Below, piece after piece: positions 1 to 64,000 of a DNA stretch of 64,000 nucleotides. The notes below the pieces were generated by a model. That model worked only from the letters and a program-made list of their open reading frames with translations. It was not told the origin of the DNA and searched no databases. This stretch comes from JBDREC01 sp043820105 [NCBI: Pseudomonadota bacterium] (GTDB lineage: Bacteria; Bdellovibrionota_F; JAHFAK01): NCBI GenBank assembly GCA_043820105.1, contig JBDREC010000039.1, positions 1-64,000 on the forward strand, read 5' to 3'. Position 1 is the first letter of the stretch. Each line of letters begins with the position of its first letter. A program made the translations under genes and the position numbers.

Positions 1-192
1 TCTGATAGCCTTTAACAAAGTTGGTCTTCGTCTGCTTACATGATCAACATTTAAAGCTAGAGCCATCTGCTCATAAAAATCTATTACAGAACCTGATCCT
101 GCAATAAGCGGTGCTTCATAAATTTTACCATTAAGCTTAAAGGTGCGATCTTTTTTTACACTTCTTGTTTCTTCTTTTATAAAATCAGGCAA
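1..192 (-). CDS. Partial unknown ORF at the left edge
   Basis: An open frame runs off the left edge. It lies in the same frame as the FHA-TPR gene and begins directly after that gene's TAA stop. There is no ATG near the front: possible starts are TTG at 192 or ATG at 66, neither with a clear ribosome binding site. It encodes about 64 residues here, including PDFIKEETR, KLNGKIYEAP and VSRRRPTLL. I do not recognise the family. The position suggests co-transcription with the FHA-TPR gene, but a decayed gene is equally possible. Confidence 0.4.
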   Translation of the reverse strand, partial: MPDFIKEETRSVKKDRTFKLNGKIYEAPLIAGSGSVIDFYEQMALALNVDHVSRRRPTLLKAIR

Positions 193-207
193 GTGTGAAA
201 GGCTTAG

Positions 208-1206
208 TTAAAAGGTTAAATCTTCGTCACTAATTTCTTCTTTAGTAACTCCTCGCCTGGATCCTATTTCTTCGACTAGTCCTTTGGCGTCAGGGTGGGC
301 GGGGTCAAGCTCTAGTGCCATATTGCATTCTAATTCGGCTTTAACCAGATTATCGATTTCAAAATATGCTACGCATAAAAAGAAGTGTGCTTCAGCGTCT
401 GTTCTGTCAATTTCAATGGCTTTTATAATGGTTGGTATACCCTTTTCATAATCGCGCATTGCTATATAATTTTCGCCTAAATGATAATATGCATCATATA
501 AATTCGGAGCAAGTTCACTTGCTTTAATAAAGGCCTTGTTTGAATTATTAAAATCTCCAAGTCCTTTATTTGCAAGCCCTAAGCCCATATGAAAATCAGG
601 GACATCTGGTATCTCAGAAATTAATTCCTCAAAAATCACCTTAGCTTCTTCTAGCTGTCCCTTTTCTAAATGAGAAAAGGCAAGCTCTGCTCTTTCAAAA
701 GAAGTATCATAAATCATATTCATAATTAATTTATGATATTTAAAACCCACTAAAGCGCCTACAACTAAAACAGAAAGGACAAAAAGCTTAAGAATTGAAA
801 GCCCATTTTTCTTTTTTGGGCTAACTTTATTAATTCTTTCTTTTTTTACTTTTTTGGTTTTACTTTTAAATAAGCCAGAAAATAATGCTTTTTTCTTTTC
901 TTTAGAGCTTTTTATTTCATGTATTTCAAAAGACGTCTCACCAATAAAAATTCTATCTCCTGGAATAACAGGAATTTCCGTAATTTTTTTCCCATTAACC
1001 ATTACTCCATGTGAAGAATTTTCATCTTTAAGCACAAGCTGTTTGCCTCTAAAATAGAAGGTTGCATGTCTTCTTGAAACTTTAGAGTCACGAATAGCAA
1101 TGTCATTGTCTGAGGATCTTCCAATTGAATATTTGGTGTGTTCCAATTCAATGGGAAATTCAATAGCATCAACACCTGGTTGATAGATTTTCAGAAGGTA
1201 TTTCAT
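208..1206 (-). CDS. FHA domain, transmembrane, TPR protein
   Basis: This 332-residue protein starts with a forkhead-associated domain (about residues 5-97). Its phosphothreonine-binding signature is intact: GR at 29-30, SRRH at 44-47, an N..HG turn at 63-66 and NG at 71-72. A basic linker leads to one membrane helix at about 137-156. Tetratricopeptide repeats then fill about 170-315. The FHA domain should lie in the cytoplasm and the TPRs across the membrane, because the lysine-rich linker precedes the helix. FHA domains read phosphothreonine, so a role as a phospho-dependent scaffold is likely, but no kinase is visible nearby. The start is ATG. The partner is unknown. Confidence 0.85.
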   Translation of the reverse strand: MKYLLKIYQPGVDAIEFPIELEHTKYSIGRSSDNDIAIRDSKVSRRHATFYFRGKQLVLKDENSSHGVMVNGKKITEIPVIPGDRIFIGETSFEIHEIKSSKEKKKALFSGLFKSKTKKVKKERINKVSPKKKNGLSILKLFVLSVLVVGALVGFKYHKLIMNMIYDTSFERAELAFSHLEKGQLEEAKVIFEELISEIPDVPDFHMGLGLANKGLGDFNNSNKAFIKASELAPNLYDAYYHLGENYIAMRDYEKGIPTIIKAIEIDRTDAEAHFFLCVAYFEIDNLVKAELECNMALELDPAHPDAKGLVEEIGSRRGVTKEEISDEDLTF

Positions 1207-1453
1207 GTTAGAGTTCCATTTTATTTTTTCAAGTATTATTATACAAATAAAAAATTAAATTAAAACAAAAATATGTAACCTAAATATTGCTGAGCCTTTA
1301 TATTTCAATATCCCAATATTCCAAACTTTCAGATTCTTTTAAAAATCTATTGATTTATCAAAGTATTTATTATTAAAAGAACATTCGATTGATTCTGATA
1401 ATTTTATACTGAATCAAAATGATTATTTTTATTCATTGGAGGTTTTTAAAAAA

Positions 1454-3370
1454 ATGCTTAAACAGATGAGAGAAAATGCTAGTTCCTGGATAATAAAAAT
1501 TTTATTTGGATTTTTAGTTTTAACCTTTGTTTCATGGGGCGGTTATTCTGGAATAAAAGGCTGTGGTTCTAAAGAAGGCGCTATAATAGTAGATAAACAA
1601 GTTATTTCCCAGCAAGAATATAAAGAAAGATATATGCGAGAACTTGAAAGACAAAAGATGATGTTCCCAAAAGCCTTTTCAGGAGAAATGCCTAAATATA
1701 TCGAAGAAATGCTTAAAAAGAATGTGCTTGAACAAATGACAAATGAAATCTTACTTGGGGAAATGGCTCAAAAGCTTGGCATTTCAATTTCTAAAGAGGA
1801 AGTAACAAACATTATTAAAAATATTGATAGCTTTAAAAACAAAGAAACAGGCCAGTTCGATATAAGTTTATATAAACGGTTGTTGCAGTATAACAGTCTT
1901 ACTCCTCAAGAGTTTGAGGGACAACAAATGTCTTTACTGGAAAGACAGAGAATTATTAATCTTTTTCAAGGTGGAATAATTCTTACTGAGAATGAAATAA
2001 AAGATGCCTATGAAAGTGAAAACCACAAAGTAATTCTTTCATATTTAGAATTAGATCCAAATAATTTTGAGTATCAAGGCAAGCTTAACGATGATGAGTT
2101 AAAAAGTCTTTATGAATCATCAAAAACATCTTTTCAGTTGCCAGAAGAACGAAAAGTTAAATATATAATATTTGATACTTCTGAAAACTTTGATTCAGCA
2201 AGCTATGAAGAAGATGAAGCATTTACATATTTTGAAGAAAAAATAAAAGAAAACGTAGAAAGCAAATGGCAAAAGAAGCTTAGTTTAGTTTCAAGAATTT
2301 TTGTTAAAACGGCAGAAGATGAAGCCGCCAGAACTAATGAGATTTTAGGTCTATTAAATTCTGGAGAAGATTTTCATAAAGTCGCTGTGCAAAGCTCTGA
2401 TGACTATTACGCTGGTAATGGTGGAAGATTGGGCTATCTAACTGATGATGACATAAAATTAAAATTCACCCAAGAAGCCCTTCCTATTGTTAACGCTACA
2501 AAAATTAATACTTATTCAAAACCTATTAAGACCTCAAGAGGCACATATATTGTATTAGTTGAAGATAAAATAAACGCAGGGGATGTAAGCTTTGCCAGAT
2601 TGAAAAATGTAGTTGATTATGATCTGAAACTTCAAATAGCATCTGAAAACATTCAATTAATAGCAGAAGAAGCAAGTGAACTCATTAAAATGCCTGAAGA
2701 AACACTAGAGGCGTATGCAAAGAAAAATAAAATGAAAATATTTGAAAGTTCCTATTTCTCAAAAGAATCAAGCAATGATAGGATCTTTCAGGCAAAGCCC
2801 ATTATTTCTAAGCTATTTACACTCAGCAAAGAGGATTCTTCTGAGGCCTTAAAAATCAAGGCTGATTTATTTGTTATAGCTCAAATTGCTGACATAAAAG
2901 CTCCAATAATTCCAGAATTTGATATCGCAAAAGACATGGTAAAAAAAGAACTAATAAAAAACAAGTCCCAGCAAATGGCTAGTGATAAAGCAGAAGAACT
3001 TGTAAAAGAGCTTGCAAACAATAAACCCTTTGAAGATATTTTAAAAGAAAATAAGCTTATAGCAAAAGACTCTACTGAATTTGGACAAAGCGAAAATGGA
3101 TATATACCAGGACTTGGAAAGGCTGATGACCTCATGAAGCTTGCTTTTGCGACAGATGAAGGTGCGGCAATAAAGAAAAGTTTTTTGATTAATAATAAAT
3201 ACGTAATTGCAAAAGTTAAAAAAGTAAGCAAACCTGATTGGGCTAAATTTGAAAGTGAAAAAGAAGAGATTTCAACACGCCTTACAAGTTCAAGAAAAAA
3301 CCTAATAGTATCCAGTTGGCTTAAATCTCTTAATGATGAAGCAGATATCAAAGTCAACATAGATATCTAA
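1454..3370 (+). CDS. ppiD: PpiD/SurA-like peptidyl-prolyl isomerase
   Basis: A membrane-anchored periplasmic foldase of 638 residues. A single N-terminal membrane helix (about 12-31) is followed by a SurA-type N-terminal chaperone region and then a parvulin (PPIC) domain at roughly 275-375, with a GGRLGYL motif. A long helical C-terminal chaperone region follows. Length and order match PpiD, which helps outer-membrane and periplasmic proteins fold as they leave Sec. The frame is open from a TTG at 1436, but that codon is part of the GGAGG ribosome binding site for the ATG at 1454, which also gives the family's usual MLKQMRE start. The DUF218 gene follows 22 nt later and may be co-transcribed. 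Confidence 0.9.
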   Translation: MLKQMRENASSWIIKILFGFLVLTFVSWGGYSGIKGCGSKEGAIIVDKQVISQQEYKERYMRELERQKMMFPKAFSGEMPKYIEEMLKKNVLEQMTNEILLGEMAQKLGISISKEEVTNIIKNIDSFKNKETGQFDISLYKRLLQYNSLTPQEFEGQQMSLLERQRIINLFQGGIILTENEIKDAYESENHKVILSYLELDPNNFEYQGKLNDDELKSLYESSKTSFQLPEERKVKYIIFDTSENFDSASYEEDEAFTYFEEKIKENVESKWQKKLSLVSRIFVKTAEDEAARTNEILGLLNSGEDFHKVAVQSSDDYYAGNGGRLGYLTDDDIKLKFTQEALPIVNATKINTYSKPIKTSRGTYIVLVEDKINAGDVSFARLKNVVDYDLKLQIASENIQLIAEEASELIKMPEETLEAYAKKNKMKIFESSYFSKESSNDRIFQAKPIISKLFTLSKEDSSEALKIKADLFVIAQIADIKAPIIPEFDIAKDMVKKELIKNKSQQMASDKAEELVKELANNKPFEDILKENKLIAKDSTEFGQSENGYIPGLGKADDLMKLAFATDEGAAIKKSFLINNKYVIAKVKKVSKPDWAKFESEKEEISTRLTSSRKNLIVSSWLKSLNDEADIKVNIDI

Positions 3371-3392
3371 ATAATAATTTTTTAGGTTTATT

Positions 3393-3986
3393 TTGAAAAA
3401 GCATATAAAAAGCCTGCTTATAATTTCATCAATAATATTTATTTGTTTAATCTTCTTTTCTGTTTCCTTTTATAGTTTTCTAAAGCGTATAGATTCATAT
3501 GATTGTGTTGAAAGCAAACCAGAAGGATTAATTGTTGTTTTAGCAGGAGGACCAGGAAGAATCCATAAGGGCCTATCTGTTCTTTCTAATTCAAAACAGT
3601 CTATTCTCGTTTTATCAGGAGTTGGAGAAAATTCCAGTCTTAAAGACATAGTAAATTCAGCAGGCTATAACAATCCAATTCATGAAAAACAAATAATTAT
3701 TGATAGGACCTCTAAGTCTACATATGAAAACGCCATTGAGGTTAATAAAATATTAAGCCTATATCACTTTTCTAATATTACTATTATTACCTCAAATATC
3801 CATATGCCCAGATCACTTTTAATTTTTAGGAAGCTTTTACCTGATAACATAAAAATAGATAGTCATCCTATCTGCGAATATGATGGCAAACTTGCTTCTT
3901 TGTTTTCAAATAAATTAAAATGGTCAGTTATTTTTTTTGAATTTATCAAATATTATCTTTTTAAAATTAAGTTTCTCTTTTCATAA
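3393..3986 (+). CDS. DUF218 (YdcF/SanA-like) membrane protein
   Basis: A 197-residue protein with an N-terminal membrane helix (about 6-30) and a DUF218 domain. Visible family motifs are VVLAGGPGR near residue 49, a STYENA stretch, and TIITSNIHMPRS, where the family usually has TSxYHMPRA. YdcF/SanA/ElyC proteins are implicated in cell envelope integrity, with an unclear reaction. It starts with TTG, 22 nt after ppiD; there is no strong ribosome binding site. The end of this gene lies just upstream of a sigma-54 promoter for the next gene. Confidence 0.8.
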   Translation: MKKHIKSLLIISSIIFICLIFFSVSFYSFLKRIDSYDCVESKPEGLIVVLAGGPGRIHKGLSVLSNSKQSILVLSGVGENSSLKDIVNSAGYNNPIHEKQIIIDRTSKSTYENAIEVNKILSLYHFSNITIITSNIHMPRSLLIFRKLLPDNIKIDSHPICEYDGKLASLFSNKLKWSVIFFEFIKYYLFKIKFLFS

Positions 3987-4005
3987 AAACACTTAACAAT
4001 TAATT

Positions 4006-4021
4006 TGGCACCAAATTTGCA
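4006..4021 (+). promoter_or_regulatory. Sigma-54 (-24/-12) promoter
   Basis: TGGCAC, 5 nt, TTGCA: a full match to the RpoN consensus, with GG and GC exactly 12 nt apart. The -12 element is about 49 nt before the ATG of the exported protein at 4069. A bacterial enhancer-binding activator would be required; none is encoded in the window. Confidence 0.85.
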
Positions 4022-4068
4022 CTGTATAAGCAAAGACTGAATTTAAAATTCCCATAAAGGGGGCAAAA

Positions 4069-5985
4069 ATGAAATTTTTAACAAAGCACAACTATCTGTT
4101 TTCATGCAAATATATACGATTTGCCTTATTATTTTTAATCTTATTTATACTAAATTTTTCCTCTATTTTTGCGAATTTTTTGTCTCACTATGAAGAACAA
4201 AATGCGGCATGTGATTTTGGGAAAAAGGGGCTTGAAAAGTTTTATAAAGTGTCGAATTCTGGAAAATATCATCTGACTTATTGGAAAACAATCTCACAAC
4301 ATGATCTAAGTGCTTATCTAATAAAAGCAGATTTTAATAAAGATGAAAACTGGGATAAGTGTATTAAACCAGGCTTAGCATATCTATACCTCGATGCATG
4401 GCTTTGGCAAGTATATCTAGAAAACAAGGCTTCTGAAAATCCTGAAAATTCAACTTATAAAAAGCAAGCCAGGCAAAATGAAGAAGGTTTAAAATACTAT
4501 GTTACACCTCTATTTTATAATGCTTTCCATGAAAAAGATGGTCATTTATTAAAAGTTTCTGAAATAAAACAAAGTGAAATCAATATTCCCAACAGTATGG
4601 AGACATCAGTTACAAATAGAATATTAAACATGTCTGATGAGCTTACTGAAATTGACTTAGTGCTAATGGATGCATGTGAAGCGCTCTCTACCTGCACAGA
4701 CCTTGTAAGCTTCTTCAAAGCAAATCACCAAGTGATTTTAAAACCAGAAGAATCAAAACAGCATTTGCCAGAGTATGATCCTCTAGGCTTAGATCACGAA
4801 AAAGAATTAATGACAACAATAGAAGATTCTAATGAAGAAGATATCTATGGAATACAAATTGAAAAAGTTAACACCAATAATTCAGAAGAGATTTTGGAAA
4901 AAAAGGCTGAAGCCAAACCCATAGAAAACACACAAGCTGCTGAACAAAAGCATTTTGAAGATACTATAAACTTGGCAGACTCTTCTCTTCATTTGGAAAT
5001 CTCTGATGAATCTTATTTCTATACTTCTCAGCTAATGTTAAATTGGATAAGAGCTTATAACCCAGAAATGGCGCTTGCATTTATTGACATAGTGTCATTG
5101 GTTAAAAACTATAGTGATGACAAAATCAATCACCCCAAAAATGCATTTTTAGCCCTTCTGCTATATAACAAAACACCTCTTGACCTAGAAGAAGTGTGTC
5201 TTGAAAAAAATCTTAACATCTATGATTGCACCTATACATTTCTGGCTGCATGGGATCTAAAGTATATTTATGCTAATAACTTTATAAATAATGATCCTGG
5301 TTTTAACAGAGAAGAAATACTTTTTACTTTTAACAGGAAAATAGTATTAACATGGTTAGGTTTATGCAGTGAAATAAATGAAAATCTTGCTGTAGCAATT
5401 ACTGAAAATTTAAGCCTTTTAACAGACAGTTTTTATGACTTTGCCTCTCAAGATCTTCGAGGGGAAAGTTGCAATAATTATATGGAAATCGCAAAGCTAA
5501 AAATTCATTTTAATGCTATACACAGATGGAATGAAAAAGAGTTTATTCAGGAAGTGTATATTGCAGGCTATAACCCACACAAAGACTATAATCAAGATTA
5601 TACAAGACAAAGGATTGTAGATAAAAAAGATGACAAAAAAGTAGTTATCATTGAAAACCAGCCGGTTTCTACTCCAGAGGAAACAAATAGCAGTGATAGC
5701 GACATAGAGAAAATAAGACTTTGGTTAAAGGAATATGGATCGTATAATCCAGAACTTAAAGAGACAATATTACGTGCTTCAGGTGAGTTTACTAAAACCA
5801 ATAACTTGATGGAATATGTAGCAGATGAAGGCGATGGTTTTATTAGATTAAATGACGATTTCTATGCATATTTAGTAGCAGAAGATATTGAAATTGAAAA
5901 ATTAAATACACAAGGAAAAGACCAATATCATAAGATAACTGCTCAAACCATATATGATAAATTTGTTTCCTATTACCTTTTCTAA
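4069..5985 (+). CDS. Exported protein of unknown function
   Basis: A 638-residue protein whose basic N-terminus and hydrophobic stretch at about 16-34 look like a signal peptide ending near IFANF. The remainder is hydrophilic and rich in Asp, Glu, Asn and Lys, with a low-complexity acidic region around residues 225-310 and several cysteines (CDF, DACEALSTC, SCNN) that could form disulfides. I recognise no domain. The ATG has a strong AAGGGGG ribosome binding site and an excellent sigma-54 promoter upstream. It shares that arrangement with seven other exported-protein genes here, which suggests a common regulon. Confidence 0.8.
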   Translation: MKFLTKHNYLFSCKYIRFALLFLILFILNFSSIFANFLSHYEEQNAACDFGKKGLEKFYKVSNSGKYHLTYWKTISQHDLSAYLIKADFNKDENWDKCIKPGLAYLYLDAWLWQVYLENKASENPENSTYKKQARQNEEGLKYYVTPLFYNAFHEKDGHLLKVSEIKQSEINIPNSMETSVTNRILNMSDELTEIDLVLMDACEALSTCTDLVSFFKANHQVILKPEESKQHLPEYDPLGLDHEKELMTTIEDSNEEDIYGIQIEKVNTNNSEEILEKKAEAKPIENTQAAEQKHFEDTINLADSSLHLEISDESYFYTSQLMLNWIRAYNPEMALAFIDIVSLVKNYSDDKINHPKNAFLALLLYNKTPLDLEEVCLEKNLNIYDCTYTFLAAWDLKYIYANNFINNDPGFNREEILFTFNRKIVLTWLGLCSEINENLAVAITENLSLLTDSFYDFASQDLRGESCNNYMEIAKLKIHFNAIHRWNEKEFIQEVYIAGYNPHKDYNQDYTRQRIVDKKDDKKVVIIENQPVSTPEETNSSDSDIEKIRLWLKEYGSYNPELKETILRASGEFTKTNNLMEYVADEGDGFIRLNDDFYAYLVAEDIEIEKLNTQGKDQYHKITAQTIYDKFVSYYLF

Positions 5986-6000
5986 TTTGAATCTTGCTTT

Positions 6001-6035
6001 TTAAGTCTTAAGTGTTATGTGGTAAGTTATAAGCC
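6001..6035 (+). repeat. Degenerate heptamer array
   Basis: Five 7-nt units in a row: TTAAGTC, TTAAGTG, TTATGTG, GTAAGTT, ATAAGCC. It fills most of the space between the upstream exported-protein gene and rsmG and ends about 20 nt before the rsmG start. Confidence 0.55.
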
Positions 6036-6054
6036 ATGAACCCAAGGAAAACCC

Positions 6055-6699
6055 ATGATAGCACTTGAAATTGAAATGAATAAACTTTTCAGACACTTTG
6101 GTTTTCAATTATCAAAAAACCAAATCTCCATGTTTGCAAAATTCCATGATATTTTATTGCAGGAAAATAAAAAAATAAATATAACGCGTCTTCATCGCTT
6201 TGAAGATATTGTAATTAAACATTTTGTGGATTCGATTATTATTAACCGTCACGTCTGGCTACCTAATAATTTAATGGACATTGGCACAGGTGGCGGATTC
6301 CCTGGAATTCCTTTAAAAATTGTCACACCAAAATTAAATCTTACCTTAGTTGAACCTGTTTTAAAAAGAGTAAATTTTTTGAAATTAGTCAGAAAAGAAC
6401 TAAACCTTAACAAGGTAAATATTATTGGGAAAAAAGTAGACCTAGACTTTTCATATCCTGCTGAGGGAATTGTAACACGAGCATTTAAATCCATTGACCA
6501 TACCTTGAATATTGTTAGCAGGTCTTTACAAGTAGGAGGCAGAGTCTTTTTCATGAAAGGACCAAAGGCTGATGTAGACCTGGCTTCAATTACAAATGAA
6601 ACTAAAAAGATTTTTTCTATTGCCAGCGATGTTTCTTATGAACTTCCAAACACAAGCTATAAAAGAAGAATTATTGTGTTTCAAAAGGAGTGGGAATAA
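6055..6699 (+). CDS. rsmG: 16S rRNA m7G527 methyltransferase RsmG
   Basis: RsmG (GidB) methylates N7 of G527 in 16S rRNA using S-adenosylmethionine. The 214-residue length is normal. The SAM-binding loop DIGTGGGFPGIPL is intact at about residues 77-89, preceded by the family motif ENKKINITR and followed by VEPVLKR and a VTRAF motif. The ATG follows an AAGGAA ribosome binding site. It is usually linked to gidA or parA/parB, but here it lies before an RluB-type pseudouridine synthase, pairing two rRNA modification genes separated only by a heptamer array. Confidence 0.93.
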   Translation: MIALEIEMNKLFRHFGFQLSKNQISMFAKFHDILLQENKKINITRLHRFEDIVIKHFVDSIIINRHVWLPNNLMDIGTGGGFPGIPLKIVTPKLNLTLVEPVLKRVNFLKLVRKELNLNKVNIIGKKVDLDFSYPAEGIVTRAFKSIDHTLNIVSRSLQVGGRVFFMKGPKADVDLASITNETKKIFSIASDVSYELPNTSYKRRIIVFQKEWE

Positions 6700-6703
6700 T
6701 TTA

Positions 6704-6731
6704 TTGCCGCTTGCTAGTTGCTAGTTGCTGG
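6704..6731 (+). repeat. TTGCTAG heptamer array
   Basis: Four 7-nt units: TTGCCGC, TTGCTAG, TTGCTAG, TTGCTGG. The array begins just after the rsmG stop and fills the spacer before the pseudouridine synthase gene. Confidence 0.75.
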
Positions 6732-6747
6732 TAATAATGAGAATACT

Positions 6748-7542
6748 ATGCCTAAAAAGAGAATATATTATTGGCTTTCAAAGTCAGGAAAAATAAGAAC
6801 AAGAAAAGAAGCAGAAAAGCTTATTAATGCTGGCAGAATTTTGCTCAATGGAAACAAAATCAAATCCCTGGAACTTCACATAGATCCTAAAAAGAAAAGA
6901 CTTACTCTTGATGGAGAAATCATTAAAATTAAAAAGGATAAAATATATATTATAATCAATAAACCTGAAGGTATAATTTCTTCTAAAGTAAATGCAGGAA
7001 AGCAAAAATCAGTCCTAGACCTTATAAAAACAGATAAGATAATAAGCGAAGAAATTAAAAACACCCTCTTTCCTGTTGGAAGGCTTGATCTGAATAGCTG
7101 CGGTCTTATGTTAATTACTAATGATGGTACTTTAGCTAATAAAATTCTAAAACCTGAAAACAAAATAAACAAAACATATGAAGTAAAAATAAAAGGCCTG
7201 CTTGCTCAAAGCCATATAGCCAAGCTTGAAAATGGAATTGAAATTATTCTTGAAAAAAATGGTATAAAATCAAGCTATCAAACGCAAGCATGTACAGTTA
7301 GAAATGTGACTAAAAATGAAATTAATAAAACAACTTCTTGTGAGATTATAATTTCCGAAGGTAAGAAAAGACAGATACGAAGAATGTTCAAAGCTTTAGG
7401 TTATGAGGTTTTTTTGCTTAAGAGAATAAAGATAGGAGGAGTGGAGCTTGGAAAGCTTGCGTTTGGGGAATATAGAATTATGACATGTGAGGCAATTGGA
7501 AAAATAATCAATAATCAATTTTCAATTTTCAATTATAAATGA
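6748..7542 (+). CDS. rluB: RluB/RsuA-type rRNA pseudouridine synthase
   Basis: A 264-residue pseudouridine synthase with an N-terminal S4 RNA-binding domain (about 1-60, including RTRKEAEKLINAGRI) and a catalytic domain with the conserved GRLD motif carrying the catalytic aspartate, followed by GLMLITNDG and the C-terminal EGKKRQIRRM motif. RluB modifies 23S rRNA and RsuA 16S rRNA; the sequence favours RluB but I cannot settle it. The frame extends upstream to a TTG at 6718, but that part is heptamer repeat, so ATG 6748 is preferred. The last dozen codons are also made of a heptamer array, so the C-terminal tail looks acquired. Confidence 0.88.
   Translation: MPKKRIYYWLSKSGKIRTRKEAEKLINAGRILLNGNKIKSLELHIDPKKKRLTLDGEIIKIKKDKIYIIINKPEGIISSKVNAGKQKSVLDLIKTDKIISEEIKNTLFPVGRLDLNSCGLMLITNDGTLANKILKPENKINKTYEVKIKGLLAQSHIAKLENGIEIILEKNGIKSSYQTQACTVRNVTKNEINKTTSCEIIISEGKKRQIRRMFKALGYEVFLLKRIKIGGVELGKLAFGEYRIMTCEAIGKIINNQFSIFNYK
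7503..7537 (+). repeat. AATTTTC heptamer array inside rluB 3' end
   Basis: Five 7-nt units: AATAATC twice, AATTTTC twice, AATTATA. The array is translated as the last residues of the pseudouridine synthase and ends 3 nt before its TGA. Confidence 0.7.
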
Positions 7543-7568
7543 AGATTTTTTTCAGCTGATTAAGCGAA

Positions 7569-8774
7569 TTATTTGTTATTTAATTTTGCAACAAGTCCGG
7601 CATAAAAGGCAGCAGCAGCTGACAAATCAGATACTCTACACTTTTCATTTGGAGCGTGAGCTTCTTTTTCATCGCCAGGACCAAAACCCAATGTTGGAAT
7701 ATTATACATTCCAGCAGTAGCTACACCATTTGTAGAAAAAGTCCATTTATCAACTTCTGGTTCTTTATCAAAAAGGTTTTTATACGAAAGAACTGCTTGC
7801 TTTAACCAATCAGAATCTTCATCCATTATCCAGGTTGGAAAATATTTTTCCATTCCAAATTCTTTTCCTGTGTAAGCTTTGCCTTCATAATACAAAACCT
7901 TTACTTCGGCATCTTCATATCCTGCGCGTGCTGCAGCTTCTTTTAGCTCAGCCACTGAGCTTTCAAGATTTTCACCAACTGTTAGTCTTCTATCAACTTG
8001 AACTGTAGCCCCGTCAGGAACAGCGCATTGTGAAGGTGAGGTAAAAAAGAATTGTGAGGCTGTAATTGTACCCTTGCCTAAAAAGGAATGATCTTTTAAT
8101 CTTTCATTTAATTTTTCTATTTCTAATAAAATCCTGGCCATTTTGTAAAGGGCATTGTCACCGCGTTCAGGCGCTGAACCGTGGCAAGATAATCCTTTGA
8201 CTGAAACAGTCATTTCCATTCGACCGCGTTGTCCTCTGTGAATTTTTAAACTCGTTGGTTCTGTTGAGACAACAAGCTCAGGTTTTACATTTTCTTCAGT
8301 TATTAAATAGTGCCAGCACAAACCATCACAATCTTCTTCCATTACAGTTCCAGTAAATAAAATTGAATACTCATTATTTAAATCTAGTTCTTTAATTATC
8401 TTCGCTGCATATACCATTGAAGCCATACCTGCTTTTTGATCAGATGTTCCACGACCCCAAACATATCCATCTTTAATTTCACCAGAGAAAGGATCCGAGT
8501 CCCAAAGACTTTCGTCCCCAGGATAAACAGTATCAATATGAGCATCAAAAGCTATGACTTTTGGACCATTACCTATTCGGCCAATAATGCTTCCAAGGGC
8601 ATCAACTCTAACCTCATCAAAACCAATTTTTTCCATTTCTGCTTTAATTGTAATAACAACATCTTGCTCTTTGCTTGAAAAAGATGGTGCTTGAATCATT
8701 CTTGATAAAAATGAAGCTATATCAGTTTCATATTTTTGAGATAAATCTAAAATTTGTTTATATATTATTGTCAT
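7569..8774 (-). CDS. ygeY: M20 family metallohydrolase, YgeY-like
   Basis: A 401-residue zinc hydrolase of the M20 (ArgE/DapE/CPG2) family. Metal-site motifs are present: FDAHIDTV, GRGTSDQKAG, MEEDCDG, STEPT and, near the C-terminus, a GPGDEKEAHAPNE stretch with the final histidine ligand. The sequence is closest to the YgeY group, which lies in selenium- and purine-linked clusters in other bacteria; no such genes are visible here, so the substrate is open (an N-acyl amino acid or small peptide). It starts 10 nt after ridA with a GGAGAA site, so the two form an operon. RidA partners amino acid metabolism, which fits an amino acid-releasing hydrolase. Confidence 0.85.
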   Translation of the reverse strand: MTIIYKQILDLSQKYETDIASFLSRMIQAPSFSSKEQDVVITIKAEMEKIGFDEVRVDALGSIIGRIGNGPKVIAFDAHIDTVYPGDESLWDSDPFSGEIKDGYVWGRGTSDQKAGMASMVYAAKIIKELDLNNEYSILFTGTVMEEDCDGLCWHYLITEENVKPELVVSTEPTSLKIHRGQRGRMEMTVSVKGLSCHGSAPERGDNALYKMARILLEIEKLNERLKDHSFLGKGTITASQFFFTSPSQCAVPDGATVQVDRRLTVGENLESSVAELKEAAARAGYEDAEVKVLYYEGKAYTGKEFGMEKYFPTWIMDEDSDWLKQAVLSYKNLFDKEPEVDKWTFSTNGVATAGMYNIPTLGFGPGDEKEAHAPNEKCRVSDLSAAAAFYAGLVAKLNNK

Positions 8775-8783
8775 TTTATTCTC

Positions 8784-9167
8784 CTATGGTGCTATAGCTA
8801 CAACTTCAATTTCGATTAAAGCATCCTTTGGTAGTCTTGAAACTTCAACAACAGCTCTAGCAGGTTTTGATTTATTAAAATAAAGGCTAAAAAGCTCATT
8901 TACTGCTACAAAATTTTCAAGGTCCGTCACATAAATAGTAGCCTTTAGGACATTTGCAAGGGATGATCCAGCTGCATCCAAAATTTCTTTAACATTATCA
9001 AAGGCCCGTCTAATATGAACCTCAATATCTCCTTCAACCATCTCACCAGTTTTTGGATCAAGAGGAATTTGCCCAGATGTAAATATTAAATTTCCACACC
9101 TAATAGCCTGAGCATACGGACCAATAGCCTGAGGAGCATTCTCAGTATTTATAGTTATTTTTTCCAT
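8784..9167 (-). CDS. ridA: RidA family enamine/imine deaminase
   Basis: A 127-residue RidA/YjgF/UK114 protein. RidA hydrolyses reactive enamine and imine intermediates made by PLP enzymes, giving a keto acid and ammonia, and protects them from damage. Family features are visible: GPYAQA at about 16-21, FTSGQIPLDP, and the substrate-binding arginine in PARAVVEVSRLPKDALIEIE. Length is typical. It is the first gene of a two-gene unit with the M20 hydrolase. A seven-copy heptamer array lies 10-58 nt upstream of its start, where its promoter or leader should be. Confidence 0.93.
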   Translation of the reverse strand: MEKITINTENAPQAIGPYAQAIRCGNLIFTSGQIPLDPKTGEMVEGDIEVHIRRAFDNVKEILDAAGSSLANVLKATIYVTDLENFVAVNELFSLYFNKSKPARAVVEVSRLPKDALIEIEVVAIAP

Positions 9168-9176
9168 GTTTTCTCC

Positions 9177-9225
9177 TTACGACTTAAAACTTACGACTTA
9201 CGACTTACAACTTACGACTTACGAC
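9177..9225 (+). repeat. TTACGAC heptamer array upstream of ridA
   Basis: Seven 7-nt units in register: TTACGAC, TTAAAAC, TTACGAC, TTACGAC, TTACAAC, TTACGAC, TTACGAC. It lies in the divergent spacer between ridA and the FHA-GGDEF gene. Confidence 0.9.
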
Positions 9226-9360
9226 TTCTTTACCCCAATTCTCAAAAGTGTCAATAATTTAGTAGAAGCATATTTTTTTGTTGCCTAAAAAATTGTTATT
9301 TGCTTACATATCAAACCTTGAAACATGTAAAAATAATAACTTTTAAAAAAGGTTTTTCAA

Positions 9361-10275
9361 ATGGTTGATGACAAAAAAGATATTCATGAACAGACCGTTT
9401 TTAGGCGCAAAGAAGACTTGATCCCAACAGATAAAGACAGAGAACCAGTTTTTATAATCATACTAGGTGAAGAAGTTGGAAAGGTATACAGAATAAAAAG
9501 AGATAAACCAATGATCATTGGAAGAGCAAAAGATGTAGACATAGTCATGAATGACATTGGTATATCCAGAAAACATGCTCAAATTGCTTTTACTGGAAAT
9601 GGCCAGCTAGCTATTTTTGATTTAAATTCAACAAATGGCACATATGTAAATGGTGAAAGAGTATCAGAGCAAGAATTAGCTGATGGTGACAAAATTCAAA
9701 TTGGTTCTGCTGCAATTATAAAGTTCAGCTATCAAGATATGCTTGAAGAGTCTTTTCAGAAAAACCTTTATCAGTCAGCTACAAAGGATGCTTTAACTGA
9801 AATATATAATAAAAAATTCTTCATAGATGCTATTACAAAAGAACTTAGCTATTCATTAAGAAGTGATTTTCCTTTGTCACTAATTATTTTTGACATAGAT
9901 CATTTCAAAAGAATAAATGATACCTGGGGACACCAGGCAGGAGACCATGTACTAAAAAAACTTGCTCGACTTATTCAAGAACAAATTCGTAAAGAAGATG
10001 TTTTCTGTAGATATGGTGGAGAAGAATTTACACTTATTCTTAAAGGTAAAAATGCAGAGCACGCGATATTAACAGCGGAAAGACTTAGAAAAATTGTAGA
10101 TGCACATAAATTTTCATTCGAAGACAAAGAAATTCCACTTACAATTAGTCTTGGAATTGCAACACTTACAAAAGAAGATAAGTTCCCTACTCCAGATGAT
10201 ATGATAAAAGAAGCTGATAAATTTCTCTATCAAGCAAAGGAAGCTGGAAGGAATAGAAGTGAGTATAAAAAGTAA
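9361..10275 (+). CDS. FHA-GGDEF diguanylate cyclase
   Basis: A 304-residue soluble protein with an FHA domain at about 30-125 (IIGR at 52-55, SRKHA at 69-73, STNGTYVNG at 90-98) followed by a GGDEF domain at about 138-300. The active site is intact: GGEEF at 219-223 and the metal-binding FDIDHFKRIND near 178. An inhibitory I-site RxxD (RKED, 210-213) is present, so product inhibition by c-di-GMP is expected. It should make c-di-GMP from two GTP in response to phosphothreonine binding. The ATG follows an AAGG site. The cupin gene downstream overlaps its 3' end. Confidence 0.93.
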   Translation: MVDDKKDIHEQTVFRRKEDLIPTDKDREPVFIIILGEEVGKVYRIKRDKPMIIGRAKDVDIVMNDIGISRKHAQIAFTGNGQLAIFDLNSTNGTYVNGERVSEQELADGDKIQIGSAAIIKFSYQDMLEESFQKNLYQSATKDALTEIYNKKFFIDAITKELSYSLRSDFPLSLIIFDIDHFKRINDTWGHQAGDHVLKKLARLIQEQIRKEDVFCRYGGEEFTLILKGKNAEHAILTAERLRKIVDAHKFSFEDKEIPLTISLGIATLTKEDKFPTPDDMIKEADKFLYQAKEAGRNRSEYKK

Positions 10276-10615
10276 AGAAGACAACATGCGTCCATGGGGA
10301 TTTTATGAAATCCTATCTGACAAAGAAGATCATAAAGTCAAAAGAATTACCGTTTATCCAGGAAAAAGATTATCCCTCCAAAGACATCAAAAAAGGTCAG
10401 AGCATTGGTTTATAGTACAAGGATATGGTGTTGTTACTCTAGATGACCAAAAAGTCACAGTTTCAAATGGTAAAGCCATTGACATACCAGTTACAACAGC
10501 CCACAGAATAGAAAATTCTGGCCAAAAAAACCTGGTTTTTATAGAGGTTCAAACAGGATCGTATTTTGGAGAAGATGACATCCAACGACTAGAAGACGAT
10601 TTTGGAAGAGCATAA
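10259..10615 (+). CDS. Mannose-6-phosphate isomerase-type cupin
   Basis: A small single-domain cupin (118 residues from GTG 10259; 109 from ATG 10286) matching the C-terminal isomerase domain of type II phosphomannose isomerase/GDP-mannose pyrophosphorylase proteins. Motifs visible are RPWGFYEIL, PGKRLSLQRHQKRSEHW and the metal-binding cupin histidines, then PVTTAHRIEN. As a stand-alone domain it may interconvert fructose-6-P and mannose-6-P, but this is not certain. The GTG overlaps the diguanylate cyclase gene by 17 nt and has a good GGAAGG site; the ATG site is weaker. Confidence 0.82.
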   Translation: MSIKSKEDNMRPWGFYEILSDKEDHKVKRITVYPGKRLSLQRHQKRSEHWFIVQGYGVVTLDDQKVTVSNGKAIDIPVTTAHRIENSGQKNLVFIEVQTGSYFGEDDIQRLEDDFGRA

Positions 10616-10738
10616 AATAAGAGGCAAATATATCCCAATTTTAATACTTTTAATAAAATAATTCATATCTTTAACATAAAATTACGCGCCTCCAGATATA
10701 AGTGCTTAATTTAATTAATTATTTTCATTCTGTACAAA

Positions 10739-10754
10739 TGGTATCCATTTTGCT
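10739..10754 (+). promoter_or_regulatory. Sigma-54-like promoter
   Basis: TGGTAT, 5 nt, TTGCT. The invariant GG and GC are 12 nt apart; two -24 positions differ from TGGCAC. It lies about 68 nt before the ATG of the exported protein at 10821. Confidence 0.65.
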
Positions 10755-10820
10755 TTTATATAAAATACTTAATGAATAATAGATAATTTTTATATATAAT
10801 TGGAGATGGGTTATAACTTT

Positions 10821-13178
10821 ATGAAATGTAAGTTTTTTTTAGCATTAGTTCTAATTCTTATAATTTCTTTCTGCACTATTTCTTATGCAAACCTAGTTGA
10901 AATATTATTTGAAAGTCCAGAAGAATTGCCCAATTTTTATATTTCAGAAATGGAAGAAAACACAAAACTTGAAGGCATAAAACTAAATGGTTTTTTTGAA
11001 AAATATCAGCAGTATTTTACGATAGCAGATGATGGCCAAATATATTTAAAAACAACATTATCAAAAGAAGCTCTTGAATCTTTAGAAAAGTTAATTGGCT
11101 ATTCAAAGATTCAAAATGAAGTGCACAGATATACTGTAATTTCAAACATCTGGAAAGAAGACATTCAAGATAGGTATTACTATTCAGCTTATCATATTCA
11201 AAGAGAAAATGAGCTTACCTTTTATGAATGTTCTGATTCAATATTTGACAAGTTTGCACTTCACTCAAAGAAGTTATTTATCAATCCAATAATTGATGCA
11301 ATTGGAGAAGGTTATGAACAAAGAAACAAGGCAAGACAAATATTAATTGAATACTTGATCGATAAAAAATGTGATACCTACAACGAAGCATTGGAACTTT
11401 TAAGAAAAAACCAGCCCTTGCTTTATGAAAAATTGGGAACAAATGATTCATCAGATACAATAAACTTTTCACAAGACATTGGAATTAGCTGGATGACTTT
11501 TTTAAGTGAATTAACGCGAGCAAAAAACTATTCAGCCCTACAAGAAGTAATTGAAGAACATATCCTTAGCAAAGAAATAGATAATATTGTAACTGCCTTT
11601 ATAGAAAATAATAATGAAGAATATGTAAAAATCATTCAAAATATTGTTGATTCAGATTTAGCACAAAACCTATATGAACAATACGAAGAAAGACAGTGTC
11701 TTTATGAAATAAAATACAAGGAAAACTGGTCACCTGACGATATCGAAAACCTGGTAAATATAGAATTAGATAAAAGCATAAGACGCAAAGTTTTTTTTGA
11801 AGGCGTAAAGGCTGGCTTATTGAAACCCATACACTTTAGGGGTGATTTGTTTTTTAGCGCTCAATCAAAAAGGCAAGCTTGGCAAGTTTATAAAGAGGCT
11901 TTCAACCCAGAAGAATCTATTCTTCCATGGAACTGGTCAACAGAAACAATAGACAACACCGTTCAAACGCTAGGAATGGCACTGCTTCCAGTAGGAGCCT
12001 CAATTGCAGCCACTAGCGTATCAAGGCAACTTTTCTCAAGCATTCTAAAAAATTATATAAAGAAAAAAGCAACGCGGGATTTTCTAATAAAGCGTGCCTC
12101 GTTAGCAGTTGGAGCTCTTACTTTTTCTGTAGCCAATAGTGCTATGTATACTCCTATTGTAGGAAAAGCAGCATGGAATCATTTTATTGAAACATCGATT
12201 TTTATGTATTTAATTGGCGAAAGTATTGCTCTAACAGCATTATCCACTGAATTTCTAGCTCGTCCTTTTTCAAAAATCATACCTAATAACATAATAACAA
12301 ACACTGTAAAACATACAGCAAACCTTTCAATTGAATCAGCTGTTGTGCTAGCCCTATCTGAAATCCCAATTTGGTCGCAGAATGATCATAACAGCACTTA
12401 TTTAAAAAAATATACACAGATACTTTTGTTTTTACTCGAAATTAAAATATTTGCTCTAAGTCTAGATCCATATATTAAAGGTTTAATAAGCGAACCAATA
12501 AAAGAACCTGGTCAAAAGAGAAGAACATTTATTGAAGAAGAGGACCTGCCCAGGCTGGACTCAGATGAGCAGCCAACTCGTAGATTTGAAGATAAAATTC
12601 CCCATTGTCCATTGTTAAGCGAACTCCCAAGCTATGTAGTAAGAAAAGGCTCATTTTCTGATACAAACCCTACTATCAAGGGTACAGAAAAAGTAGTTTC
12701 AGGGGTTGATAAAATTTTTGGAAGACAAGATCTTGACCCAAGACAACTTGTGTTGCAGCAAACGCATAATAAAAGTCCACTACCCCTTGAAAGAGCTCTC
12801 CGTTTAAGGCAAGAGCTTATTGACAATGGATTGGATGCACGTTTTCAAAGAGAAATTGTTGGAAGAGGAATTGTCCAAGGTGAAGAAACAGTTAGTTTAA
12901 TAGTAAAAAGAAACAAATACCATGCTCAAACCTCTGGCAGAACAATAATGATTGATTTCAATGGAACCCCTGAAGCTAGAGTTATCCAAGAAGAAACCAC
13001 TGAAATAATTAGAATTTTAAAAGAAAATAAAATAACACTAATTCATTATGAAATAGAAATAACTGAAGATGGTCATGTAAAAATCGCTGATCCCGAACAA
13101 GTTATAATTGGAACAGAACCTACAGAGATTGATCTTGAACCCCTTGAATTACTTATAGAGATGGTGAGTGTTGAGTAA
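10821..13178 (+). CDS. Exported or membrane protein of unknown function
   Basis: A 785-residue protein with a clear signal peptide (basic MKCK, hydrophobic core, cleavage likely after SYA). About 350 residues of helical, acidic sequence follow. A central hydrophobic part (about 385-540) holds several possible membrane segments, such as LGMALLPVGASIAATSV, VGALTFSVANSAMY and FMYLIGESIALTALS. The C-terminal third is hydrophilic, with a ligand- or enzyme-like stretch from about 635 on (RALRLRQELIDNGLDARF, SGRTIMIDFNG). I recognise no family. The frame is open from TTG 10800, but the signal peptide starts at ATG 10821. A sigma-54-like promoter precedes it. Confidence 0.75.
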   Translation: MKCKFFLALVLILIISFCTISYANLVEILFESPEELPNFYISEMEENTKLEGIKLNGFFEKYQQYFTIADDGQIYLKTTLSKEALESLEKLIGYSKIQNEVHRYTVISNIWKEDIQDRYYYSAYHIQRENELTFYECSDSIFDKFALHSKKLFINPIIDAIGEGYEQRNKARQILIEYLIDKKCDTYNEALELLRKNQPLLYEKLGTNDSSDTINFSQDIGISWMTFLSELTRAKNYSALQEVIEEHILSKEIDNIVTAFIENNNEEYVKIIQNIVDSDLAQNLYEQYEERQCLYEIKYKENWSPDDIENLVNIELDKSIRRKVFFEGVKAGLLKPIHFRGDLFFSAQSKRQAWQVYKEAFNPEESILPWNWSTETIDNTVQTLGMALLPVGASIAATSVSRQLFSSILKNYIKKKATRDFLIKRASLAVGALTFSVANSAMYTPIVGKAAWNHFIETSIFMYLIGESIALTALSTEFLARPFSKIIPNNIITNTVKHTANLSIESAVVLALSEIPIWSQNDHNSTYLKKYTQILLFLLEIKIFALSLDPYIKGLISEPIKEPGQKRRTFIEEEDLPRLDSDEQPTRRFEDKIPHCPLLSELPSYVVRKGSFSDTNPTIKGTEKVVSGVDKIFGRQDLDPRQLVLQQTHNKSPLPLERALRLRQELIDNGLDARFQREIVGRGIVQGEETVSLIVKRNKYHAQTSGRTIMIDFNGTPEARVIQEETTEIIRILKENKITLIHYEIEITEDGHVKIADPEQVIIGTEPTEIDLEPLELLIEMVSVE

Positions 13179-13209
13179 ATAAATAAATTTTAACATAACA
13201 ACTAGATAA

Positions 13210-13350
13210 AATAATGGCGTGTTACCAGAAAAAATAAACACAAAACTAAAACAAGAACTTGATTGGATATTAGAAATGCAAAACACTGCTGATGGCTTTG
13301 GAACCTGGGACAAAGAACCAATTCCTTGTTTTTTATGGTCTATAAAATAG
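13210..13350 (+). pseudogene. Terpene cyclase-like QW-repeat fragment
   Basis: A short open stretch between the exported protein and pyrC encodes LDWILEMQNTADGFGTWDK, which reads like a QW motif of squalene-hopene cyclases and protein prenyltransferases (Q-x3-G-x-W/F after a helical LxWL). Only about 45 residues are present, ending at TAG. There is no ribosome binding site, only a GTG at 13219 as possible start. It is best explained as the remnant of a larger gene; chance similarity cannot be excluded. Confidence 0.35.
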
Positions 13351-13405
13351 TTTATTAGTTTTTATTTTCTTGTCAAAATCAAGATGGTGGAAGGAAAATA
13401 ATAAT

Positions 13406-14677
13406 TTATTCTGAAGAATATACAATCTTGCCATCAACAATAGTATAGCAGACCTTACCCTTCATTTTTTTCCCAACAAATGGTGAGTTTTTTGATTTTG
13501 ATTTAAAATTATTATCAGAAATTTCTAAGGCACAGTCTTTATCAAAAATACTAATGTCAGCGCAAGCTCCAACATCAATACCGTTGTTTTCAATATTCAT
13601 GATTTTGCATGGATTAAATGACATAAGTTTCGGAATCATTTCAAGCTTTATTACATTTTTTTCAACAAGATCTAAAGCAACATTTAAAGCTGTTTCAAAG
13701 CCTATCATTCCAGGGTTTGCAAATTCAAACTCAAGCTTTTTTTCGCGCTCAGCGTGTGGTGCATGATCTGTAGCAATTGCATCAACAGTTCCATCTCTTA
13801 AACCTTCATACAAAGCCTCTCTATCAACAGATGTTCTTAAAGGAGGATTAACCTTGAAGTTTGTATTAAAGCTTTTTAATTCTTCATCAATAAAATAAAG
13901 ATGATGAGGAGTAACATCACAAGTTATATTTAAGCCTCCTTTTTTAGCCTGCCTAACAAGCTCCACAGATCCGGCTGTACTCATATGAGTAATGTGTACT
14001 TGGCAGCCAGTTAATTTTGCCAAAGCAATTTCGCGTGAAACAATAATATCTTCACAAGCATTTGGACAAGGCTTAAATCCTAAGTAAGTTGAAGTTAAGC
14101 TTTCATTCATTGATGTGTTGGCACTTAAATTAGTGTCTTCGCAATGGCAGATAACCGGAAGATCAAAACATTTTGCATATTCCATGCCACGCCTCATGAG
14201 TCGTGCATTCATTACTGTTTTGCCATCTTCTGAAACAGCTACTATGCCTGCTTTTTTCATGTCACCATATTCTGATAAAACTTCTCCATCCATATTTTTA
14301 GTAATTGATCCAACCGGAAAAAGTCTAACACCGCATGCTTCGGAGGCTCTATCCATAATATATTTAGTAACCGCCGCATTATCATTAACTGGATTAGTAT
14401 TAGCCATGCAAGCAACTTTTGTAAAACCGCCAGCAGCTGCAGCATACAAACCACTTTTAATTGTTTCTCTATATTCAAACCCGGGTTCTCTTAAATGAGC
14501 ATGCATATCAAATAATCCCGGAATAGTGTATAGTCCTTCAGCTTCAACAACCTTAGCATCCGCATCAACAATAGAATTTTCAATTTGATTGATTTTTCCA
14601 TCTTCAATTAAAATATCTTTTTTAGAAAATGAATTATCATTTAAAAACACACTTGAATTTTTAATAAGCAACTTCAT
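13406..14677 (-). CDS. pyrC: Dihydroorotase
   Basis: A 423-residue class I dihydroorotase, which closes carbamoyl-aspartate to dihydroorotate in pyrimidine synthesis. The zinc site MHAHLREPG is at about 58-66; MANTNPVND, the later zinc-ligand histidines (ICHCED, HITHMST) and the ATDHAPHAEREK active-site stretch are all intact. It is the last gene of a pyrR-pyrB-pyrC unit on the minus strand and starts 10 nt after the pyrB stop. Full length, with no missing catalytic residue. Confidence 0.95.
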   Translation of the reverse strand: MKLLIKNSSVFLNDNSFSKKDILIEDGKINQIENSIVDADAKVVEAEGLYTIPGLFDMHAHLREPGFEYRETIKSGLYAAAAGGFTKVACMANTNPVNDNAAVTKYIMDRASEACGVRLFPVGSITKNMDGEVLSEYGDMKKAGIVAVSEDGKTVMNARLMRRGMEYAKCFDLPVICHCEDTNLSANTSMNESLTSTYLGFKPCPNACEDIIVSREIALAKLTGCQVHITHMSTAGSVELVRQAKKGGLNITCDVTPHHLYFIDEELKSFNTNFKVNPPLRTSVDREALYEGLRDGTVDAIATDHAPHAEREKKLEFEFANPGMIGFETALNVALDLVEKNVIKLEMIPKLMSFNPCKIMNIENNGIDVGACADISIFDKDCALEISDNNFKSKSKNSPFVGKKMKGKVCYTIVDGKIVYSSE

Positions 14678-14687
14678 TTTTTCTCCA

Positions 14688-15638
14688 TCATATTAGACTC
14701 TTGTTCCCTTGTTCCCCTGCGCTCTTGTTCTCATTATTCAAAAGATACAAACACGCCATCCTAACAGCAATCCCATTTGTAACCTGATCCAGAATAACTG
14801 AGTTTTTAGAATCCGCAACATCTTCTGATATTTCAACGCCCCTGTTAATAGGACCCGGGTGCATAATTACAATATCTTTTTTTGCCTTTTCAAGTTTTTG
14901 AGAATTAATCCCAAAATAGTTTGCATATTCTCTTAAAGAAGGAAATAAAACTTCTCCAAGTCTTTCCATCTGAATTCTTAAAAGCATTATTACATCAAGC
15001 TTGCCTATTATCTCATCAATATTATAACAAACCTTAACTCCAAGTTTTTCTACCTCACAAGGGATCATGGTTGGAGGACCTACTAAAGTAACATTAGCTC
15101 CCATAGTTGTTAATCCATAAATGTTGGATCTTGCTACCCTACTATTTGCTATGTCTCCAACTATGGCTATATTAATCCCTTCAATTTTTCCCAGTTTTTC
15201 TTCAATAGTAAGCATATCCAGAAGTGCTTGCGTTGGGTGTTCGTGCGCTCCATCTCCTGCATTTAAGACTGACGCGTATGTATACTTGGCAATGAAGTCA
15301 GCAGAACCAACAGAAGAATGTCGAATTATAAAAAAATCAGGATTCATTGCTTCCATTGTTTTTAATGTGTCATAAAGTGATTCACCTTTAGTTGTAGAAG
15401 ATGAGGACATAGCTAAATTAATAACATCAGCAGATAAACGCTTTGCAGCTAAATCAAAAGAAGATCTTGTTCTGGTAGAAGGTTCAAAAAATAAATTAAC
15501 AACTGTCTTTCCTCGCAAAGCAGGAACCTTTTTAATCTGCCGAGTCCCAATTTCCTTCATTGATTTGGCAGTATCAAGAATTTCACGTATTTCTTCTTTT
15601 GAAACATACTGAAGGCCAGTTAGGTCTTTTCTGTTCAT
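14688..15638 (-). CDS. pyrB: Aspartate carbamoyltransferase catalytic subunit
   Basis: A 316-residue PyrB joins carbamoyl phosphate and aspartate. Carbamoyl-phosphate binding motifs FFEPSTRTRSSF (about 51-62) and EHPTQALLD are intact, as are MLLRIQMER and HPGPINRG. No regulatory subunit gene (pyrI) is adjacent, typical of class B/C enzymes that associate with dihydroorotase. The last 14 codons (ENKSAGEQGNKSLI) are written by an 8-nt repeat array like the one at 50.5 kb, so the C-terminal tail seems to have been created by repeat insertion. Confidence 0.95.
   Translation of the reverse strand: MNRKDLTGLQYVSKEEIREILDTAKSMKEIGTRQIKKVPALRGKTVVNLFFEPSTRTRSSFDLAAKRLSADVINLAMSSSSTTKGESLYDTLKTMEAMNPDFFIIRHSSVGSADFIAKYTYASVLNAGDGAHEHPTQALLDMLTIEEKLGKIEGINIAIVGDIANSRVARSNIYGLTTMGANVTLVGPPTMIPCEVEKLGVKVCYNIDEIIGKLDVIMLLRIQMERLGEVLFPSLREYANYFGINSQKLEKAKKDIVIMHPGPINRGVEISEDVADSKNSVILDQVTNGIAVRMACLYLLNNENKSAGEQGNKSLI
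14698..14732 (-). repeat. Octamer array coding the PyrB tail
   Basis: On the minus strand four 8-nt units read GAACAAGA, GCGCAGGG, GAACAAGG, GAACAAGA. The same words, including the GCGCA variant, occur at 50525-50572. Here the array is translated as the end of PyrB. Confidence 0.8.
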
Positions 15639-15654
15639 TTAATCTCCAAAAAAA

Positions 15655-15682
15655 CGTACAGCGTACAGCGTACGGCGTTTAA
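15655..15682 (+). repeat. CGTACAG heptamer array
   Basis: Units CGTACAG, CGTACAG, CGTACGG, CGTTTAA. It fills the pyrR-pyrB spacer and overlaps the pyrR stop codon. The same word family recurs at 26378 and 47801. Confidence 0.8.
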
Positions 15683-16200
15683 ATAACGAAGACTTTGTTA
15701 TCTTTGTCTTCTCCGAAGACAACCTTTACATTATCTGTTTTTATTGTTGTTATTTCTTTGCCTACATAATCAGGTCTAATTGGGAGTTCATGGAAACCTC
15801 TGTCAATAATTACTGCTAGCTGTATTGAATCTGGTCTCCCAAGGTCAATTAGTGCATCAAGGGCAGCTCGAGTTGTTCTTCCAGTAAAAAAAACGTCATC
15901 TATTAAAACAATGTTTTTCTTATCAATTGAAAAATTTATTTCGGTTTTTAATAAAACAGGTTGCTCATTTTTTAGAGTTAAATCATCTCTATATAAATTA
16001 ATATCAAGGTAGCCAAGATCAACTTCTTTAGCCTCTATGCTAGCTATTTCAGAAGCAATTGCATCAGCTAAATTAGTTCCACCTTGGCGAATACCAACAA
16101 TTGCTAGATTTGAAGAACCTGAATTTTTATCAATAATTTCATGAGCTATTCTTTTAATAATTCGATCTAGATCTTGAGAATTAAGAATTATTTTTTCCAT
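15679..16200 (-). CDS. pyrR: PyrR pyrimidine regulator/uracil phosphoribosyltransferase
   Basis: A 173-residue type I phosphoribosyltransferase of the PyrR family. The PRPP-binding loop VLIDDVFFTGRTTRAALD (about 96-113) is intact and GIRQGGTNLA matches the substrate loop. In Bacillus PyrR binds pyr mRNA and attenuates transcription, and also has weak uracil phosphoribosyltransferase activity. It is first in pyrR-pyrB-pyrC. I do not see the Bacillus-type PyrR-binding loop consensus in the 390 nt upstream, although a long hairpin is present there. Confidence 0.92.
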   Translation of the reverse strand: MEKIILNSQDLDRIIKRIAHEIIDKNSGSSNLAIVGIRQGGTNLADAIASEIASIEAKEVDLGYLDINLYRDDLTLKNEQPVLLKTEINFSIDKKNIVLIDDVFFTGRTTRAALDALIDLGRPDSIQLAVIIDRGFHELPIRPDYVGKEITTIKTDNVKVVFGEDKDNKVFVI

Positions 16201-16589
16201 ATAATTTTCCTAGGATAGATGTAAGGTTAGAAGTTATATATATTTTAATGCAAAGATAAGTCAATTAAGTTTTGATTAATTTTAGGATTGATTTTGATAA
16301 ACATGCGAGAACTTAAGAGAAACGAAGGTATCTTTTTTCATAAGCTCTCGCATGTATCTTGTAGCCACGACTAAAAAGCCTGTGTAATTGATATATAATT
16401 ATGCATATCTAAAAAAATATACAGCTACTAAACTGTTATCTATTATAATCTCTACCACACAATTATACAGTGCAAAAACAATACCAAATACAAAGGTCAA
16501 GACATCAGAGCTATTGTATTGATATTATGGGACTTCTCTAAATAAGGGCATTGGCTTTAAAGTAAAAATTCCTATTCATGGTAATTAAT
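16201..16589. other. Intergenic region upstream of pyrR
   Basis: No gene seen in this 389-nt gap between pit and pyrR. It should contain the pyr promoter. Its main feature is a long inverted repeat, listed separately. Confidence 0.6.
16301..16355 (-). promoter_or_regulatory. Long hairpin in the pyr leader region
   Basis: Two 15-nt arms, ACATGCGAGAACTTA and TAAGCTCTCGCATGT, pair with one mismatch around a 25-nt loop. No U-tract follows on either strand, so a simple terminator is unlikely. It lies about 100 nt upstream of pyrR on the transcribed strand and could be an RNA regulatory structure or a DNA operator. Confidence 0.5.
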
Positions 16590-18044
16590 TTACCATTTAT
16601 GAGAATTTTCATATAAAAAGGAAGATATTTGCCTGGCTCTTTCTTGATCATTGATAAGCTTAAAAAGCTGCCTTTCAAGCAGCCATCTATGATTATAAGT
16701 ATGTTTTTTTAAACTTAAAAGAAGGGTTTTCTCGGAAGGACTCAAGAAATCTTTTGCAAAATTTTCTTTTTTAATTGCCTCTTGTGCTAACTTGATTTTT
16801 TCAAATTCGCAGAATTTTTTTATTTCCTCAAAATATTCTTTTTTAAAACCATCTGTCTTTTTAATAGTATTGTATAGTGTTAGCTCATTTTTAAATTTGC
16901 TTCCCTCATATTCCTTAAGCTGACCTGCAAAAGGCATTTCATGAGATTCAAGTTCAATAATTGAAGCCTTAGAAACAAGATAAGAAATCGGTTTATACAC
17001 AGGTTGCATAAAAACATTTTGCATAATAAATAATAAAACAAATGAAACAACTCCAGCAATAATTGGTGTTGCTACCCATCCAGCACTAATTTTTCCAATG
17101 ATAGACACATTAATATTTCTTCTACACTTTATAATCCCTATTCCCAAGACAGCTCCAACAACGGCTTGAGAACTTGAAACTGGAACCAGGGGAAATGAAG
17201 GTAAATTCATAGAAATTAGAAAATCCTTAAGACTTTGAGATGCAAATAAGAATAAAACAAGAGAAGATGAAAAAACAACAACTAAAGCATTTACTGAATT
17301 TAAGCTAAAAATACTAGAGCCAACTGTACTCATTACCCTTTTTGAATAGGTAAAAACCCCAACAGCTATGGCTATTCCACCAAGCAAGAATAAGGTATGA
17401 ATACTATCAAAAGTAAAAAGATTAAACACATTCACTTCAGGAAAGGGTGATACTGGCACAAAAACACCCATAACATTTGCAATATTATTAGCACCCAAAG
17501 CATATGAACCAAAGGCTCCGACAATTATTAGAGCCCATCTTATCAGAAAATCAAGCCACAAAAGATGAATCTTTATGTGCTCAATAATAAACTTCATAAC
17601 AACATAGGAAACAGAGGCAAATATAGCAGCCAGGATTGGACAGAATACCCAGGTTGACACAATTTTTATCAAAGATGCCTGGTCTGTTAGAAAACCTGCA
17701 TAAAAGTTCCATCCAATGATGGCACCAACTATTGCCTGAGATGTTGATACAGGCAACATTAGCCTTGTCATCCAAAAAACTGAAAATGCAGCAGCAAAGG
17801 CAACAATAAAGGCTCCTCCAATTTCATTTATTGATCCAAGTTTACCATAAGTATGAGAAGCTCCGGCGCCACTGATTACAGCACCAAGAATTAAAAAAAC
17901 TGAACAAATAATGGCTGCTGTTTTAAATCGCAGCATCTTTGAGCCAACAGCAGTTCCAAAAACATTGGCCGCATCATTGGCTCCCAAAGACCATCCTAAA
18001 AATAGTCCTGAAGAAAGAAAACAAAAAGCAGCTATAATACTCAT
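16590..18044 (-). CDS. pit: PiT family inorganic phosphate transporter
   Basis: A 484-residue PHO4/Pit permease for low-affinity, ion-coupled phosphate uptake across the inner membrane. Both inverted PiT repeats carry the signature: GANDAANVFGTAVGS near residue 21 and ALGANNIANVMG near 185. Each half also has an SSQAxxGA or STSQAIVGA motif. About 10 membrane segments are visible, then a hydrophilic C-terminal extension of about 100 residues. It starts 3 nt after the PhoU-like gene with an AAGGGAAA site. Pairing of Pit with a DUF47 protein is common and supports joint control of phosphate entry. Confidence 0.93.
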   Translation of the reverse strand: MSIIAAFCFLSSGLFLGWSLGANDAANVFGTAVGSKMLRFKTAAIICSVFLILGAVISGAGASHTYGKLGSINEIGGAFIVAFAAAFSVFWMTRLMLPVSTSQAIVGAIIGWNFYAGFLTDQASLIKIVSTWVFCPILAAIFASVSYVVMKFIIEHIKIHLLWLDFLIRWALIIVGAFGSYALGANNIANVMGVFVPVSPFPEVNVFNLFTFDSIHTLFLLGGIAIAVGVFTYSKRVMSTVGSSIFSLNSVNALVVVFSSSLVLFLFASQSLKDFLISMNLPSFPLVPVSSSQAVVGAVLGIGIIKCRRNINVSIIGKISAGWVATPIIAGVVSFVLLFIMQNVFMQPVYKPISYLVSKASIIELESHEMPFAGQLKEYEGSKFKNELTLYNTIKKTDGFKKEYFEEIKKFCEFEKIKLAQEAIKKENFAKDFLSPSEKTLLLSLKKHTYNHRWLLERQLFKLINDQERARQISSFLYENSHKW

Positions 18045-18047
18045 ATT

Positions 18048-18695
18048 TTAGATTTCCCTTTTTATAGCTGAAACAGATAGACGCTCACAAACTTCCTGGG
18101 CTTCATCAGAAATACTAGCGATACTTTCAGCAAAGTATTTTAAATGATTTTTTCTGGCGAGATCATCAATCACGCCTGATTGGTATATCTTTTTGAAAAT
18201 GACCAGGCCAAGATTATCAGCCTCTGATTCATAAAAATCTACTTTATTAATGTAATTAGTTGTAAGTTTATTATCTTTAAAAAAAGCAATATCAGCTTTT
18301 ACCAAAGCATGAACTGCATTACTAGAAGCCTGAGCGAGTCTTAAGTAATCATCTTTTAAACAATCAGGAATATTAGGTCTTTCTATGTCAATTTGAAAAC
18401 TAACCTGTTTTATTTTATCCAAAATATTATCCGTGTTTTCTAATAATCCAAGCACATCACCACGAGATTCTGGAATCAACATTTCTGAATAAAGCTGAAA
18501 ACGAACTTTTCTTCTCATTTCATCAGCCTGGTGCTCTAATTCTGACACAGCCTTTAATCTGTTTTCCAATTCAGGAAAATCGCCATTTAAATATTCTTTT
18601 ATTATTTCAGTGAAGTGCAATGCCCCTTTATCCACATTATCTAAAAACCCATCAATTTGAGCCTCAAGCACTTTAAGTTTTTTGAATAAAGACAT
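18048..18695 (-). CDS. PhoU-like DUF47 (TIGR00153) protein
   Basis: A 215-residue, almost wholly helical cytoplasmic protein of the DUF47/PhoU-related family. It has conserved acidic helix motifs such as ELEHQADEMRR and YESEADNLG that bind metal clusters in PhoU relatives. These proteins regulate the Pit transporter encoded next to them. The genes are spaced 3 nt apart, with this one first. ATG follows an AGGAA site. Confidence 0.88.
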   Translation of the reverse strand: MSLFKKLKVLEAQIDGFLDNVDKGALHFTEIIKEYLNGDFPELENRLKAVSELEHQADEMRRKVRFQLYSEMLIPESRGDVLGLLENTDNILDKIKQVSFQIDIERPNIPDCLKDDYLRLAQASSNAVHALVKADIAFFKDNKLTTNYINKVDFYESEADNLGLVIFKKIYQSGVIDDLARKNHLKYFAESIASISDEAQEVCERLSVSAIKREI

Positions 18696-18799
18696 ATAAT
18701 ATTCCTATCTTTTGTTTTTTTAAATCTATAGAAAGATCATTATCATATTTGTAAAAAAAGTAAATATATTATTTTATTATAAGAAATTATTGTAATGTT

Positions 18800-20860
18800 T
18801 TATCTTAAATCAACTATATCATTAATTGTTACATCATTAATATTGAGGAAAGTTGGATCTTGGTCGTCATATTTTGAATAACCCCAGTCTATGAAAGTAC
18901 CATCTGTGAACATAAAAGCAGATCCATAAAATTCTGTGATTTCTTTTTCAAAACCAAAGTCAATTGCTTGGCTGATATCACCATATGTTGCTTGAAGATA
19001 GGAATCGCCAAAGTTTCTAAAACTTCCATCTTCAAATTTAACCATAAATACATATCCACCATTTTCAATTTCAATTGCCTTAGTATCTACTGAAAAATCA
19101 ACACTTATTAGATTATCACCCATTTCACCTGCTTCATCACCGATTATTTCGCCTGCTTCAAAAGCTGGATTTAAATGACTAAAGGTATTTCCTCCCCAGC
19201 ATTTTACTTCACCACTATCAAGCACAGCACATGTTCCAAAAACACAGCCAGCAATATCTACAACTTTTTTATTTTCACCAAGATTAATGTATGCTAATAA
19301 ATCGCCCATTTCACCCGCTTCATCGCCTCTGTGATTATTATCTTCATATCCAAGTTGTCCATATCCATTGTGTCCAAAACATTTCAGCTTGCCATTTTCA
19401 AAAATTGCACAAGTGTGACCACCAAAGCCTTTAAGCTTAACAACTTCACTGTCAGAGCCAAGGTCAACTAATTGAGGTGTAGTAATACTGATTTCTGAGC
19501 TTTCAACGCCAACCTGACCAAACTCGTTATAGCCCCAGCACATAACTTCATTCTTGTCCAATACCTTATTATAGGTTAAGGCACAGTTATTCCAGCTAGC
19601 TCCAACTGAGATTGCTTGTCTTGCTTCACCAAGGTCAATAGCTGGAAGCTTATCACCCATTTCACCATCATCATCGCCTCTTGTTTCATAATCACCAAGA
19701 CCGAGTTGACCAAAATCATTCATTCCCCAGCATTTGAGATCGCCATTATCTAAAATTGCACAGCTATTATAAGAAGGAGCATTAATATATAAGGCATATC
19801 TATCTGTTCCTAAATCAATTTCTGAATATTCATAAACAGGATCTGCATTTCCAAGACCTGCTTCACCGTAATTATTTTCACCTTTACAATATGTTTTTTT
19901 ATCAACTGTAGCGCAATTATAGCCAAAGTTTTTAACTTCGATTTTTGATAAAATTGAATCGCCAATTGGCATAATTTCTGACAATTGAATTTTAAGTTTT
20001 GCAATAGATAAGGCACCTTGACCATCTTTAAATTCAAAATTTAGAATTAGCATTGAATCATTATTTAAGTCCACATCTGCCATATTAATTTTAGAACTAA
20101 AAGAACAAAAATTAAATGCATCATCAATGTTAAGGTCAAAGTCAAAACTATTAAAATTATATGCACTTATTTCAATATCATTTAATTTTTTATTTTCATC
20201 TACAGAGTAAGATGTTTTTAAAGATTCTTTAATAAGACATAAATCAGAACCATTTGAGTCTATGGCTTGCAATGCGTTCGGATATAGCTTTATTTCTAAA
20301 ACACCATTTTCTGAATAATTAGTAGCAATTAGATCTTCATTAAAGAAAACATCAGCTGCATCATTGATAAGAACTTCAGTTGAAACATTTGAATCTTGTG
20401 AAATAATTGTTATTTCAAAACCATCTTTATTCCTATTAACTTGAATTTCAACAATCTTTTCTTCTTGAAAGATATCTTCTTCTATTTGAGCTGAACCTAG
20501 CTCTTTTTCGCCATCTTGTAATGTTGCACTAAAAGTAGTTTTTCCATAAGGAACTTGAAAATCTGTACTAACTTCTGAACTTTCATCAGAAATATCTTCT
20601 ATAATAGCAGAATCCTCATATTTTTCATTTTTAACTTCAATAATTAAATCAAAACTTTCAATAATTTCAGATCCACTATTAAATGTAGTAATCATTTTAA
20701 CCTTTGAAACAGCATTTTTTTCATTTTGATCATTCACTTCTTTATTTCCTGAATCTAAACAAGAGTTTAAAATCATTGAAAATACAGTAATAATGATAAT
20801 TGGTAAAATTGAACTGATTTTTTTTAGGTTTAAATACCTTTGGTTTGTACTTTTCTTCAT
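18800..20860 (-). CDS. RCC1-repeat lipoprotein
   Basis: A 686-residue lipoprotein: basic N-terminus, hydrophobic helix and lipobox LNSC. About 290 residues of beta-rich, Asp/Glu/Ser-rich sequence follow, then an RCC1/BNR-type beta-propeller with repeats such as NCATVDKKTYCKGENNYGEAGLG, each ending in a C.W/KGxNxxGQLG motif. Three repeats carry a GD(E/D)xGEMGD insert. Paired cysteines within each repeat suggest disulfides outside the cytoplasm. Such propellers bind protein or ligands; the partner is unknown. Two adjacent ATGs exist (20863, 20860); the second has better spacing from the AGGAGG site. A sigma-54-type promoter precedes it. Confidence 0.85.
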   Translation of the reverse strand: MKKSTNQRYLNLKKISSILPIIIITVFSMILNSCLDSGNKEVNDQNEKNAVSKVKMITTFNSGSEIIESFDLIIEVKNEKYEDSAIIEDISDESSEVSTDFQVPYGKTTFSATLQDGEKELGSAQIEEDIFQEEKIVEIQVNRNKDGFEITIISQDSNVSTEVLINDAADVFFNEDLIATNYSENGVLEIKLYPNALQAIDSNGSDLCLIKESLKTSYSVDENKKLNDIEISAYNFNSFDFDLNIDDAFNFCSFSSKINMADVDLNNDSMLILNFEFKDGQGALSIAKLKIQLSEIMPIGDSILSKIEVKNFGYNCATVDKKTYCKGENNYGEAGLGNADPVYEYSEIDLGTDRYALYINAPSYNSCAILDNGDLKCWGMNDFGQLGLGDYETRGDDDGEMGDKLPAIDLGEARQAISVGASWNNCALTYNKVLDKNEVMCWGYNEFGQVGVESSEISITTPQLVDLGSDSEVVKLKGFGGHTCAIFENGKLKCFGHNGYGQLGYEDNNHRGDEAGEMGDLLAYINLGENKKVVDIAGCVFGTCAVLDSGEVKCWGGNTFSHLNPAFEAGEIIGDEAGEMGDNLISVDFSVDTKAIEIENGGYVFMVKFEDGSFRNFGDSYLQATYGDISQAIDFGFEKEITEFYGSAFMFTDGTFIDWGYSKYDDQDPTFLNINDVTINDIVDLR

Positions 20861-20907
20861 CATGTTCCTCCTTGAAATTTAATGCTGCAAACTTGTTAAT
20901 TATATAT

Positions 20908-20923
20908 AGCGAGCTTTGTGCCA
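20908..20923 (-). promoter_or_regulatory. Sigma-54-type promoter
   Basis: On the minus strand: TGGCAC, 5 nt, TCGCT. The -24 box is perfect; the -12 box has C for T in TTGC. GG and GC are 12 nt apart. It lies about 49 nt before the RCC1 lipoprotein start. Confidence 0.65.
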
Positions 20924-21073
20924 AAAAAGGTGTCGCATTTTATGCTAAAATTATAGTCACTTACGATTTTTAATTATATTAAAAATGAAAGAATCTGGCT
21001 TTTTGTAAAAATTATTTTAAATTCGTAAAGAACTAGAATTAACAAATTGGTTTTATGCATTTTGAAGGGGAAA

Positions 21074-21115
21074 TTTTGGATTTTGAATTTTGGATTTTGG
21101 ATTATAAATTCAGAA
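21074..21115 (+). repeat. TTTTGGA heptamer array
   Basis: Units TTTTGGA, TTTTGAA, TTTTGGA, TTTTGGA, then the degenerate TTATAAA and TTCAGAA, all in 7-nt register. Confidence 0.8.
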
Positions 21116-21656
21116 TGGGTCCAATTCATTTTAAAAATTGTTATTGAGATTAAGAGCAGACTTAAGAAAAAAAAACAAGACGACCTTGCAAGTATCATAT
21201 TTCTAAGTAAAAGAGTTGTTAAGCTTCATATATTACTGATAATATTGGGAACTTCCCTTTAAACATAGAGTTGGGAAATTAATTTATTTTCTAAGCTAGC
21301 TTACTTAGGCCTTTTCTTATTATATCAATTTCAGATATTTTTAGTTTGGCCTTTAAATATTTTTTTAAGCATCATTGAATCCTATAATTAAACATAAAAA
21401 TATTATATCACATGTTTTTTATTATGTAACTACATAAAATAATGAAATTAAATTAAATTCTATAAAATCAATAGAATAATATGGTCTTCTATTTTTGTGG
21501 TTTGTTGTATTCAGGCTTTTTGTTGATAGCTTGGACTCTAACAATCAAGAACGCAGCCTTTAGCATGATAGACAATAATGTCTGTTTTTAGTTTATTACA
21601 CTAAAACCAGCGATGTAACTGATTGAACATATTACAATAAAACAATTGCCAAGCTT

Positions 21657-21672
21657 TGGTACACCTTTTGCT
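21657..21672 (+). promoter_or_regulatory. Sigma-54 promoter
   Basis: TGGTAC, 5 nt, TTGCT, with GG and GC 12 nt apart. The -12 box is about 49 nt before the ATG of the protease-like lipoprotein. Confidence 0.78.
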
Positions 21673-21719
21673 ATATTAAATTAATGAAAGACTTGCTTTG
21701 GAATCAAGGAGGGTAAAAC

Positions 21720-23699
21720 ATGAAAAATATCATTCTTATTACTATTTTTTGCCTACTAATTGGGTGTACTTCTGAAGGCTATCGAGAATTCTTACAAAAT
21801 GCTAATGGAAATGAAGACCAATCAGATAGTGAACTTGATTTTGATAAAGACTTTAGCTTAATGGAATTTGAAACAAGATCCAGTACTTTTTCAGAATCAT
21901 CTTTTCTTTTAAATAAGGAAAATTTTGATATTTATTCTTCAGAAGATGTTATATTTAGTAAGCAAAAAAAGGCAGAACCTGAAATTCGTACTACACGAAA
22001 ACATGCAGGCTATTATTTATCTGATCAAAAATATGAAAATAGTTATAAATTTAAAGAAGCTGATTTCTATAGTGATATGCTTACCTGTTCAGATGTTCAT
22101 GATGAAGAATCAGTAATTACTAAACTAAGTATTGAAGAAATTAGCTCAGGAAAATTTAATAAAGCTAATATGTCATGTTCAACTTTTGATTTTGAAGATG
22201 GAAGTATCAATAATAATCAAGAGTTAAGTTCTGACTATTTTTTTAATATGAACAATTCAGGGGATAACTATTATTCTGAGTTTCCTGATGGATATGTTAC
22301 TGCAATTAAGTTTTTTTTCTCATACACAGGGATTGTGGATTTCCAGCTAATGGGAACAAGTGCAGAGAGGGTTCTTGGTCAAAACACTCATAATGACAGT
22401 GGATACCTGGCAACAGGTAGAGGTGTTGATTATAGAAGTACTTATTATACTCCTACTTGTGCTCTAGGATCAGTGATGACAGGTTTACAATTTGGCTATA
22501 GAACCAATAATAATTCAACAAAAGCCAATATTACAGAAATTTATTGGGAGTGTACTTTTTTAGGTTATGCTGGAACACGAATTCGAGTTTCAGATACTAA
22601 AGAGTTTCCTTTTAATACAATTGCAAGGGTTCATAAAGAGCACTTTGCAGGTACAGCATCACTTATTAGTCCATACGCTGCATTAACAAATGCTCATGTT
22701 GTATACAGCAGAGGAAACGGGAAATACCATACAGAATTACTCATTAAACCTGCTATGACTAAAGTGGGTAATTATTTACTTAATCCCTATGGTGTACGAA
22801 CCTCTTTGTATTCAAAGACAAATGATAAATGGGTTGATTCTGAAACAAATGCAGAAGAGGTTGATTATGGAGCTTTATTGTTCGCATGTGCATTTGAAGA
22901 AATTTCAACATATATGCCCCTTGTTTTTGACTCTGACCCAAACTATATCCATCTTTCGGGGTATCCAGTTGAGGAGGTTTCAGATGAATATTATCAATAT
23001 TACAGTGAAGGCGATGTCATTATAAAAGAAGAAAGATTAATTTATTACAATGCTGTTTCCAGTGGAGGTGCCAGTGGATCACCTGTATGGCTTGAGCAAA
23101 ATAGAACCAAGCAAAGAATCGTTGCTGTAAATAGAGGTTCTAATGATATTCACGGCGGACAAGGGGTAAGACTAACTTGGCAAAATGAAGATCTGATTTT
23201 ATCCTGGATGGAATGGCAACCGACTTTTGCTGAAAAACTCTCCCAGGATTGCCCTCAAAAACCTGTGCATATTACAAATTGGGAAGAATTAAAAAAGCTG
23301 TTTGTAACTACACATAAAGATAAATTAATTTCAAGCGATGATTTAAAGCTTGGAAAATTATCTGACACTAGTGGTGCAACTTCACACGTTAAGGTTGCTC
23401 AATACATTGAAAATAATTTATATGTTTGGGAAGAATATACATTTAAAAATAATGATAATGACGATAAAATTTTTGTAAAAATGCTTAAGCCAGAAAAAAA
23501 GATTTTGGAAACAGAAGAAGCTCGCGTTTTACTTTCAGCTTCCAGACAATGGATTGACCAAAAACCAAGTGGCGAGCATGCTTTGCTTGAAGAAATTGAT
23601 GAAAAAGAAGAGTTTAAAGCTTTTCAGGTGCAAATGAATTATGGTTTTTTAAGTAAATCTCTTGAAAAGGATTCTTTAATTGATGAAGAGGCGGATTAA
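21720..23699 (+). CDS. V8/trypsin-like serine protease lipoprotein
   Basis: A 659-residue lipoprotein (lipobox LIGC at about 13-16) with a chymotrypsin-fold protease domain. The triad is visible: His326 in TNAHVV, Asp382 in VDYGALL and Ser454 in SGGASGSPVW. The pattern matches the S1B/V8 glutamyl-endopeptidase group. Residues 200-290 form a separate cysteine-containing beta-rich part with no recognised name. A hydrophilic tail follows the protease. It should act at the cell surface or in the periplasm. ATG has a strong AGGAGGG site. It is transcribed divergently from the RCC1 lipoprotein, and both have sigma-54-type promoters. Confidence 0.87.
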   Translation: MKNIILITIFCLLIGCTSEGYREFLQNANGNEDQSDSELDFDKDFSLMEFETRSSTFSESSFLLNKENFDIYSSEDVIFSKQKKAEPEIRTTRKHAGYYLSDQKYENSYKFKEADFYSDMLTCSDVHDEESVITKLSIEEISSGKFNKANMSCSTFDFEDGSINNNQELSSDYFFNMNNSGDNYYSEFPDGYVTAIKFFFSYTGIVDFQLMGTSAERVLGQNTHNDSGYLATGRGVDYRSTYYTPTCALGSVMTGLQFGYRTNNNSTKANITEIYWECTFLGYAGTRIRVSDTKEFPFNTIARVHKEHFAGTASLISPYAALTNAHVVYSRGNGKYHTELLIKPAMTKVGNYLLNPYGVRTSLYSKTNDKWVDSETNAEEVDYGALLFACAFEEISTYMPLVFDSDPNYIHLSGYPVEEVSDEYYQYYSEGDVIIKEERLIYYNAVSSGGASGSPVWLEQNRTKQRIVAVNRGSNDIHGGQGVRLTWQNEDLILSWMEWQPTFAEKLSQDCPQKPVHITNWEELKKLFVTTHKDKLISSDDLKLGKLSDTSGATSHVKVAQYIENNLYVWEEYTFKNNDNDDKIFVKMLKPEKKILETEEARVLLSASRQWIDQKPSGEHALLEEIDEKEEFKAFQVQMNYGFLSKSLEKDSLIDEEAD

Positions 23700-23759
23700 T
23701 TGCAAAAAAAATTAATCCTCGGAAAAAACACAAGACGAACGTTTTAATATTATTATTTT

Positions 23760-24746
23760 TTAATCAAGATTACCAACACCTAGTCTTGAACCATTGTCAG
23801 ATAGGGCAATGTCAGCAATGGCAGCAACAATAATTTTCTTCAATTCCTGAATGCTTGATTCATTATCTTCATCTCTCATTTCTTCACCAACATGCTCAAA
23901 AAAATCAAACACAATTTCATAAACAACGGAAGAAGTTGTTGCCATGTATCTAGAAACAGGCTTTGAATGATCCCTTAGCATCAACTGACTTGATAAAAGG
24001 GCTCTTGGCCAGTAGTGGTATTCTTTTTGTTGTGAAACTTTCTCTATATGCTGAACAGGTACATTTCTAATATTTGGAAATCTTTGAGAAAGGATTCCAG
24101 CCAGATAATCAGTTCCATCCCATTTCTTTAAAATTTCTATCATTTCTGAATTTGCAGAAGCTATTTCTAATTGTGATATGATTTGACCTAAACCACCATG
24201 GCTTGCATTTGGAATTGAACTAATGAAAATTGCCAAAGCAAGGTTATTTTCAGTTGCGTCCATAATAAGATCAAAAACAGACTCAATCATTATTTCTTCT
24301 TCTGTTCCTAGGACATCTGCAATAATTGCATCAAGTCTTTTTAGTGCTGGCAGATATTCATTACTATTATTAATGAGTTCATTAATAATAAAATTAACAG
24401 TCATTGTACAACCCGCTGCAATTTTTGAAGGATTGCTTTTTAATGGACAAAATGGAGATGCAACTTCCATAACATCCTTAACAAGTTTTTTGCAACCAAA
24501 CTCCACACTTCCAATACCTACATTTATAGGACAAAATAAAAATAATAATTTTTCAACGTAATCAAAAATATTTTTATAAACAGGAATATCAACTTCTTCT
24601 TCAAGGGAGGCGCTTTCTTTTTTGATAACTCCTTGGCTATCTTTATGTGGTAAAATTAGATCTTGCTCACCTGGCTCTTGTGCCATAATGAAATTTGGGA
24701 AGGCAAAAATAGAGAAAATGACAATACATAATAGAAACCTTTTCAT
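23760..24746 (-). CDS. Exported protein of unknown function
   Basis: A 328-residue protein with a classical signal peptide (MKRFLLC, hydrophobic core, cleavage likely after MAQ or nearby). The mature part has four cysteines in two clusters (FCPINV, FGCKK, FCPLKS, AGCTM), suggesting disulfide bonds, and is otherwise helical. I recognise no domain. It is convergent with the protease gene, with 60 nt between stops. An excellent sigma-54 promoter lies about 110 nt upstream on the same strand. Confidence 0.78.
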   Translation of the reverse strand: MKRFLLCIVIFSIFAFPNFIMAQEPGEQDLILPHKDSQGVIKKESASLEEEVDIPVYKNIFDYVEKLLFLFCPINVGIGSVEFGCKKLVKDVMEVASPFCPLKSNPSKIAAGCTMTVNFIINELINNSNEYLPALKRLDAIIADVLGTEEEIMIESVFDLIMDATENNLALAIFISSIPNASHGGLGQIISQLEIASANSEMIEILKKWDGTDYLAGILSQRFPNIRNVPVQHIEKVSQQKEYHYWPRALLSSQLMLRDHSKPVSRYMATTSSVVYEIVFDFFEHVGEEMRDEDNESSIQELKKIIVAAIADIALSDNGSRLGVGNLD

Positions 24747-24854
24747 AGCTAACTCCTTATCAATTTATACTGTTTCTAATGTTTATTGTGATATCCCTTG
24801 TTTGAGCCATTGAATGTAAAAAACACAAAGCTTTTACAGATATTAGTATAAATT

Positions 24855-24870
24855 TGCAAAGAGTGTGCCA
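24855..24870 (-). promoter_or_regulatory. Sigma-54 (-24/-12) promoter
   Basis: On the minus strand: TGGCAC, 5 nt, TTGCA, a full consensus match with correct 12-nt spacing, about 110 nt before the exported protein gene that starts at 24746. Confidence 0.85.
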
Positions 24871-24903
24871 CTGCTTGCTAGGCGTAACATATCTTTAAAA
24901 AAC

Positions 24904-24936
24904 AGGCACTTGTAATGCCTTGCGGTTTTTTTTGTT
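24904..24936 (+). terminator. Weak terminator-like hairpin
   Basis: AGGCA, 7-nt loop, TGCCT, then TGCGG and a long T-rich run. The stem is short and separated from the T-run, so the call is weak. It lies upstream of the MFS gene and could be a leader attenuator. Confidence 0.3.
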
Positions 24937-25023
24937 TTTTGTCTGTGTGCTGATTTTTTCCAATTGACGAAGCATGATAAACTCAGTACGACAAAGAGAA
25001 GTCTTATTTTAATTGGGAGAAAA

Positions 25024-26370
25024 ATGCTAAATAGGATTTTTAATTTCTATAAAACAGGTGAAAACAAGCCTTTATTTTCTGATGATCAAAATAAAATTAA
25101 AAAGGTTTATGAGCAAAAACGCTTAAGCGTTTTTCTTACTATTACAATTGGTTATGGTCTTTTCTATCTTTGTCGCCTTAGTTTTTCTGTGGTCAAAAAG
25201 CCCCTGCTTGACGCAGGAATCATGAATGCTGAAGAAATGGGAATTATTGGATCCGGGCTTTTTATAAGCTATGCCGTGGGAAAACTGCTTAACGGATTTC
25301 TGGCAGACAGAAGTGATATTCGAAAGTTTATGTCAACTGGCTTAATGATTTCAGCGATTATGAATTTACTGCTTGGGTTGACAACATATTTTTGGTTCTT
25401 TTTAATAATTTGGATAATTAATGGCTGGTTTCAATCAATGGGCTCTGCTCCTAGTGTTGTTTCTATTTCTCACTGGTTTAGTAATAAAGAAAGAGGAACC
25501 CGTTATGGTATCTGGAGCATCGGGCATAGCCTTGGAGAGGGTTTAACCTTTATAGGAACAGCCACCCTCGTGTCATTGCTGGGCTGGAGATTCGGTTTTA
25601 TTGGGCCAGGCCTTGTTTGCATTATTGTGGCTTTACTGATGCTGCTTTTTCATGCGGATAGACCACAAACCTACGGATTGCCACACATTTCTGATTATAA
25701 AAAGGATTACAGCGCGCTATCATCTGGGAAAAAATCAACAGGAAAACTTCAATTAGAAGTTTTAAAAAATCCATATATCATTATTTTGGGATTTTCTTCT
25801 GCCCTTATGTATGTCGCGCGATATGCTATTAATAATTGGGCTATTTTGTACATGCAGGAAGCAAAAGGTTATGAGCTTATAGCCGCTGGCTCTATTCTAT
25901 CCGCCTATCCAATTATGGGTCTGCTTGGAGCAGCTTCCTCTGGGTGGATTTCGGATAAATTCTTTAATTCAAAAAGAAACATTCCAACTTTACTTTATGG
26001 CCTTTTGCAAGTTTCAACTCTGATAATGTTTTTTATAATTCCCCCAGGGTATCAATATCTTGATATGATCGCATTGTCATTCTTTGGCTTTGCCCTTGGC
26101 GGGCAATTGGTTTTTATCGGGGGTCTGATAGCAGTCGATATTTCTTCGAAAAAAGCAGCTGGAGCAGCCATGGGTGTAATCGGAGTGTTTAGTTATATAG
26201 GAGCTGCAATCCAAGACTGGATCAGTGGACATTTAATACATGCAAGCAAAATTATAATAAATGGAAAAGATGTATATAATTTTGACAGCGCATTTTACTT
26301 TTGGATAGGAGCATCTATTGTTTCTTTGATTCTTGCCTGTTGTGTTTGGAACGCAAAGGCTAAAGAATAG
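25024..26370 (+). CDS. Organophosphate:phosphate antiporter, UhpC/GlpT type
   Basis: A 448-residue MFS transporter of the OPA family (GlpT, UhpT, PgtP, sensor-like UhpC). Twelve membrane segments are apparent. The YLCRLSFSVVKKPLL stretch in the first helix carries the conserved arginine of the substrate site; GKLLNGFLADR is the loop 2-3 motif. It probably exchanges a sugar phosphate or glycerol phosphate for phosphate. The frame is open upstream to a TTG at 24964, but ATG 25024 has a GGGAGAA site and the expected start. The closest subgroup cannot be fixed by eye. Confidence 0.88.
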   Translation: MLNRIFNFYKTGENKPLFSDDQNKIKKVYEQKRLSVFLTITIGYGLFYLCRLSFSVVKKPLLDAGIMNAEEMGIIGSGLFISYAVGKLLNGFLADRSDIRKFMSTGLMISAIMNLLLGLTTYFWFFLIIWIINGWFQSMGSAPSVVSISHWFSNKERGTRYGIWSIGHSLGEGLTFIGTATLVSLLGWRFGFIGPGLVCIIVALLMLLFHADRPQTYGLPHISDYKKDYSALSSGKKSTGKLQLEVLKNPYIIILGFSSALMYVARYAINNWAILYMQEAKGYELIAAGSILSAYPIMGLLGAASSGWISDKFFNSKRNIPTLLYGLLQVSTLIMFFIIPPGYQYLDMIALSFFGFALGGQLVFIGGLIAVDISSKKAAGAAMGVIGVFSYIGAAIQDWISGHLIHASKIIINGKDVYNFDSAFYFWIGASIVSLILACCVWNAKAKE

Positions 26371-26377
26371 CTTGTAA

Positions 26378-26412
26378 CGTGCGGCGTACAGAGCACAGCG
26401 TACGGCGTGGGG
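26378..26412 (+). repeat. CGTACGG heptamer array
   Basis: Units CGTGCGG, CGTACAG, AGCACAG, CGTACGG, CGTGGGG, starting 8 nt after the antiporter stop. Same word family as 15655 and 47801. Confidence 0.8.
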
Positions 26413-26454
26413 GAGGGGAAGATACAAGACGAATATTTATCCCATCCTTGCTGA

Positions 26455-27837
26455 CTACAGCAAAGAAAGCCATTTTTTCATTTGATCAAGCGCTAGATTT
26501 CGAGCTTCTTTTGTTTCTTTTGAATCAAAAATATTTGCCTTTTGATAGTCAGAGGCATGGATTCCATTTTTGATAATAAAGAGTTTTAGACTGGAATTAA
26601 TGTTAAAATCTTCTTCATTAATGCCAAGAGCTGTCCACGGATCATTAGTTCCATTTATAAATAATATATTTGCATCTTCTGCTTCCAGGATACTTTGATA
26701 ATAAACTTTATTAAAAGAAACAGTGTCAACTGGTTCAGAAATTCCAAATAAATCATAGCATACATCTTGATAATAATTTAAGTTATTATATTTTGATTTT
26801 GACCTTTTAGAATCAAAACTACTGGGAATATAAAAATATGCATATTCAGTGCAGCATTGATAAAACCAGGCTCTGGATCCAACAAAATTTTCATAAATTT
26901 GAGGATTTGGATCACTTGCATTAACTAGATATTGAATATCCATATTAAAACTCATTAATTTCAGTAATATTCTTGTAAGTTCCAGCAATCTTTTAAAGGC
27001 TTTCAATTGATTCTTAGCTGAAAAAGTGGAGCAAAGTAAACCTGTTTGGCCAAGCTGAAAAAGTGTGCTATTAACTGTTGAAACAAACTCAAGCAAATCA
27101 AGGGGAGTTTCTATTTTATCTAGTTTAAGCTCTGCTGTTATGTTTCTAAATCCTGCTTCTGTTTCTATTTCTTCTTCAAGAAATGAAATAAAAAAAAGAA
27201 TATCTTCCTGGCAAGACGACCCTATAATTTCAGTCATAATTTCATCATATTCAATGAAATCTGTTTTAGCCTTCACAGGTGCCGAAGAGGCTATTGCTCC
27301 AACAACCTTTTCAGGATACAATGCCCTATAGTAAGCCGCCAGGTTTCCTGCATATGAAGCCCCAAAAGCAATCCATTTTCCTTTGATCTTTTGCGTTTCA
27401 GAAATGTAATCTTGAGCAGCAGCCAAATCCTTTAAAGCTTGTTCAGTATTAAGATATTGCAGGCTATTTAAATCCAAAATTCCATAAGGAATGCTTTTCC
27501 CATAATGTCTATGCTCAAGAGCCACTACATAAGCTTTTAGCTTTTTGGCATAATAAGAAGCAGAAGACATTTTGATAGCCTTTTTATTGCAAACCATCTC
27601 TCCACCAATCAAATAAATAACAGGCGAATTTTCAGATTCAGCGTATGTTTTATCAATATAATATCTTTGACTGAAAACATCTCTTTTAAAAGAATTATGA
27701 TCTATTTGTTGATCCATTTTATATTCTACTATTTTTTGAGGAAAAGTCAGGGCATAAAAGGGAAGTACGATAATAAAATTCAAAATGATAAAAATCATTA
27801 GATAGTTGTTATTTCGTTTTTCATTCATTGTTTTCAA
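26455..27837 (-). CDS. S28 family serine carboxypeptidase/aminopeptidase
   Basis: A 460-residue peptidase of family S28 (lysosomal Pro-X carboxypeptidase, dipeptidyl peptidase II and bacterial tripeptidyl peptidase relatives). The nucleophile lies in GASYAG (Ser161), with Asp399 in NGTNDPW and His427 in KNGIHASD. Early family motifs QQIDHNSF, FSQRYY and EHRHYGKSIPY are present. A signal-peptide-like helix at 13-30 sends it to the periplasm or outside, where it would remove residues next to proline. TTG is the likely start, well spaced from a GAGGAG site; the next ATG is too far away. A weaker sigma-54-like promoter lies upstream. Confidence 0.9.
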   Translation of the reverse strand: MKTMNEKRNNNYLMIFIILNFIIVLPFYALTFPQKIVEYKMDQQIDHNSFKRDVFSQRYYIDKTYAESENSPVIYLIGGEMVCNKKAIKMSSASYYAKKLKAYVVALEHRHYGKSIPYGILDLNSLQYLNTEQALKDLAAAQDYISETQKIKGKWIAFGASYAGNLAAYYRALYPEKVVGAIASSAPVKAKTDFIEYDEIMTEIIGSSCQEDILFFISFLEEEIETEAGFRNITAELKLDKIETPLDLLEFVSTVNSTLFQLGQTGLLCSTFSAKNQLKAFKRLLELTRILLKLMSFNMDIQYLVNASDPNPQIYENFVGSRAWFYQCCTEYAYFYIPSSFDSKRSKSKYNNLNYYQDVCYDLFGISEPVDTVSFNKVYYQSILEAEDANILFINGTNDPWTALGINEEDFNINSSLKLFIIKNGIHASDYQKANIFDSKETKEARNLALDQMKKWLSLL

Positions 27838-28229
27838 GGTTATTCTCCTCTGTTATAAATATTAATATTTGTATGATTAGTTTAGAATGCCCTAAAATTG
27901 GTTTGTTCATCATTGCAAAAAAGATTACAAAGTAATGAGACCTGTTTTTGTTTGCAAAGAATATGCCGCAGTAAAATGTTGAAGCAAGCGAATAACATTA
28001 AGGGCTTAAAATAATATTGCCTTTTGTTTTGTGATTATAATGGTGTAAAAAGAGGCTTTTTAGAGTCAAAATATCTCCAGGAGATTTATGACAGACATAG
28101 CATTCATGCATTGAAAAGATTATATTGATTTATAATTATTATAGATTAACTTAAAGGTAAGGCAGATAAAAATTAATTTATAATGATATATGCATAAAAA
28201 GTGTTTATAATATTAGAGAAAGGTTTTTA
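27838..28229. other. Divergent intergenic region
   Basis: No gene seen in these 392 nt between the S28 peptidase and the AAA-membrane protein. It contains the sigma-54-like site for the peptidase and a small AAAAAG-3-CTTTTT hairpin near 28047. Confidence 0.5.
27953..27968 (-). promoter_or_regulatory. Sigma-54-like promoter
   Basis: On the minus strand: CGGCAT, 5 nt, TTGCA. The -12 box is perfect and the spacing correct, but two -24 positions differ. It is about 117 nt before the S28 peptidase start. Confidence 0.5.
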
Positions 28230-31200
28230 ATGAAAAAAGAGTATAATAATTTTTCCTTTAAGTTTATTTTAGTGTTTCACCTTCTTTTTTTGCCTCTTTT
28301 CGCTGAAAATTCAGATGTTTGCTCTAATGAAAAACTCTTTTTAGAAACCATGAAACCCAAACAAGAAGCTCTTGAAAATACAGAGACCATTTTAATAAAT
28401 CTTCTTGATAACAAGTTAAATGAAAAAATACCGATTAATTTGATTTTTTTCATTAATCCTAAAAATCCGGAAGACGTTGCAAATAGAATCACTGAATTGG
28501 AAAATGAAAGCCAAAATTATGATATCTACAAGGATGTTTTTTTCAAAGAAATTCATGGCTGTCAAAACAAGAACAAAAAAATAAAAACAAAACTTAATGA
28601 ACTGGTTCTGTTGCAAAAAAACATTATTGAATTAAAACTCAATTTTTTAAAAATCCCGCTTGATAAAAGAATCGAAATTATAGATTTAAATTTCCAAATA
28701 TCGGCTCATTCCGAAACGAGCAAAAAACTATCAGATGTAAAAGAAGATGCAATACAACGTATTTCAGAGGCGGATAAAAATATTGAAGAGGCACGTTCAA
28801 AAATTCAGTTGTCAATCCCCAGCAATTTAAAAGAATTAATTTATCAACAAAATATTTTAGAAAACCTTAGCAAAGAAATTGCAAAACTAAGTCTCGAGCT
28901 TTCAAATAAGTTAAATGATAAGACCATATATTATAATGACACACTAGACAAGCTCATAAAAATTGATAAACAACTGAACAAGTCCTTTGTTAGTCTTAGT
29001 GATATGAAATTGCTATATTATGACATAACTAATATCTGGAGAAGTTTTGTCGATAAAGCATCTGCCTATCTGGACCTTCAAAAAAACTTCCTGCCAATAC
29101 CGGAAATACCTCAAAAGCCTAATGCTTTACTTTCAGAATTAAAAGATAATGTTGAGGTTAATAACTATAATACCACTTTTGCTAAATTAGAAAAAGAAAG
29201 ATCCTCCCTTGCCAATTTGCAACTTGAACTGTATGAGCTTGATAAAAACAATTATTATGATCTTTTACTAAAAGTAAATCGCTCCAGATCCCTTATGCAT
29301 CAACGCATAATAAAATATAATTATTCCACAATATACAATATCCTGGATATAGATTATGTTAATGATTTAATTCGAGAGATTAGAATAGTTCCAAACAGAT
29401 ATATTGCCTTATTTCTTAGCAAATATCTGGAAATTAAAAACCTGGTTAGTAGTGGTTTTGATGGGATAATAAAAATAGTTTTTCAACTTGTTCTTTTATT
29501 ATCAATATTGCTAATTCCTTTTGGAATATATTATTCAGCTAAAATTGGCACGACCTTTTTAGATAGTATGCGCAGTAATATAATAAGAAGTCGCAATATA
29601 ACAAAGTTCTCTTCCTTCCTGGCCTTATGGATTCAAAGAATAAACGTATATTTACCCTGGATAATTATTCTGATAGGTTTAAGTTTCATTAAGAATATTA
29701 TAAAAACCACAGCTTTTGCAGGGATTGAGACCTTCCTCCCTTATTTTTGTTTTTATGTTTACTATAGAGTGCTAAAATTATTTTTAGCCACAACAATAAG
29801 CAAAATATCAATTGATAGTAATAAAAAAACTTATATTACAATTAACAAAGAAATAAAAAAAACAACTCATTTTCTTGGGATTATATTTCTTATATACGTA
29901 TCGATACTGTACACGGCTGAATCCATTATTGGCAAAGCTCTTATTTATAACATTGTAAATAATATAATGTTCTTTATCGGATATTTTGTAATATCTTTTG
30001 CTTTTGTTCCCTGGAGAGACGAAATATCTTTTCATCTATTAAAATTTGTTCCAGATAAAACAAAAAATATTATTGAAAAAACAATTAAATCAAAATTATT
30101 TATTCTCTTTGCTTTTTTATATCTATTAATAATTTTTGCATATTATGTTTTCCAAAGAACCGCTGAAAAAATGGGAGAGTTTGATTTTTCCAAAAAAATA
30201 TCTGCAAAATTATTTAGAAGAAAACTTGAGACTGCAGCAAAAAATATCCACTCAGATATTAATAAAACACTTCCGGAAGATTACATTTCGATATTTAAAA
30301 CATATGAATCCCTGGCAGATAATTTCCTTGTTAGTATTAAAAATGATTTAACTGATAAAATTGAATCTCAAATTGAAAACTGGATAAATGATAAAAGCGA
30401 AGAAGATTCAATTGCACTATATGGTGAGAAGGGTTCTGGCAAAAGCACTCTTTTAAGATCTGTCAAAAACAAATATAGCAAACTAAATATTGTTTATGCT
30501 GAAATTACAGAAAAATTAACAACCAAGAACCAGGTCTTGTCATATTTCGAGGATTTATTGAGTATTCCTTTAAAAAAAGAGGGGGTTGCTGAACTAGTAA
30601 GAACCGACACAGAACGAAAGAAAACCTTGATAATAATAGATAACGCGCATAATTTATTCTTATCTAAAAGAAAAGGGTTTGATGGATTTCACACCTTTAT
30701 TGACTTGATAAATGCACAAACCCAAAACATTTTTTGGTTAGCCGCTTTTAATAATTACAGTTGGTTTTACCTTGTTAGTGTTTTTGGCAAGAACAGATAT
30801 TTCCGACTGGCTCTAAAAATGCCACCCTGGTCTGAAACAGAACTTAAAACAATGGTTATGACCAGACATCAAAATACTAATTATTCCCTGAAATATGATC
30901 CTATTTTATACGCAACAGGCAAAGCCAGTTCCTTTAATCAAAATAATTTAATAGAAGAAAAGTTTTTCAGACTGCTCTGGGAGCAATCTGATGGAATTCC
31001 AAGAGCAGCTATAAATATATGGCTTTCATCATTAAAGCCTTCTTATGGAAAAATAATACAAGTAGGCCTTCCAAAAGAAACAAACAAAAATATCTTTTCC
31101 ATTTTGGCGGATGAAATATTTTTTGTATATGCAGCTATTATCAGACATGAAAACATCTCTACTTATCAAATAATTGAAACAACCGACATGCCTGAAGGAA

Positions 31201-31340
31201 CAGTAAGATACGCTCTAAAATATGGCATTGAAAACGGCTTTTTAACTAAAACAGATAAAGGAGTTTATAGAATTAACTCTGAATGGTCTAAAGATTTATG
31301 TAAACTATTAGAATGGAAAAATTTAATTTATGGATACTAA
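28230..31340 (+). CDS. Membrane protein with C-terminal AAA ATPase and winged helix
   Basis: A 1036-residue protein with an unusual layout: signal peptide (1-25), a long coiled-coil region outside the cytoplasm (about 35-400), about six membrane helices (410-650), then a cytoplasmic P-loop ATPase with Walker A GEKGSGKS at 732-739 and Walker B LIIIDNAH near 800. The last ~75 residues look like a winged helix (NISTYQIIETTDMPEGTVRYAL). The front half resembles the large N-terminal part of MscK/KefA channels. The gene overlaps the MscS-type channel gene by 11 nt, so the two products probably work together as an ATP-controlled mechanosensitive channel. That link is inference. Confidence 0.8.
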   Translation: MKKEYNNFSFKFILVFHLLFLPLFAENSDVCSNEKLFLETMKPKQEALENTETILINLLDNKLNEKIPINLIFFINPKNPEDVANRITELENESQNYDIYKDVFFKEIHGCQNKNKKIKTKLNELVLLQKNIIELKLNFLKIPLDKRIEIIDLNFQISAHSETSKKLSDVKEDAIQRISEADKNIEEARSKIQLSIPSNLKELIYQQNILENLSKEIAKLSLELSNKLNDKTIYYNDTLDKLIKIDKQLNKSFVSLSDMKLLYYDITNIWRSFVDKASAYLDLQKNFLPIPEIPQKPNALLSELKDNVEVNNYNTTFAKLEKERSSLANLQLELYELDKNNYYDLLLKVNRSRSLMHQRIIKYNYSTIYNILDIDYVNDLIREIRIVPNRYIALFLSKYLEIKNLVSSGFDGIIKIVFQLVLLLSILLIPFGIYYSAKIGTTFLDSMRSNIIRSRNITKFSSFLALWIQRINVYLPWIIILIGLSFIKNIIKTTAFAGIETFLPYFCFYVYYRVLKLFLATTISKISIDSNKKTYITINKEIKKTTHFLGIIFLIYVSILYTAESIIGKALIYNIVNNIMFFIGYFVISFAFVPWRDEISFHLLKFVPDKTKNIIEKTIKSKLFILFAFLYLLIIFAYYVFQRTAEKMGEFDFSKKISAKLFRRKLETAAKNIHSDINKTLPEDYISIFKTYESLADNFLVSIKNDLTDKIESQIENWINDKSEEDSIALYGEKGSGKSTLLRSVKNKYSKLNIVYAEITEKLTTKNQVLSYFEDLLSIPLKKEGVAELVRTDTERKKTLIIIDNAHNLFLSKRKGFDGFHTFIDLINAQTQNIFWLAAFNNYSWFYLVSVFGKNRYFRLALKMPPWSETELKTMVMTRHQNTNYSLKYDPILYATGKASSFNQNNLIEEKFFRLLWEQSDGIPRAAINIWLSSLKPSYGKIIQVGLPKETNKNIFSILADEIFFVYAAIIRHENISTYQIIETTDMPEGTVRYALKYGIENGFLTKTDKGVYRINSEWSKDLCKLLEWKNLIYGY

Positions 31341-32136
31341 TAATATAAAAAACATTACAGAAATAACAGATTTCCTTAAATTTGATAAGCTCGTATATTT
31401 TTTTCTTGGGATTATTCTGCTTATCTTTATTTCAAAAGGATTAAGAAAATTAGGAGAATCTCTACACAATAAATTTCCGGCAAAAAGACTTGTTATTCTT
31501 CAGGTAATGACCATTTCAATTTTTTCAATATACATTTTGGGAGCTATTGTGCTCTTTTATGGAGTTATAAATCCATCAAGAGAGATGATGTTAGCAATTG
31601 GAGGTTCTGCAGCTGTAGCGATTGGTTTTTCATTAAAAGATATTGTTGCATCGATAATTTCCGGATTAATCCTTCTTTTTGATAAACCTTTTCAGGTTGG
31701 AGACAGGGTGAGTTTCGGCAATTATTATGGTGAAATTAAGTCCATTGGTTTGCGTGCAGTAAGGCTATGCACTCTGGATGACAGTCTTGTAACAATTCCC
31801 AATTCCAGATTTATTAATGATACTGTGGCTTCATCAAACGCCGGAGCTCTTGATATGATGGTGGTTGTTAATTTTCATGTTGCCTTAGATACAAAATTGG
31901 ATTTAGCAAAAAAATTAATTTATGAAATCATAGTAACAAGTAAATACGCATATTTAAAAAAAACCGTCACCATAACCATTGATGAAGTTGAGATCGCAGA
32001 AAGACTCGCGATTAAATTAACAGCCAAGGCGTATGTTTTAGATGTTAAATATGAAAAAGCTTTCCAGTCAGATATTGTATTAAGAGTAAGTGAGGAATTC
32101 AAAGAAAATAACATCAAAAGACCTACTGTTAATTAG
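31330..32136 (+). CDS. Small MscS-family mechanosensitive channel
   Basis: A 268-residue MscS protein with three membrane segments. The pore helix and beta-domain entrance are clear: AIGGSAAVAIGFSLKDIVAS, then LFDKPFQVGDRVSFG and VTIPNSRFIND. It opens in response to membrane tension. The ATG lies inside the end of the upstream ATPase gene (ATGGATACTAA overlaps its stop), so translation is coupled. Its N-terminus is short, as if the large MscK-like extension were supplied by the neighbour. Downstream, 160 nt later, is a sigma-54 promoter for a separate unit. Confidence 0.92.
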   Translation: MDTNNIKNITEITDFLKFDKLVYFFLGIILLIFISKGLRKLGESLHNKFPAKRLVILQVMTISIFSIYILGAIVLFYGVINPSREMMLAIGGSAAVAIGFSLKDIVASIISGLILLFDKPFQVGDRVSFGNYYGEIKSIGLRAVRLCTLDDSLVTIPNSRFINDTVASSNAGALDMMVVVNFHVALDTKLDLAKKLIYEIIVTSKYAYLKKTVTITIDEVEIAERLAIKLTAKAYVLDVKYEKAFQSDIVLRVSEEFKENNIKRPTVN

Positions 32137-32296
32137 GTTGTTTTTTAAGATAAAACAATACTATTTATCTGATTTTAATCATAACAGGAAGAAAAAAACA
32201 AGCCAACCCTTATTCGTTTATTCAATGAAATGTCGCACTTATAGCTTTTGCCTATTCTTAAGTTCTTGTTATGATTGAGGTAGTTTTGCCTGAATT

Positions 32297-32312
32297 TGGC
32301 ACTGAATTTGCT
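32297..32312 (+). promoter_or_regulatory. Sigma-54 (-24/-12) promoter
   Basis: TGGCAC, 5 nt, TTGCT, with 12-nt GG-GC spacing. The -12 box is about 42 nt before the GTG of the small exported protein that leads into the large repeat protein. Confidence 0.85.
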
Positions 32313-32352
32313 AATAAGGTAATATTGTAGTTATCCAGGCAATGGGTATATT

Positions 32353-32574
32353 GTGAACAAACAGAAATTAAAACTAATCTTATTCTTTATCTTAATCTTT
32401 ATTTTAAACTTGTCCCTTCCAATCACGATCAGGCAAGCTTTTGCTGCATATCCTATGTTTGTTGGATGTGGAGTTCGGCATATTGGTTATGAAGATGGCC
32501 GTGAAATAAGCGTTGCTGAGGATGTAAGTTCAAATATCCTGGTACTAAAAAGTAAAAATTGGGGGAATAGATAA
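32353..32574 (+). CDS. Small exported protein
   Basis: A 73-residue protein with a strong signal peptide (hydrophobic 8-22, cleavage likely after QAFA). The mature part would be about 40 residues, with GCGVRHIGYEDG and SSNILVLKSK. The latter resembles a strand of the repeats in the next gene (SNSVVAIRLKDG), so it may be a broken or partial copy of that repeat. It begins with GTG without a strong ribosome binding site, directly downstream of a sigma-54 promoter, and ends 2 nt before the next gene. Confidence 0.6.
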   Translation: MNKQKLKLILFFILIFILNLSLPITIRQAFAAYPMFVGCGVRHIGYEDGREISVAEDVSSNILVLKSKNWGNR

Positions 32575-32576
32575 AA

Positions 32577-35255
32577 GTGTTGGAACTTAAAAGAATAATA
32601 ACATTTCTCATCCCTGTCTTATGCTTTAGTTTTTTCTCAATACAGGCAAGCCAGGATTGCCTGAACCTTTTTTCTTTTACTATTCTAAACGCAGAAAGAT
32701 CAAATTTAGAGCAAAGGTCTTTAAATGCTACTATCCAGACAAGAATTACTGCTTCAGGTGCCTTTAATGATGCTCTTGGCAACAGTTTTTTTAGACCAAT
32801 TTTTGCAGATCATCCAGTTGAAATTGATTTGCTTCAAGGTGTGATTGTAGAAGTAAGGATATTTGAAAAGTCAGATGACATGCCTAATATTTTTAAAACA
32901 AAGCCTATAAAGAGAATTGAGTTCAAGCTTTTTATTAATGAAAATGGTCAATTGGCATCTTCTTTTGAGAATAATTATAATCGTGATTCAATGAAAAATG
33001 GGATTATTCTACGCAGGTTAATTGGCAAATCTTTGCACTTTGATTATCATAAATTTTGGGGAAGCTTTGAAGTTGCTTCAAATAGCGTGGTAGCGATAAG
33101 ACTTAAAGATGGTCAGGTTCTTAGAGCTGATGTTCTTGATGTTCAAAATATTAAAGATGCTTTAAGCATAGACATGAATAAAGAGAACTCACATATAATC
33201 ATGAGCAGAGATTATTCACTTGTCTATAACAGGCATGGAAGTTTAGTTAGGTCTGACATGTCCCCCCCTAATGCCGGTGAAATGGCAGGCTTTGATTTGC
33301 ATACTGCAATAGTCCGTCTTGGAAAGCATGGCGAGCTTTATTTGGGAGAAAGGAATATTGCAAGATTTAATAACTTTGAAATGCATATTGCAGCTGTTAA
33401 AATTTTGAATGGTTTTGTTGTTGAGGTAAACATATTAAAAGTTAAGAACACCTATGACGTTAAAAAACCAGGTTCAATTGATTCACAGCTGGCAGATAAT
33501 GGAAAAAGGGAATTTGCTTTAATTTACGATATTAATGGAAACTTAATTGAAACCCAAACAAAACACTCAACTAACAGCTTGGAAGGTCATGTGAAAATAG
33601 ACGGAAGAACCATTATTACAAGGCTAAGTGACAGTGGTCGCCTTTCTATTGCAGCTCTTGGATATAATCTGGAGTTTGCAAATCATAAGGCTGGGATCGT
33701 TGCTATTAAATGCCGGAATGGGGTCATTTGGGAGCTCGACTTTTTAGATGCCACACATATTTGGAACATTAAAGATTTAGATGATATTGAAAGACATATA
33801 AAAAAAGATGAAAATGGCCTTGAGATTGGAAGACAATTTTTCAGACTGGTTTGGGATAGAGATCAAAATCTGCTTGGATCTTTTTACACACATTCCGGAA
33901 GGATTACTCCACGCTATGGCAATAATGAGGGGCCCATTACCTTAGCTCCAGATATAAATGCCCAGGAGATCTTCACAAGAAAAGCTAAAAAATATTTAGC
34001 AGATGATGAAAGCGCTTCATCTCCTGCTATTTGTCCACCAAAGATGATAATTATGGATTCAATACCCATCAAAACGTCTGATGCTATAAGTGACAAAGAA
34101 TTATCAACCCTGAATGATATTACAATCAGGACCTTTCTTAAAGAAAATGGAATGCTGAACCTTGGGGGAGAGCATATCTTCCAGAGAAAGAACTTGAGCA
34201 AAAATCCAGTAGAAATCGATATTATTCAAGGTGAAATCATAGAAATTAGAATTTTTGAAATAGCAAGTGCATCTGACTCTGCCTTTTTATCCTCTCCAAT
34301 CGAAAAAGTAGAATTTTCACTTGCCTTTGATTTTGAGGGCAACTTTTTGAGAACTTTTGGATCAAGATTCTATGGTTTTAATAAAAGCTTTCAAGGAACC
34401 ATAATTACAAGATTAAAAAACAGAAGCAGTGAAATCGCAGGCAATAACCTGGGAACCTTTGAAGAAGCGTATGCTTCTAATTTAGTAGCAGCGAGATTTC
34501 AAAATGGAGTGCTTATAAGAACAGATGTTCTTGATTTAAGCAAAATCAAAGAAGCCCTTGATTTAAAGCCACAGGAGCAGGAAGCTCATATCTTGGATTC
34601 CAGAGAATACATTCTTAATTATAATACAAGGGGTGAATTAGTAGCTTCTTACACTCACCAATCATCAATAACAATGGCAAGGCTTGAAACCTTTGAATCA
34701 AATATTCTTGTATTAAGATTAAACGATGAAGGCTTAATCCGAATAGGCAAAAAAGATGTTTTGAAAAAAAGGTGTTTTGCAAATAGCCTGGCTGCTGTAT
34801 CAATTACAGATGGTGTTGTGACATTGGTAAGAATTTTGAATATTGAAAAGCCTTATGATTTAGATGACATAATAAAGCTTAACAGACATGTTGTAGAGAA
34901 TGGAAAAATTGAATTCTACCTGGTCTGGGATATAGCTGGAAGATTAATTGATTCTTTTCAAAGCCTTTATCCAGTTCCCCAAAGGCTTTGGTATATAAAT
35001 GGAGTTATAAGTGGAAATTTATTTGTGGATTCACATAATGGCTTTATCTTCAGGGGAGTTCGTTATTCTTTTGGAACAAAAGAAGATTATAGTGGATACC
35101 CTATTAGCAAAATACAGTTTTCAGAACCAAGAAGGCCAGGCCAAATAACAAGTTTTGTAATCTTTGATGAATCAAGCAAAGAAGAGGTGGTTGTCTGGAC
35201 AGATGATATAGTAAGAAAAGATTTATCGAGCATTGGCAATGGTATGATAAATTAA
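32577..35255 (+). CDS. Large exported protein of tandem ~100-residue repeats
   Basis: An 892-residue protein with a signal peptide (about 6-24). The mature protein is built from repeats about 90-102 residues apart. Their cores begin near 79, 169, 270, 371, 543, 635 and 737, with a divergent eighth near 840. Each core reads roughly hydrophobic-A-x-hydrophobic-x-x-G-V-hydrophobic-x-E-hydrophobic-x-hydrophobic-L, then after a spacer a (Y/W)D-x-x-G-x-L-x-x-S-F ending; a strand such as TIITRL..G.L lies between cores. The two halves (79-436, 543-794) align with each other, pointing to a later large duplication. I know no matching family. GTG follows a GGGGGAA site. Confidence 0.8.
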   Translation: MLELKRIITFLIPVLCFSFFSIQASQDCLNLFSFTILNAERSNLEQRSLNATIQTRITASGAFNDALGNSFFRPIFADHPVEIDLLQGVIVEVRIFEKSDDMPNIFKTKPIKRIEFKLFINENGQLASSFENNYNRDSMKNGIILRRLIGKSLHFDYHKFWGSFEVASNSVVAIRLKDGQVLRADVLDVQNIKDALSIDMNKENSHIIMSRDYSLVYNRHGSLVRSDMSPPNAGEMAGFDLHTAIVRLGKHGELYLGERNIARFNNFEMHIAAVKILNGFVVEVNILKVKNTYDVKKPGSIDSQLADNGKREFALIYDINGNLIETQTKHSTNSLEGHVKIDGRTIITRLSDSGRLSIAALGYNLEFANHKAGIVAIKCRNGVIWELDFLDATHIWNIKDLDDIERHIKKDENGLEIGRQFFRLVWDRDQNLLGSFYTHSGRITPRYGNNEGPITLAPDINAQEIFTRKAKKYLADDESASSPAICPPKMIIMDSIPIKTSDAISDKELSTLNDITIRTFLKENGMLNLGGEHIFQRKNLSKNPVEIDIIQGEIIEIRIFEIASASDSAFLSSPIEKVEFSLAFDFEGNFLRTFGSRFYGFNKSFQGTIITRLKNRSSEIAGNNLGTFEEAYASNLVAARFQNGVLIRTDVLDLSKIKEALDLKPQEQEAHILDSREYILNYNTRGELVASYTHQSSITMARLETFESNILVLRLNDEGLIRIGKKDVLKKRCFANSLAAVSITDGVVTLVRILNIEKPYDLDDIIKLNRHVVENGKIEFYLVWDIAGRLIDSFQSLYPVPQRLWYINGVISGNLFVDSHNGFIFRGVRYSFGTKEDYSGYPISKIQFSEPRRPGQITSFVIFDESSKEEVVVWTDDIVRKDLSSIGNGMIN

Positions 35256-35280
35256 AGACACCTTGGGAATTCTCTGAAAA

Positions 35281-35330
35281 AAAACACAAGACGAACCTTT
35301 AGGGAAAAAACACAAGACGAACCTTTAGGG
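35281..35330 (+). repeat. Tandem 26-bp repeat
   Basis: Two copies of an A-run followed by CACAAGACGAACCTTTAGGG, 26 bp apart. The core CACAAGACGAAC also occurs at 23729-23740, and close variants at 26423 and 21174. The Y1 transposase gene is 200 nt downstream. Confidence 0.8.
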
Positions 35331-35529
35331 AAATGTCTAATTTCCAGAATTCATAAGAAAAAATAAACCTTCTAATTAAAGTCGATATCTGTTTTGTCTC
35401 TAATTGTCGCAAATAATTAGTTTTTTGGGTTTGTGTATGTTTCAAGCAATAATGGCAGCATTTTTGCATATTGTTTTTCATTATTCATTAAAATGTTAAA
35501 AACATAAAAGTAACATAAGGAAAAACCCA

Positions 35530-36285
35530 ATGCCGTATCTGCCAAGAAGAACAATAACAAAGGAAAGCAATATATTTCATATTACCTGGCAGTTTCATAA
35601 CAAAGATTGGTTTTTCAGTGAATATTGGGCCAAGCATGTTTACTATAGTTTAATGCTAACTTGCTCGGCACTATTTAATATTAATGTTTATTGTTACGCA
35701 TTTATGGATTCGCATGCACATTTTATTTTTCAATCGGAAGTACCTGAATTTATTTCAAAATTATTTCATAAAATTCATACAATATTTGCAATTGCATTTA
35801 ATAAAAGAAATGGCCGACGGGGACAAGTTTTTATGGATCGATTCAAGACAATTCCTATAAAGAGTGAAAAAGAATTACTTAGAGTGATGGCTTATATCGA
35901 TCTTAACCAAAAAAGAGCAGGCAAGGTAAAACATCCAAGACAAAACAAGTTTTCATCTTATAAGCATTATGCCTTGGGAATAAAAGATGAGTTAATAACG
36001 GAAGTAAAGGCTTATCTCGATATGGGGATTAATAAAAGCTTAAGGCAAAGAACATATAGAAAATTAATAGAATCAAAACTAAAAACAGATTGGGAAAAAA
36101 AGATGCAATATTCATCTGAATGGGTAATTGGAGATATTTCATGGGTAGATACAGTAAGCAGAAAACTTAGGGCCATAATGAGGGACAAAAGGGATAAATG
36201 GAAGAAAGGATATAAAGAAAGATTTGGAATGGATCCAAGTGAAATGCATAAATTAATGAGACAACTTTCAATAATTGCCAAATAA
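35530..36285 (+). CDS. REP-associated (Y1/IS200-like) transposase
   Basis: A 251-residue single-stranded DNA transposase of the RAYT/Y1_Tnp family. The HUH metal site is DSHAHFIF (His62, His64), AYIDLNQKRAG matches the family's AYI.LNPVRA, and the nucleophile is probably Tyr144 in KFSSYKHY. RAYTs cut and move short REP palindromes. The C-terminal part (about 165-251) is basic and helical and resembles a DnaA-like extension seen in some members. No typical IS ends flank it, as expected for a domesticated RAYT. Repeated intergenic motifs nearby are candidate substrates. The start is ATG. Confidence 0.88.
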   Translation: MPYLPRRTITKESNIFHITWQFHNKDWFFSEYWAKHVYYSLMLTCSALFNINVYCYAFMDSHAHFIFQSEVPEFISKLFHKIHTIFAIAFNKRNGRRGQVFMDRFKTIPIKSEKELLRVMAYIDLNQKRAGKVKHPRQNKFSSYKHYALGIKDELITEVKAYLDMGINKSLRQRTYRKLIESKLKTDWEKKMQYSSEWVIGDISWVDTVSRKLRAIMRDKRDKWKKGYKERFGMDPSEMHKLMRQLSIIAK

Positions 36286-36578
36286 AATGTTAAGATTAAG
36301 CAAGTCAAAGAAAGGGATTATCTAAAATATCAATATTATATAATGATTTTTTAAAATAGACTGAATTAAAATAAGAATCCAAAATCCTGATTTTCAAAAA
36401 GCTTCAAATCTAAAATTAGTCATATTATTTGGGTCTTTAGGTCAAAAAGCTCATTTTTTTCATATAGCGTAGTAAATTGTTTAAAGAAAAATAAAAGGGT
36501 CGTCTTATGATTTTTTATCTTTTTATTAACAACAGGTTAGTCATGATTCCAATTCTGCCTATTCCCATCTGTTTCTGT

Positions 36579-36603
36579 CTGTTTCCATGGAGTCTGTGAT
36601 AAA
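36579..36603 (+). repeat. Repeat R1, copy 1
   Basis: 25 nt beginning CTGTTTCCATGGAG and ending GTGATAAA. A second copy with two mismatches is at 38947-38971, just before repeat R2. Confidence 0.75.
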
Positions 36604-36661
36604 AACGTGATAAAAAATGATATGATAAATGTTGTGATTCTTAGATAGTTAATTATTGCTA

Positions 36662-36677
36662 TTTTTTTTTTTTTTTT
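36662..36677 (+). repeat. Homopolymer run of 16 T
   Basis: Sixteen consecutive T between the presumed promoter region and the pilin ribosome binding site. Tracts this long are prone to slippage. Confidence 0.85.
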
Positions 36678-36743
36678 GAAATAATTGTCAGTCTGTATGT
36701 GGGTAGGCAGCAATGTTTAATTTTTAAAAAAGAGGAGACCACT

Positions 36744-37259
36744 ATGAAAAAGAAAGGTTTTACACTAGTCGAACTAATGATCGTTGTTGCGATCATCGGA
36801 ATCTTGGCAGCAATTGCTATTCCAAGTTTTATGGCTTATATTAAGAAGTCCAAGAAATCGGAATTAAATGTAATGGTAAATGGAATTTTTGCAGCAGAGA
36901 CTGACTATACTATCGATAATGCAAAATTTCATGCTTGTTACCCATCTGTTCCAACTGATGATGTGAATGTTCTTAGTGGAAATAAACTGTCTGGATCTCA
37001 AGCAGCATTTGCCAATGATACAAATGGTTTTAAAATTATAGGCTATGTTCCAGATCAGGATACATATACAGGAGCACAGGTAGACTGCACCAATGGGACC
37101 AACAATCCAACAATGAAGTGTACTATACTTTTATTTCAGGACTTGGATGATGATGGTAATAGAGGTGATTATCTACAAGTAATTAGAAGAGCAAAATCAG
37201 AGACAGGAAATACTTGGAAATTAGGAAGTCTAACAGAAAATCCGAGCTTTATTGATTAA
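36744..37259 (+). CDS. Type IV pilin-like protein
   Basis: A 171-residue prepilin. The short basic leader MKKKG is cut before FTLVEL, with the invariant Glu5 and the hydrophobic assembly helix ([18 protein letters not shown]). The C-terminal domain has cysteines near residues 71, 113 and 123, suitable for the pilin disulfide loop. It could be a major type IV pilin (PilA) or a type II secretion pseudopilin; the size favours a pilin. The frame opens at 36699, but ATG 36744 has the AGGAG site and the leader. No other pilus genes lie nearby. A poly-T tract upstream may vary expression. Confidence 0.88.
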
Positions 37260-37265
37260 TAAAAG

Positions 37266-37299
37266 ATGGCGTCCAAGAAACTAGCAAAAATGTGTCACC
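37266..37299 (+). repeat. Repeat R2, copy 1
   Basis: 34 nt beginning ATGGCGTCCAAGAAACTAGC, identical to 38981-39014. It starts 7 nt after the pilin stop. A 10-nt CACGTCACTT (R3) follows at 37313 and also occurs at 38922. Confidence 0.9.
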
Positions 37300-37398
37300 T
37301 GCTTTTCATAGACACGTCACTTACTGTTTTCATGAAGTATTGTCTTGGGTTTTTAGTTTGAGTAGAAAAGAAAAAATATAGCACGGAGGTAAATAGAA

Positions 37399-37614
37399 TT
37401 ATAAAAGATCCTTGTATTTACACTTAAAAGCATTAGCTAGCTTAAACAAAACTCTTAGGGTTGTATTTGTTTTCCCTGTTTCAATTTTTTGATAATGCTT
37501 ATAGCTAATGCCATAGTCTTCCATATCTTCCTGGGTCAATCCTGCCTTTAGCCTCAATTTCTTAATATTTTTACCTGCTTGTATTGGGAACTTATCTTCT
37601 TTTTTCATTTGCAC
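37399..37614 (-). CDS. XRE-family helix-turn-helix regulator
   Basis: A 71-residue single-domain Cro/CI-type repressor. The helix-turn-helix lies at about 14-68 (KNIKKLRLKAGLTQEDM, then KHYQKIETGKT). It is transcribed away from the Fic gene with about 155 nt between starts, and an inverted repeat lies in that space, so it probably represses itself and the Fic gene. Whether it also acts as antitoxin partner is not shown by sequence. Confidence 0.85.
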   Translation of the reverse strand: MQMKKEDKFPIQAGKNIKKLRLKAGLTQEDMEDYGISYKHYQKIETGKTNTTLRVLFKLANAFKCKYKDLL

Positions 37615-37690
37615 CTCATAAATCTTACAATTATAGCTACACTCCGGGAGGTAGTATTTTAAAATAATGCAATAAAATCTACTTGCAAAA

Positions 37691-37754
37691 GCAAATAAAA
37701 AGAGCTATGATTGCATTTAGTGCCACAAGTGCAAATAAGCTGGTTTTTATTTGC
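37691..37754. promoter_or_regulatory. Inverted repeat between XRE and Fic genes
   Basis: GCAAATAAAAA at 37691-37701 and its exact reverse complement TTTTTATTTGC at 37744-37754, with an extra GCAAATAA at 37731. These are candidate operator half-sites for the adjacent XRE protein in the divergent promoter region. Confidence 0.5.
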
Positions 37755-37771
37755 AGGAAATGAGGAATATT

Positions 37772-38905
37772 ATGGATATAAAAGAGTTTATTTCTGGAAA
37801 TTATAGGAATCAATATAAATATAAAAGTTTTCTGCCGCAATATGTTGATATTAGATGGGAAATGAGTGACAGTAATTTGCTTCATTTGCTCAGTGAAGCA
37901 GATATTAAACTTGGGGAATTAAATGCATTCTCTCAATTAATTCCAGATATTGATTATTTTATTAAAATGCATGTGCATAAAGAGGCCACAACCTCAAGCT
38001 CAATAGAAGGAACTGAAACCAATATTAAGGATGCATTACAAAAAAAGGAATTTATTGATCCTGAAAAGAGAGATGACTGGTTAGAAGTTCAAAATTATAT
38101 TAAAGCAATGAATGGAGCAATCATTCAATTAGAGGAATTGCCCCTTTCAAATCGTCTATTAAAGAATACTCACAAAACACTTTTACAGGGTGCAAGAGGC
38201 AAAAACAAAATGCCAGGTGAATTTCGTAATAGTCAAAACTGGATAGGAGGGGCTACCTTAAGTGATGCAGTTTTTATTCCTCCCCATCAAGATGATATAG
38301 CAATACTAATGTCAGACTTTGAAAAATTTATAAATAATGAAAATTATCCTATTCCACATCTAATTAGAATTGGTATTGCGCATTATCAATTTGAAACAAT
38401 ACATCCATTTTTAGATGGAAATGGAAGAATTGGACGTTTATTAATTACCCTATACTTGGTTAGCAAGGGGCTGCTTTTGCGACCAACGCTTTATTTGTCG
38501 GAATTTTTTGAAAAGAATAAAAATCTTTATTATGATAATCTTAATAGAGTTAGAACTCACAATGAATTGACACAGTGGTTGAAATATTTTTTGGTTGGAA
38601 TAAAACAGACAGCTCAAAACTCTATTGAAACATTTCAATTGATAATTAAACTAAGAGAAAAAGTTGAAAATCATGATATTTTATTGCTTGGAAAAAAATC
38701 AAAATTAGCTCAAAAATTTGTTCATTATCTGTATGGAAAACCAATTGTTGATAGCAAAGAAATATCAAAAGAATTTTCCATTAACCCCTCAACTACTTCA
38801 CGCTTGATTGAAGATTTTATTAGATTAGGGATTCTAAAGGAAATTACTGGAAATAAAAGAAATAGAATATTTATTTTTGAAGAGTATATTAAGTTGTTTG
38901 AATAG
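37772..38905 (+). CDS. Fic family AMP-transferase with C-terminal winged helix
   Basis: A 377-residue Fic protein with an intact catalytic motif HPFLDGNGRIGR (His211), expected to transfer AMP from ATP to a protein hydroxyl. An inhibitory helix motif S-x-x-x-E-G lies N-terminal to the Fic core (Ser75-Gly80), so it is a class II self-inhibited enzyme. The C-terminal ~80 residues contain a winged helix (DSKEISKEFSINPSTTSRLI) for DNA binding. The frame is open from TTG 37751; ATG 37772 has an AGGA site. It forms a divergent pair with an XRE regulator, and direct repeats flank the pair. Confidence 0.93.
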   Translation: MDIKEFISGNYRNQYKYKSFLPQYVDIRWEMSDSNLLHLLSEADIKLGELNAFSQLIPDIDYFIKMHVHKEATTSSSIEGTETNIKDALQKKEFIDPEKRDDWLEVQNYIKAMNGAIIQLEELPLSNRLLKNTHKTLLQGARGKNKMPGEFRNSQNWIGGATLSDAVFIPPHQDDIAILMSDFEKFINNENYPIPHLIRIGIAHYQFETIHPFLDGNGRIGRLLITLYLVSKGLLLRPTLYLSEFFEKNKNLYYDNLNRVRTHNELTQWLKYFLVGIKQTAQNSIETFQLIIKLREKVENHDILLLGKKSKLAQKFVHYLYGKPIVDSKEISKEFSINPSTTSRLIEDFIRLGILKEITGNKRNRIFIFEEYIKLFE

Positions 38906-38946
38906 AAATGTCATAAGGCGCCACGTCACTTGCGGTTTTTTCCCAC

Positions 38947-39014
38947 CTGTTTCCATTGAGTCTGTTATAAATAATAAAACATGGCGTCCAAGAAACTAGC
39001 AAAAATGTGTCACC
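38947..39014 (+). repeat. Composite repeat R1-R2, copy 2
   Basis: R1 (38947-38971), 9 nt, then R2 (38981-39014, identical over 34 nt to 37266-37299). R3 CACGTCACTT precedes it at 38922. In the first copy, R1 and R2 are separated by the pilin gene. Confidence 0.88.
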
Positions 39015-39058
39015 CACTTTTTGAGAAGAGGTGGTAGTTAGGGTGAATATGGTAAAGG

Positions 39059-39093
39059 AAAATAAAAAAGCCAAGCAATTTTAGCTTGGCTTT
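39059..39093 (-). terminator. Rho-independent terminator for tpiA-secG-tRNA
   Basis: On the minus strand a perfect 10-bp stem AAAGCCAAGC/GCTTGGCTTT with a 7-nt loop runs into a T-rich tract (TTTTTTATTTT). It lies about 120 nt past the tRNA-Leu 3' end. Confidence 0.8.
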
Positions 39094-39183
39094 AAATCTT
39101 TGTTTGAGTGTGAGTTTGAGTATTGGGGGATAAAATTTTTTTATCCATCTTTTTTTCAAACCCATTACCCAAACACAATACTG

Positions 39184-39212
39184 TAAAATTTTTGCGAGAG
39201 CAAAAAATTTTA
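39184..39212 (-). other. AT-rich hairpin abutting tRNA-Leu
   Basis: TAAAATTTTTGC, 4-nt loop GAGA, then GCAAAAAATTTTA: a 12-bp stem with one bulge, immediately 3' of the tRNA on the minus strand. It may guide tRNA 3' processing or weakly terminate. Confidence 0.5.
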
Positions 39213-39294
39213 TGCCGAGAGTGAGACTCGAACTCACACGGGTCTCCCCACACGGCCCTCAACCGTGCGCGTCTACCAATTCCACCATCCCGGC
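39213..39294 (-). tRNA. tRNA-Leu (GAG)
   Basis: An 82-nt tRNA with acceptor stem GCCGGGA/TCTCGGC, anticodon stem CACGG/CCGTG and loop TTGAGGG (anticodon GAG), a long variable arm as in leucine tRNAs and a GAGTTCGAGTCTC T-arm. CCA is not encoded. It is downstream of secG, a common position. Confidence 0.95.
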
Positions 39295-39303
39295 TTATTA
39301 AAA

Positions 39304-39333
39304 CTAGTTCTAGGTCTAGAGCTAGCGCTAGTT
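39304..39333 (+). repeat. CTAG hexamer array
   Basis: Five 6-nt units, CTAGTT, CTAGGT, CTAGAG, CTAGCG, CTAGTT, in the space between secG and tRNA-Leu. Each contains CTAG, a tetranucleotide that is rare in many bacterial genomes. Confidence 0.85.
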
Positions 39334-39340
39334 CAAATTC

Positions 39341-39748
39341 TTACTGACCTTCGTCTTCTGTTTCAGCTTCTTCAATAGGTGACTCAACTACAGGTTCTGT
39401 GCTTGCTTCTTGGCTTGCTTTTGCTTCTTCTGGTTCTGCGGCTGCTTTCATGCTTCCTTCAGGAGGAACATTGTCAGCAGGGGCGGTTACGCTATCAAGT
39501 AAGGAAGGTTCTACTTCTGATGATGAAATGTGAGCTAGAGTAATCGAAGTAATCATAAAAACGAGAGCTGCGCTAGCTGTAATTTTTGTCATTATGCCAA
39601 CACCACCACTTGTTCCAAACAAAGTTTGACTTGAACCGCCACCAAAGGCAGCCCCAATATCAGAACCCTTGCCTGATTGTAGCAAAACTATTAATATTAA
39701 ACAAAAAGCAACAAATACATGCAATATTGTAATTAGGGTCGCTATCAT
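39341..39748 (-). CDS. secG: Preprotein translocase subunit SecG
   Basis: A 135-residue SecG with two membrane helices (about 3-22 and 53-72) separated by the conserved cytoplasmic loop LQSGKGSDIGAAFGGGSSQTLFGT. It supports SecYEG protein export. The C-terminal 60 residues are an acidic Glu/Pro/Ala/Ser-rich tail, longer than in most SecG proteins but seen in related lineages. It is downstream of tpiA and upstream of tRNA-Leu, a conserved order. ATG follows an AAGGAAA site. Confidence 0.95.
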   Translation of the reverse strand: MIATLITILHVFVAFCLILIVLLQSGKGSDIGAAFGGGSSQTLFGTSGGVGIMTKITASAALVFMITSITLAHISSSEVEPSLLDSVTAPADNVPPEGSMKAAAEPEEAKASQEASTEPVVESPIEEAETEDEGQ

Positions 39749-39820
39749 GGTAATTTCCTTGCAAATTATAAAAAGTGTGCACTTCTATAGAAAATGATTT
39801 CAAAAAAGACAAGCTTTTTT

Positions 39821-40579
39821 TTAGTCAACACTTTGGACGATTTTAGCAAAAGAATCAGGATTTAGGCTCGCTCCACCAACTAAAGCACCATCCACGTTTT
39901 CCATTGATAGTAAATCTTTAGCATTTGTGTCTTTTACAGAGCCCCCGTAAAGGATTCTTGTTTTATCAGCTAAAACTGAACCAAACATGTCTCCATAAAT
40001 TTGCCTAATAAAGGCATGGACGCGTTCTGCATCATCTGGAGTTGCTGATTTGCCGGTGCCAATGGCCCAAACTGGTTCATAAGCTATTACAATTTTATCA
40101 AGCTGGAAGGCTTGTAATGCTTTAAAGCATTCTCTAATTTGGACTTCAACAACCTCAAAGGTTTTGTTTTGTTCGTATTCTTCAAGGGTTTCCCCAACAC
40201 AAACAATTGGAATAAGATCAAATTCTAAACAAGCGTGGATTTTTTTATTTATTGTATCATTGGTTTCACAGAAATACTGTCTTCTTTCTGAGTGACCTAA
40301 GATAACATATTCCACACCAATATCTTTAAGCATTGGTGGCGAAACCTCACCTGTAAAGGCACCTGATTCTTCCCATCCCATGTTTTGAGATGCTACTTTA
40401 ATGTTTGTTTCTGCGAGTGCTATGCCAACAGAATTAAGTGCAATATAAGATGGTGCTACAATTACAGTTGCATTTGCTTTGCCTGATAAAGTTGCTTTAA
40501 GGTTTGCAACAAGCTTTATAGCTTCAGGGATTGTACAGTTCATCTTCCAGTTTCCAGCAATAATAGGTTCTCTTTTCAT
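39821..40579 (-). CDS. tpiA: Triosephosphate isomerase
   Basis: A 252-residue TpiA interconverts dihydroxyacetone phosphate and glyceraldehyde-3-phosphate. Active-site residues are intact: Lys12 in GNWKMN, His in LGHSERR and Glu in YEPVWAIGTG; the phosphate-binding YGGSVK is also present. The frame extends upstream to 40669, but ATG 40579 follows a GGAGAA site and gives the normal N-terminus; the extra 30 codons overlap the end of the MCE gene. It continues the minus-strand operon that ends at secG and tRNA-Leu. Confidence 0.95.
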   Translation of the reverse strand: MKREPIIAGNWKMNCTIPEAIKLVANLKATLSGKANATVIVAPSYIALNSVGIALAETNIKVASQNMGWEESGAFTGEVSPPMLKDIGVEYVILGHSERRQYFCETNDTINKKIHACLEFDLIPIVCVGETLEEYEQNKTFEVVEVQIRECFKALQAFQLDKIVIAYEPVWAIGTGKSATPDDAERVHAFIRQIYGDMFGSVLADKTRILYGGSVKDTNAKDLLSMENVDGALVGGASLNPDSFAKIVQSVD

Positions 40580-40598
40580 TGTGTGTTCTTCTCCTTTT

Positions 40599-42134
40599 TT
40601 ACATGCCTGGTATTGGTAAAGCGGCCATAACTGATTTAAGATCTTCATCTGTAAAGTGGATTCCGCCACCTACAAAGAAATCATATGGGGTATCCCACCA
40701 ACCATTTCTTAAAAGATCATCAACACCAGCAGTTAATAGTATATTTTTCCATAAATCAATATTTAGAAAAGCCCTTACATGGGGCCTTGTTTCTCTTGAA
40801 AAATCAAAAGCATCAACAGAAAGGTAGAAATGATCATCAAATAAATAATAATCAAAACCAACTCCACCTTCTGATCTTATAACACCAAATCTAATATTAA
40901 AATCATAAAATCTTTTTGCAAACTGCACTGAAAAAGTAAACGCATCATCTCTTGTTGAGGTTCTTGTTGTGATTGGAGTGCCATCATCAACAGTAATGGT
41001 GTTTTCGGTAACCATTTCATCACCAAGGGGTTCATCAACAAATTCTATAAGAAAAAACTTGTCAGGTCTTGGTTGAATTTTTAGTTGAACATAGTTTTGA
41101 AGTTCTTGCGTGTCTGTTAACAAGAATTCACCCCTATAACCAATACTTGTTTCAATTCTGTTTACAGTTTCAATAAAGGTATTAACTCCATCAATAGTGG
41201 TTTCAAGCTTTTCTACAACAGCCTCATCAGATAAAAGCTTTCCAATGGTACCTTCTCCTCTTTCAACTCGTTCCATTATTCCTTTTAAGGAAGCTAAAGA
41301 TTGCTTAAGATCACTTGTTGCTTCTTTGACGTTTTGAACAGAGGAATTAATTCTTTCATCACTTGATCCAATAACATCATTTAAGTTATGCGAAATTTCT
41401 TCAAAGTTACCAATAATGTGATTTATTGCTTTAATGTTTTCACTAGACATATCGCGAAGATCTTTTGTGAAAAGCTCGACATTTGTGGCAACATTAGTAA
41501 TTTTTTCATCACTTTTTTTTATGGATTGATGAAGATCTGCCATCATGTCTTGGATGGAAACTGTTATGTTTTTTAAATTTTCAAGAATGTCAGGAACAGT
41601 TGAGCTAAGAATTTCAACCTTTAAAACACTAACCAAGTTATTAGTCATTTCTTCAATATTTGAAGCAATTCTATCAAACTTTGGCATCATTTCACCAACA
41701 TCACTAAAACGATTGAAAATTTGGTCTAGCTCAGAAAAAGAGTTCGTGTTTTTGATTATGCCTCTGTCTGGGATGATGTGGTTAGTATCAGTTCCCAGGG
41801 AAAGTTCAATAATTCTTTCACCCAACAAACCCTTGTCTCGAATTTGAAGTCTAGAATCACGAGTTATTATTATTTTAGGATCAATTCCAGCAAGAGTGAG
41901 CCGTGCTTTACCATTATGAAGTTTTATATCAGCAACATAACCTGTCCTAATACCAGCGATCATAACAGGTGTTTTCATAATAATACCAATGATATTTTCA
42001 AAGTCTGCGTAGTAGGTATGACCCTGTGATCCGAATAATGGAGCATCATTAACTCTGGCTGACATATAGGCGATTCCAACAATACCAGCAATAACAACGA
42101 TTCCAACTTTTATTTCGCTTGTTAGCTTTAGCAC
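40599..42134 (-). CDS. MlaD-like MCE lipid-transport protein
   Basis: A 511-residue protein with an N-terminal membrane helix (about 9-27), one MCE domain (about 36-115), a long helical region that is probably coiled coil (150-330), and a C-terminal beta-rich region (about 345-511) with alternating strands such as FNIRFGVIRSEGG and DDHFYLSVDAFDF. MCE proteins form the periplasmic part of Mla-type lipid transporters. The C-terminal half looks like a small outer-membrane or beta-sandwich domain absent from E. coli MlaD, so the protein may span the periplasm. Upstream are mlaF and mlaE. Confidence 0.88.
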   Translation of the reverse strand: MLKLTSEIKVGIVVIAGIVGIAYMSARVNDAPLFGSQGHTYYADFENIIGIIMKTPVMIAGIRTGYVADIKLHNGKARLTLAGIDPKIIITRDSRLQIRDKGLLGERIIELSLGTDTNHIIPDRGIIKNTNSFSELDQIFNRFSDVGEMMPKFDRIASNIEEMTNNLVSVLKVEILSSTVPDILENLKNITVSIQDMMADLHQSIKKSDEKITNVATNVELFTKDLRDMSSENIKAINHIIGNFEEISHNLNDVIGSSDERINSSVQNVKEATSDLKQSLASLKGIMERVERGEGTIGKLLSDEAVVEKLETTIDGVNTFIETVNRIETSIGYRGEFLLTDTQELQNYVQLKIQPRPDKFFLIEFVDEPLGDEMVTENTITVDDGTPITTRTSTRDDAFTFSVQFAKRFYDFNIRFGVIRSEGGVGFDYYLFDDHFYLSVDAFDFSRETRPHVRAFLNIDLWKNILLTAGVDDLLRNGWWDTPYDFFVGGGIHFTDEDLKSVMAALPIPGM

Positions 42135-42150
42135 ATTTATTCCTTATCTT

Positions 42151-42237
42151 AAGTCATAAGTCATAAGTCATAAGTCGTAAGTTAAAAGAATATTCATTTT
42201 CCCTTACGACTTATCACTTACTACTTACGACTTATAA
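42151..42237. repeat. AAGTCAT/CTTACGA opposed heptamer arrays
   Basis: Five units (AAGTCAT three times, AAGTCGT, AAGTTAA) at 42151-42185, then 17 nt, then five opposed units (CTTACGA, CTTATCA, CTTACTA, CTTACGA, CTTATAA) at 42203-42237. The arms can pair over about 33 nt with few mismatches. It lies between mlaF and the MCE gene and reaches into the mlaF stop. Confidence 0.88.
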
Positions 42238-42960
42238 CCTGCTTCTTGCTAAAAACTCTTTTACAGGTTTTAAGTCAGATTTTAAAATCTGAGCTGGGGT
42301 TCCTGTTTCAATTATGCGCCCATCATATAGCATTGCAATTTTATCTGCAATCTTAAAAGTTGATGCAATATCATGACTAATGACAATAGATGTTACATTT
42401 AATTCCTTTTTTGTGTTAACAATTAAATCATCAATTGCATCTGACATAATGGGATCTAATCCAGTTGTTGGTTCATCATAAAGAATAATCTGAGGCTCAA
42501 GAACAATGGCTCTTGCAAGCCCTACCCTTTTTCTCATGCCTCCGGATAATTCACTTGGGTAGTTATGATCAATGCCTTTTAAACCAACAAGATCTAATTT
42601 TTGCCTCACAATATCCTTTATTTTAGACTCTTTATATTTTGTATGTTCTTTCAATGGAAAAGAAACATTTTCATAAACTGTCATAGAATCAAAAAGTGCT
42701 GCGTCTTGAAATAAATAACCAAAATTTTTTCTGATGTTTTTTAATTCAAAAGAGTTCATTTTTGTAAGCTCATGTCCATCAATTTTGATGCTGCCTTGAT
42801 CAGGTTTTATTAGTCCAATGAAGTGCTTAACAAGTACAGACTTTCCCCCACCAGATGCACCAATTATAAAAGTAGTTTCACCCTTAATGCAATTTAGATT
42901 CACTCCTTTTAAGACTTTTTTTTCTCCAAAGGATTTATGTAGGTTCAATACTTCTATCAT
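42232..42960 (-). CDS. mlaF: Mla-type ABC transporter ATPase (MlaF)
   Basis: A 242-residue ABC ATPase with Walker A GASGGGKS (about 34-41), Q-loop YLFQDAALFDS, signature LSGGMRKRVGLARA and Walker B IILYDEPTTGLDP. The GGGKS and DAALFDS details are typical of MlaF. It powers phospholipid movement by the MlaE permease and the MCE protein. The gene order on the minus strand is mlaE, mlaF, MCE, with hairpin-forming heptamer arrays in both spacers. The stop codon lies within the downstream array. Confidence 0.95.
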   Translation of the reverse strand: MIEVLNLHKSFGEKKVLKGVNLNCIKGETTFIIGASGGGKSVLVKHFIGLIKPDQGSIKIDGHELTKMNSFELKNIRKNFGYLFQDAALFDSMTVYENVSFPLKEHTKYKESKIKDIVRQKLDLVGLKGIDHNYPSELSGGMRKRVGLARAIVLEPQIILYDEPTTGLDPIMSDAIDDLIVNTKKELNVTSIVISHDIASTFKIADKIAMLYDGRIIETGTPAQILKSDLKPVKEFLARSRL

Positions 42961-42971
42961 TTGTTAAATTC

Positions 42972-43044
42972 GTATTAAGTATTAAGTATTTAGTATTCAG
43001 TATTCAGTGAAAAAACTGAATACCGAATACAGAATACCGAATAC
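42972..43044. repeat. GTATTCA opposed heptamer arrays
   Basis: Five units (GTATTAA twice, GTATTTA, GTATTCA twice) at 42972-43006, a 10-nt loop, then TGAATAC, CGAATAC, AGAATAC, CGAATAC at 43017-43044. It fills the mlaE-mlaF spacer and touches the mlaE stop. The same words occur at 50.3, 52.3, 55.1 and 61.0 kb. Confidence 0.92.
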
Positions 43045-43808
43045 TAAAACAATAAAGATGTTAATATATAATCAGCCACTAAAATCAAAACAGAAGATAA
43101 CACAACTGCTTTTGTCGTTGATTTTCCCACTCCAAGGGCGCCTTTTTCTGTTCTAAGGCCATTATGACAACAAACAATTGCTATAATGAATCCAAAAAAC
43201 ATTGATTTAAATAATCCGTCAGTAATATCTTTAACATCAACCATCCATTCAATATAATCAAAAAATATACCTTCTCCTATTTCAAGCATTCCAACACCTA
43301 CAAGCCAGGCTCCAAAGATGGCGATGAAATCAATGATGCCAACTAAAATAGGCATCATTATAGTTGCCGCGATAACTCTTGGAACAACTAAATAGCTAAC
43401 TGGCTCAACAGCCATTGTATTTAATGCATCAATTTGTTGGGTTACTTTCATTGTTCCAATTTGAGCAGCCATAGCTGACCCTGCTCTGGCTGTGATCATA
43501 AGAGCAGCCATAACTGGACCAAGCTCTCTAAAAACTGCCATAGCAACAACTGAGCCAACTGTACCTTCGGCTTGAAAACGCATAAAAACACGCCCTGTTT
43601 CAAGGGCAAAAACCATTCCTGTAAAAAAACCAGTTAGAATTACAATGAAGATTGAGTTAGCTCCAATATTTTCCATTTCACTAAAAATTAATTTTAATCT
43701 AAATGGAGGTTTGACGGCACATTTGAAAAAGGTACCAGTAGTGATTGCAAGCCTGCCTGCTTCATCAAGAAAATTTATTAATGTCTTTTTTAAAAAAGAT
43801 ATTATCAT
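43044..43808 (-). CDS. mlaE: Mla-type ABC permease (MlaE)
   Basis: A 254-residue MlaE/YrbE permease with about five membrane helices. Family motifs are FRELGPVMAALMITARAGSA and GTMKVTQQIDALNTMAV, the coupling region contacting MlaF. With MlaF and the MCE protein it would move phospholipids between inner and outer membranes. It starts 7 nt after the alr stop, so it belongs to the same transcript. ATG with a weak AGGT site. Confidence 0.95.
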   Translation of the reverse strand: MIISFLKKTLINFLDEAGRLAITTGTFFKCAVKPPFRLKLIFSEMENIGANSIFIVILTGFFTGMVFALETGRVFMRFQAEGTVGSVVAMAVFRELGPVMAALMITARAGSAMAAQIGTMKVTQQIDALNTMAVEPVSYLVVPRVIAATIMMPILVGIIDFIAIFGAWLVGVGMLEIGEGIFFDYIEWMVDVKDITDGLFKSMFFGFIIAIVCCHNGLRTEKGALGVGKSTTKAVVLSSVLILVADYILTSLLF

Positions 43809-43814
43809 TATTAC

Positions 43815-44915
43815 CTATATAAATGTTCTAGGAATATAATCTCTAAATAAGGTTAAAATCTCATAAGGAATAGTGTCGCATTTTTCTGCGATGTCATAGG
43901 CTGTGATACTCTTATTCCCATCTTTTCCAAGCAAGGTAACTGTGTCACCAATTTTTACATTTGATTTTGATACATCTAGCATCATCATGTCCATGCAAAT
44001 ATCACCAACTATTGGGTAAAAACTTTCATTTATTAAAACTTGTCCATAGTTTTTATATGTCCTTAAATAACCATCAGCGTAGCCAATAGGGACAACTGCT
44101 ATTTTTGTGCTTTCTTTTACACTATGCCTTCTGTTATAGCCAACTGTCATTCCTGGTTTTACTTCCCTGATAGAAACAACTTCTGTTTTTACTTCCATAA
44201 CAGGCTTCAGGTTTTGTTTGCTATATTCAATGGAACCTGCATATCCATAAAGTGATAATCCAACTCTAACCATGTCACAATGTGCATCAGGATGATAAAT
44301 AGTTCCTGAAGAATTTGCAAGGTGCGTGATTATGTGTTCACCAAATTTATGTTTTATAGTCTTGGCCATATCGGAAAAATATTCAATTTGTCTAATTGTG
44401 TCTTCTGATCTTGAATCAGGCATGTGTGACATTAAGCCAACAATATTAATTCCAGATTCATTACAAATATTGAAAACCTTTTCAATTTCATCTGTTGAAA
44501 AACCAAGACGATTCATTCCAGTATCAAGCGTAAGATGGACATTGATCTTAATATTTAATTTATCAACTAGTTGGTGCAGATTATGAAAGGTTTCGTAGTT
44601 ATAAATAGAAATAGTTATATTGTTTTTTGCTGCTATTTCTAATTCGTCTTTGTGTACAGGTCCAATGACTAGCATTGGCAAGTTAATATCATTTTCTCGC
44701 AGAAAAACCGCTTCACTTGCTGAATGCAAGGCAAGGTAAGCAATGTTTTGCTTTTCTAAAACCTTACTAATTTCCACAAAGCCATGACCATAGGCATTAT
44801 CCTTAACAACTGCCATTATTTTAACATCACTTGCTAGCTTATCTTTAATATAATAGAGGTTATGTTCAATGTTGGAAAGCTTAATTAATATTCTGTTATA
44901 TTTATTTATGGCCAT
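43815..44915 (-). CDS. alr: Alanine racemase
   Basis: A 366-residue PLP enzyme that makes D-alanine for peptidoglycan. The PLP lysine is in VVKDNAYGHG (about residue 37), where most have VKANAYGHG. Later motifs LDTGMNRLGF, HLANSSGT, RVGLSLYG and VGYNRRHS (second catalytic tyrosine) and DICMDMMMLDV are present. Length is normal. It lies between a small lipoprotein and the mla genes, linking cell wall and outer membrane functions. Confidence 0.93.
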   Translation of the reverse strand: MAINKYNRILIKLSNIEHNLYYIKDKLASDVKIMAVVKDNAYGHGFVEISKVLEKQNIAYLALHSASEAVFLRENDINLPMLVIGPVHKDELEIAAKNNITISIYNYETFHNLHQLVDKLNIKINVHLTLDTGMNRLGFSTDEIEKVFNICNESGINIVGLMSHMPDSRSEDTIRQIEYFSDMAKTIKHKFGEHIITHLANSSGTIYHPDAHCDMVRVGLSLYGYAGSIEYSKQNLKPVMEVKTEVVSIREVKPGMTVGYNRRHSVKESTKIAVVPIGYADGYLRTYKNYGQVLINESFYPIVGDICMDMMMLDVSKSNVKIGDTVTLLGKDGNKSITAYDIAEKCDTIPYEILTLFRDYIPRTFI

Positions 44916-44928
44916 TTAAATTACCTGT

Positions 44929-45375
44929 TTATAAGCAGTTAATGCTACCTTCTGTTATATAAAATATTGTTTCATAAGTTCCAAGAATTAAAAGCCACTT
45001 AACCACAAAACCTTGCAGCAAGGAGCTCTCTTCTGTTGTTATAGTATCTTCATAACTCACTGTTTGTGTTGGAGTGATATAATCCACTGCAAACAAAGAA
45101 TCAAGTTCTTCTTTTGTATATTTTATTGTTTCTATAATATTTTCTTCATTACTGTCATAGATGGTTTTTGTGCCGTGGATAAAAAATAAAACCTCACCGT
45201 GAACTTCTGACAGCTCAATTTCATAAGTACAAATGGCTTGATTATCTGTAGATGTAAAGCTAACACTACCTGCATCAAAGCTTGATTCGACTGTAGTGTA
45301 AACTGGCAATTCAGTTTCGCAAGCCACTAATAAAAATAGTGAAAAAATAGTTATTAAATTATGAGTTAAGTTCAT
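44929..45375 (-). CDS. Small lipoprotein of unknown function
   Basis: About 148 residues with a signal peptide and lipobox LVAC, so a lipid-anchored envelope protein. Cysteines occur at CTYEIEL and near the C-terminus. The rest is acidic and beta-like, with no recognised domain. Its start (ATG 45375, alternative TTG 45390) lies inside the end of the epimerase gene, suggesting translational coupling although the ribosome binding site is weak. It precedes alr by 13 nt. Confidence 0.7.
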
Positions 45376-46336
45376 TTTTAAAATAAGCAATTGTTGCTTC
45401 TAATCCCTTTTCTAGTTCAATTGTTGGTTCCCAGTTTAATATGTTTTTTGCTCTTGAAATGTTTGGACAACGTTGTTTGGGGTCATCTAATGGAAGTTCT
45501 TTATATACAATCTTTGAAGAGCTCTTTGTTATCTCAATTACCAGGTTTGCAAGTGTTAGCATGTCAAACTCTTTTGGATTTCCCAGGTTGACAGGGTAAT
45601 GAATATCATTCTTATCACAAACTTTGTCTTCCTGTGTTTCCATAAGCGCAATCAGACCCCTGACTAAATCATCAACAAAACAAAATGACCTTGTCTGCCT
45701 ACCATTACCATAAATAGTGATATCTTCATTTTGCAAAGCCTGACAGATAAAATTTGAAACAACCCTGCCATCATTTTGTGCCATGTTTGGACCATAGGTG
45801 TTGAAAATTCTAGCGATACGAATATCCACATTGTTTTGTCTGTGATAATCCATCATCAAAGTTTCAGCGACACGCTTTCCTTCATCATAACAACTTCTAA
45901 TGCCAATTGGATTTACATTACCACAATAGCTTTCTTCTTGTGGATGCACAGTGGGGTCTCCATAGACTTCAGAAGTAGAGGCCTGCAAGATTTTTGCATT
46001 TGTTCTTTTTGATAAACCAAGCATGTTTATAACACCGGCTACACTTGTTTTAATCGTTTTAATGGCATTATGTTGGTAATGTATTGGAGACGCAGGACAC
46101 GCTAGATTATATATCTCCTCAACTTCTATTAAAATAGGATGAATAATGTCATGTCTTAGCAATTCAAAGCTTGGATTATTCATCAAAGTTTTGATATTAG
46201 CTTTTCTTCCTGTGAAAAAGTTATCAAGGCAAATTACTTCATAATTTTTTTCCAGAAGTTTTGCACAGATATGAGATCCAATAAAACCAGCTCCACCAGT
46301 TACTAATACGCGTTTTTTTTTATGGTAATTAAGCAT
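45359..46336 (-). CDS. UDP-glucuronate decarboxylase-type sugar epimerase
   Basis: A 325-residue extended short-chain dehydrogenase. The NAD-binding [15 protein letters not shown] starts near residue 15, with [21 protein letters not shown] and the catalytic YDEGK (SCYDEGKR) characteristic of UDP-xylose synthase (UXS), which turns UDP-glucuronate into UDP-xylose. The later arginine motif [10 protein letters not shown] also fits. It would feed lipopolysaccharide or other surface glycans. It opens a minus-strand run with the small lipoprotein, alr and mla genes. Confidence 0.9.
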
Positions 46337-46349
46337 TTAAAATATTCCC

Positions 46350-47135
46350 TTATTGTTTCTTTTCTATTAGTTCCTTTGATTCGTTATCCCGACTGGCCAT
46401 GTAGACCATTTTTTCAGCTACTCTTTTTGCAATTTCTTCAAATTGCTTATCAGTATTTATATTTTTACTTAAATCAGCAGGTGGCGAAAATAGCTTTTTA
46501 GAGATCTTTAAGCCAGGTTTTAAGTCAATGCTTCCAAGCTCAGTTAATAAATTTTTTGATTTATCATGTGCAAAGCATGGGATGTTTTGACTGCCTTTAA
46601 AAACATATGTTTTTACTTGTTCTACTTCATATCCTGAACACGAAAGCATGATATCGTTTTCGTTTAAATCTGCTTTCTTTTCCTCGGTTTTGTATTTTTT
46701 TGTAAGAAAATCCTTATCTGACAGAGTGCTTATTTTGTGACCCATATCTTCAGCTAATAAAAAACCAAACCTTTCAAGGTTAGCTCTAATCTTTTTCTTT
46801 TTTTCTTCGTCAAAATCTTTCAGTAAAGGATCAATAAACTTTTTGGGGTTGTCCTGCTTAATTCCTGTTTTGCCTATTATATCAATGTACCAGATATATT
46901 CATCTGTGATTATTTGCAAGGTGTGGGATTCAAAGGTTGCCTTTTCTTTTCTTATTTGAGTTTTTCTCTCAATTCTTCTGCTTGTATCTGAAATGTATAT
47001 TGTTTGAGTACCTGTTTCATTTCCATTGATTTTATAATGTATTATTGCTTCGCTCAAATCAGGATTTTCAATTGTTTTAGAAAAAACGAAGGAACTAATC
47101 AATAGTGAGATTATAATAATTAATATTTTCATCAT
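46350..47135 (-). CDS. Exported protein of unknown function
   Basis: About 261 residues with a signal peptide (MMKILIIIISLLISSFVFS). The mature part looks beta-rich at first (IHYKINGNETGTQTIYIS, WYIDIIGKTG) and resembles proteins that track an outer membrane or periplasmic substrate, but I cannot assign a family; DUF4412-like is a weak possibility. The frame extends upstream to 47240, but the double ATG at 47135/47132 with an AAGG site and signal peptide is preferred. Confidence 0.68.
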   Translation of the reverse strand: MMKILIIIISLLISSFVFSKTIENPDLSEAIIHYKINGNETGTQTIYISDTSRRIERKTQIRKEKATFESHTLQIITDEYIWYIDIIGKTGIKQDNPKKFIDPLLKDFDEEKKKKIRANLERFGFLLAEDMGHKISTLSDKDFLTKKYKTEEKKADLNENDIMLSCSGYEVEQVKTYVFKGSQNIPCFAHDKSKNLLTELGSIDLKPGLKISKKLFSPPADLSKNINTDKQFEEIAKRVAEKMVYMASRDNESKELIEKKQ

Positions 47136-47236
47136 ATCTAACCTTTCAATCCTTATTTTCTTGTGATTAGTAACGTTTTCGAGCACGTGTACGAGCAAGG
47201 TCCTCTCTCGTTTCTTGCCAGCAACTAAGCAACCAG

Positions 47237-47770
47237 TCACCCCTTTACAACACCCAGGGGAATCACTTTCGCCACTTTCACAGCTATTTGAGAATCATGA
47301 ATTACATCAATAACATTTACTACGTCTTTATACGCTTCTGGCATTTCTTCTGCAAGTCCTTTTTGACTTTTTGATCCAACACCACTTGGAACAGCTGAAA
47401 AAATCTTATAAATTATATCTTCAATGTGCTTTTCTATTTCTTCTTTATGTATATTGGTTTTTAAAAAACGTACTCCACAATTAATATCATAACCCACACC
47501 ACCTGGCGAAATTATACCTTCATTTAAATCAAAGGCAGCTACTCCGCCAATTGGAAAACCATAGCCAGAGTGAATGTCCGGCATTGCAAGGCTGTGTCTT
47601 ACAATCCCTGGAAGACAGGCTACATTTGCCACCTGTTCTAAACAATTATCACCTGCAATATCTTTTTCAAGCTTGTGATTTGCATAAATAATTCCATCAA
47701 CATTCATTTTTCCTTGTTTGGGAATAATTAAACGGTTTTTATCAAGTCTTTTGCAGGTGATTGGTGGCAT
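47237..47770 (-). pseudogene. rtcB: Internally deleted RtcB RNA ligase
   Basis: A 177-residue frame that begins like RtcB (normally about 480 residues) with MPDIHSGYGFPIGG and the metal-binding GVGYDINCGVR, then after AVPSGVGSKSQ jumps to what looks like the extreme C-terminus of RtcB (EMPEAYKDV...VAKVIPLGVVKG). About 300 central residues are missing, including the histidine that carries GMP. The frame is open across the join. RtcB joins 3'-phosphate or cyclic phosphate ends to 5'-OH RNA; this product should lack ligase activity. Either a decayed gene or a small derived protein. Confidence 0.75.
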
Positions 47771-47800
47771 TTAGTTTTTTCAATAATTAATATAAAAAAA

Positions 47801-47828
47801 GCGTACAGAGTATAGCGTACAGCGTATG
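47801..47828 (+). repeat. GCGTACA heptamer array
   Basis: Units GCGTACA, GAGTATA, GCGTACA, GCGTATG, starting 30 nt upstream of the rtcB-like start. Same family as 15655 and 26378. Confidence 0.8.
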
Positions 47829-47908
47829 AATGATTTTAATAATAGTGGCTCGTTTTTGCAAGGAAATAAGTTGTTTACCAGGATTTAGTTGTCTCTGGGA
47901 TTCGCTTT

Positions 47909-48799
47909 TTATTCAGTTTCAATGATAGTAAGATTAATATACAAGGCTCCAATATTGATTGATTGCTCATTAAATAAAAGTATTGGAAACTTGAAGTTGC
48001 CAGCGTCAGATGTATAGCTCAGTGAAAGAATATAATCTCCAGAATCATTTTTATCAATTGTACAAAAAGCTGGAAGGGAGTTTGATTTTATAATATAGCT
48101 TACATCTAAATTTGAAATATATTCTGATAAATTGATTGTCTCATCTGCTTGCTCTGTGCCTTCAAGGCTTAATCTCGTGATTTGAGCAGTATCTAAGACA
48201 GAGTAATTTACAAGTAATCCATCAGTGATTTCCTGGCTAGTAATTGATGCTGTTGGAGCTGCATTTTCTGAACTTGCATCATCTGAAAAGCTAATTTTTC
48301 CAAGCTCAAAGTTATTATCACTTGATGAGAATTTTACAGTGTATCTTGAAGCGGAGTTTAAGGTTCCCAGGTAATAATCCTCATCTCTGGTTTCTATGTA
48401 AAATTCTATCATATAAGTTACTTCTGGGAAAAGATATAATTCAAAATTACCGTCTTCATTGTCTTGTGCTGAAACAGCGTAATTTTTAACAGTTGTTACG
48501 TTTAATGTCTTTAATTCAGAATCTTGTGTGACAGGTGTTAGGCTAATATTTATTTCCAAATCTTCAGGTGCGATGGTATCAAAATATCTTGATAAAAAAG
48601 AGTTTCTTAAAACAAGATTATCAGCTGGTGTTAGTAAAAATTGATCTATAATTTCTTGATGATTTAAATTCCCAGAAACAATTATTAAATTATCTTCAGC
48701 TGCTACTGCAGCATGGATAGCAGTTTCAATATCATTATTTCCACATGAGCAAAGAATGACTAGAATAAGAAGTGATAGGAGGGCTAATTTTTTTATCAA
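47909..48799 (-). CDS. Lipoprotein of unknown function
   Basis: A 296-residue lipoprotein (signal peptide with lipobox LCSC). The mature part is acidic and beta-rich and reads like one or more Ig-like or carboxypeptidase-regulatory-type domains (for example FELYLFPEVTYMIEFYIE, SGDYILSLSYTSDAGNF). No family is recognised. A sigma-54 promoter lies about 44 nt before the ATG, placing it with the other exported proteins under that control. Confidence 0.78.
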   Translation of the reverse strand: MIKKLALLSLLILVILCSCGNNDIETAIHAAVAAEDNLIIVSGNLNHQEIIDQFLLTPADNLVLRNSFLSRYFDTIAPEDLEINISLTPVTQDSELKTLNVTTVKNYAVSAQDNEDGNFELYLFPEVTYMIEFYIETRDEDYYLGTLNSASRYTVKFSSSDNNFELGKISFSDDASSENAAPTASITSQEITDGLLVNYSVLDTAQITRLSLEGTEQADETINLSEYISNLDVSYIIKSNSLPAFCTIDKNDSGDYILSLSYTSDAGNFKFPILLFNEQSINIGALYINLTIIETE

Positions 48800-48841
48800 G
48801 TTTTACCTCAATCTCTATAGTAATAGGTTATATGCCTTTTC

Positions 48842-48857
48842 TGCAAGTAATATGCCA
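48842..48857 (-). promoter_or_regulatory. Sigma-54 promoter
   Basis: On the minus strand: TGGCAT, 5 nt, TTGCA, one mismatch from consensus and correct spacing, about 44 nt before the lipoprotein start at 48799. Confidence 0.78.
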
Positions 48858-48981
48858 CCTTGTTGCCATAATATGTGCAATGAAATCAGCTGCTTATCTT
48901 TTGTGTTTTGCGGGATCTGCGGATTTATTTACTAATAATAATTATTATATGTGTACTTATTGTCCCATCTAATTTATTCTA

Positions 48982-49058
48982 ACCACTTACCACTTACCAC
49001 TTACCACTTACCGCTTACCACTTACCGCTTACCACTTACCACTTACCACTTACCACTT
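48982..49058 (+). repeat. ACCACTT heptamer array, 11 units
   Basis: Eleven perfect-register units, nine ACCACTT and two ACCGCTT, ending 4 nt before the aminotransferase stop. The reverse-complement word AGTGGTA is repeated on the other side of the same gene (50276-50303). Confidence 0.95.
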
Positions 49059-49061
49059 CTC

Positions 49062-50258
49062 TCACCTATACTTCTTTATAAACCCAGCCAACTTCTCATA
49101 AGAATCTATCAGAATTTCCTCATTGGGTAAAAACACAATTCGAAGGTGCTTGCTATTTTCTTTTTGCCCAAAGCCTGAGCCATGGACAGTTACCACTCCT
49201 GTTTCTTTAATTAAACTTTCAACAAAAGCCTTGTCATCACAATTAATTTCAAGTTTTGGAAAAGCGTAAAATGCGCCTTCTGGTTTAACACAACTTATTC
49301 CATCAATTGCATTTAGCATTTCATAAGTAAGGTTTCCACGTCTTTCTAATTTTTCTAAAGTGTCTTTTAAATGAACAGGTTCCATTTCAAGGGCAGGCTT
49401 AATTGCAAACTGCATTGGATGGTTAGCACAAAGTCTAGCTCGCGATAGTTTTTGAATTGCAGCGATATAATTTTCAAGTTTTTCATAATTGCCAGAAACA
49501 ATTCCCCAGCCAATTCTCCAGCCAGGAGCCAAATAGGATTTTGAAAGGCCGTTAAAAGTAATTATTGGTGCTTCATCTGATAAGGATGCTGTTGAAATAT
49601 GTGTCTTGCCTTCAAAGATAAGCTTTGAATATATTTCATCACTAAAAATAACTAAATTATTTTCCATGGCAAAAGCTATTATTTGTCTTAATGTTTCTTC
49701 TGGATAAATTGCGCCTGTTGGATTGTTTGGATTAATTAAAACAATTCCTTTTGTTTTTGAATTTATTCTAGATTTTATATCTTCAATGTCGGGAAGCCAT
49801 CCATTTTCTTCATTTAAATAATAAGGATTTATTTCTCCACCAAATTTAATTATTGTTGCTGAATAAAGAGGATAGCCAGGATATGGAATTAATATATTTT
49901 CACCTTCATTTAGTAAAGCTGCAAAGCTTAAGTCAATAGCTTCAGATCCACCATTTGTGACAAAAATATCCTGAATATTATCTATTCCCATCTTGCTTGC
50001 ATCATTTTTTATAGCTTCAACAGCTTGGCTTGTTCCTTCTGAAGCTGAATAGCCATTAAAGTTTTTTGACATGGCTTCTGTTACAGCATTTCTTAAGTAT
50101 TCAGGAGTAGCAAAATCATATTGCATTGGATCACCAATATTTAGATATAATAATTTTTTGCCGGATTTTGCAGCTTCTTTTGCAACTAAAACAATGTCTC
50201 TAACTGCGTATTCGATGTTTTTGGTTCTTTTTGCTGGGGTAATTTTATTAGATAACAT
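49062..50258 (-). CDS. Class I PLP aminotransferase
   Basis: A 398-residue fold-type I aminotransferase resembling aspartate/alanine aminotransferases (AspC/AlaA group). The N-terminal LNIGDP, the NPNNPTGA motif, SDEIYSKL, PLP lysine in FNGLSKSY and the arginine of APGWRIGW are intact. It transfers an amino group between glutamate or alanine and a keto acid; the exact substrate is not visible. Heptamer arrays in opposite orientation lie directly against both ends of the gene. Confidence 0.92.
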   Translation of the reverse strand: MLSNKITPAKRTKNIEYAVRDIVLVAKEAAKSGKKLLYLNIGDPMQYDFATPEYLRNAVTEAMSKNFNGYSASEGTSQAVEAIKNDASKMGIDNIQDIFVTNGGSEAIDLSFAALLNEGENILIPYPGYPLYSATIIKFGGEINPYYLNEENGWLPDIEDIKSRINSKTKGIVLINPNNPTGAIYPEETLRQIIAFAMENNLVIFSDEIYSKLIFEGKTHISTASLSDEAPIITFNGLSKSYLAPGWRIGWGIVSGNYEKLENYIAAIQKLSRARLCANHPMQFAIKPALEMEPVHLKDTLEKLERRGNLTYEMLNAIDGISCVKPEGAFYAFPKLEINCDDKAFVESLIKETGVVTVHGSGFGQKENSKHLRIVFLPNEEILIDSYEKLAGFIKKYR

Positions 50259-50275
50259 TTTAATCTCCTCTTTAA

Positions 50276-50387
50276 AGTGGTAAGCGGTAAGTGGTAAGTG
50301 GTAAGAATGGTATTCGGTATTTAGTATTCGGTATTCAGTTAAGAATAATAACTGAATACTGATAAACAGAATACTGAATACTAAAAA
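50276..50387. repeat. AGTGGTA array joined to TATTCGG hairpin array
   Basis: Four AGTGGTA-type units (50276-50303), then TATTCGG, TATTTAG, TATTCGG, TATTCAG (50311-50338), a short spacer and opposed CTGAATA, CAGAATA, CTGAATA units up to 50380. Two different word families are joined in one spacer. The end is 2 nt from the tRNA-Arg 3' end. Confidence 0.9.
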
Positions 50388-50388
50388 A

Positions 50389-50462
50389 CACGCCCGGCAG
50401 GATTTGAACCTGCGACCTACTGATTAGAAGTCAGTTGCTCTATCCAGCTGAGCTACGAGCGC
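50389..50462 (-). tRNA. tRNA-Arg (TCT)
   Basis: A 74-nt tRNA: acceptor GCGCTCG/CGGGCGT (G1-U72 wobble), anticodon stem ACTGA/TCAGT with loop CTTCTAA (anticodon TCT), T-arm GCAGG TTCAAAT CCTGC. CCA is not encoded. Confidence 0.95.
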
Positions 50463-50524
50463 ATAATACTAATTCATTTGGAAAAGACAAATAAGGTTTC
50501 AGTAAATTAAAGTCAAGAAAAAGT

Positions 50525-50572
50525 GAACAAGGGAACAAGAGCGCAAGGGAACAGGGGAAGAGGGGAACAAAA
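50525..50572 (+). repeat. GAACAAGG octamer array
   Basis: Six 8-nt units: GAACAAGG, GAACAAGA, GCGCAAGG, GAACAGGG, GAAGAGGG, GAACAAAA. Same words as the array that encodes the PyrB tail at 14.7 kb. Confidence 0.85.
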
Positions 50573-50575
50573 AGC

Positions 50576-50598
50576 AAAAAAAAAAGGAAAATCCTTTT
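50576..50598 (-). terminator. Rho-independent terminator after HU gene
   Basis: On the minus strand AAAAGGA, 3-nt loop, TCCTTTT followed by a run of T (10 A on the plus strand). It lies about 50 nt past the HU stop. Confidence 0.7.
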
Positions 50599-50648
50599 GC
50601 AATAAGGAACTTCCTTTTTTAAAATTCTTTTTAAAACCTTTTATCAGC

Positions 50649-50930
50649 TTATAATTTTTCTTTATAAGTTGAAGAAGGTTTAAAAGTAACAGTATTTCTT
50701 GCTTTGATCTTGATCTTGTCGCCAGTTTGTGGATTTCTACCAGTTCTAGCTTTTCTTCTTTTTACTGTCCAAGTTCCGAATCCTGGATAAGTAAATCTTT
50801 TTGTCTTTTTAAGACCTTTTCCAAGTTCTGTGAAAGTTGAGTCAACGATTTCATTAATAAGAACTTTGCTCAAGCCTTTGTTTTTGCTTAAATTCTTATA
50901 CAATACATCGATTAATTCAGCCTTTGTCAT
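50649..50930 (-). CDS. HU/IHF family DNA-binding protein
   Basis: A 93-residue histone-like protein with the N-terminal MTKAELIDVLY, and the DNA-binding arm with FGTWTVKRRKARTGRNPQTG and the conserved Pro at the arm tip, followed by KIKARNTVTFKPS. It bends and compacts DNA as a dimer. The frame is open to 50966, but ATG 50930 with its GGAGG site gives the normal start. The FGTW in place of the usual FG(T/S)F and the arm sequence fit divergent HU proteins of deltaproteobacteria-like genomes. Confidence 0.93.
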   Translation of the reverse strand: MTKAELIDVLYKNLSKNKGLSKVLINEIVDSTFTELGKGLKKTKRFTYPGFGTWTVKRRKARTGRNPQTGDKIKIKARNTVTFKPSSTYKEKL

Positions 50931-51170
50931 GGATACCTCCGAGTTAAAATTGTTAACAAAGTACAAAGTTTCTAAACCTTAAGCTAAAGGGTGTCAAGAG
51001 AAAACAAGCCCTAGAGTGCTTATTTTTATTGTTTTTGCTTGGCTTCTGCTGTAACCTAGCTAAAAAGGGCATTTACAGGCAATAACATAACAAAAGATAA
51101 TTTATTTTCTTTTATTGATTCAATTTATATTTTTATTTAAGATAATTAAAATTAAAAAAATGGAGTTAAT

Positions 51171-51359
51171 ATGCCAATAGTTAGAATAGAAGGACCCAAA
51201 TTTAAAAGCCTTGATCACAAAAGAAAAATGGTGGAAAAAATTACAGAAACCGTTTCGGAAATATTTGAAATGCCAAAAGAAACTGTAATTGTTATTTTAA
51301 AGGAGCTTGAGAAGGAAAATGTTGGGCTAAGTGGTAAGCTGGTTGTTGATAGGGATTGA
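51171..51359 (+). CDS. 4-oxalocrotonate tautomerase family protein
   Basis: A 62-residue tautomerase-superfamily protein. Met removal would expose the catalytic N-terminal proline (MPIVRIEG), the general base of the family. The helix KRKMVEKITETVSEIF and the strand VIVILKELEKENVG fit. Substrate unknown; family members isomerise 2-hydroxymuconate-type compounds. ATG has a GGAG site. It is convergent with, and almost abuts, the small membrane protein gene. Confidence 0.85.
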   Translation: MPIVRIEGPKFKSLDHKRKMVEKITETVSEIFEMPKETVIVILKELEKENVGLSGKLVVDRD

Positions 51360-51361
51360 TT

Positions 51362-51670
51362 TTACTGATTTTCTTGAGTTTTTTCTTTAATTAAATCCTT
51401 TATTTTATCTGCTGTTTTTTCATCTTTAATTTCATTTAAAGTTTCTTTTGCTTTGTCAGTTGAGTCTTTTAAGGTTTCAGATATTTTTTTCATACCTTCC
51501 TTTTTAAGTTCATTTGCTTCAATAATTATTTTTTCTGTAATGTTTTTTTGTTTCACAAATGACCTGAGATGATAAAAAATTACCTTATCATTTATTGGAA
51601 TATTTAAAAACGCAAATGTTAGCACAACAGTAATTGTTAGTTTAAGTAATGCTATTGGAAGCTTTAGCAA
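51362..51670 (-). CDS. Small membrane-anchored coiled-coil protein
   Basis: A 102-residue protein with an N-terminal membrane helix (about 5-24) and a highly charged Lys/Glu-rich C-terminal half likely to be a long helix or coiled coil. No family is recognised. The TTG start is supported by an AAGGAGG site 4-5 nt away. A seven-unit heptamer array lies immediately upstream. Confidence 0.6.
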   Translation of the reverse strand: MLKLPIALLKLTITVVLTFAFLNIPINDKVIFYHLRSFVKQKNITEKIIIEANELKKEGMKKISETLKDSTDKAKETLNEIKDEKTADKIKDLIKEKTQENQ

Positions 51671-51686
51671 GATTCCTCCTTGTTAG

Positions 51687-51735
51687 TTGCTTGATGCTCG
51701 ATGCTTGATGCTCGATGCTTGATGCTCGATGCTCG
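51687..51735 (+). repeat. ATGCTCG heptamer array
   Basis: Seven units: TTGCTTG, ATGCTCG, ATGCTTG, ATGCTCG, ATGCTTG, ATGCTCG, ATGCTCG, lying between leuD and the small membrane protein gene. Confidence 0.92.
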
Positions 51736-51772
51736 GTGTTTTAATGTCTTATAAAACTATTAAGCATTATTT

Positions 51773-52252
51773 TCATGCTTTAAGATAATTAACCAATCCA
51801 CCAGCTTCAATTATTTTTAGTACAGAATCTGGAAACGCTGCAAATTTATATTCTTTTCCGTTTTCGGTTTTTATTATACCCTCTTTAATATTAATTTCAA
51901 TATTTTCGTTTTCATTGAAGTTGTCAACAAGCTCAGGGCACGAAATAGCGGGCAATCCTTCGTTTATGCAATTTCTATAATATATTCTTGCAAAGGATTT
52001 TGCTATTATAAATGAGACCCCTGAAAGTTTTAAGCATTTAACAGCCTGCTCACGAGATGAACCACAACCGAAATTTTTACCTGCGATAATAATATCACCA
52101 TTTTTTACATTCCCTGCGAACTCTGGGTCTAAATCTTCCAAAGCATATTTAGCCATTTCTGATTCTTCTGTTACAGTATAAGTATATTTTCCAGCAAAGA
52201 TTACGTCAGTGTTAACATCATCACCGTATTTCCAAATTTTACTGTTTTTCAT
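51773..52252 (-). CDS. leuD: 3-isopropylmalate dehydratase small subunit
   Basis: A 159-residue swivel-domain subunit of the aconitase family. GDDVNTDVIFAGKYTYT, GKNFGCGSSREQA and FARIYYRNCINEGLP are conserved. With LeuC it isomerises 2- and 3-isopropylmalate in leucine synthesis. The specificity loop reads YTYTVTEE rather than YLR, which resembles the 2,3-dimethylmalate dehydratase/homoaconitase-like branch, so another 2-alkylmalate substrate is possible. leuC is directly upstream, with a hairpin-forming heptamer array in the spacer. No leuA or leuB is visible. Confidence 0.87.
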   Translation of the reverse strand: MKNSKIWKYGDDVNTDVIFAGKYTYTVTEESEMAKYALEDLDPEFAGNVKNGDIIIAGKNFGCGSSREQAVKCLKLSGVSFIIAKSFARIYYRNCINEGLPAISCPELVDNFNENENIEINIKEGIIKTENGKEYKFAAFPDSVLKIIEAGGLVNYLKA

Positions 52253-52272
52253 GCCAATCTTCTCTATTTATT

Positions 52273-52341
52273 GTATTCAGTATTCAGTATTTAGTATTCA
52301 GTAAATACAAAACCGAATACCGAATAGTGAATACCGAATAC
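52273..52341. repeat. GTATTCA opposed heptamer arrays
   Basis: GTATTCA, GTATTCA, GTATTTA, GTATTCA (52273-52300), 13-nt loop, then CGAATAC, CGAATAG, TGAATAC, CGAATAC (52314-52341). It fills the leuC-leuD spacer and touches the leuC stop. Confidence 0.92.
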
Positions 52342-53594
52342 TATTTAACATTTCTCGGATCTTCAATCTTTCCACTAAGCGCACTCGCTGCTACTGTTTC
52401 CGGACTTGCCAAATAAACCTCAGCTTCCTTACAGCCCATTCGTCCTTTAAAATTTCTGTTAGCTGTTGATAAGCAAATTTCGCCTGGAGCAAGTGTGCCT
52501 TCATGAGCACCTAAACAGGGACCGCAGCCTGGATTCATTATTACAGCTCCAGCTTCTGAGAGAACCTGGATTGTTCCATTTTTTAAGCAGTTTTGAAATA
52601 CCAGGTTTGAAGCTGGGAAAATTAATAGCCTGATATTTTTATTTATTTTTTTTCCTTTTAATATTGCAGCTGCTTTTAAAAGATCGTCTTCTCTTCCGTT
52701 TGTGCAAGTGCCTATTAAACCTTGGTGAAATTCAAGACCTTTTTTTTCTGAAACTTTTAAAACATTGTCTACAGTATGTGGGCAGGCAAGCATTGGTTCT
52801 ATTTCATTTAGGTTATAATACAGTTCCCTGGCATAAGCAGCATTCTCGTCAGGGACCATTATTTCAAAATCCAATTTGCCAATATTTTTAAAATAATTTA
52901 AAACCTCATCATTTGGAGGGAAAAAACAGTTTTTTGCTCCCATTTCAGCAGCCATATTTGCAATTGTCATTCTATCTGAGATTGAAAGATTATTAAGACC
53001 TTCACCAAAAAATTCTACAGACATGTAATCAGCTCCATCTGATCTGATATCTGAAATTATTTTTAATACAAAATCTTTAGCGCTTACCTTTTTTTGAAAA
53101 TTTCCTGACACAATAATTTTCATTGCTTCTGGAACCTTTAACCAGAGTTCTCCTGTTGCCCAAATTGCAGCTGCTTCTGTTCTGCCAATCCCAGCTGAGA
53201 AACTTCCAAAAGCTCCATAGGTTGTTGTATGAGAATCTGAACCAAGAATTAATGTGCCTGGCAGCGCAAAGCCTTCCTCGGGCAGAACCTGATGGCAAAC
53301 ACCTCTGTTAATATCAAAAAAATTAGTGATTGCCTGTTCTTTTACAAACTCTCTTGCCTCTTTGTGGTTTTGGGCATATTTTTCAGTTGCAGCTGGCACA
53401 CAATGGTCAAGTATTATCACAATTCTTTCAGGATATTTTACTTTTTCAACCCCAATTTTTTTAAATGTTTTGCTAATAGCGCTGGAGTTGTCGTGGGACA
53501 TAATGAAGTCAGGTTTTGCAATTACAATATCCCCTGCTTTTGCATCAATTCCTGTTTTTTTACTAAGAACTTTTTCAGCAAATGTTTTTGGCAT
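52341..53594 (-). CDS. leuC: 3-isopropylmalate dehydratase large subunit
   Basis: A 417-residue aconitase-family large subunit, shorter than E. coli LeuC (466) and typical of the archaeal/anaerobe type. The substrate and iron-sulfur motifs are present: LDHCVPA, GSDSHTTTYGAFG, GTCTNGR and NPGCGPCLGAHEG, giving the three cluster cysteines. It acts with the small subunit next door. Its start overlaps the end of gmk by 20 nt. Confidence 0.9.
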   Translation of the reverse strand: MPKTFAEKVLSKKTGIDAKAGDIVIAKPDFIMSHDNSSAISKTFKKIGVEKVKYPERIVIILDHCVPAATEKYAQNHKEAREFVKEQAITNFFDINRGVCHQVLPEEGFALPGTLILGSDSHTTTYGAFGSFSAGIGRTEAAAIWATGELWLKVPEAMKIIVSGNFQKKVSAKDFVLKIISDIRSDGADYMSVEFFGEGLNNLSISDRMTIANMAAEMGAKNCFFPPNDEVLNYFKNIGKLDFEIMVPDENAAYARELYYNLNEIEPMLACPHTVDNVLKVSEKKGLEFHQGLIGTCTNGREDDLLKAAAILKGKKINKNIRLLIFPASNLVFQNCLKNGTIQVLSEAGAVIMNPGCGPCLGAHEGTLAPGEICLSTANRNFKGRMGCKEAEVYLASPETVAASALSGKIEDPRNVK

Positions 53595-54171
53595 ATTCCT
53601 TCCTTTTTAAACGTTCAACTCTTATAATTGCACAGATATCTTCGGCTGCTTCTTTAACTTCTGCATTTTCTACACAATAGTCATATTTGTCAATATAACT
53701 CAGTTCTTCTTTTGCTATATCTATTCTTTTTTTAATGACCTCATCTGAGTCAAGATTTCTAAATCTTAATCTTTTTTCTAAATCCTCAAAACTTGGAGTT
53801 AAAATATAGATTAAAATTGCATTTGAATATCTTTTTTTAATATTCATTGCACCTTGAACATCTATATCCTTTATAATATCGTATTCGCCTTCTGAAATTT
53901 CTTTTAAGGTTGTTTTGGAGCTTCCATAGGAGTTGCCATATACATTTGCATGTTCTAAAAAATCATCTTCAGCTATTTTTTTTTGGAAATTTTCATTTGA
54001 TAAGAAAAAATAATCTTTCTTGTCTGTTTCACCTTCTCGCATAGGTCTTGTTGTGTGAGTAATTAGACGGCGAAGATTTTTTGATTTTTTTAAAACTTCA
54101 CTAATAACAGTTGTTTTTCCAGCACCTGACGGGGCTGAGATTACAAAAAACAAGGGATCTTTATTCAACAT
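53575..54171 (-). CDS. gmk: Guanylate kinase
   Basis: A 198-residue guanylate kinase that phosphorylates GMP to GDP. The P-loop ISAPSGAGKTT (about 12-22), the GMP-binding THTTRPMREGE and YFFLSNENF and the IDVQGA motif are intact. The frame extends to 54222, but ATG 54171, overlapping the yicC stop by 11 nt and preceded by AAGGAGC, is the likely start. yicC-gmk is a widely conserved pair. Confidence 0.94.
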   Translation of the reverse strand: MLNKDPLFFVISAPSGAGKTTVISEVLKKSKNLRRLITHTTRPMREGETDKKDYFFLSNENFQKKIAEDDFLEHANVYGNSYGSSKTTLKEISEGEYDIIKDIDVQGAMNIKKRYSNAILIYILTPSFEDLEKRLRFRNLDSDEVIKKRIDIAKEELSYIDKYDYCVENAEVKEAAEDICAIIRVERLKRKEYAKNIC

Positions 54172-55036
54172 TTTGAATCTGCTCCTTGATTTTTTCAAGC
54201 TCACTTTTAATGAAAATAACATGAGATGAAATGTCAGCTTCTCTTGATTTTACTGAAAGCGTATTAAACTCTCTTTGCAGTTCTTGTAGCAAGAAATCTA
54301 CTTTTCTGCCAACGTCACCTTTTGCTTCTATGAATTCATCAAATTGAGCAAGGTGACTTTTTATTCTGGTGATTTCTTCAGTGATATCTGCCTTATCTGT
54401 AATATAGGCTATCTCCTGATTAAATCTTTGTTCATCAATATCTACATCAGTTAAAAGTTTGCTTATTCTATCTTTAACTTTTTGAGTAAGCTTATTAAGC
54501 ACTTCATCTTTTTTGCTTTCAATTTCAAGAAGTCGTAAAACCACATTTTCTTTGTGTTCTAATATGTCTTTTTTTAGATTTTCTCCTTCGCCCTGCCTCA
54601 TTTTATTTAGGCTTTTTAGGGTTTGCTCAAAGAGCTCGGCAAAGGCTTCAAAATCTTTGTCAATATATCGATTATCCATCTCTTGAAAATTATTTAAAAA
54701 GCCTGTTACATGATCAATTTTAACCTCGTCTTCAAGATTGCATTCAGCCTTTATACTTTTTAAGCCTTCAAGATAGTCCTTTATTGCTTTTTTATGAGCA
54801 TCAGAAAAATATTTTGATTCAATATTTTTTTCAATATTCAAAAACACATCAACCCGACCTCTGCTTAAATGCTTTTTAACAAGTGGAATTAACTGGTGTT
54901 CCCAACGCGAATAAAATCTGGGCAGTTTAAATTTCAAATCAAGATACTTGTTATTCACAGTTTTAATTTCCAAATAATAATTGGAACCATTGATAAGTTT
55001 TGATTCTTGTGCAAATCCTGTCATACTTGTAAACAT
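54161..55036 (-). CDS. yicC: YicC/YloC family endoribonuclease
   Basis: A 291-residue YicC protein with the N-terminal MTGFA and the C-terminal DUF1732 region (ITEEITRIKSHL, GRKVDFLLQELQREFNTLSVKS). YicC proteins are endoribonucleases linked to RNA turnover. It overlaps gmk by 11 nt, the usual arrangement. Helical and acidic throughout, full length. Confidence 0.92.
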   Translation of the reverse strand: MFTSMTGFAQESKLINGSNYYLEIKTVNNKYLDLKFKLPRFYSRWEHQLIPLVKKHLSRGRVDVFLNIEKNIESKYFSDAHKKAIKDYLEGLKSIKAECNLEDEVKIDHVTGFLNNFQEMDNRYIDKDFEAFAELFEQTLKSLNKMRQGEGENLKKDILEHKENVVLRLLEIESKKDEVLNKLTQKVKDRISKLLTDVDIDEQRFNQEIAYITDKADITEEITRIKSHLAQFDEFIEAKGDVGRKVDFLLQELQREFNTLSVKSREADISSHVIFIKSELEKIKEQIQNVE

Positions 55037-55053
55037 AGTACACCTTTGGGTTA

Positions 55054-55123
55054 GTATTCAGTATACAGGATTCGGTATTCAGTTTTATTCTTTGCTGAAT
55101 ACTGGCTACCGAATACAGAATAC
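55054..55123. repeat. GTATTCA opposed heptamer arrays
   Basis: GTATTCA, GTATACA, GGATTCG, GTATTCA (55054-55081), 14-nt loop, then TGAATAC, TGGCTAC, CGAATAC, AGAATAC (55096-55123). The changes GTATACA and TGGCTAC do not preserve pairing fully. It lies between the DUF4416 gene and yicC. Confidence 0.88.
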
Positions 55124-55132
55124 AATAGTTAG

Positions 55133-55666
55133 TTAACTTTTATTTTTTTTTAATTCAATGTAATAATCATTCCTAACTTCTTTAAAAAAATCAATTGTCT
55201 TTTTATATTTATAATCTGGATAAGTCCATTCTAGGGTGTCAAATGAGTTGTGCCTGTATATTAAAGTTGTTTCTACCCAAACCCTGTTTCCAAGCAAAAC
55301 CCGATGAGCAAAGCCTTTAAATGTGCTTAACACAAGGTTGTGTAAGGTGATATAACCAGGGTCAATGTTGATGCTTCTTTTTTCTTCTTTGGAAAAAGAT
55401 TGCTCAATTTCATAAGAAAGATATTTCAGATCTATTACTTTTAGATTGTCAAATAAACCTTCAAATATAATAAAACTTCTTTTTAATGAAGCTCCCATTT
55501 CTTTTTCATAATATGAAGTTTGATCAAATTCAAATAGGGGTGATATTTTTTGAATGTTTGTAAATTTTTCTTTTAAGAGGCAAATGCATTTTTCAAACTT
55601 TTCCTTATCCTTATATATAATGCCTGCAAAAAGTTTAACTGGATCTGGGTTATATGGGTGTGACAT
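55133..55666 (-). CDS. DUF4416 family protein
   Basis: A 177-residue cytoplasmic protein matching DUF4416, a family of unknown function seen mostly in anaerobic and deltaproteobacteria-like genomes. Typical stretches are PVKLFAGIIY, FDQTSYYEKEMG, KRSINIDPGYI and TYPDYK. It starts 4 nt after the M24 peptidase stop, so the two are co-translated. Confidence 0.83.
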   Translation of the reverse strand: MSHPYNPDPVKLFAGIIYKDKEKFEKCICLLKEKFTNIQKISPLFEFDQTSYYEKEMGASLKRSFIIFEGLFDNLKVIDLKYLSYEIEQSFSKEEKRSINIDPGYITLHNLVLSTFKGFAHRVLLGNRVWVETTLIYRHNSFDTLEWTYPDYKYKKTIDFFKEVRNDYYIELKKNKS

Positions 55667-55670
55667 AAGT

Positions 55671-56801
55671 TTACTCGATTTCTAAATTTTTATGATAATT
55701 ATTAAGGTTTTCACATCCCTTGTTTTTTATATAAACGAGATCTTCAATTCTTACTCCACCAATATCTTCATAATAAAGGCCAGGTTCAATTGATGTTATG
55801 TTTCCCTTTTCTAAGCGAGGTCCATTGGCATTTATAATAGGTGTTTCGTGGATCTCAAGACCAATTCCATGCCCAGTTCCATGAAAAAAACCTTGATAAC
55901 GATCATTTATCATGCCTGTTTTAAAACCTTGAGAGTCAAAAAATGCAAGAATTTTTTCATGAAGCCTTTTACTTTCAAGACCATCATGAATTTGATCAAT
56001 GGCCATTTCTTGAGCATCTCTAACAGTTTGATGCATTTTTTTGAGCTCTTTTGAAGCTTTTCCTTTGACAAAGGTTCTAGTCATATCTCCGAAATAATTA
56101 TTAATAAACGATTTTGGAGCTATATCAAAAATGATTGTTTCATTTGCTTTTATTGGACCAGATCCCGAAAGATGAGGAAAGGTTGAGTCATTTCCACAAG
56201 CAACAATCATGTCTTCACAAAACATACCCTTTGAAAACAAGTGCCCATTAATAAGGGTTTTAAGCAGCTCACTTGTTACAATTTCACCTTCATAAAGTAT
56301 ATTGCCGTTCTCGATGCGTGAAGCTTTTAATAAATTTTCAGCTTTTAATAAAGCTTCCTCAATTATAGTTTGGTTTTCTTTTATAATGCATTTTTCAGCT
56401 TCTTTTTTTATTTTTCTTGCTTTAAAAAAGGGTATATCCTTATTTATTGTTATGCTAAAGCCATTTTCTTTTAGTGTGTTAAAGGTGCTTAAATTAAAGA
56501 TTTCAGGAATAATTAGATCTTTAATATTGTTATCCTTTAAAAAGGCCATAATAGCAAAAAGCTCAGGATCATGGCTTTGTTTTGTATTATATGATTCGAT
56601 TAAATTATTTATCACCAGTACTTCATCAACACTTGATTCTTTTTTTGCCCTTCCTTCCTCAATTGTCCTGGTTATATAATAAGATTTGCCATTAAAAGAT
56701 AAATATTCGCCAGGGATTTCTGTTAAAAAATTGGTCGCATAAAAAAGATCCGGGTCTTTTTTGGAGGAGCCAATTAGTAGTATTGCGGTGTTTGTAGTCA
56801 T
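55671..56801 (-). CDS. M24 family Xaa-Pro aminopeptidase-like protein
   Basis: A 376-residue metallopeptidase of the Xaa-Pro aminopeptidase/prolidase group. After an N-terminal creatinase-like domain, the five metal ligands are visible: Asp in IFDIAPKS, Asp in GDMTRTF, His in HGTGHGIGLEIHE, Glu in SIEPGLY and Glu in GVRIEDL. It would release N-terminal residues before proline or cut X-Pro dipeptides in the cytoplasm. It is the first gene before DUF4416. Confidence 0.9.
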   Translation of the reverse strand: MTTNTAILLIGSSKKDPDLFYATNFLTEIPGEYLSFNGKSYYITRTIEEGRAKKESSVDEVLVINNLIESYNTKQSHDPELFAIMAFLKDNNIKDLIIPEIFNLSTFNTLKENGFSITINKDIPFFKARKIKKEAEKCIIKENQTIIEEALLKAENLLKASRIENGNILYEGEIVTSELLKTLINGHLFSKGMFCEDMIVACGNDSTFPHLSGSGPIKANETIIFDIAPKSFINNYFGDMTRTFVKGKASKELKKMHQTVRDAQEMAIDQIHDGLESKRLHEKILAFFDSQGFKTGMINDRYQGFFHGTGHGIGLEIHETPIINANGPRLEKGNITSIEPGLYYEDIGGVRIEDLVYIKNKGCENLNNYHKNLEIE

Positions 56802-56820
56802 CTATATTTTCTTTCTTTTC

Positions 56821-56855
56821 ATTAATTATTAATTGTTAATTGTTAACTATTAATT
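56821..56855 (+). repeat. ATTAATT heptamer array
   Basis: Units ATTAATT twice, GTTAATT, GTTAACT, ATTAATT in 7-nt register, 20 nt upstream of the M24 peptidase start, in the divergent spacer before the ATP synthase operon. Confidence 0.65.
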
Positions 56856-56996
56856 ATTTTTAAAACCTCTATTTAAGATTGCAGCGATTTTAACAAGATA
56901 TCCCTTTAAATAATCAATACACTTTATTTAAACAATTGACAACTATTTCTAATCTGTATAGGTAATTTTTTCAATTTCATTGTTTAAGGGTTTGTT

Positions 56997-57416
56997 TTGA
57001 TAGAATTAATTCCAAGCGAAATTTTGATTCAGTTTATTTTGTATTTTATTGTATATATAGTTATATCCAGGCTTGTATTTAAGCCAATACTTAGGATCAT
57101 TGACTCCAGAAGAAAGCTTATTGATGGAAACCTGGCTAAAGCAAAAGAACTTGAATCCAAAATTGATGAAAAAATTACTCTTTATGAAACTCAGATAACT
57201 AAAGCTCGAAAAGAAGCTGTATCAAGAAAATCTACTATTGCACAAGAAGGATACTCAATTCAATCTGAAAAAATAAATAAAGCAAAAGAGGAAGCAAAAA
57301 AAGAAATACTGGAATTTAACAATAAACTTGAACTTGAAATAAACAAGGCTTCAGAAGAAATTCAAAAAGAAGCCATTATGGTAGCTGAGATGCTGGAAAA
57401 CAAGCTGAATGTTTGA
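56997..57416 (+). CDS. atpF': ATP synthase b' subunit
   Basis: A 139-residue b-type subunit (b', AtpX) of the F-type ATP synthase: one N-terminal membrane helix (about 8-27) and a long charged helix that forms half of the peripheral stalk. It starts with TTG after an AAGGG site. Lineages related to Geobacter and Desulfovibrio use separate b' and b genes at the head of the F1 operon, as here, with the a and c genes elsewhere in the genome. Confidence 0.85.
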   Translation: MIELIPSEILIQFILYFIVYIVISRLVFKPILRIIDSRRKLIDGNLAKAKELESKIDEKITLYETQITKARKEAVSRKSTIAQEGYSIQSEKINKAKEEAKKEILEFNNKLELEINKASEEIQKEAIMVAEMLENKLNV

Positions 57417-57469
57417 GAATGTTTTTTTTTGGCATGCGCACGTTAAAGGTTTAAGGATGATGAGAAAAA

Positions 57470-58039
57470 ATGAAAAATAGTAGCTTAAAAATTGTGATTT
57501 TATTTTTGCTAATCAATCCTATTCTTTTGTTTGCTTCAGTTAGCAATGAAGAACATGGATTTAATATTAAAGCATTTGTTTTTGCATTAATAAATTTCTC
57601 TATATTTGTTGGAGTAATTTTTTATTTTACTAAGAAAAAAATTATTCAAGGATTAAAAGATAGAAGCCTTAAAATCAAAAAAGAAATAGAAACAGCTACA
57701 AAACTTAAACAAGAAGCATTGGAAAAATTTGAAGAATATGATTCCAAGCTCAGTTATATTGAGACTGAAATTAATAAAATAAGCCAAGATTCTGAAAATG
57801 ATGGTCTGTTATTTAAAGAAAGGCTTGCTCAGGAAGGTGATAAAATAGCTAAAAAAATAATTTCAGATGTTGAAAGCTCCTGTGAAAACGAATTAGCAAA
57901 AGCAAAGCTTGCCATTAAAGCTGAAATTTTAAGACTAGCAGAGGCTAGTGTAATTGATAAAATGACCAAAGATTCTAAGGCTTCAGATGAAGACATAATG
58001 AATTTGCTAAATAAGGAGAAGCTCTTTGATAACAAATGA
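57470..58039 (+). CDS. atpF: ATP synthase b subunit
   Basis: A 189-residue b subunit. Unlike E. coli b, it begins with a signal-peptide-like hydrophobic segment (8-23) before the true membrane anchor (about 31-53), common in deltaproteobacteria-like lineages. The remaining sequence is a long charged helix for the stalk, binding delta. It overlaps atpH by 14 nt. Confidence 0.88.
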   Translation: MKNSSLKIVILFLLINPILLFASVSNEEHGFNIKAFVFALINFSIFVGVIFYFTKKKIIQGLKDRSLKIKKEIETATKLKQEALEKFEEYDSKLSYIETEINKISQDSENDGLLFKERLAQEGDKIAKKIISDVESSCENELAKAKLAIKAEILRLAEASVIDKMTKDSKASDEDIMNLLNKEKLFDNK

Positions 58040-58565
58040 TATTGCCAGACGATATGCAAAGTCTTTATTTTTAATAGGGCAAGAAGATCAAACTTTTGAT
58101 ATGTTAAAAGAGCAACTTGTTGACCTTGAAGCAATATTTAATGATAATTCTGTTCTTTTGAAAACTCTTGATTCTCCGATTATCGAAAAAGAAGTTAAAA
58201 AAAATATTATTATAGATCTTTGTGATAGCATGAAGTTATCAGATGAAATGAAATCCCTTTTACTCTTACTTGAAAAAAACAAAAGAATAAGCTTTTTCTC
58301 TGATATTACACGGGGATTTTGCTCTATGATTGATGCCAAAGAAAATATTGAAAGAGTTACAATCTTATCAGCAAAAGAATTAAACCAAGCATTTAAAAAT
58401 AAAATAACTTCATATTTAGAAGAAAAATTAGGCAAAAAAGTTGTTAGCACCTTTTCAATAGATAAAAAATTAATTAGTGGTTTGAAAATTCAAATTGGGA
58501 CAAAGGAGCTTGATACATCTACCTTTGCTCAATTAAATCTTTTAAGAAAAAAAGTTATAAAATAA
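58026..58565 (+). CDS. atpH: ATP synthase delta subunit
   Basis: A 179-residue delta (OSCP) subunit joining F1 to the peripheral stalk. The N-terminal ARRYAKSLF, the helical N-terminal domain and the C-terminal ISGLKIQIG motif are typical. TTG 58026 is the only start in frame near the AAGGAG site; it overlaps the atpF end. A nearby ATG at 58036 is out of frame. Confidence 0.92.
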   Translation: MITNDIARRYAKSLFLIGQEDQTFDMLKEQLVDLEAIFNDNSVLLKTLDSPIIEKEVKKNIIIDLCDSMKLSDEMKSLLLLLEKNKRISFFSDITRGFCSMIDAKENIERVTILSAKELNQAFKNKITSYLEEKLGKKVVSTFSIDKKLISGLKIQIGTKELDTSTFAQLNLLRKKVIK

Positions 58566-58583
58566 TTGTAATGGAGCCAAAAT

Positions 58584-60092
58584 ATGCAGATTAAAGTGGA
58601 TGAAATCTCTCAAATTATTAAGCAACAGATAAAAGATTTTGACAAGAAAGTTGTATTAAGCGAAACAGGTAGTATCGTAACAATTGGTGATGGTATTTGC
58701 AGAGTTTATGGTTTAGAAAATGCTATGTTTGGAGAACTTCTAGAATTTCCTGGGTCAACTTTTGGACTAGTTTTGAGCTTAGAAGAAAATAATGTTGGTG
58801 TTGCTATTATGGGCGACTCAATTCATATCAAAGAAGGTGATACTGTAAAGAGAACAGGAAAGATTATCCAAGTTCCAGTAGGTGAAGAGCTTTGCGGCAG
58901 GGTTGTTAATGCTCTTGGTCAACCAATTGATGGTTTATCAGAACTTAAAACAGATAATTATCGTCGGGTTGAACTTAAAGCTCCTGGAATTGTTGACAGA
59001 AAATCGGTTCATGAGCCACTTCAAACTGGGTTAAAATCTGTTGATTCTATGATTCCAATTGGAAGAGGCCAAAGGGAATTGATTATTGGTGATAGGCAAA
59101 TCGGCAAAACCGCAATTGCTATTGATACAATTATTAACCAGAAAAACACTGATGTTTATTGTATATATGTTGCTATTGGCCAAAAACAATCAACGGTAGC
59201 TAGTGTAGTTGACAAATTAAAATTCTACGGAGCAATGGAATACACCACAGTTGTTACCTCTAATGCCAACGATCCTGCTCCATTGCAGTTTATCGCTCCG
59301 TATACCGGTGCTACAATGGGCGAATATTTTAGAGACAATGGAAAGCATGCTTTAGTTATCTATGATGATTTATCAAAGCACGCGGTTGCTTATAGACAAC
59401 TATCATTGCTTTTAAGAAGACCACCAGGGCGAGAAGCTTATCCTGGTGATGTTTTTTATCTGCACTCACGCTTATTAGAAAGAGCAGCAAAGATGAGTGA
59501 TGAAAGAGGAGGTGGATCCTTAACAGCTCTTCCTATTATTGAAACTCAAGCCGGTGATGTTACAGCATATATTCCAACTAACGTAATCTCTATTACTGAT
59601 GGTCAGATTTATCTTGAACCATCCCTTTTTTATTCCGGAATTAGGCCAGCAATTAATGCTGGAATTTCAGTATCACGTGTTGGGGGTAGCGCCCAGATTA
59701 AAGCCATGAAACAAGTTGCAGGATCTTTAAGGCTTGATTTGGCGCAGTTCAGAGAACAAGAAGCCTTTGCTCAATTCGGCAGTGACCTTGATCCTGTTAC
59801 TCAAAAACAACTCGAAAGAGGTCGAAGGCTTACTGAAATTTTAAAGCAAGGACAATATGTTCCATGTGCTGTTGAAAAACAAGTTGCTATAATTTACGCA
59901 GCTATTAATGGATATACAGATAAGGTTGCTGTTGAGAAAATAAAAACTTATGAGCAAGATCTTTTAGAATTTCTTGAAAATAAGCATAAAAATATTCTTG
60001 ATGAGATTACAGAAAAGAAAGTCTTGGATGATGATCTAAAGAAAAAGCTTAATTCAGCTCTCGAGGAATTTTCAAAGAAATTTAATGGATAA
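58584..60092 (+). CDS. atpA: ATP synthase alpha subunit
   Basis: A 502-residue alpha subunit with the non-catalytic nucleotide site. The P-loop [11 protein letters not shown] near residue 169, the [15 protein letters not shown] stretch, and the family signature [17 protein letters not shown] are intact. Full length. It forms the alpha3beta3 ring with AtpD. ATG with a GGAG site, 18 nt after atpH. Confidence 0.97.
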
Positions 60093-60106
60093 TAAAGAAT
60101 AAAATT

Positions 60107-60973
60107 ATGGCGAATCTTAGAGATATAAAAAATAGAATTGTTAGCGTAAAAAAGAGTGAAAAAACTACTCGCGCCATGAAAATGGTATCAGCTGCAAAAC
60201 TTCGAAAAACGCAGGAAAGGCTAGATAGATTTGCTCATTATGCTGATGCTTATGAAGGCAGCAAGAATAGTCTTATGAGAAGAATTGGCCTTGATTTCAG
60301 ATCAATCTTTTTTGACAAAAGAAATGTGAAATCTGAGGCTGTCATTCTTTTAACCTCTGACAAAGGTTTATGCGGTAGCTATAATTCAAATTTAATTAAA
60401 AAATTTGATGACTATATTTCTTCTAATCATGCTGTTGCAAAAAGATTGATTTATACAATAGGAACAAAGGGTTTTGATTTCTTTAAAAAAAGATTAGAAA
60501 TTAATGAAAATTATGAAAAAGCTTCTTTTTCAAGCATCCCAGAGATTCTAAAATTATCAAATAAATTAAAAGACTTGTTTTTAAGTAAGGAAATTGATCA
60601 GGTTGTTTTTATTTTCAATAACCTTATTTCAAAATCCCGCTCAGAAATAGCCTTAAAAACTCTTTTACCTGTTATTATAGAAGAAGATGAAACAAAAGAT
60701 ACAGCCAAATTTGCTGTGGATTATATTTACGAGCCTTCAAAGGCTGAATTAGTAGATAATTATTTTTCAAAATATGTTGATGTGCAATTTGAAAGATTTA
60801 TTTATGCATCAATGGCTTCAGAGAATTTAGCAAGAATGACCGCGATGTCCATTGCATCTAAGAATTGCGAAGAATTGATTGGCGCATTAACATTACAATA
60901 TAATAAAGCAAGACAAGCTTCCATTACAAAAGAACTTCTGGAAATTATCGGAAGTGCTGAGGCGATGAGGTGA
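60107..60973 (+). CDS. atpG: ATP synthase gamma subunit
   Basis: A 288-residue gamma subunit, the rotor shaft. The N-terminal helix IKNRIVSVKKSEKTTRAMKM, TSDKGLCGSYN and the C-terminal ITKELLEIIGSAEAM match the family. A hairpin-forming heptamer array separates it from atpD, an unusual insertion inside this operon. Confidence 0.96.
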   Translation: MANLRDIKNRIVSVKKSEKTTRAMKMVSAAKLRKTQERLDRFAHYADAYEGSKNSLMRRIGLDFRSIFFDKRNVKSEAVILLTSDKGLCGSYNSNLIKKFDDYISSNHAVAKRLIYTIGTKGFDFFKKRLEINENYEKASFSSIPEILKLSNKLKDLFLSKEIDQVVFIFNNLISKSRSEIALKTLLPVIIEEDETKDTAKFAVDYIYEPSKAELVDNYFSKYVDVQFERFIYASMASENLARMTAMSIASKNCEELIGALTLQYNKARQASITKELLEIIGSAEAMR

Positions 60974-60986
60974 GGAGTGGTTTTTG

Positions 60987-61057
60987 GTATTCAGTATTTA
61001 GTATTCGGTATTCAGTTTTTATAACTCACTGAATACTAAATACAGAATACTGCATAC
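60987..61057. repeat. GTATTCA opposed heptamer arrays inside atp operon
   Basis: GTATTCA, GTATTTA, GTATTCG, GTATTCA (60987-61014), 15-nt loop, then TGAATAC, TAAATAC, AGAATAC, TGCATAC (61030-61057). It lies between atpG and atpD, 45 nt before the atpD start. Confidence 0.92.
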
Positions 61058-61086
61058 AAATTTAAGAATAATTTTGTTTTAATTAA

Positions 61087-62505
<1,419 letters not shown>

Positions 62506-62508
62506 ACC

Positions 62509-62901
62509 ATGCTTTTAAAAATTGTAACTTCTGAAAAACTTATATTTGAAGGTGAGGTAAAAGAGCTTTCAATATCAACTGACCTAGGGCAAGTTACTAT
62601 CTTAAAAGACCACTTACCACTTTTTGCTAAACTAAAACCATCAATTCTATCTTTTGTTGAGCATAATAAAACTTCTAAAATTGTTGTAAACACTGGATTT
62701 CTTGAGATGGAAAATAACCAGATAAATATTATGACTTCACAAGTAGTTTCAGAAGAAGACGAAATCGATTCAGCTAGCAATCAAAATGAACTTAAAAATA
62801 TTTATAATACGCTTGGTAATGAAGGATATTCCAATGATAATATTGAGGAGCTGCTTGCGTTGAAAGATTATTTGGAAGCTATAATTGAATTGAAGAGTTA
62901 A
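62509..62901 (+). CDS. atpC: ATP synthase epsilon subunit
   Basis: A 130-residue epsilon subunit with the N-terminal beta-sandwich (LLKIVTSEKLIFEGEV, STDLGQVTILKDHLPLFA, NTGFLEMENN) and a C-terminal helical pair. It couples gamma to the c-ring and can inhibit ATP hydrolysis. It follows atpD by 3 nt and ends the operon. The next gene is convergent, 2 nt away. Confidence 0.93.
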   Translation: MLLKIVTSEKLIFEGEVKELSISTDLGQVTILKDHLPLFAKLKPSILSFVEHNKTSKIVVNTGFLEMENNQINIMTSQVVSEEDEIDSASNQNELKNIYNTLGNEGYSNDNIEELLALKDYLEAIIELKS

Positions 62902-62903
62902 TT

Positions 62904-63479
62904 TTATTGTCTTTTCTTAACCTGTATCTTTAATTTCCCATCTTCAACATGCACATTATATTTAACCCCTTGATTTTTAAATTTTTTCTCGAGATCAATT
63001 ACCTTGTGCCTTAAAGCCTGATCGAATTTAACAAAATCAAGATTATCAATGTTTTGCCCCTTTGCGAGGCGGTGGTTAACAATATCATTGTAAAGCTTCA
63101 TCGCATGTTTTTTATCTCTAACATTGTAACCTTCACGGGATCGTCTTTTTTCTTCAAGCAAGGCCTGTTCTTGCTGTTTTTGTCTAAAAAGCTCTCTTTT
63201 ATAGGTTCCATCAAGAATTTGTTTTTGAATTTTATCCCAGTGTGTTTTGAAGGTTAGATACTTTGCTTTTATCATTCTTAGTTTAAACTTTAGGGAGGTG
63301 CTTTGAAAGTAAATATTGTCAATGCGCCGAAACTCTCTTTCAATTCTATCTCGTTCTTCTAGGGGTTCTCTAAATTCAAGACCAATAAAATATTTTTCAT
63401 AACTTATTTTAAGGCCACCTATTGCTTCTTCAAGCCTAATAATATCTTTTTCAATTGCTTTTTTATCTGTTAGTGCCAT
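62904..63479 (-). CDS. Coiled-coil protein resembling the MXAN_5187 C-terminal family
   Basis: A 191-residue, highly charged, mostly helical soluble protein. The pattern (EKYFIGLEFREPLEERDRIE, TLKFK-type strand, KLYNDIVNHRLAKGQ, ALRHKVIDLEKKFK) resembles a deltaproteobacterial family named for the Myxococcus MXAN_5187 C-terminal domain. Function unknown. ATG start. It is convergent with the ATP synthase operon and lies 90 nt downstream of the MORN-repeat gene. Confidence 0.65.
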   Translation of the reverse strand: MALTDKKAIEKDIIRLEEAIGGLKISYEKYFIGLEFREPLEERDRIEREFRRIDNIYFQSTSLKFKLRMIKAKYLTFKTHWDKIQKQILDGTYKRELFRQKQQEQALLEEKRRSREGYNVRDKKHAMKLYNDIVNHRLAKGQNIDNLDFVKFDQALRHKVIDLEKKFKNQGVKYNVHVEDGKLKIQVKKRQ

Positions 63480-63568
63480 GGGGTAAATATTATAAAATGT
63501 TAGGATAAAAGCAAGATAAAATGATAATGGCGAGGTAAGAAGTGGTTTTTATTAATTCGACTACTTCA

Positions 63569-64000
63569 TTAATTGCTTTGTAGGTCCACTACATAGCCAA
63601 GTGGTGAATAATCAATTGCTGAATCCACCATACCAATTACCGCTCTTGTAAGTTCAGAATCAAAGTCACCAGTGTGCTGTGAGCCGTCAGCTTCGGTTAC
63701 TTTTCCTTGGCCCTGTGGCACACCACTTACAAAGGTGCCTGTCCATTGTGAGCCATCATTAAGTGTTATTGTTCCCTGGCCGTTTGGTTTGTCATCTTTG
63801 AATTGTCCTTTGTATTTTCGGCCTTCTACTAGGGTAGCTGATCCAAAACCATTGGCTCTACCATCTCTAAATTCTCCTTGATATTGTCGACCATCGCCAT
63901 ATGTCAAGGTTCCTTGTCCGTGGTAAGTTCCATTCGCAAAATCTCCAGAATAAGTAAATTCTTTAACCTTAAGAACACCTTTGCCGTGTTGCTTGCCATC
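63569..64000 (-). CDS. MORN-repeat protein, 5' end outside the window
   Basis: The frame stays open to the right edge, so the true start lies beyond it; the codon at 63907 is a TTG (Leu) inside a repeat, not a start. About 143 residues are visible, with roughly five MORN repeats of about 23 residues (for example YQGEFRDGRANGFGSATL, YKGQFKDDKPNGQGTITL). MORN repeats form beta-hairpin arrays that bind lipids or proteins. A short non-repeat C-terminus follows. No signal peptide can be judged. Confidence 0.85.
   Translation of the reverse strand, partial: DGKQHGKGVLKVKEFTYSGDFANGTYHGQGTLTYGDGRQYQGEFRDGRANGFGSATLVEGRKYKGQFKDDKPNGQGTITLNDGSQWTGTFVSGVPQGQGKVTEADGSQHTGDFDSELTRAVIGMVDSAIDYSPLGYVVDLQSN

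What the first reader, a model, noticed from the sequence alone, without database searches (positions are those of the whole stretch)
4006..48857. A sigma-54 regulon of exported proteins
Eight sites fit the -24/-12 consensus with exact 12-nt GG-GC spacing: 4006 and 32297 (plus), 24855 (minus), 21657 (plus), 48842 and 20908 (minus), 10739 (plus), and weaker 27953 (minus). Every one sits 40-120 nt before a gene for an exported protein (three lipoproteins, an S28 peptidase and four signal-peptide proteins), most of unknown function. I saw none before the housekeeping genes. A shared activator could switch on a surface or secreted programme, perhaps predation, development or starvation.
Basis: partly seen in the sequence, partly recalled or inferred. 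Interest (0 to 1): 0.78.

Follow-up and report, generated by a model that had tools for sequence, protein, structure and literature searches.

The report
Sigma-54 promoters before exported-protein genes
In this stretch of bacterial DNA, several stand-alone genes for secreted or surface proteins sit behind the same special kind of genetic switch, and related bacteria follow the same rule with different genes, which suggests that part of their outer protein coat is turned on as a programme.

Summary
The sites are real. TGGYAY-N5-TTGCW occurs 7 times in 64 kb against 0.3-0.4 expected; the 12 other spacer lengths from 0 to 12 give one match between them. All 7 are intergenic.

The window's own genome is not held, so I tested relatives. 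G001: 53 intergenic sites with a called gene, 43 exported, against 78 of 375 background genes (p=9e-18). G002: 32 of 47 against 68 of 347 (p=4e-11). G050: 17 of 29 against 99 of 345 (p=0.0015). Two site-poor relatives show no clear excess.

A shared activator motif appears in G001: palindrome cTGnGACATnnATGTCnCAg, in 12 of 28 held-out promoters against 62 of 688 controls. It also marks 11 of 64 G002 promoters against 13 of 527, but none of 9 window or 29 G050 upstreams at 10 bits.

Verdict: an enlarged sigma-54 regulon rich in exported proteins, a new variant of a known theme. Predation, development or starvation is untested.

The parts
4006..4021 (+). -24/-12 site TGGCACCAAATTTGCA, 47 nt before the exported 638-aa protein
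   Evidence: matrix rank 1, 21.4 bits
4069..5985 (+). exported 638-aa protein, no Pfam or NCBIfam match at E<=0.01; no match in 368 genomes of the relatives' phylum (the tool warns that an empty answer alone shows nothing)
10739..10754 (+). -24/-12 site TGGTATCCATTTTGCT
   Evidence: rank 5
10806..13178 (+). exported 790-aa protein, no family found
20908..20923 (-). -24/-12 site TGGCACAAAGCTCGCT (TCGC for TTGC)
   Evidence: rank 6
18800..20863 (-). lipoprotein (lipobox by eye) with RCC1-like repeats
21657..21672 (+). -24/-12 site TGGTACACCTTTTGCT
   Evidence: rank 8
21720..23699 (+). lipoprotein with a glutamyl-endopeptidase-like serine protease stretch (residues 287-480); no Pfam or NCBIfam match
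   Evidence: match to 1p3c, E=1.5e-7
24855..24870 (-). -24/-12 site TGGCACACTCTTTGCA
   Evidence: rank 11
23760..24746 (-). exported 328-aa protein, no family found
27953..27968 (-). weak site CGGCATATTCTTTGCA
   Evidence: rank 29, 8.3 bits
26455..27837 (-). exported S28 serine carboxypeptidase
   Evidence: PF05577, E=3.1e-75
32297..32312 (+). -24/-12 site TGGCACTGAATTTGCT
   Evidence: rank 2
32353..32574 (+). small ORF with a signal peptide, possibly first in a two-gene unit
32577..35255 (+). exported 892-aa protein, no family found
48842..48857 (-). -24/-12 site TGGCATATTACTTGCA
   Evidence: rank 3
47909..48799 (-). lipoprotein (lipobox by eye), 296 aa, no family found
   Evidence: (rank 4)
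35453..35468 (+). near-consensus site TGGCAGCATTTTTGCA, 61 nt before a transposase-like gene (35530-36285)
   Evidence: rank 10; Y1_Tnp, just over cut-off; REP_Tyr_transpos, below cut-off

Best explanation
These are promoters read by RNA polymerase carrying sigma-54 (RpoN). The window comes from a relative of Bdellovibrionota-type bacteria in which RpoN serves an unusually large set of stand-alone genes, mostly for lipoproteins and signal-peptide proteins. Transcription of each gene needs an AAA+ enhancer-binding activator. In relatives G001 and G002 a shared 20-bp palindrome, mostly 54-163 nt upstream of the -24 box, marks a sizeable part of these promoters, so one activator probably switches on a block of the secretome there. 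Shown: the sites, their number and placement, the export bias in three relatives, and the shared palindrome in G001 and part of G002. Inferred: the lineage, RpoN dependence, that the palindrome binds an activator, that the window uses the same kind of control, and the signal.
For: 7 strict sites against 0.3-0.4 expected, spacer-specific. A matrix from relatives separates window genes: best upstream score 13.9-21.4 for 9 of 58 genes, below 10 for the other 49; 7 of the 9 are exported against 9 of 49, p=0.001. Whole-genome counts: G001 68, G002 88, G050 86. Spacer controls in sampled relatives: G001 10 against a mean of 0.7 for other spacers, G002 20 against a mean of 3.0 and at most 7, G050 31 against at most 4. 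Export enrichment against background and against transcription-unit leaders (p=1.8e-9, 1e-6, 0.035). rpoN: one copy in 12 of 13 genomes; 15 and 14 Sigma54_activat matches in G001 and G002, the weakest of them probably other AAA proteins. G001's rpoN is itself preceded by a site. Palindrome: found by Gibbs sampling, again from half the promoters with 12 of 28 held-out promoters at 10 bits against 62 of 688 controls, and again from random seeds with log-likelihood 206 against 58-60 for control sets; it picks out six G001 genes with one-off sigma-54 sites.
Against: No rpoN or activator gene was seen in the window and its genome is not held. The palindrome is not in the window (0 of 9 at 10 bits, 1 of 9 at 8 bits; controls 1 and 3 of 29) nor in G050 (0 of 29), and was not found de novo in G002, where control sets scored about as high or higher. 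In G001 it also stands at 23 of 220 other transcription-unit leaders. A first k-mer scan missed it. G050's bias is weaker. In two site-poor relatives 6 of 11 and 5 of 9 genes are exported, backgrounds 25 of 70 and 17 of 64. Sites inside genes: 12 of 68 in G001, 7 of 65 in G002. G002's background came from contigs seen in its site list. No expression data. Signal peptides were called by a home-made rule.
Confidence: 0.85

Rival explanations
1. Ordinary sigma-54 biology: many unrelated activators each control a few genes, and exported genes simply happen to be frequent among environment-responsive genes.
For: 15 and 14 Sigma54_activat matches in G001 and G002; in G002 several activator genes are directly followed by a site; G050 bias is modest; no motif in the window; no clear excess in two site-poor relatives.
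Against: 43 of 53 exported in G001, also against transcription-unit leaders; one palindrome in 12 of 28 held-out G001 promoters and 11 of 64 G002 promoters.
Confidence: 0.3
2. Chance matches in an AT-rich, G-C-poor sequence.
For: One site is weak (27953), and three matrix hits above 13 bits lie inside genes.
Against: 7 against 0.3-0.4 expected, only at spacer 5, all intergenic, and the same rule in three relatives.
Confidence: 0.03
3. The sites belong to another factor with a similar two-box motif, not RpoN.
For: rpoN not seen in the window; no binding data.
Against: The match is to the textbook RpoN consensus (recalled) with exact spacing; 12 of 13 related genomes carry one rpoN, and all 13 have Sigma54_activat matches.
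Confidence: 0.05

Closest known systems
Sigma-54 as controller of the bacterial exterior (Francke et al. 2011, PMC3162934; abstract and found passages seen)
   Same: Sigma-54 promoters and activators are linked to surface components, lipoproteins included.
   Different: The abstract and passages stress biosynthesis and transport of precursors of polysaccharide, lipid and peptidoglycan; 'Bdellovibrio' and 'signal peptide' do not occur in the main text. Here the targets are individual exported proteins, with a shared upstream palindrome in two relatives.
Borrelia RpoN-linked lipoprotein control (mentioned in passages of PMC3162934; the Rrp2-RpoN-RpoS cascade itself is recalled) and the Chlamydia trachomatis sigma-54 regulon (PMC7482065, search listing only)
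   Same: Sigma-54 is tied to surface proteins as a programme.
   Different: In Borrelia control runs through a second sigma factor (recalled); here sites sit directly before each exported gene. Lineage differs; the genes were not compared.
Bdellovibrio bacteriovorus RpoN-like factor bd0843 (passage of PMC11209729)
   Same: Probably the same broad group; an RpoN-like factor.
   Different: No regulon is described in the passages seen. Two site-poor relatives read here have only 12 and 11 TGGCAY sites (G079, G147).

Membership tests
Sigma-54 (RpoN) -24/-12 promoter | TGGCAY-N5-TTGCW-like boxes, GG to GC exactly 12 nt | tested here: met
   only spacer 5 enriched
Sigma-54 (RpoN) -24/-12 promoter | intergenic, oriented, short distance before a gene | tested here: met
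   all 7 strict sites intergenic, six of them 40-108 nt before an ORF; 16471 has no close gene
Sigma-54 (RpoN) -24/-12 promoter | rpoN gene in the genome | tested here: inconclusive
   own genome not held; 12 of 13 related genomes have one
Sigma-54 (RpoN) -24/-12 promoter | AAA+ activator and upstream activator site | tested here: inconclusive
   relatives: activators, palindrome in G001 and part of G002; window: 0 of 9 at 10 bits
Sigma-54 (RpoN) -24/-12 promoter | RpoN-dependent transcript starting about 12 nt downstream | not testable with these tools
   no expression data
Sigma-54 regulon of the bacterial exterior | sites enriched before genes for exported or surface products | tested here: met
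   G001 43/53, G002 32/47, G050 17/29 against background; window 7/9 against 9/49; not clear in site-poor G079 and G147
Single-activator regulon | one operator shared by most promoters | tested here: inconclusive
   27 of 56 in G001 (24 of 56 cross-validated with a seed taken from the whole set; 12 of 28 in a clean held-out half), 11 of 64 in G002, none at 10 bits in G050 or window

The most novel reading that the evidence does not exclude
In this lineage sigma-54 is a dedicated switch for the secretome: the rule 'exported gene gets a sigma-54 promoter, often with the palindrome of one conserved activator' is kept while the genes themselves turn over, with new exported genes plugged in by recruiting or copying ready-made promoter cassettes (such as the hairpin-plus-promoter repeat of G050).
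Probability: 0.3. Interest if true: 0.78.

Novelty: new variant of a known kind. Interest (0 to 1): 0.62.

Why it matters
It gives a testable regulatory handle on surface and secreted proteins, several of unknown family, in a lineage near predatory bacteria: a sequence rule that predicts which orphan genes are expressed together, and an operator motif that should lead to the activator and so to the signal. It also offers a case in which regulatory logic appears conserved while the regulated genes show little similarity (4 similar pairs at E<=1e-4 among 108 site-linked proteins of the window, G001 and G002).

Tried and rejected
K-mer enrichment upstream of sites gave nothing convincing and would have led to a wrong 'no shared motif'. 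The first Gibbs test gave G001 646 against 595-608 for controls at width 18 and 593 against 579-584 at width 14, but G002 scored at or below its controls. Longer runs and EM then defined the G001 palindrome. One whole-set Gibbs run fell into an A/T-rich optimum and its numbers were dropped (first part); the half-set part of that call recovered the motif. The four-fold cross-validation started from a consensus taken from the whole set, so it is not fully independent; the half-set test and the random-seed search are.

The backward-pattern control of the genome search looked very strong (68 against 2 in G001) but is unsafe where CG is depleted, because TTGC and TGGCA read backwards contain CG; in the window CG is at 0.48 of expectation (1.26 and 0.99 in G001 and G002). 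I used spacer and Markov controls instead.

The signal-peptide rule was adjusted once after seeing its errors on window genes, before use on relatives. It still misses sequences that look like signal peptides, so exported counts may be low.

De novo motif search in the window and G050 gave no general operator; the G050 motif GGACGGN4CCGTCC proved to be part of a copied cassette.

A search for 4069-5985 in 368 genomes was empty; the tool warns that this shows nothing by itself. The S28 peptidase had matches in 55 of 368 genomes, best 39% identity over most of its length. For the Pfam scan of relatives' site-linked proteins I gave 95 of 99 references, leaving out four. Structure prediction was not used.
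Full report
Observation. The eight sequences are at the stated coordinates. The strict form TGGYAY-N5-TTGCW has seven matches in the window: 4006+, 10739+, 16471-16486-, 21657+, 24855-24870-, 32297+ and 48842-48857-; all are intergenic. Random sequences with the window's own order-1 to order-3 statistics give means of 0.33-0.42 matches and at most 3 in 60 runs of each order; keeping the two boxes and changing the spacer gives one match over the 12 other lengths from 0 to 12, and three over the 15 other lengths from 0 to 15.

Independent scoring. A 22-position matrix built from 100 intergenic sites of two related genomes, none from the window, was run on the window. Thirteen hits reach 12 bits against 2.7 expected (maximum 5 in 20 random runs), so a few of them may be chance. 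Among all 58 called genes the best score within 300 nt upstream is 13.9 to 21.4 for nine genes and below 10 for the other 49; seven of the nine are exported against nine of the 49 by the same rule (Fisher p=0.001). The S28 peptidase gene, at 8.3 bits, falls in the second group.

Who is this? The window's genome is not held. Its MlaE is closest to MAGs named Deltaproteobacteria UWPOB_DELTA4 (61%, G001), Deltaproteobacteria nzgw173 (54%, G002) and Bdellovibrionales HKST-UBA30 (53%, G003). Of 27 genomes searched with AtpD, 24 matched: G002 78%, G050 76%, G001 74%, and 71-73% for site-poor ones such as Bacteriovorax MedPE-SWde (G026); but some site-rich ones are also at 72-73% (G046, G064), so AtpD identity does not separate the two groups cleanly. 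Alr gave its best score to the site-poor G016, followed by the site-rich G070, G050 and G075, all at 35-38%, and only a weak match in G001. The phylum of G001 includes named Bdellovibrionales and Bacteriovorax MAGs. I infer a Bdellovibrionota-type lineage; no genus or family is claimed.

Genome-wide counts. TGGYAYN5TTGCW: G001 68, G002 88, G003 23, G050 86, G075 61, G064 56. With TGGCAY, G001 has 57 sites in 2.4 Mb and G002 71 in 2.2 Mb, G045 90 in 2.8 Mb, G050 77 in 2.0 Mb and G081 77 in 1.8 Mb; by my reading of the table 15 of the 191 genomes drawn from the phylum have 40 or more, and the rest fewer. The backward control printed by the tool is unsafe where CG is depleted, so I rely on spacer controls in sampled sequence: G001 10 against a mean of 0.7, G002 20 against a mean of 3.0 (at most 7), G050 31 against at most 4. 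The window's 7 in 64 kb is denser than any of these, but one window is a small sample.

What lies downstream. All 68 G001 sites were read: 12 inside genes, 56 intergenic, 53 with a called gene within 250 nt, of which 43 are exported by a home-made signal-peptide and lipobox rule. Background in a 400-kb stretch: 78 of 375 genes (p=9e-18), or 35 of 112 transcription-unit leaders (p=1.8e-9). For G002, 65 of the 88 sites were read: 7 inside genes, 47 with a called gene, 32 exported, against 68 of 347 genes (p=4e-11) and 35 of 132 leaders (p=1e-6) in stretches of contigs taken from the site list. Sites within those sampled stretches alone: G001 5 of 6 (p=0.002), G002 12 of 16 (p=5e-6). Further G002 stretches were inspected but not counted. 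For G050, 400 kb gave 31 sites, 2 inside genes, 17 of 29 exported against 99 of 345 (p=0.0015) and 43 of 119 leaders (p=0.035). In two site-poor relatives the proportions were 6 of 11 (G079) and 5 of 9 (G147), with 25 of 70 and 17 of 64 for the other genes in the fetched stretches; too few to claim an excess. Non-exported targets include rpoN in G001 (its place agrees), a FliL-like protein there (by eye) and an activator gene in G002.

The proteins. Of the eight window proteins, one is an S28 carboxypeptidase, one has RCC1-like repeats and one resembles a glutamyl endopeptidase; the other five have no Pfam or NCBIfam match at E<=0.01. Among 108 site-linked proteins of the window, G001 and G002 only four pairs are similar at E<=1e-4, none with a window protein. 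Of 95 relatives' proteins scanned (of 99), the commonest Pfam matches are TPR repeats, in 5. So the rule is shared but few of the genes are.

A shared activator. Gibbs sampling upstream of the 56 intergenic G001 sites gave a 20-bp palindrome, refined by EM to cTGnGACATnnATGTCnCAg. At 10 bits it is in 27 of 56 promoters (24 of 56 in cross-validation, whose seed came from the whole set) and in 24 of 635 other upstreams, 23 of which are counted among 220 transcription-unit leaders. Cleaner tests: found again from half the promoters, it marks 12 of 28 in the other half against 62 of 688 controls; from random seeds it is again the best motif, log-likelihood 206 against 58 and 60 for two control sets. 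At 8 bits, 32 of 34 centres lie 54 to 163 nt before the -24 box. Of 28 non-site genes with the motif, six have a one-off sigma-54 site after it, five of them called exported; several others share the same motif copy with a divergent site-bearing gene. The G001 motif also marks 11 of 64 G002 promoters against 13 of 527 other upstreams (p=8e-6), at -68 to -109; in that call's gene list 10 of the 12 rows at 10 bits or more are lipoprotein or signal-peptide genes. A strict pattern finds nine places in G001, four of them 75-113 nt before a strict site, and two in G002, one of them 71 nt before a strict site; the places in the other seven genomes with a match were not checked. The motif is absent at 10 bits from the window's nine upstreams (1 of 9 at 8 bits; controls 3 of 29) and from G050's 29. 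De novo search in G002 did not find it.

Mechanism. By established knowledge (recalled), sigma-54 holoenzyme forms a closed complex that an AAA+ activator bound upstream must open. The data fit this: boxes with exact spacing, one rpoN in 12 of 13 related genomes, 15 and 14 Sigma54_activat matches in G001 and G002, activators that mostly end in a Fis-like helix-turn-helix (judged by eye), and an upstream palindrome at a suitable distance. Which activator binds it and what signal it reads are unknown.

Literature. Francke et al. 2011 argued that sigma-54 controls the bacterial exterior (PMC3162934; abstract and found passages). A 2025 survey of sigma-54 regulons has no occurrence of 'Bdellovibrio', 'exported' or 'signal peptide' in its main text (PMC12316311; listing and found passages). 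B. bacteriovorus has an RpoN-like gene bd0843 (passage of PMC11209729). In the rows I saw of searches (3 of 3; 20 of 338; 6 of 6; 3 of 3; 12 of 426; 10 of 115), no title or abstract start describes a sigma-54 secretome regulon in this group; PMC12622784, a Bdellovibrio expression and secretion toolbox, was seen in the listing only. The library is open-access only.

Verdict. The shared-activator idea is supported in two relatives and open for the window. The lifestyle guesses are untested.

Noticed in passing
window 16291-16486 (-): A strict sigma-54 site is followed by no called gene but by a strong long hairpin (110-nt fold, -32.9 kcal/mol) before pyrR; it may drive a small RNA or be part of a pyr leader.
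   Followed up: partly
window 35453-36285 (+); L276 155-760 (G045): A REP-associated tyrosine transposase-like gene has a near-consensus sigma-54 site 61 nt upstream; an ORF in G045 that looks similar by eye also sits behind a strict site.
   Followed up: partly
L333 3621, L335 16462, L341 9946, L344 11802, L346 10823 (G050): Five copies in 400 kb of a cassette of about 60 bp, hairpin GGACGGN4CCGTCC plus a sigma-54 promoter at fixed spacing, before different genes: looks like a copied terminator-promoter module.
   Followed up: partly
L140, L148, L219, L223 near contig ends (G002): A sigma-54 site followed by the same repeated ORF (MKRAFITEHGPLVRRLSEL...), in these four places next to an enhancer-binding protein gene; the contigs end inside the repeat.
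   Followed up: partly
L164 3501-3516 (-) (G001): The rpoN gene of G001 is itself preceded by a strict sigma-54 site, 47 nt upstream, suggesting autoregulation.
   Followed up: no
window 47237-47770 (-): RtcB ORF of only 177 aa (model length 426); appears truncated or frameshifted.
   Followed up: no
whole window: CG dinucleotide strongly depleted (observed/expected 0.48) while sampled G001 and G002 show 1.26 and 0.99; this also biases backward-pattern controls.
   Followed up: partly
window 28230-32136 (+): A 1036-aa membrane protein with a signal-peptide-like start and an AAA ATPase stretch (residues 724-842), followed by an overlapping gene that looks like an MscS-type channel (by eye only); unusual pairing.
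   Followed up: no
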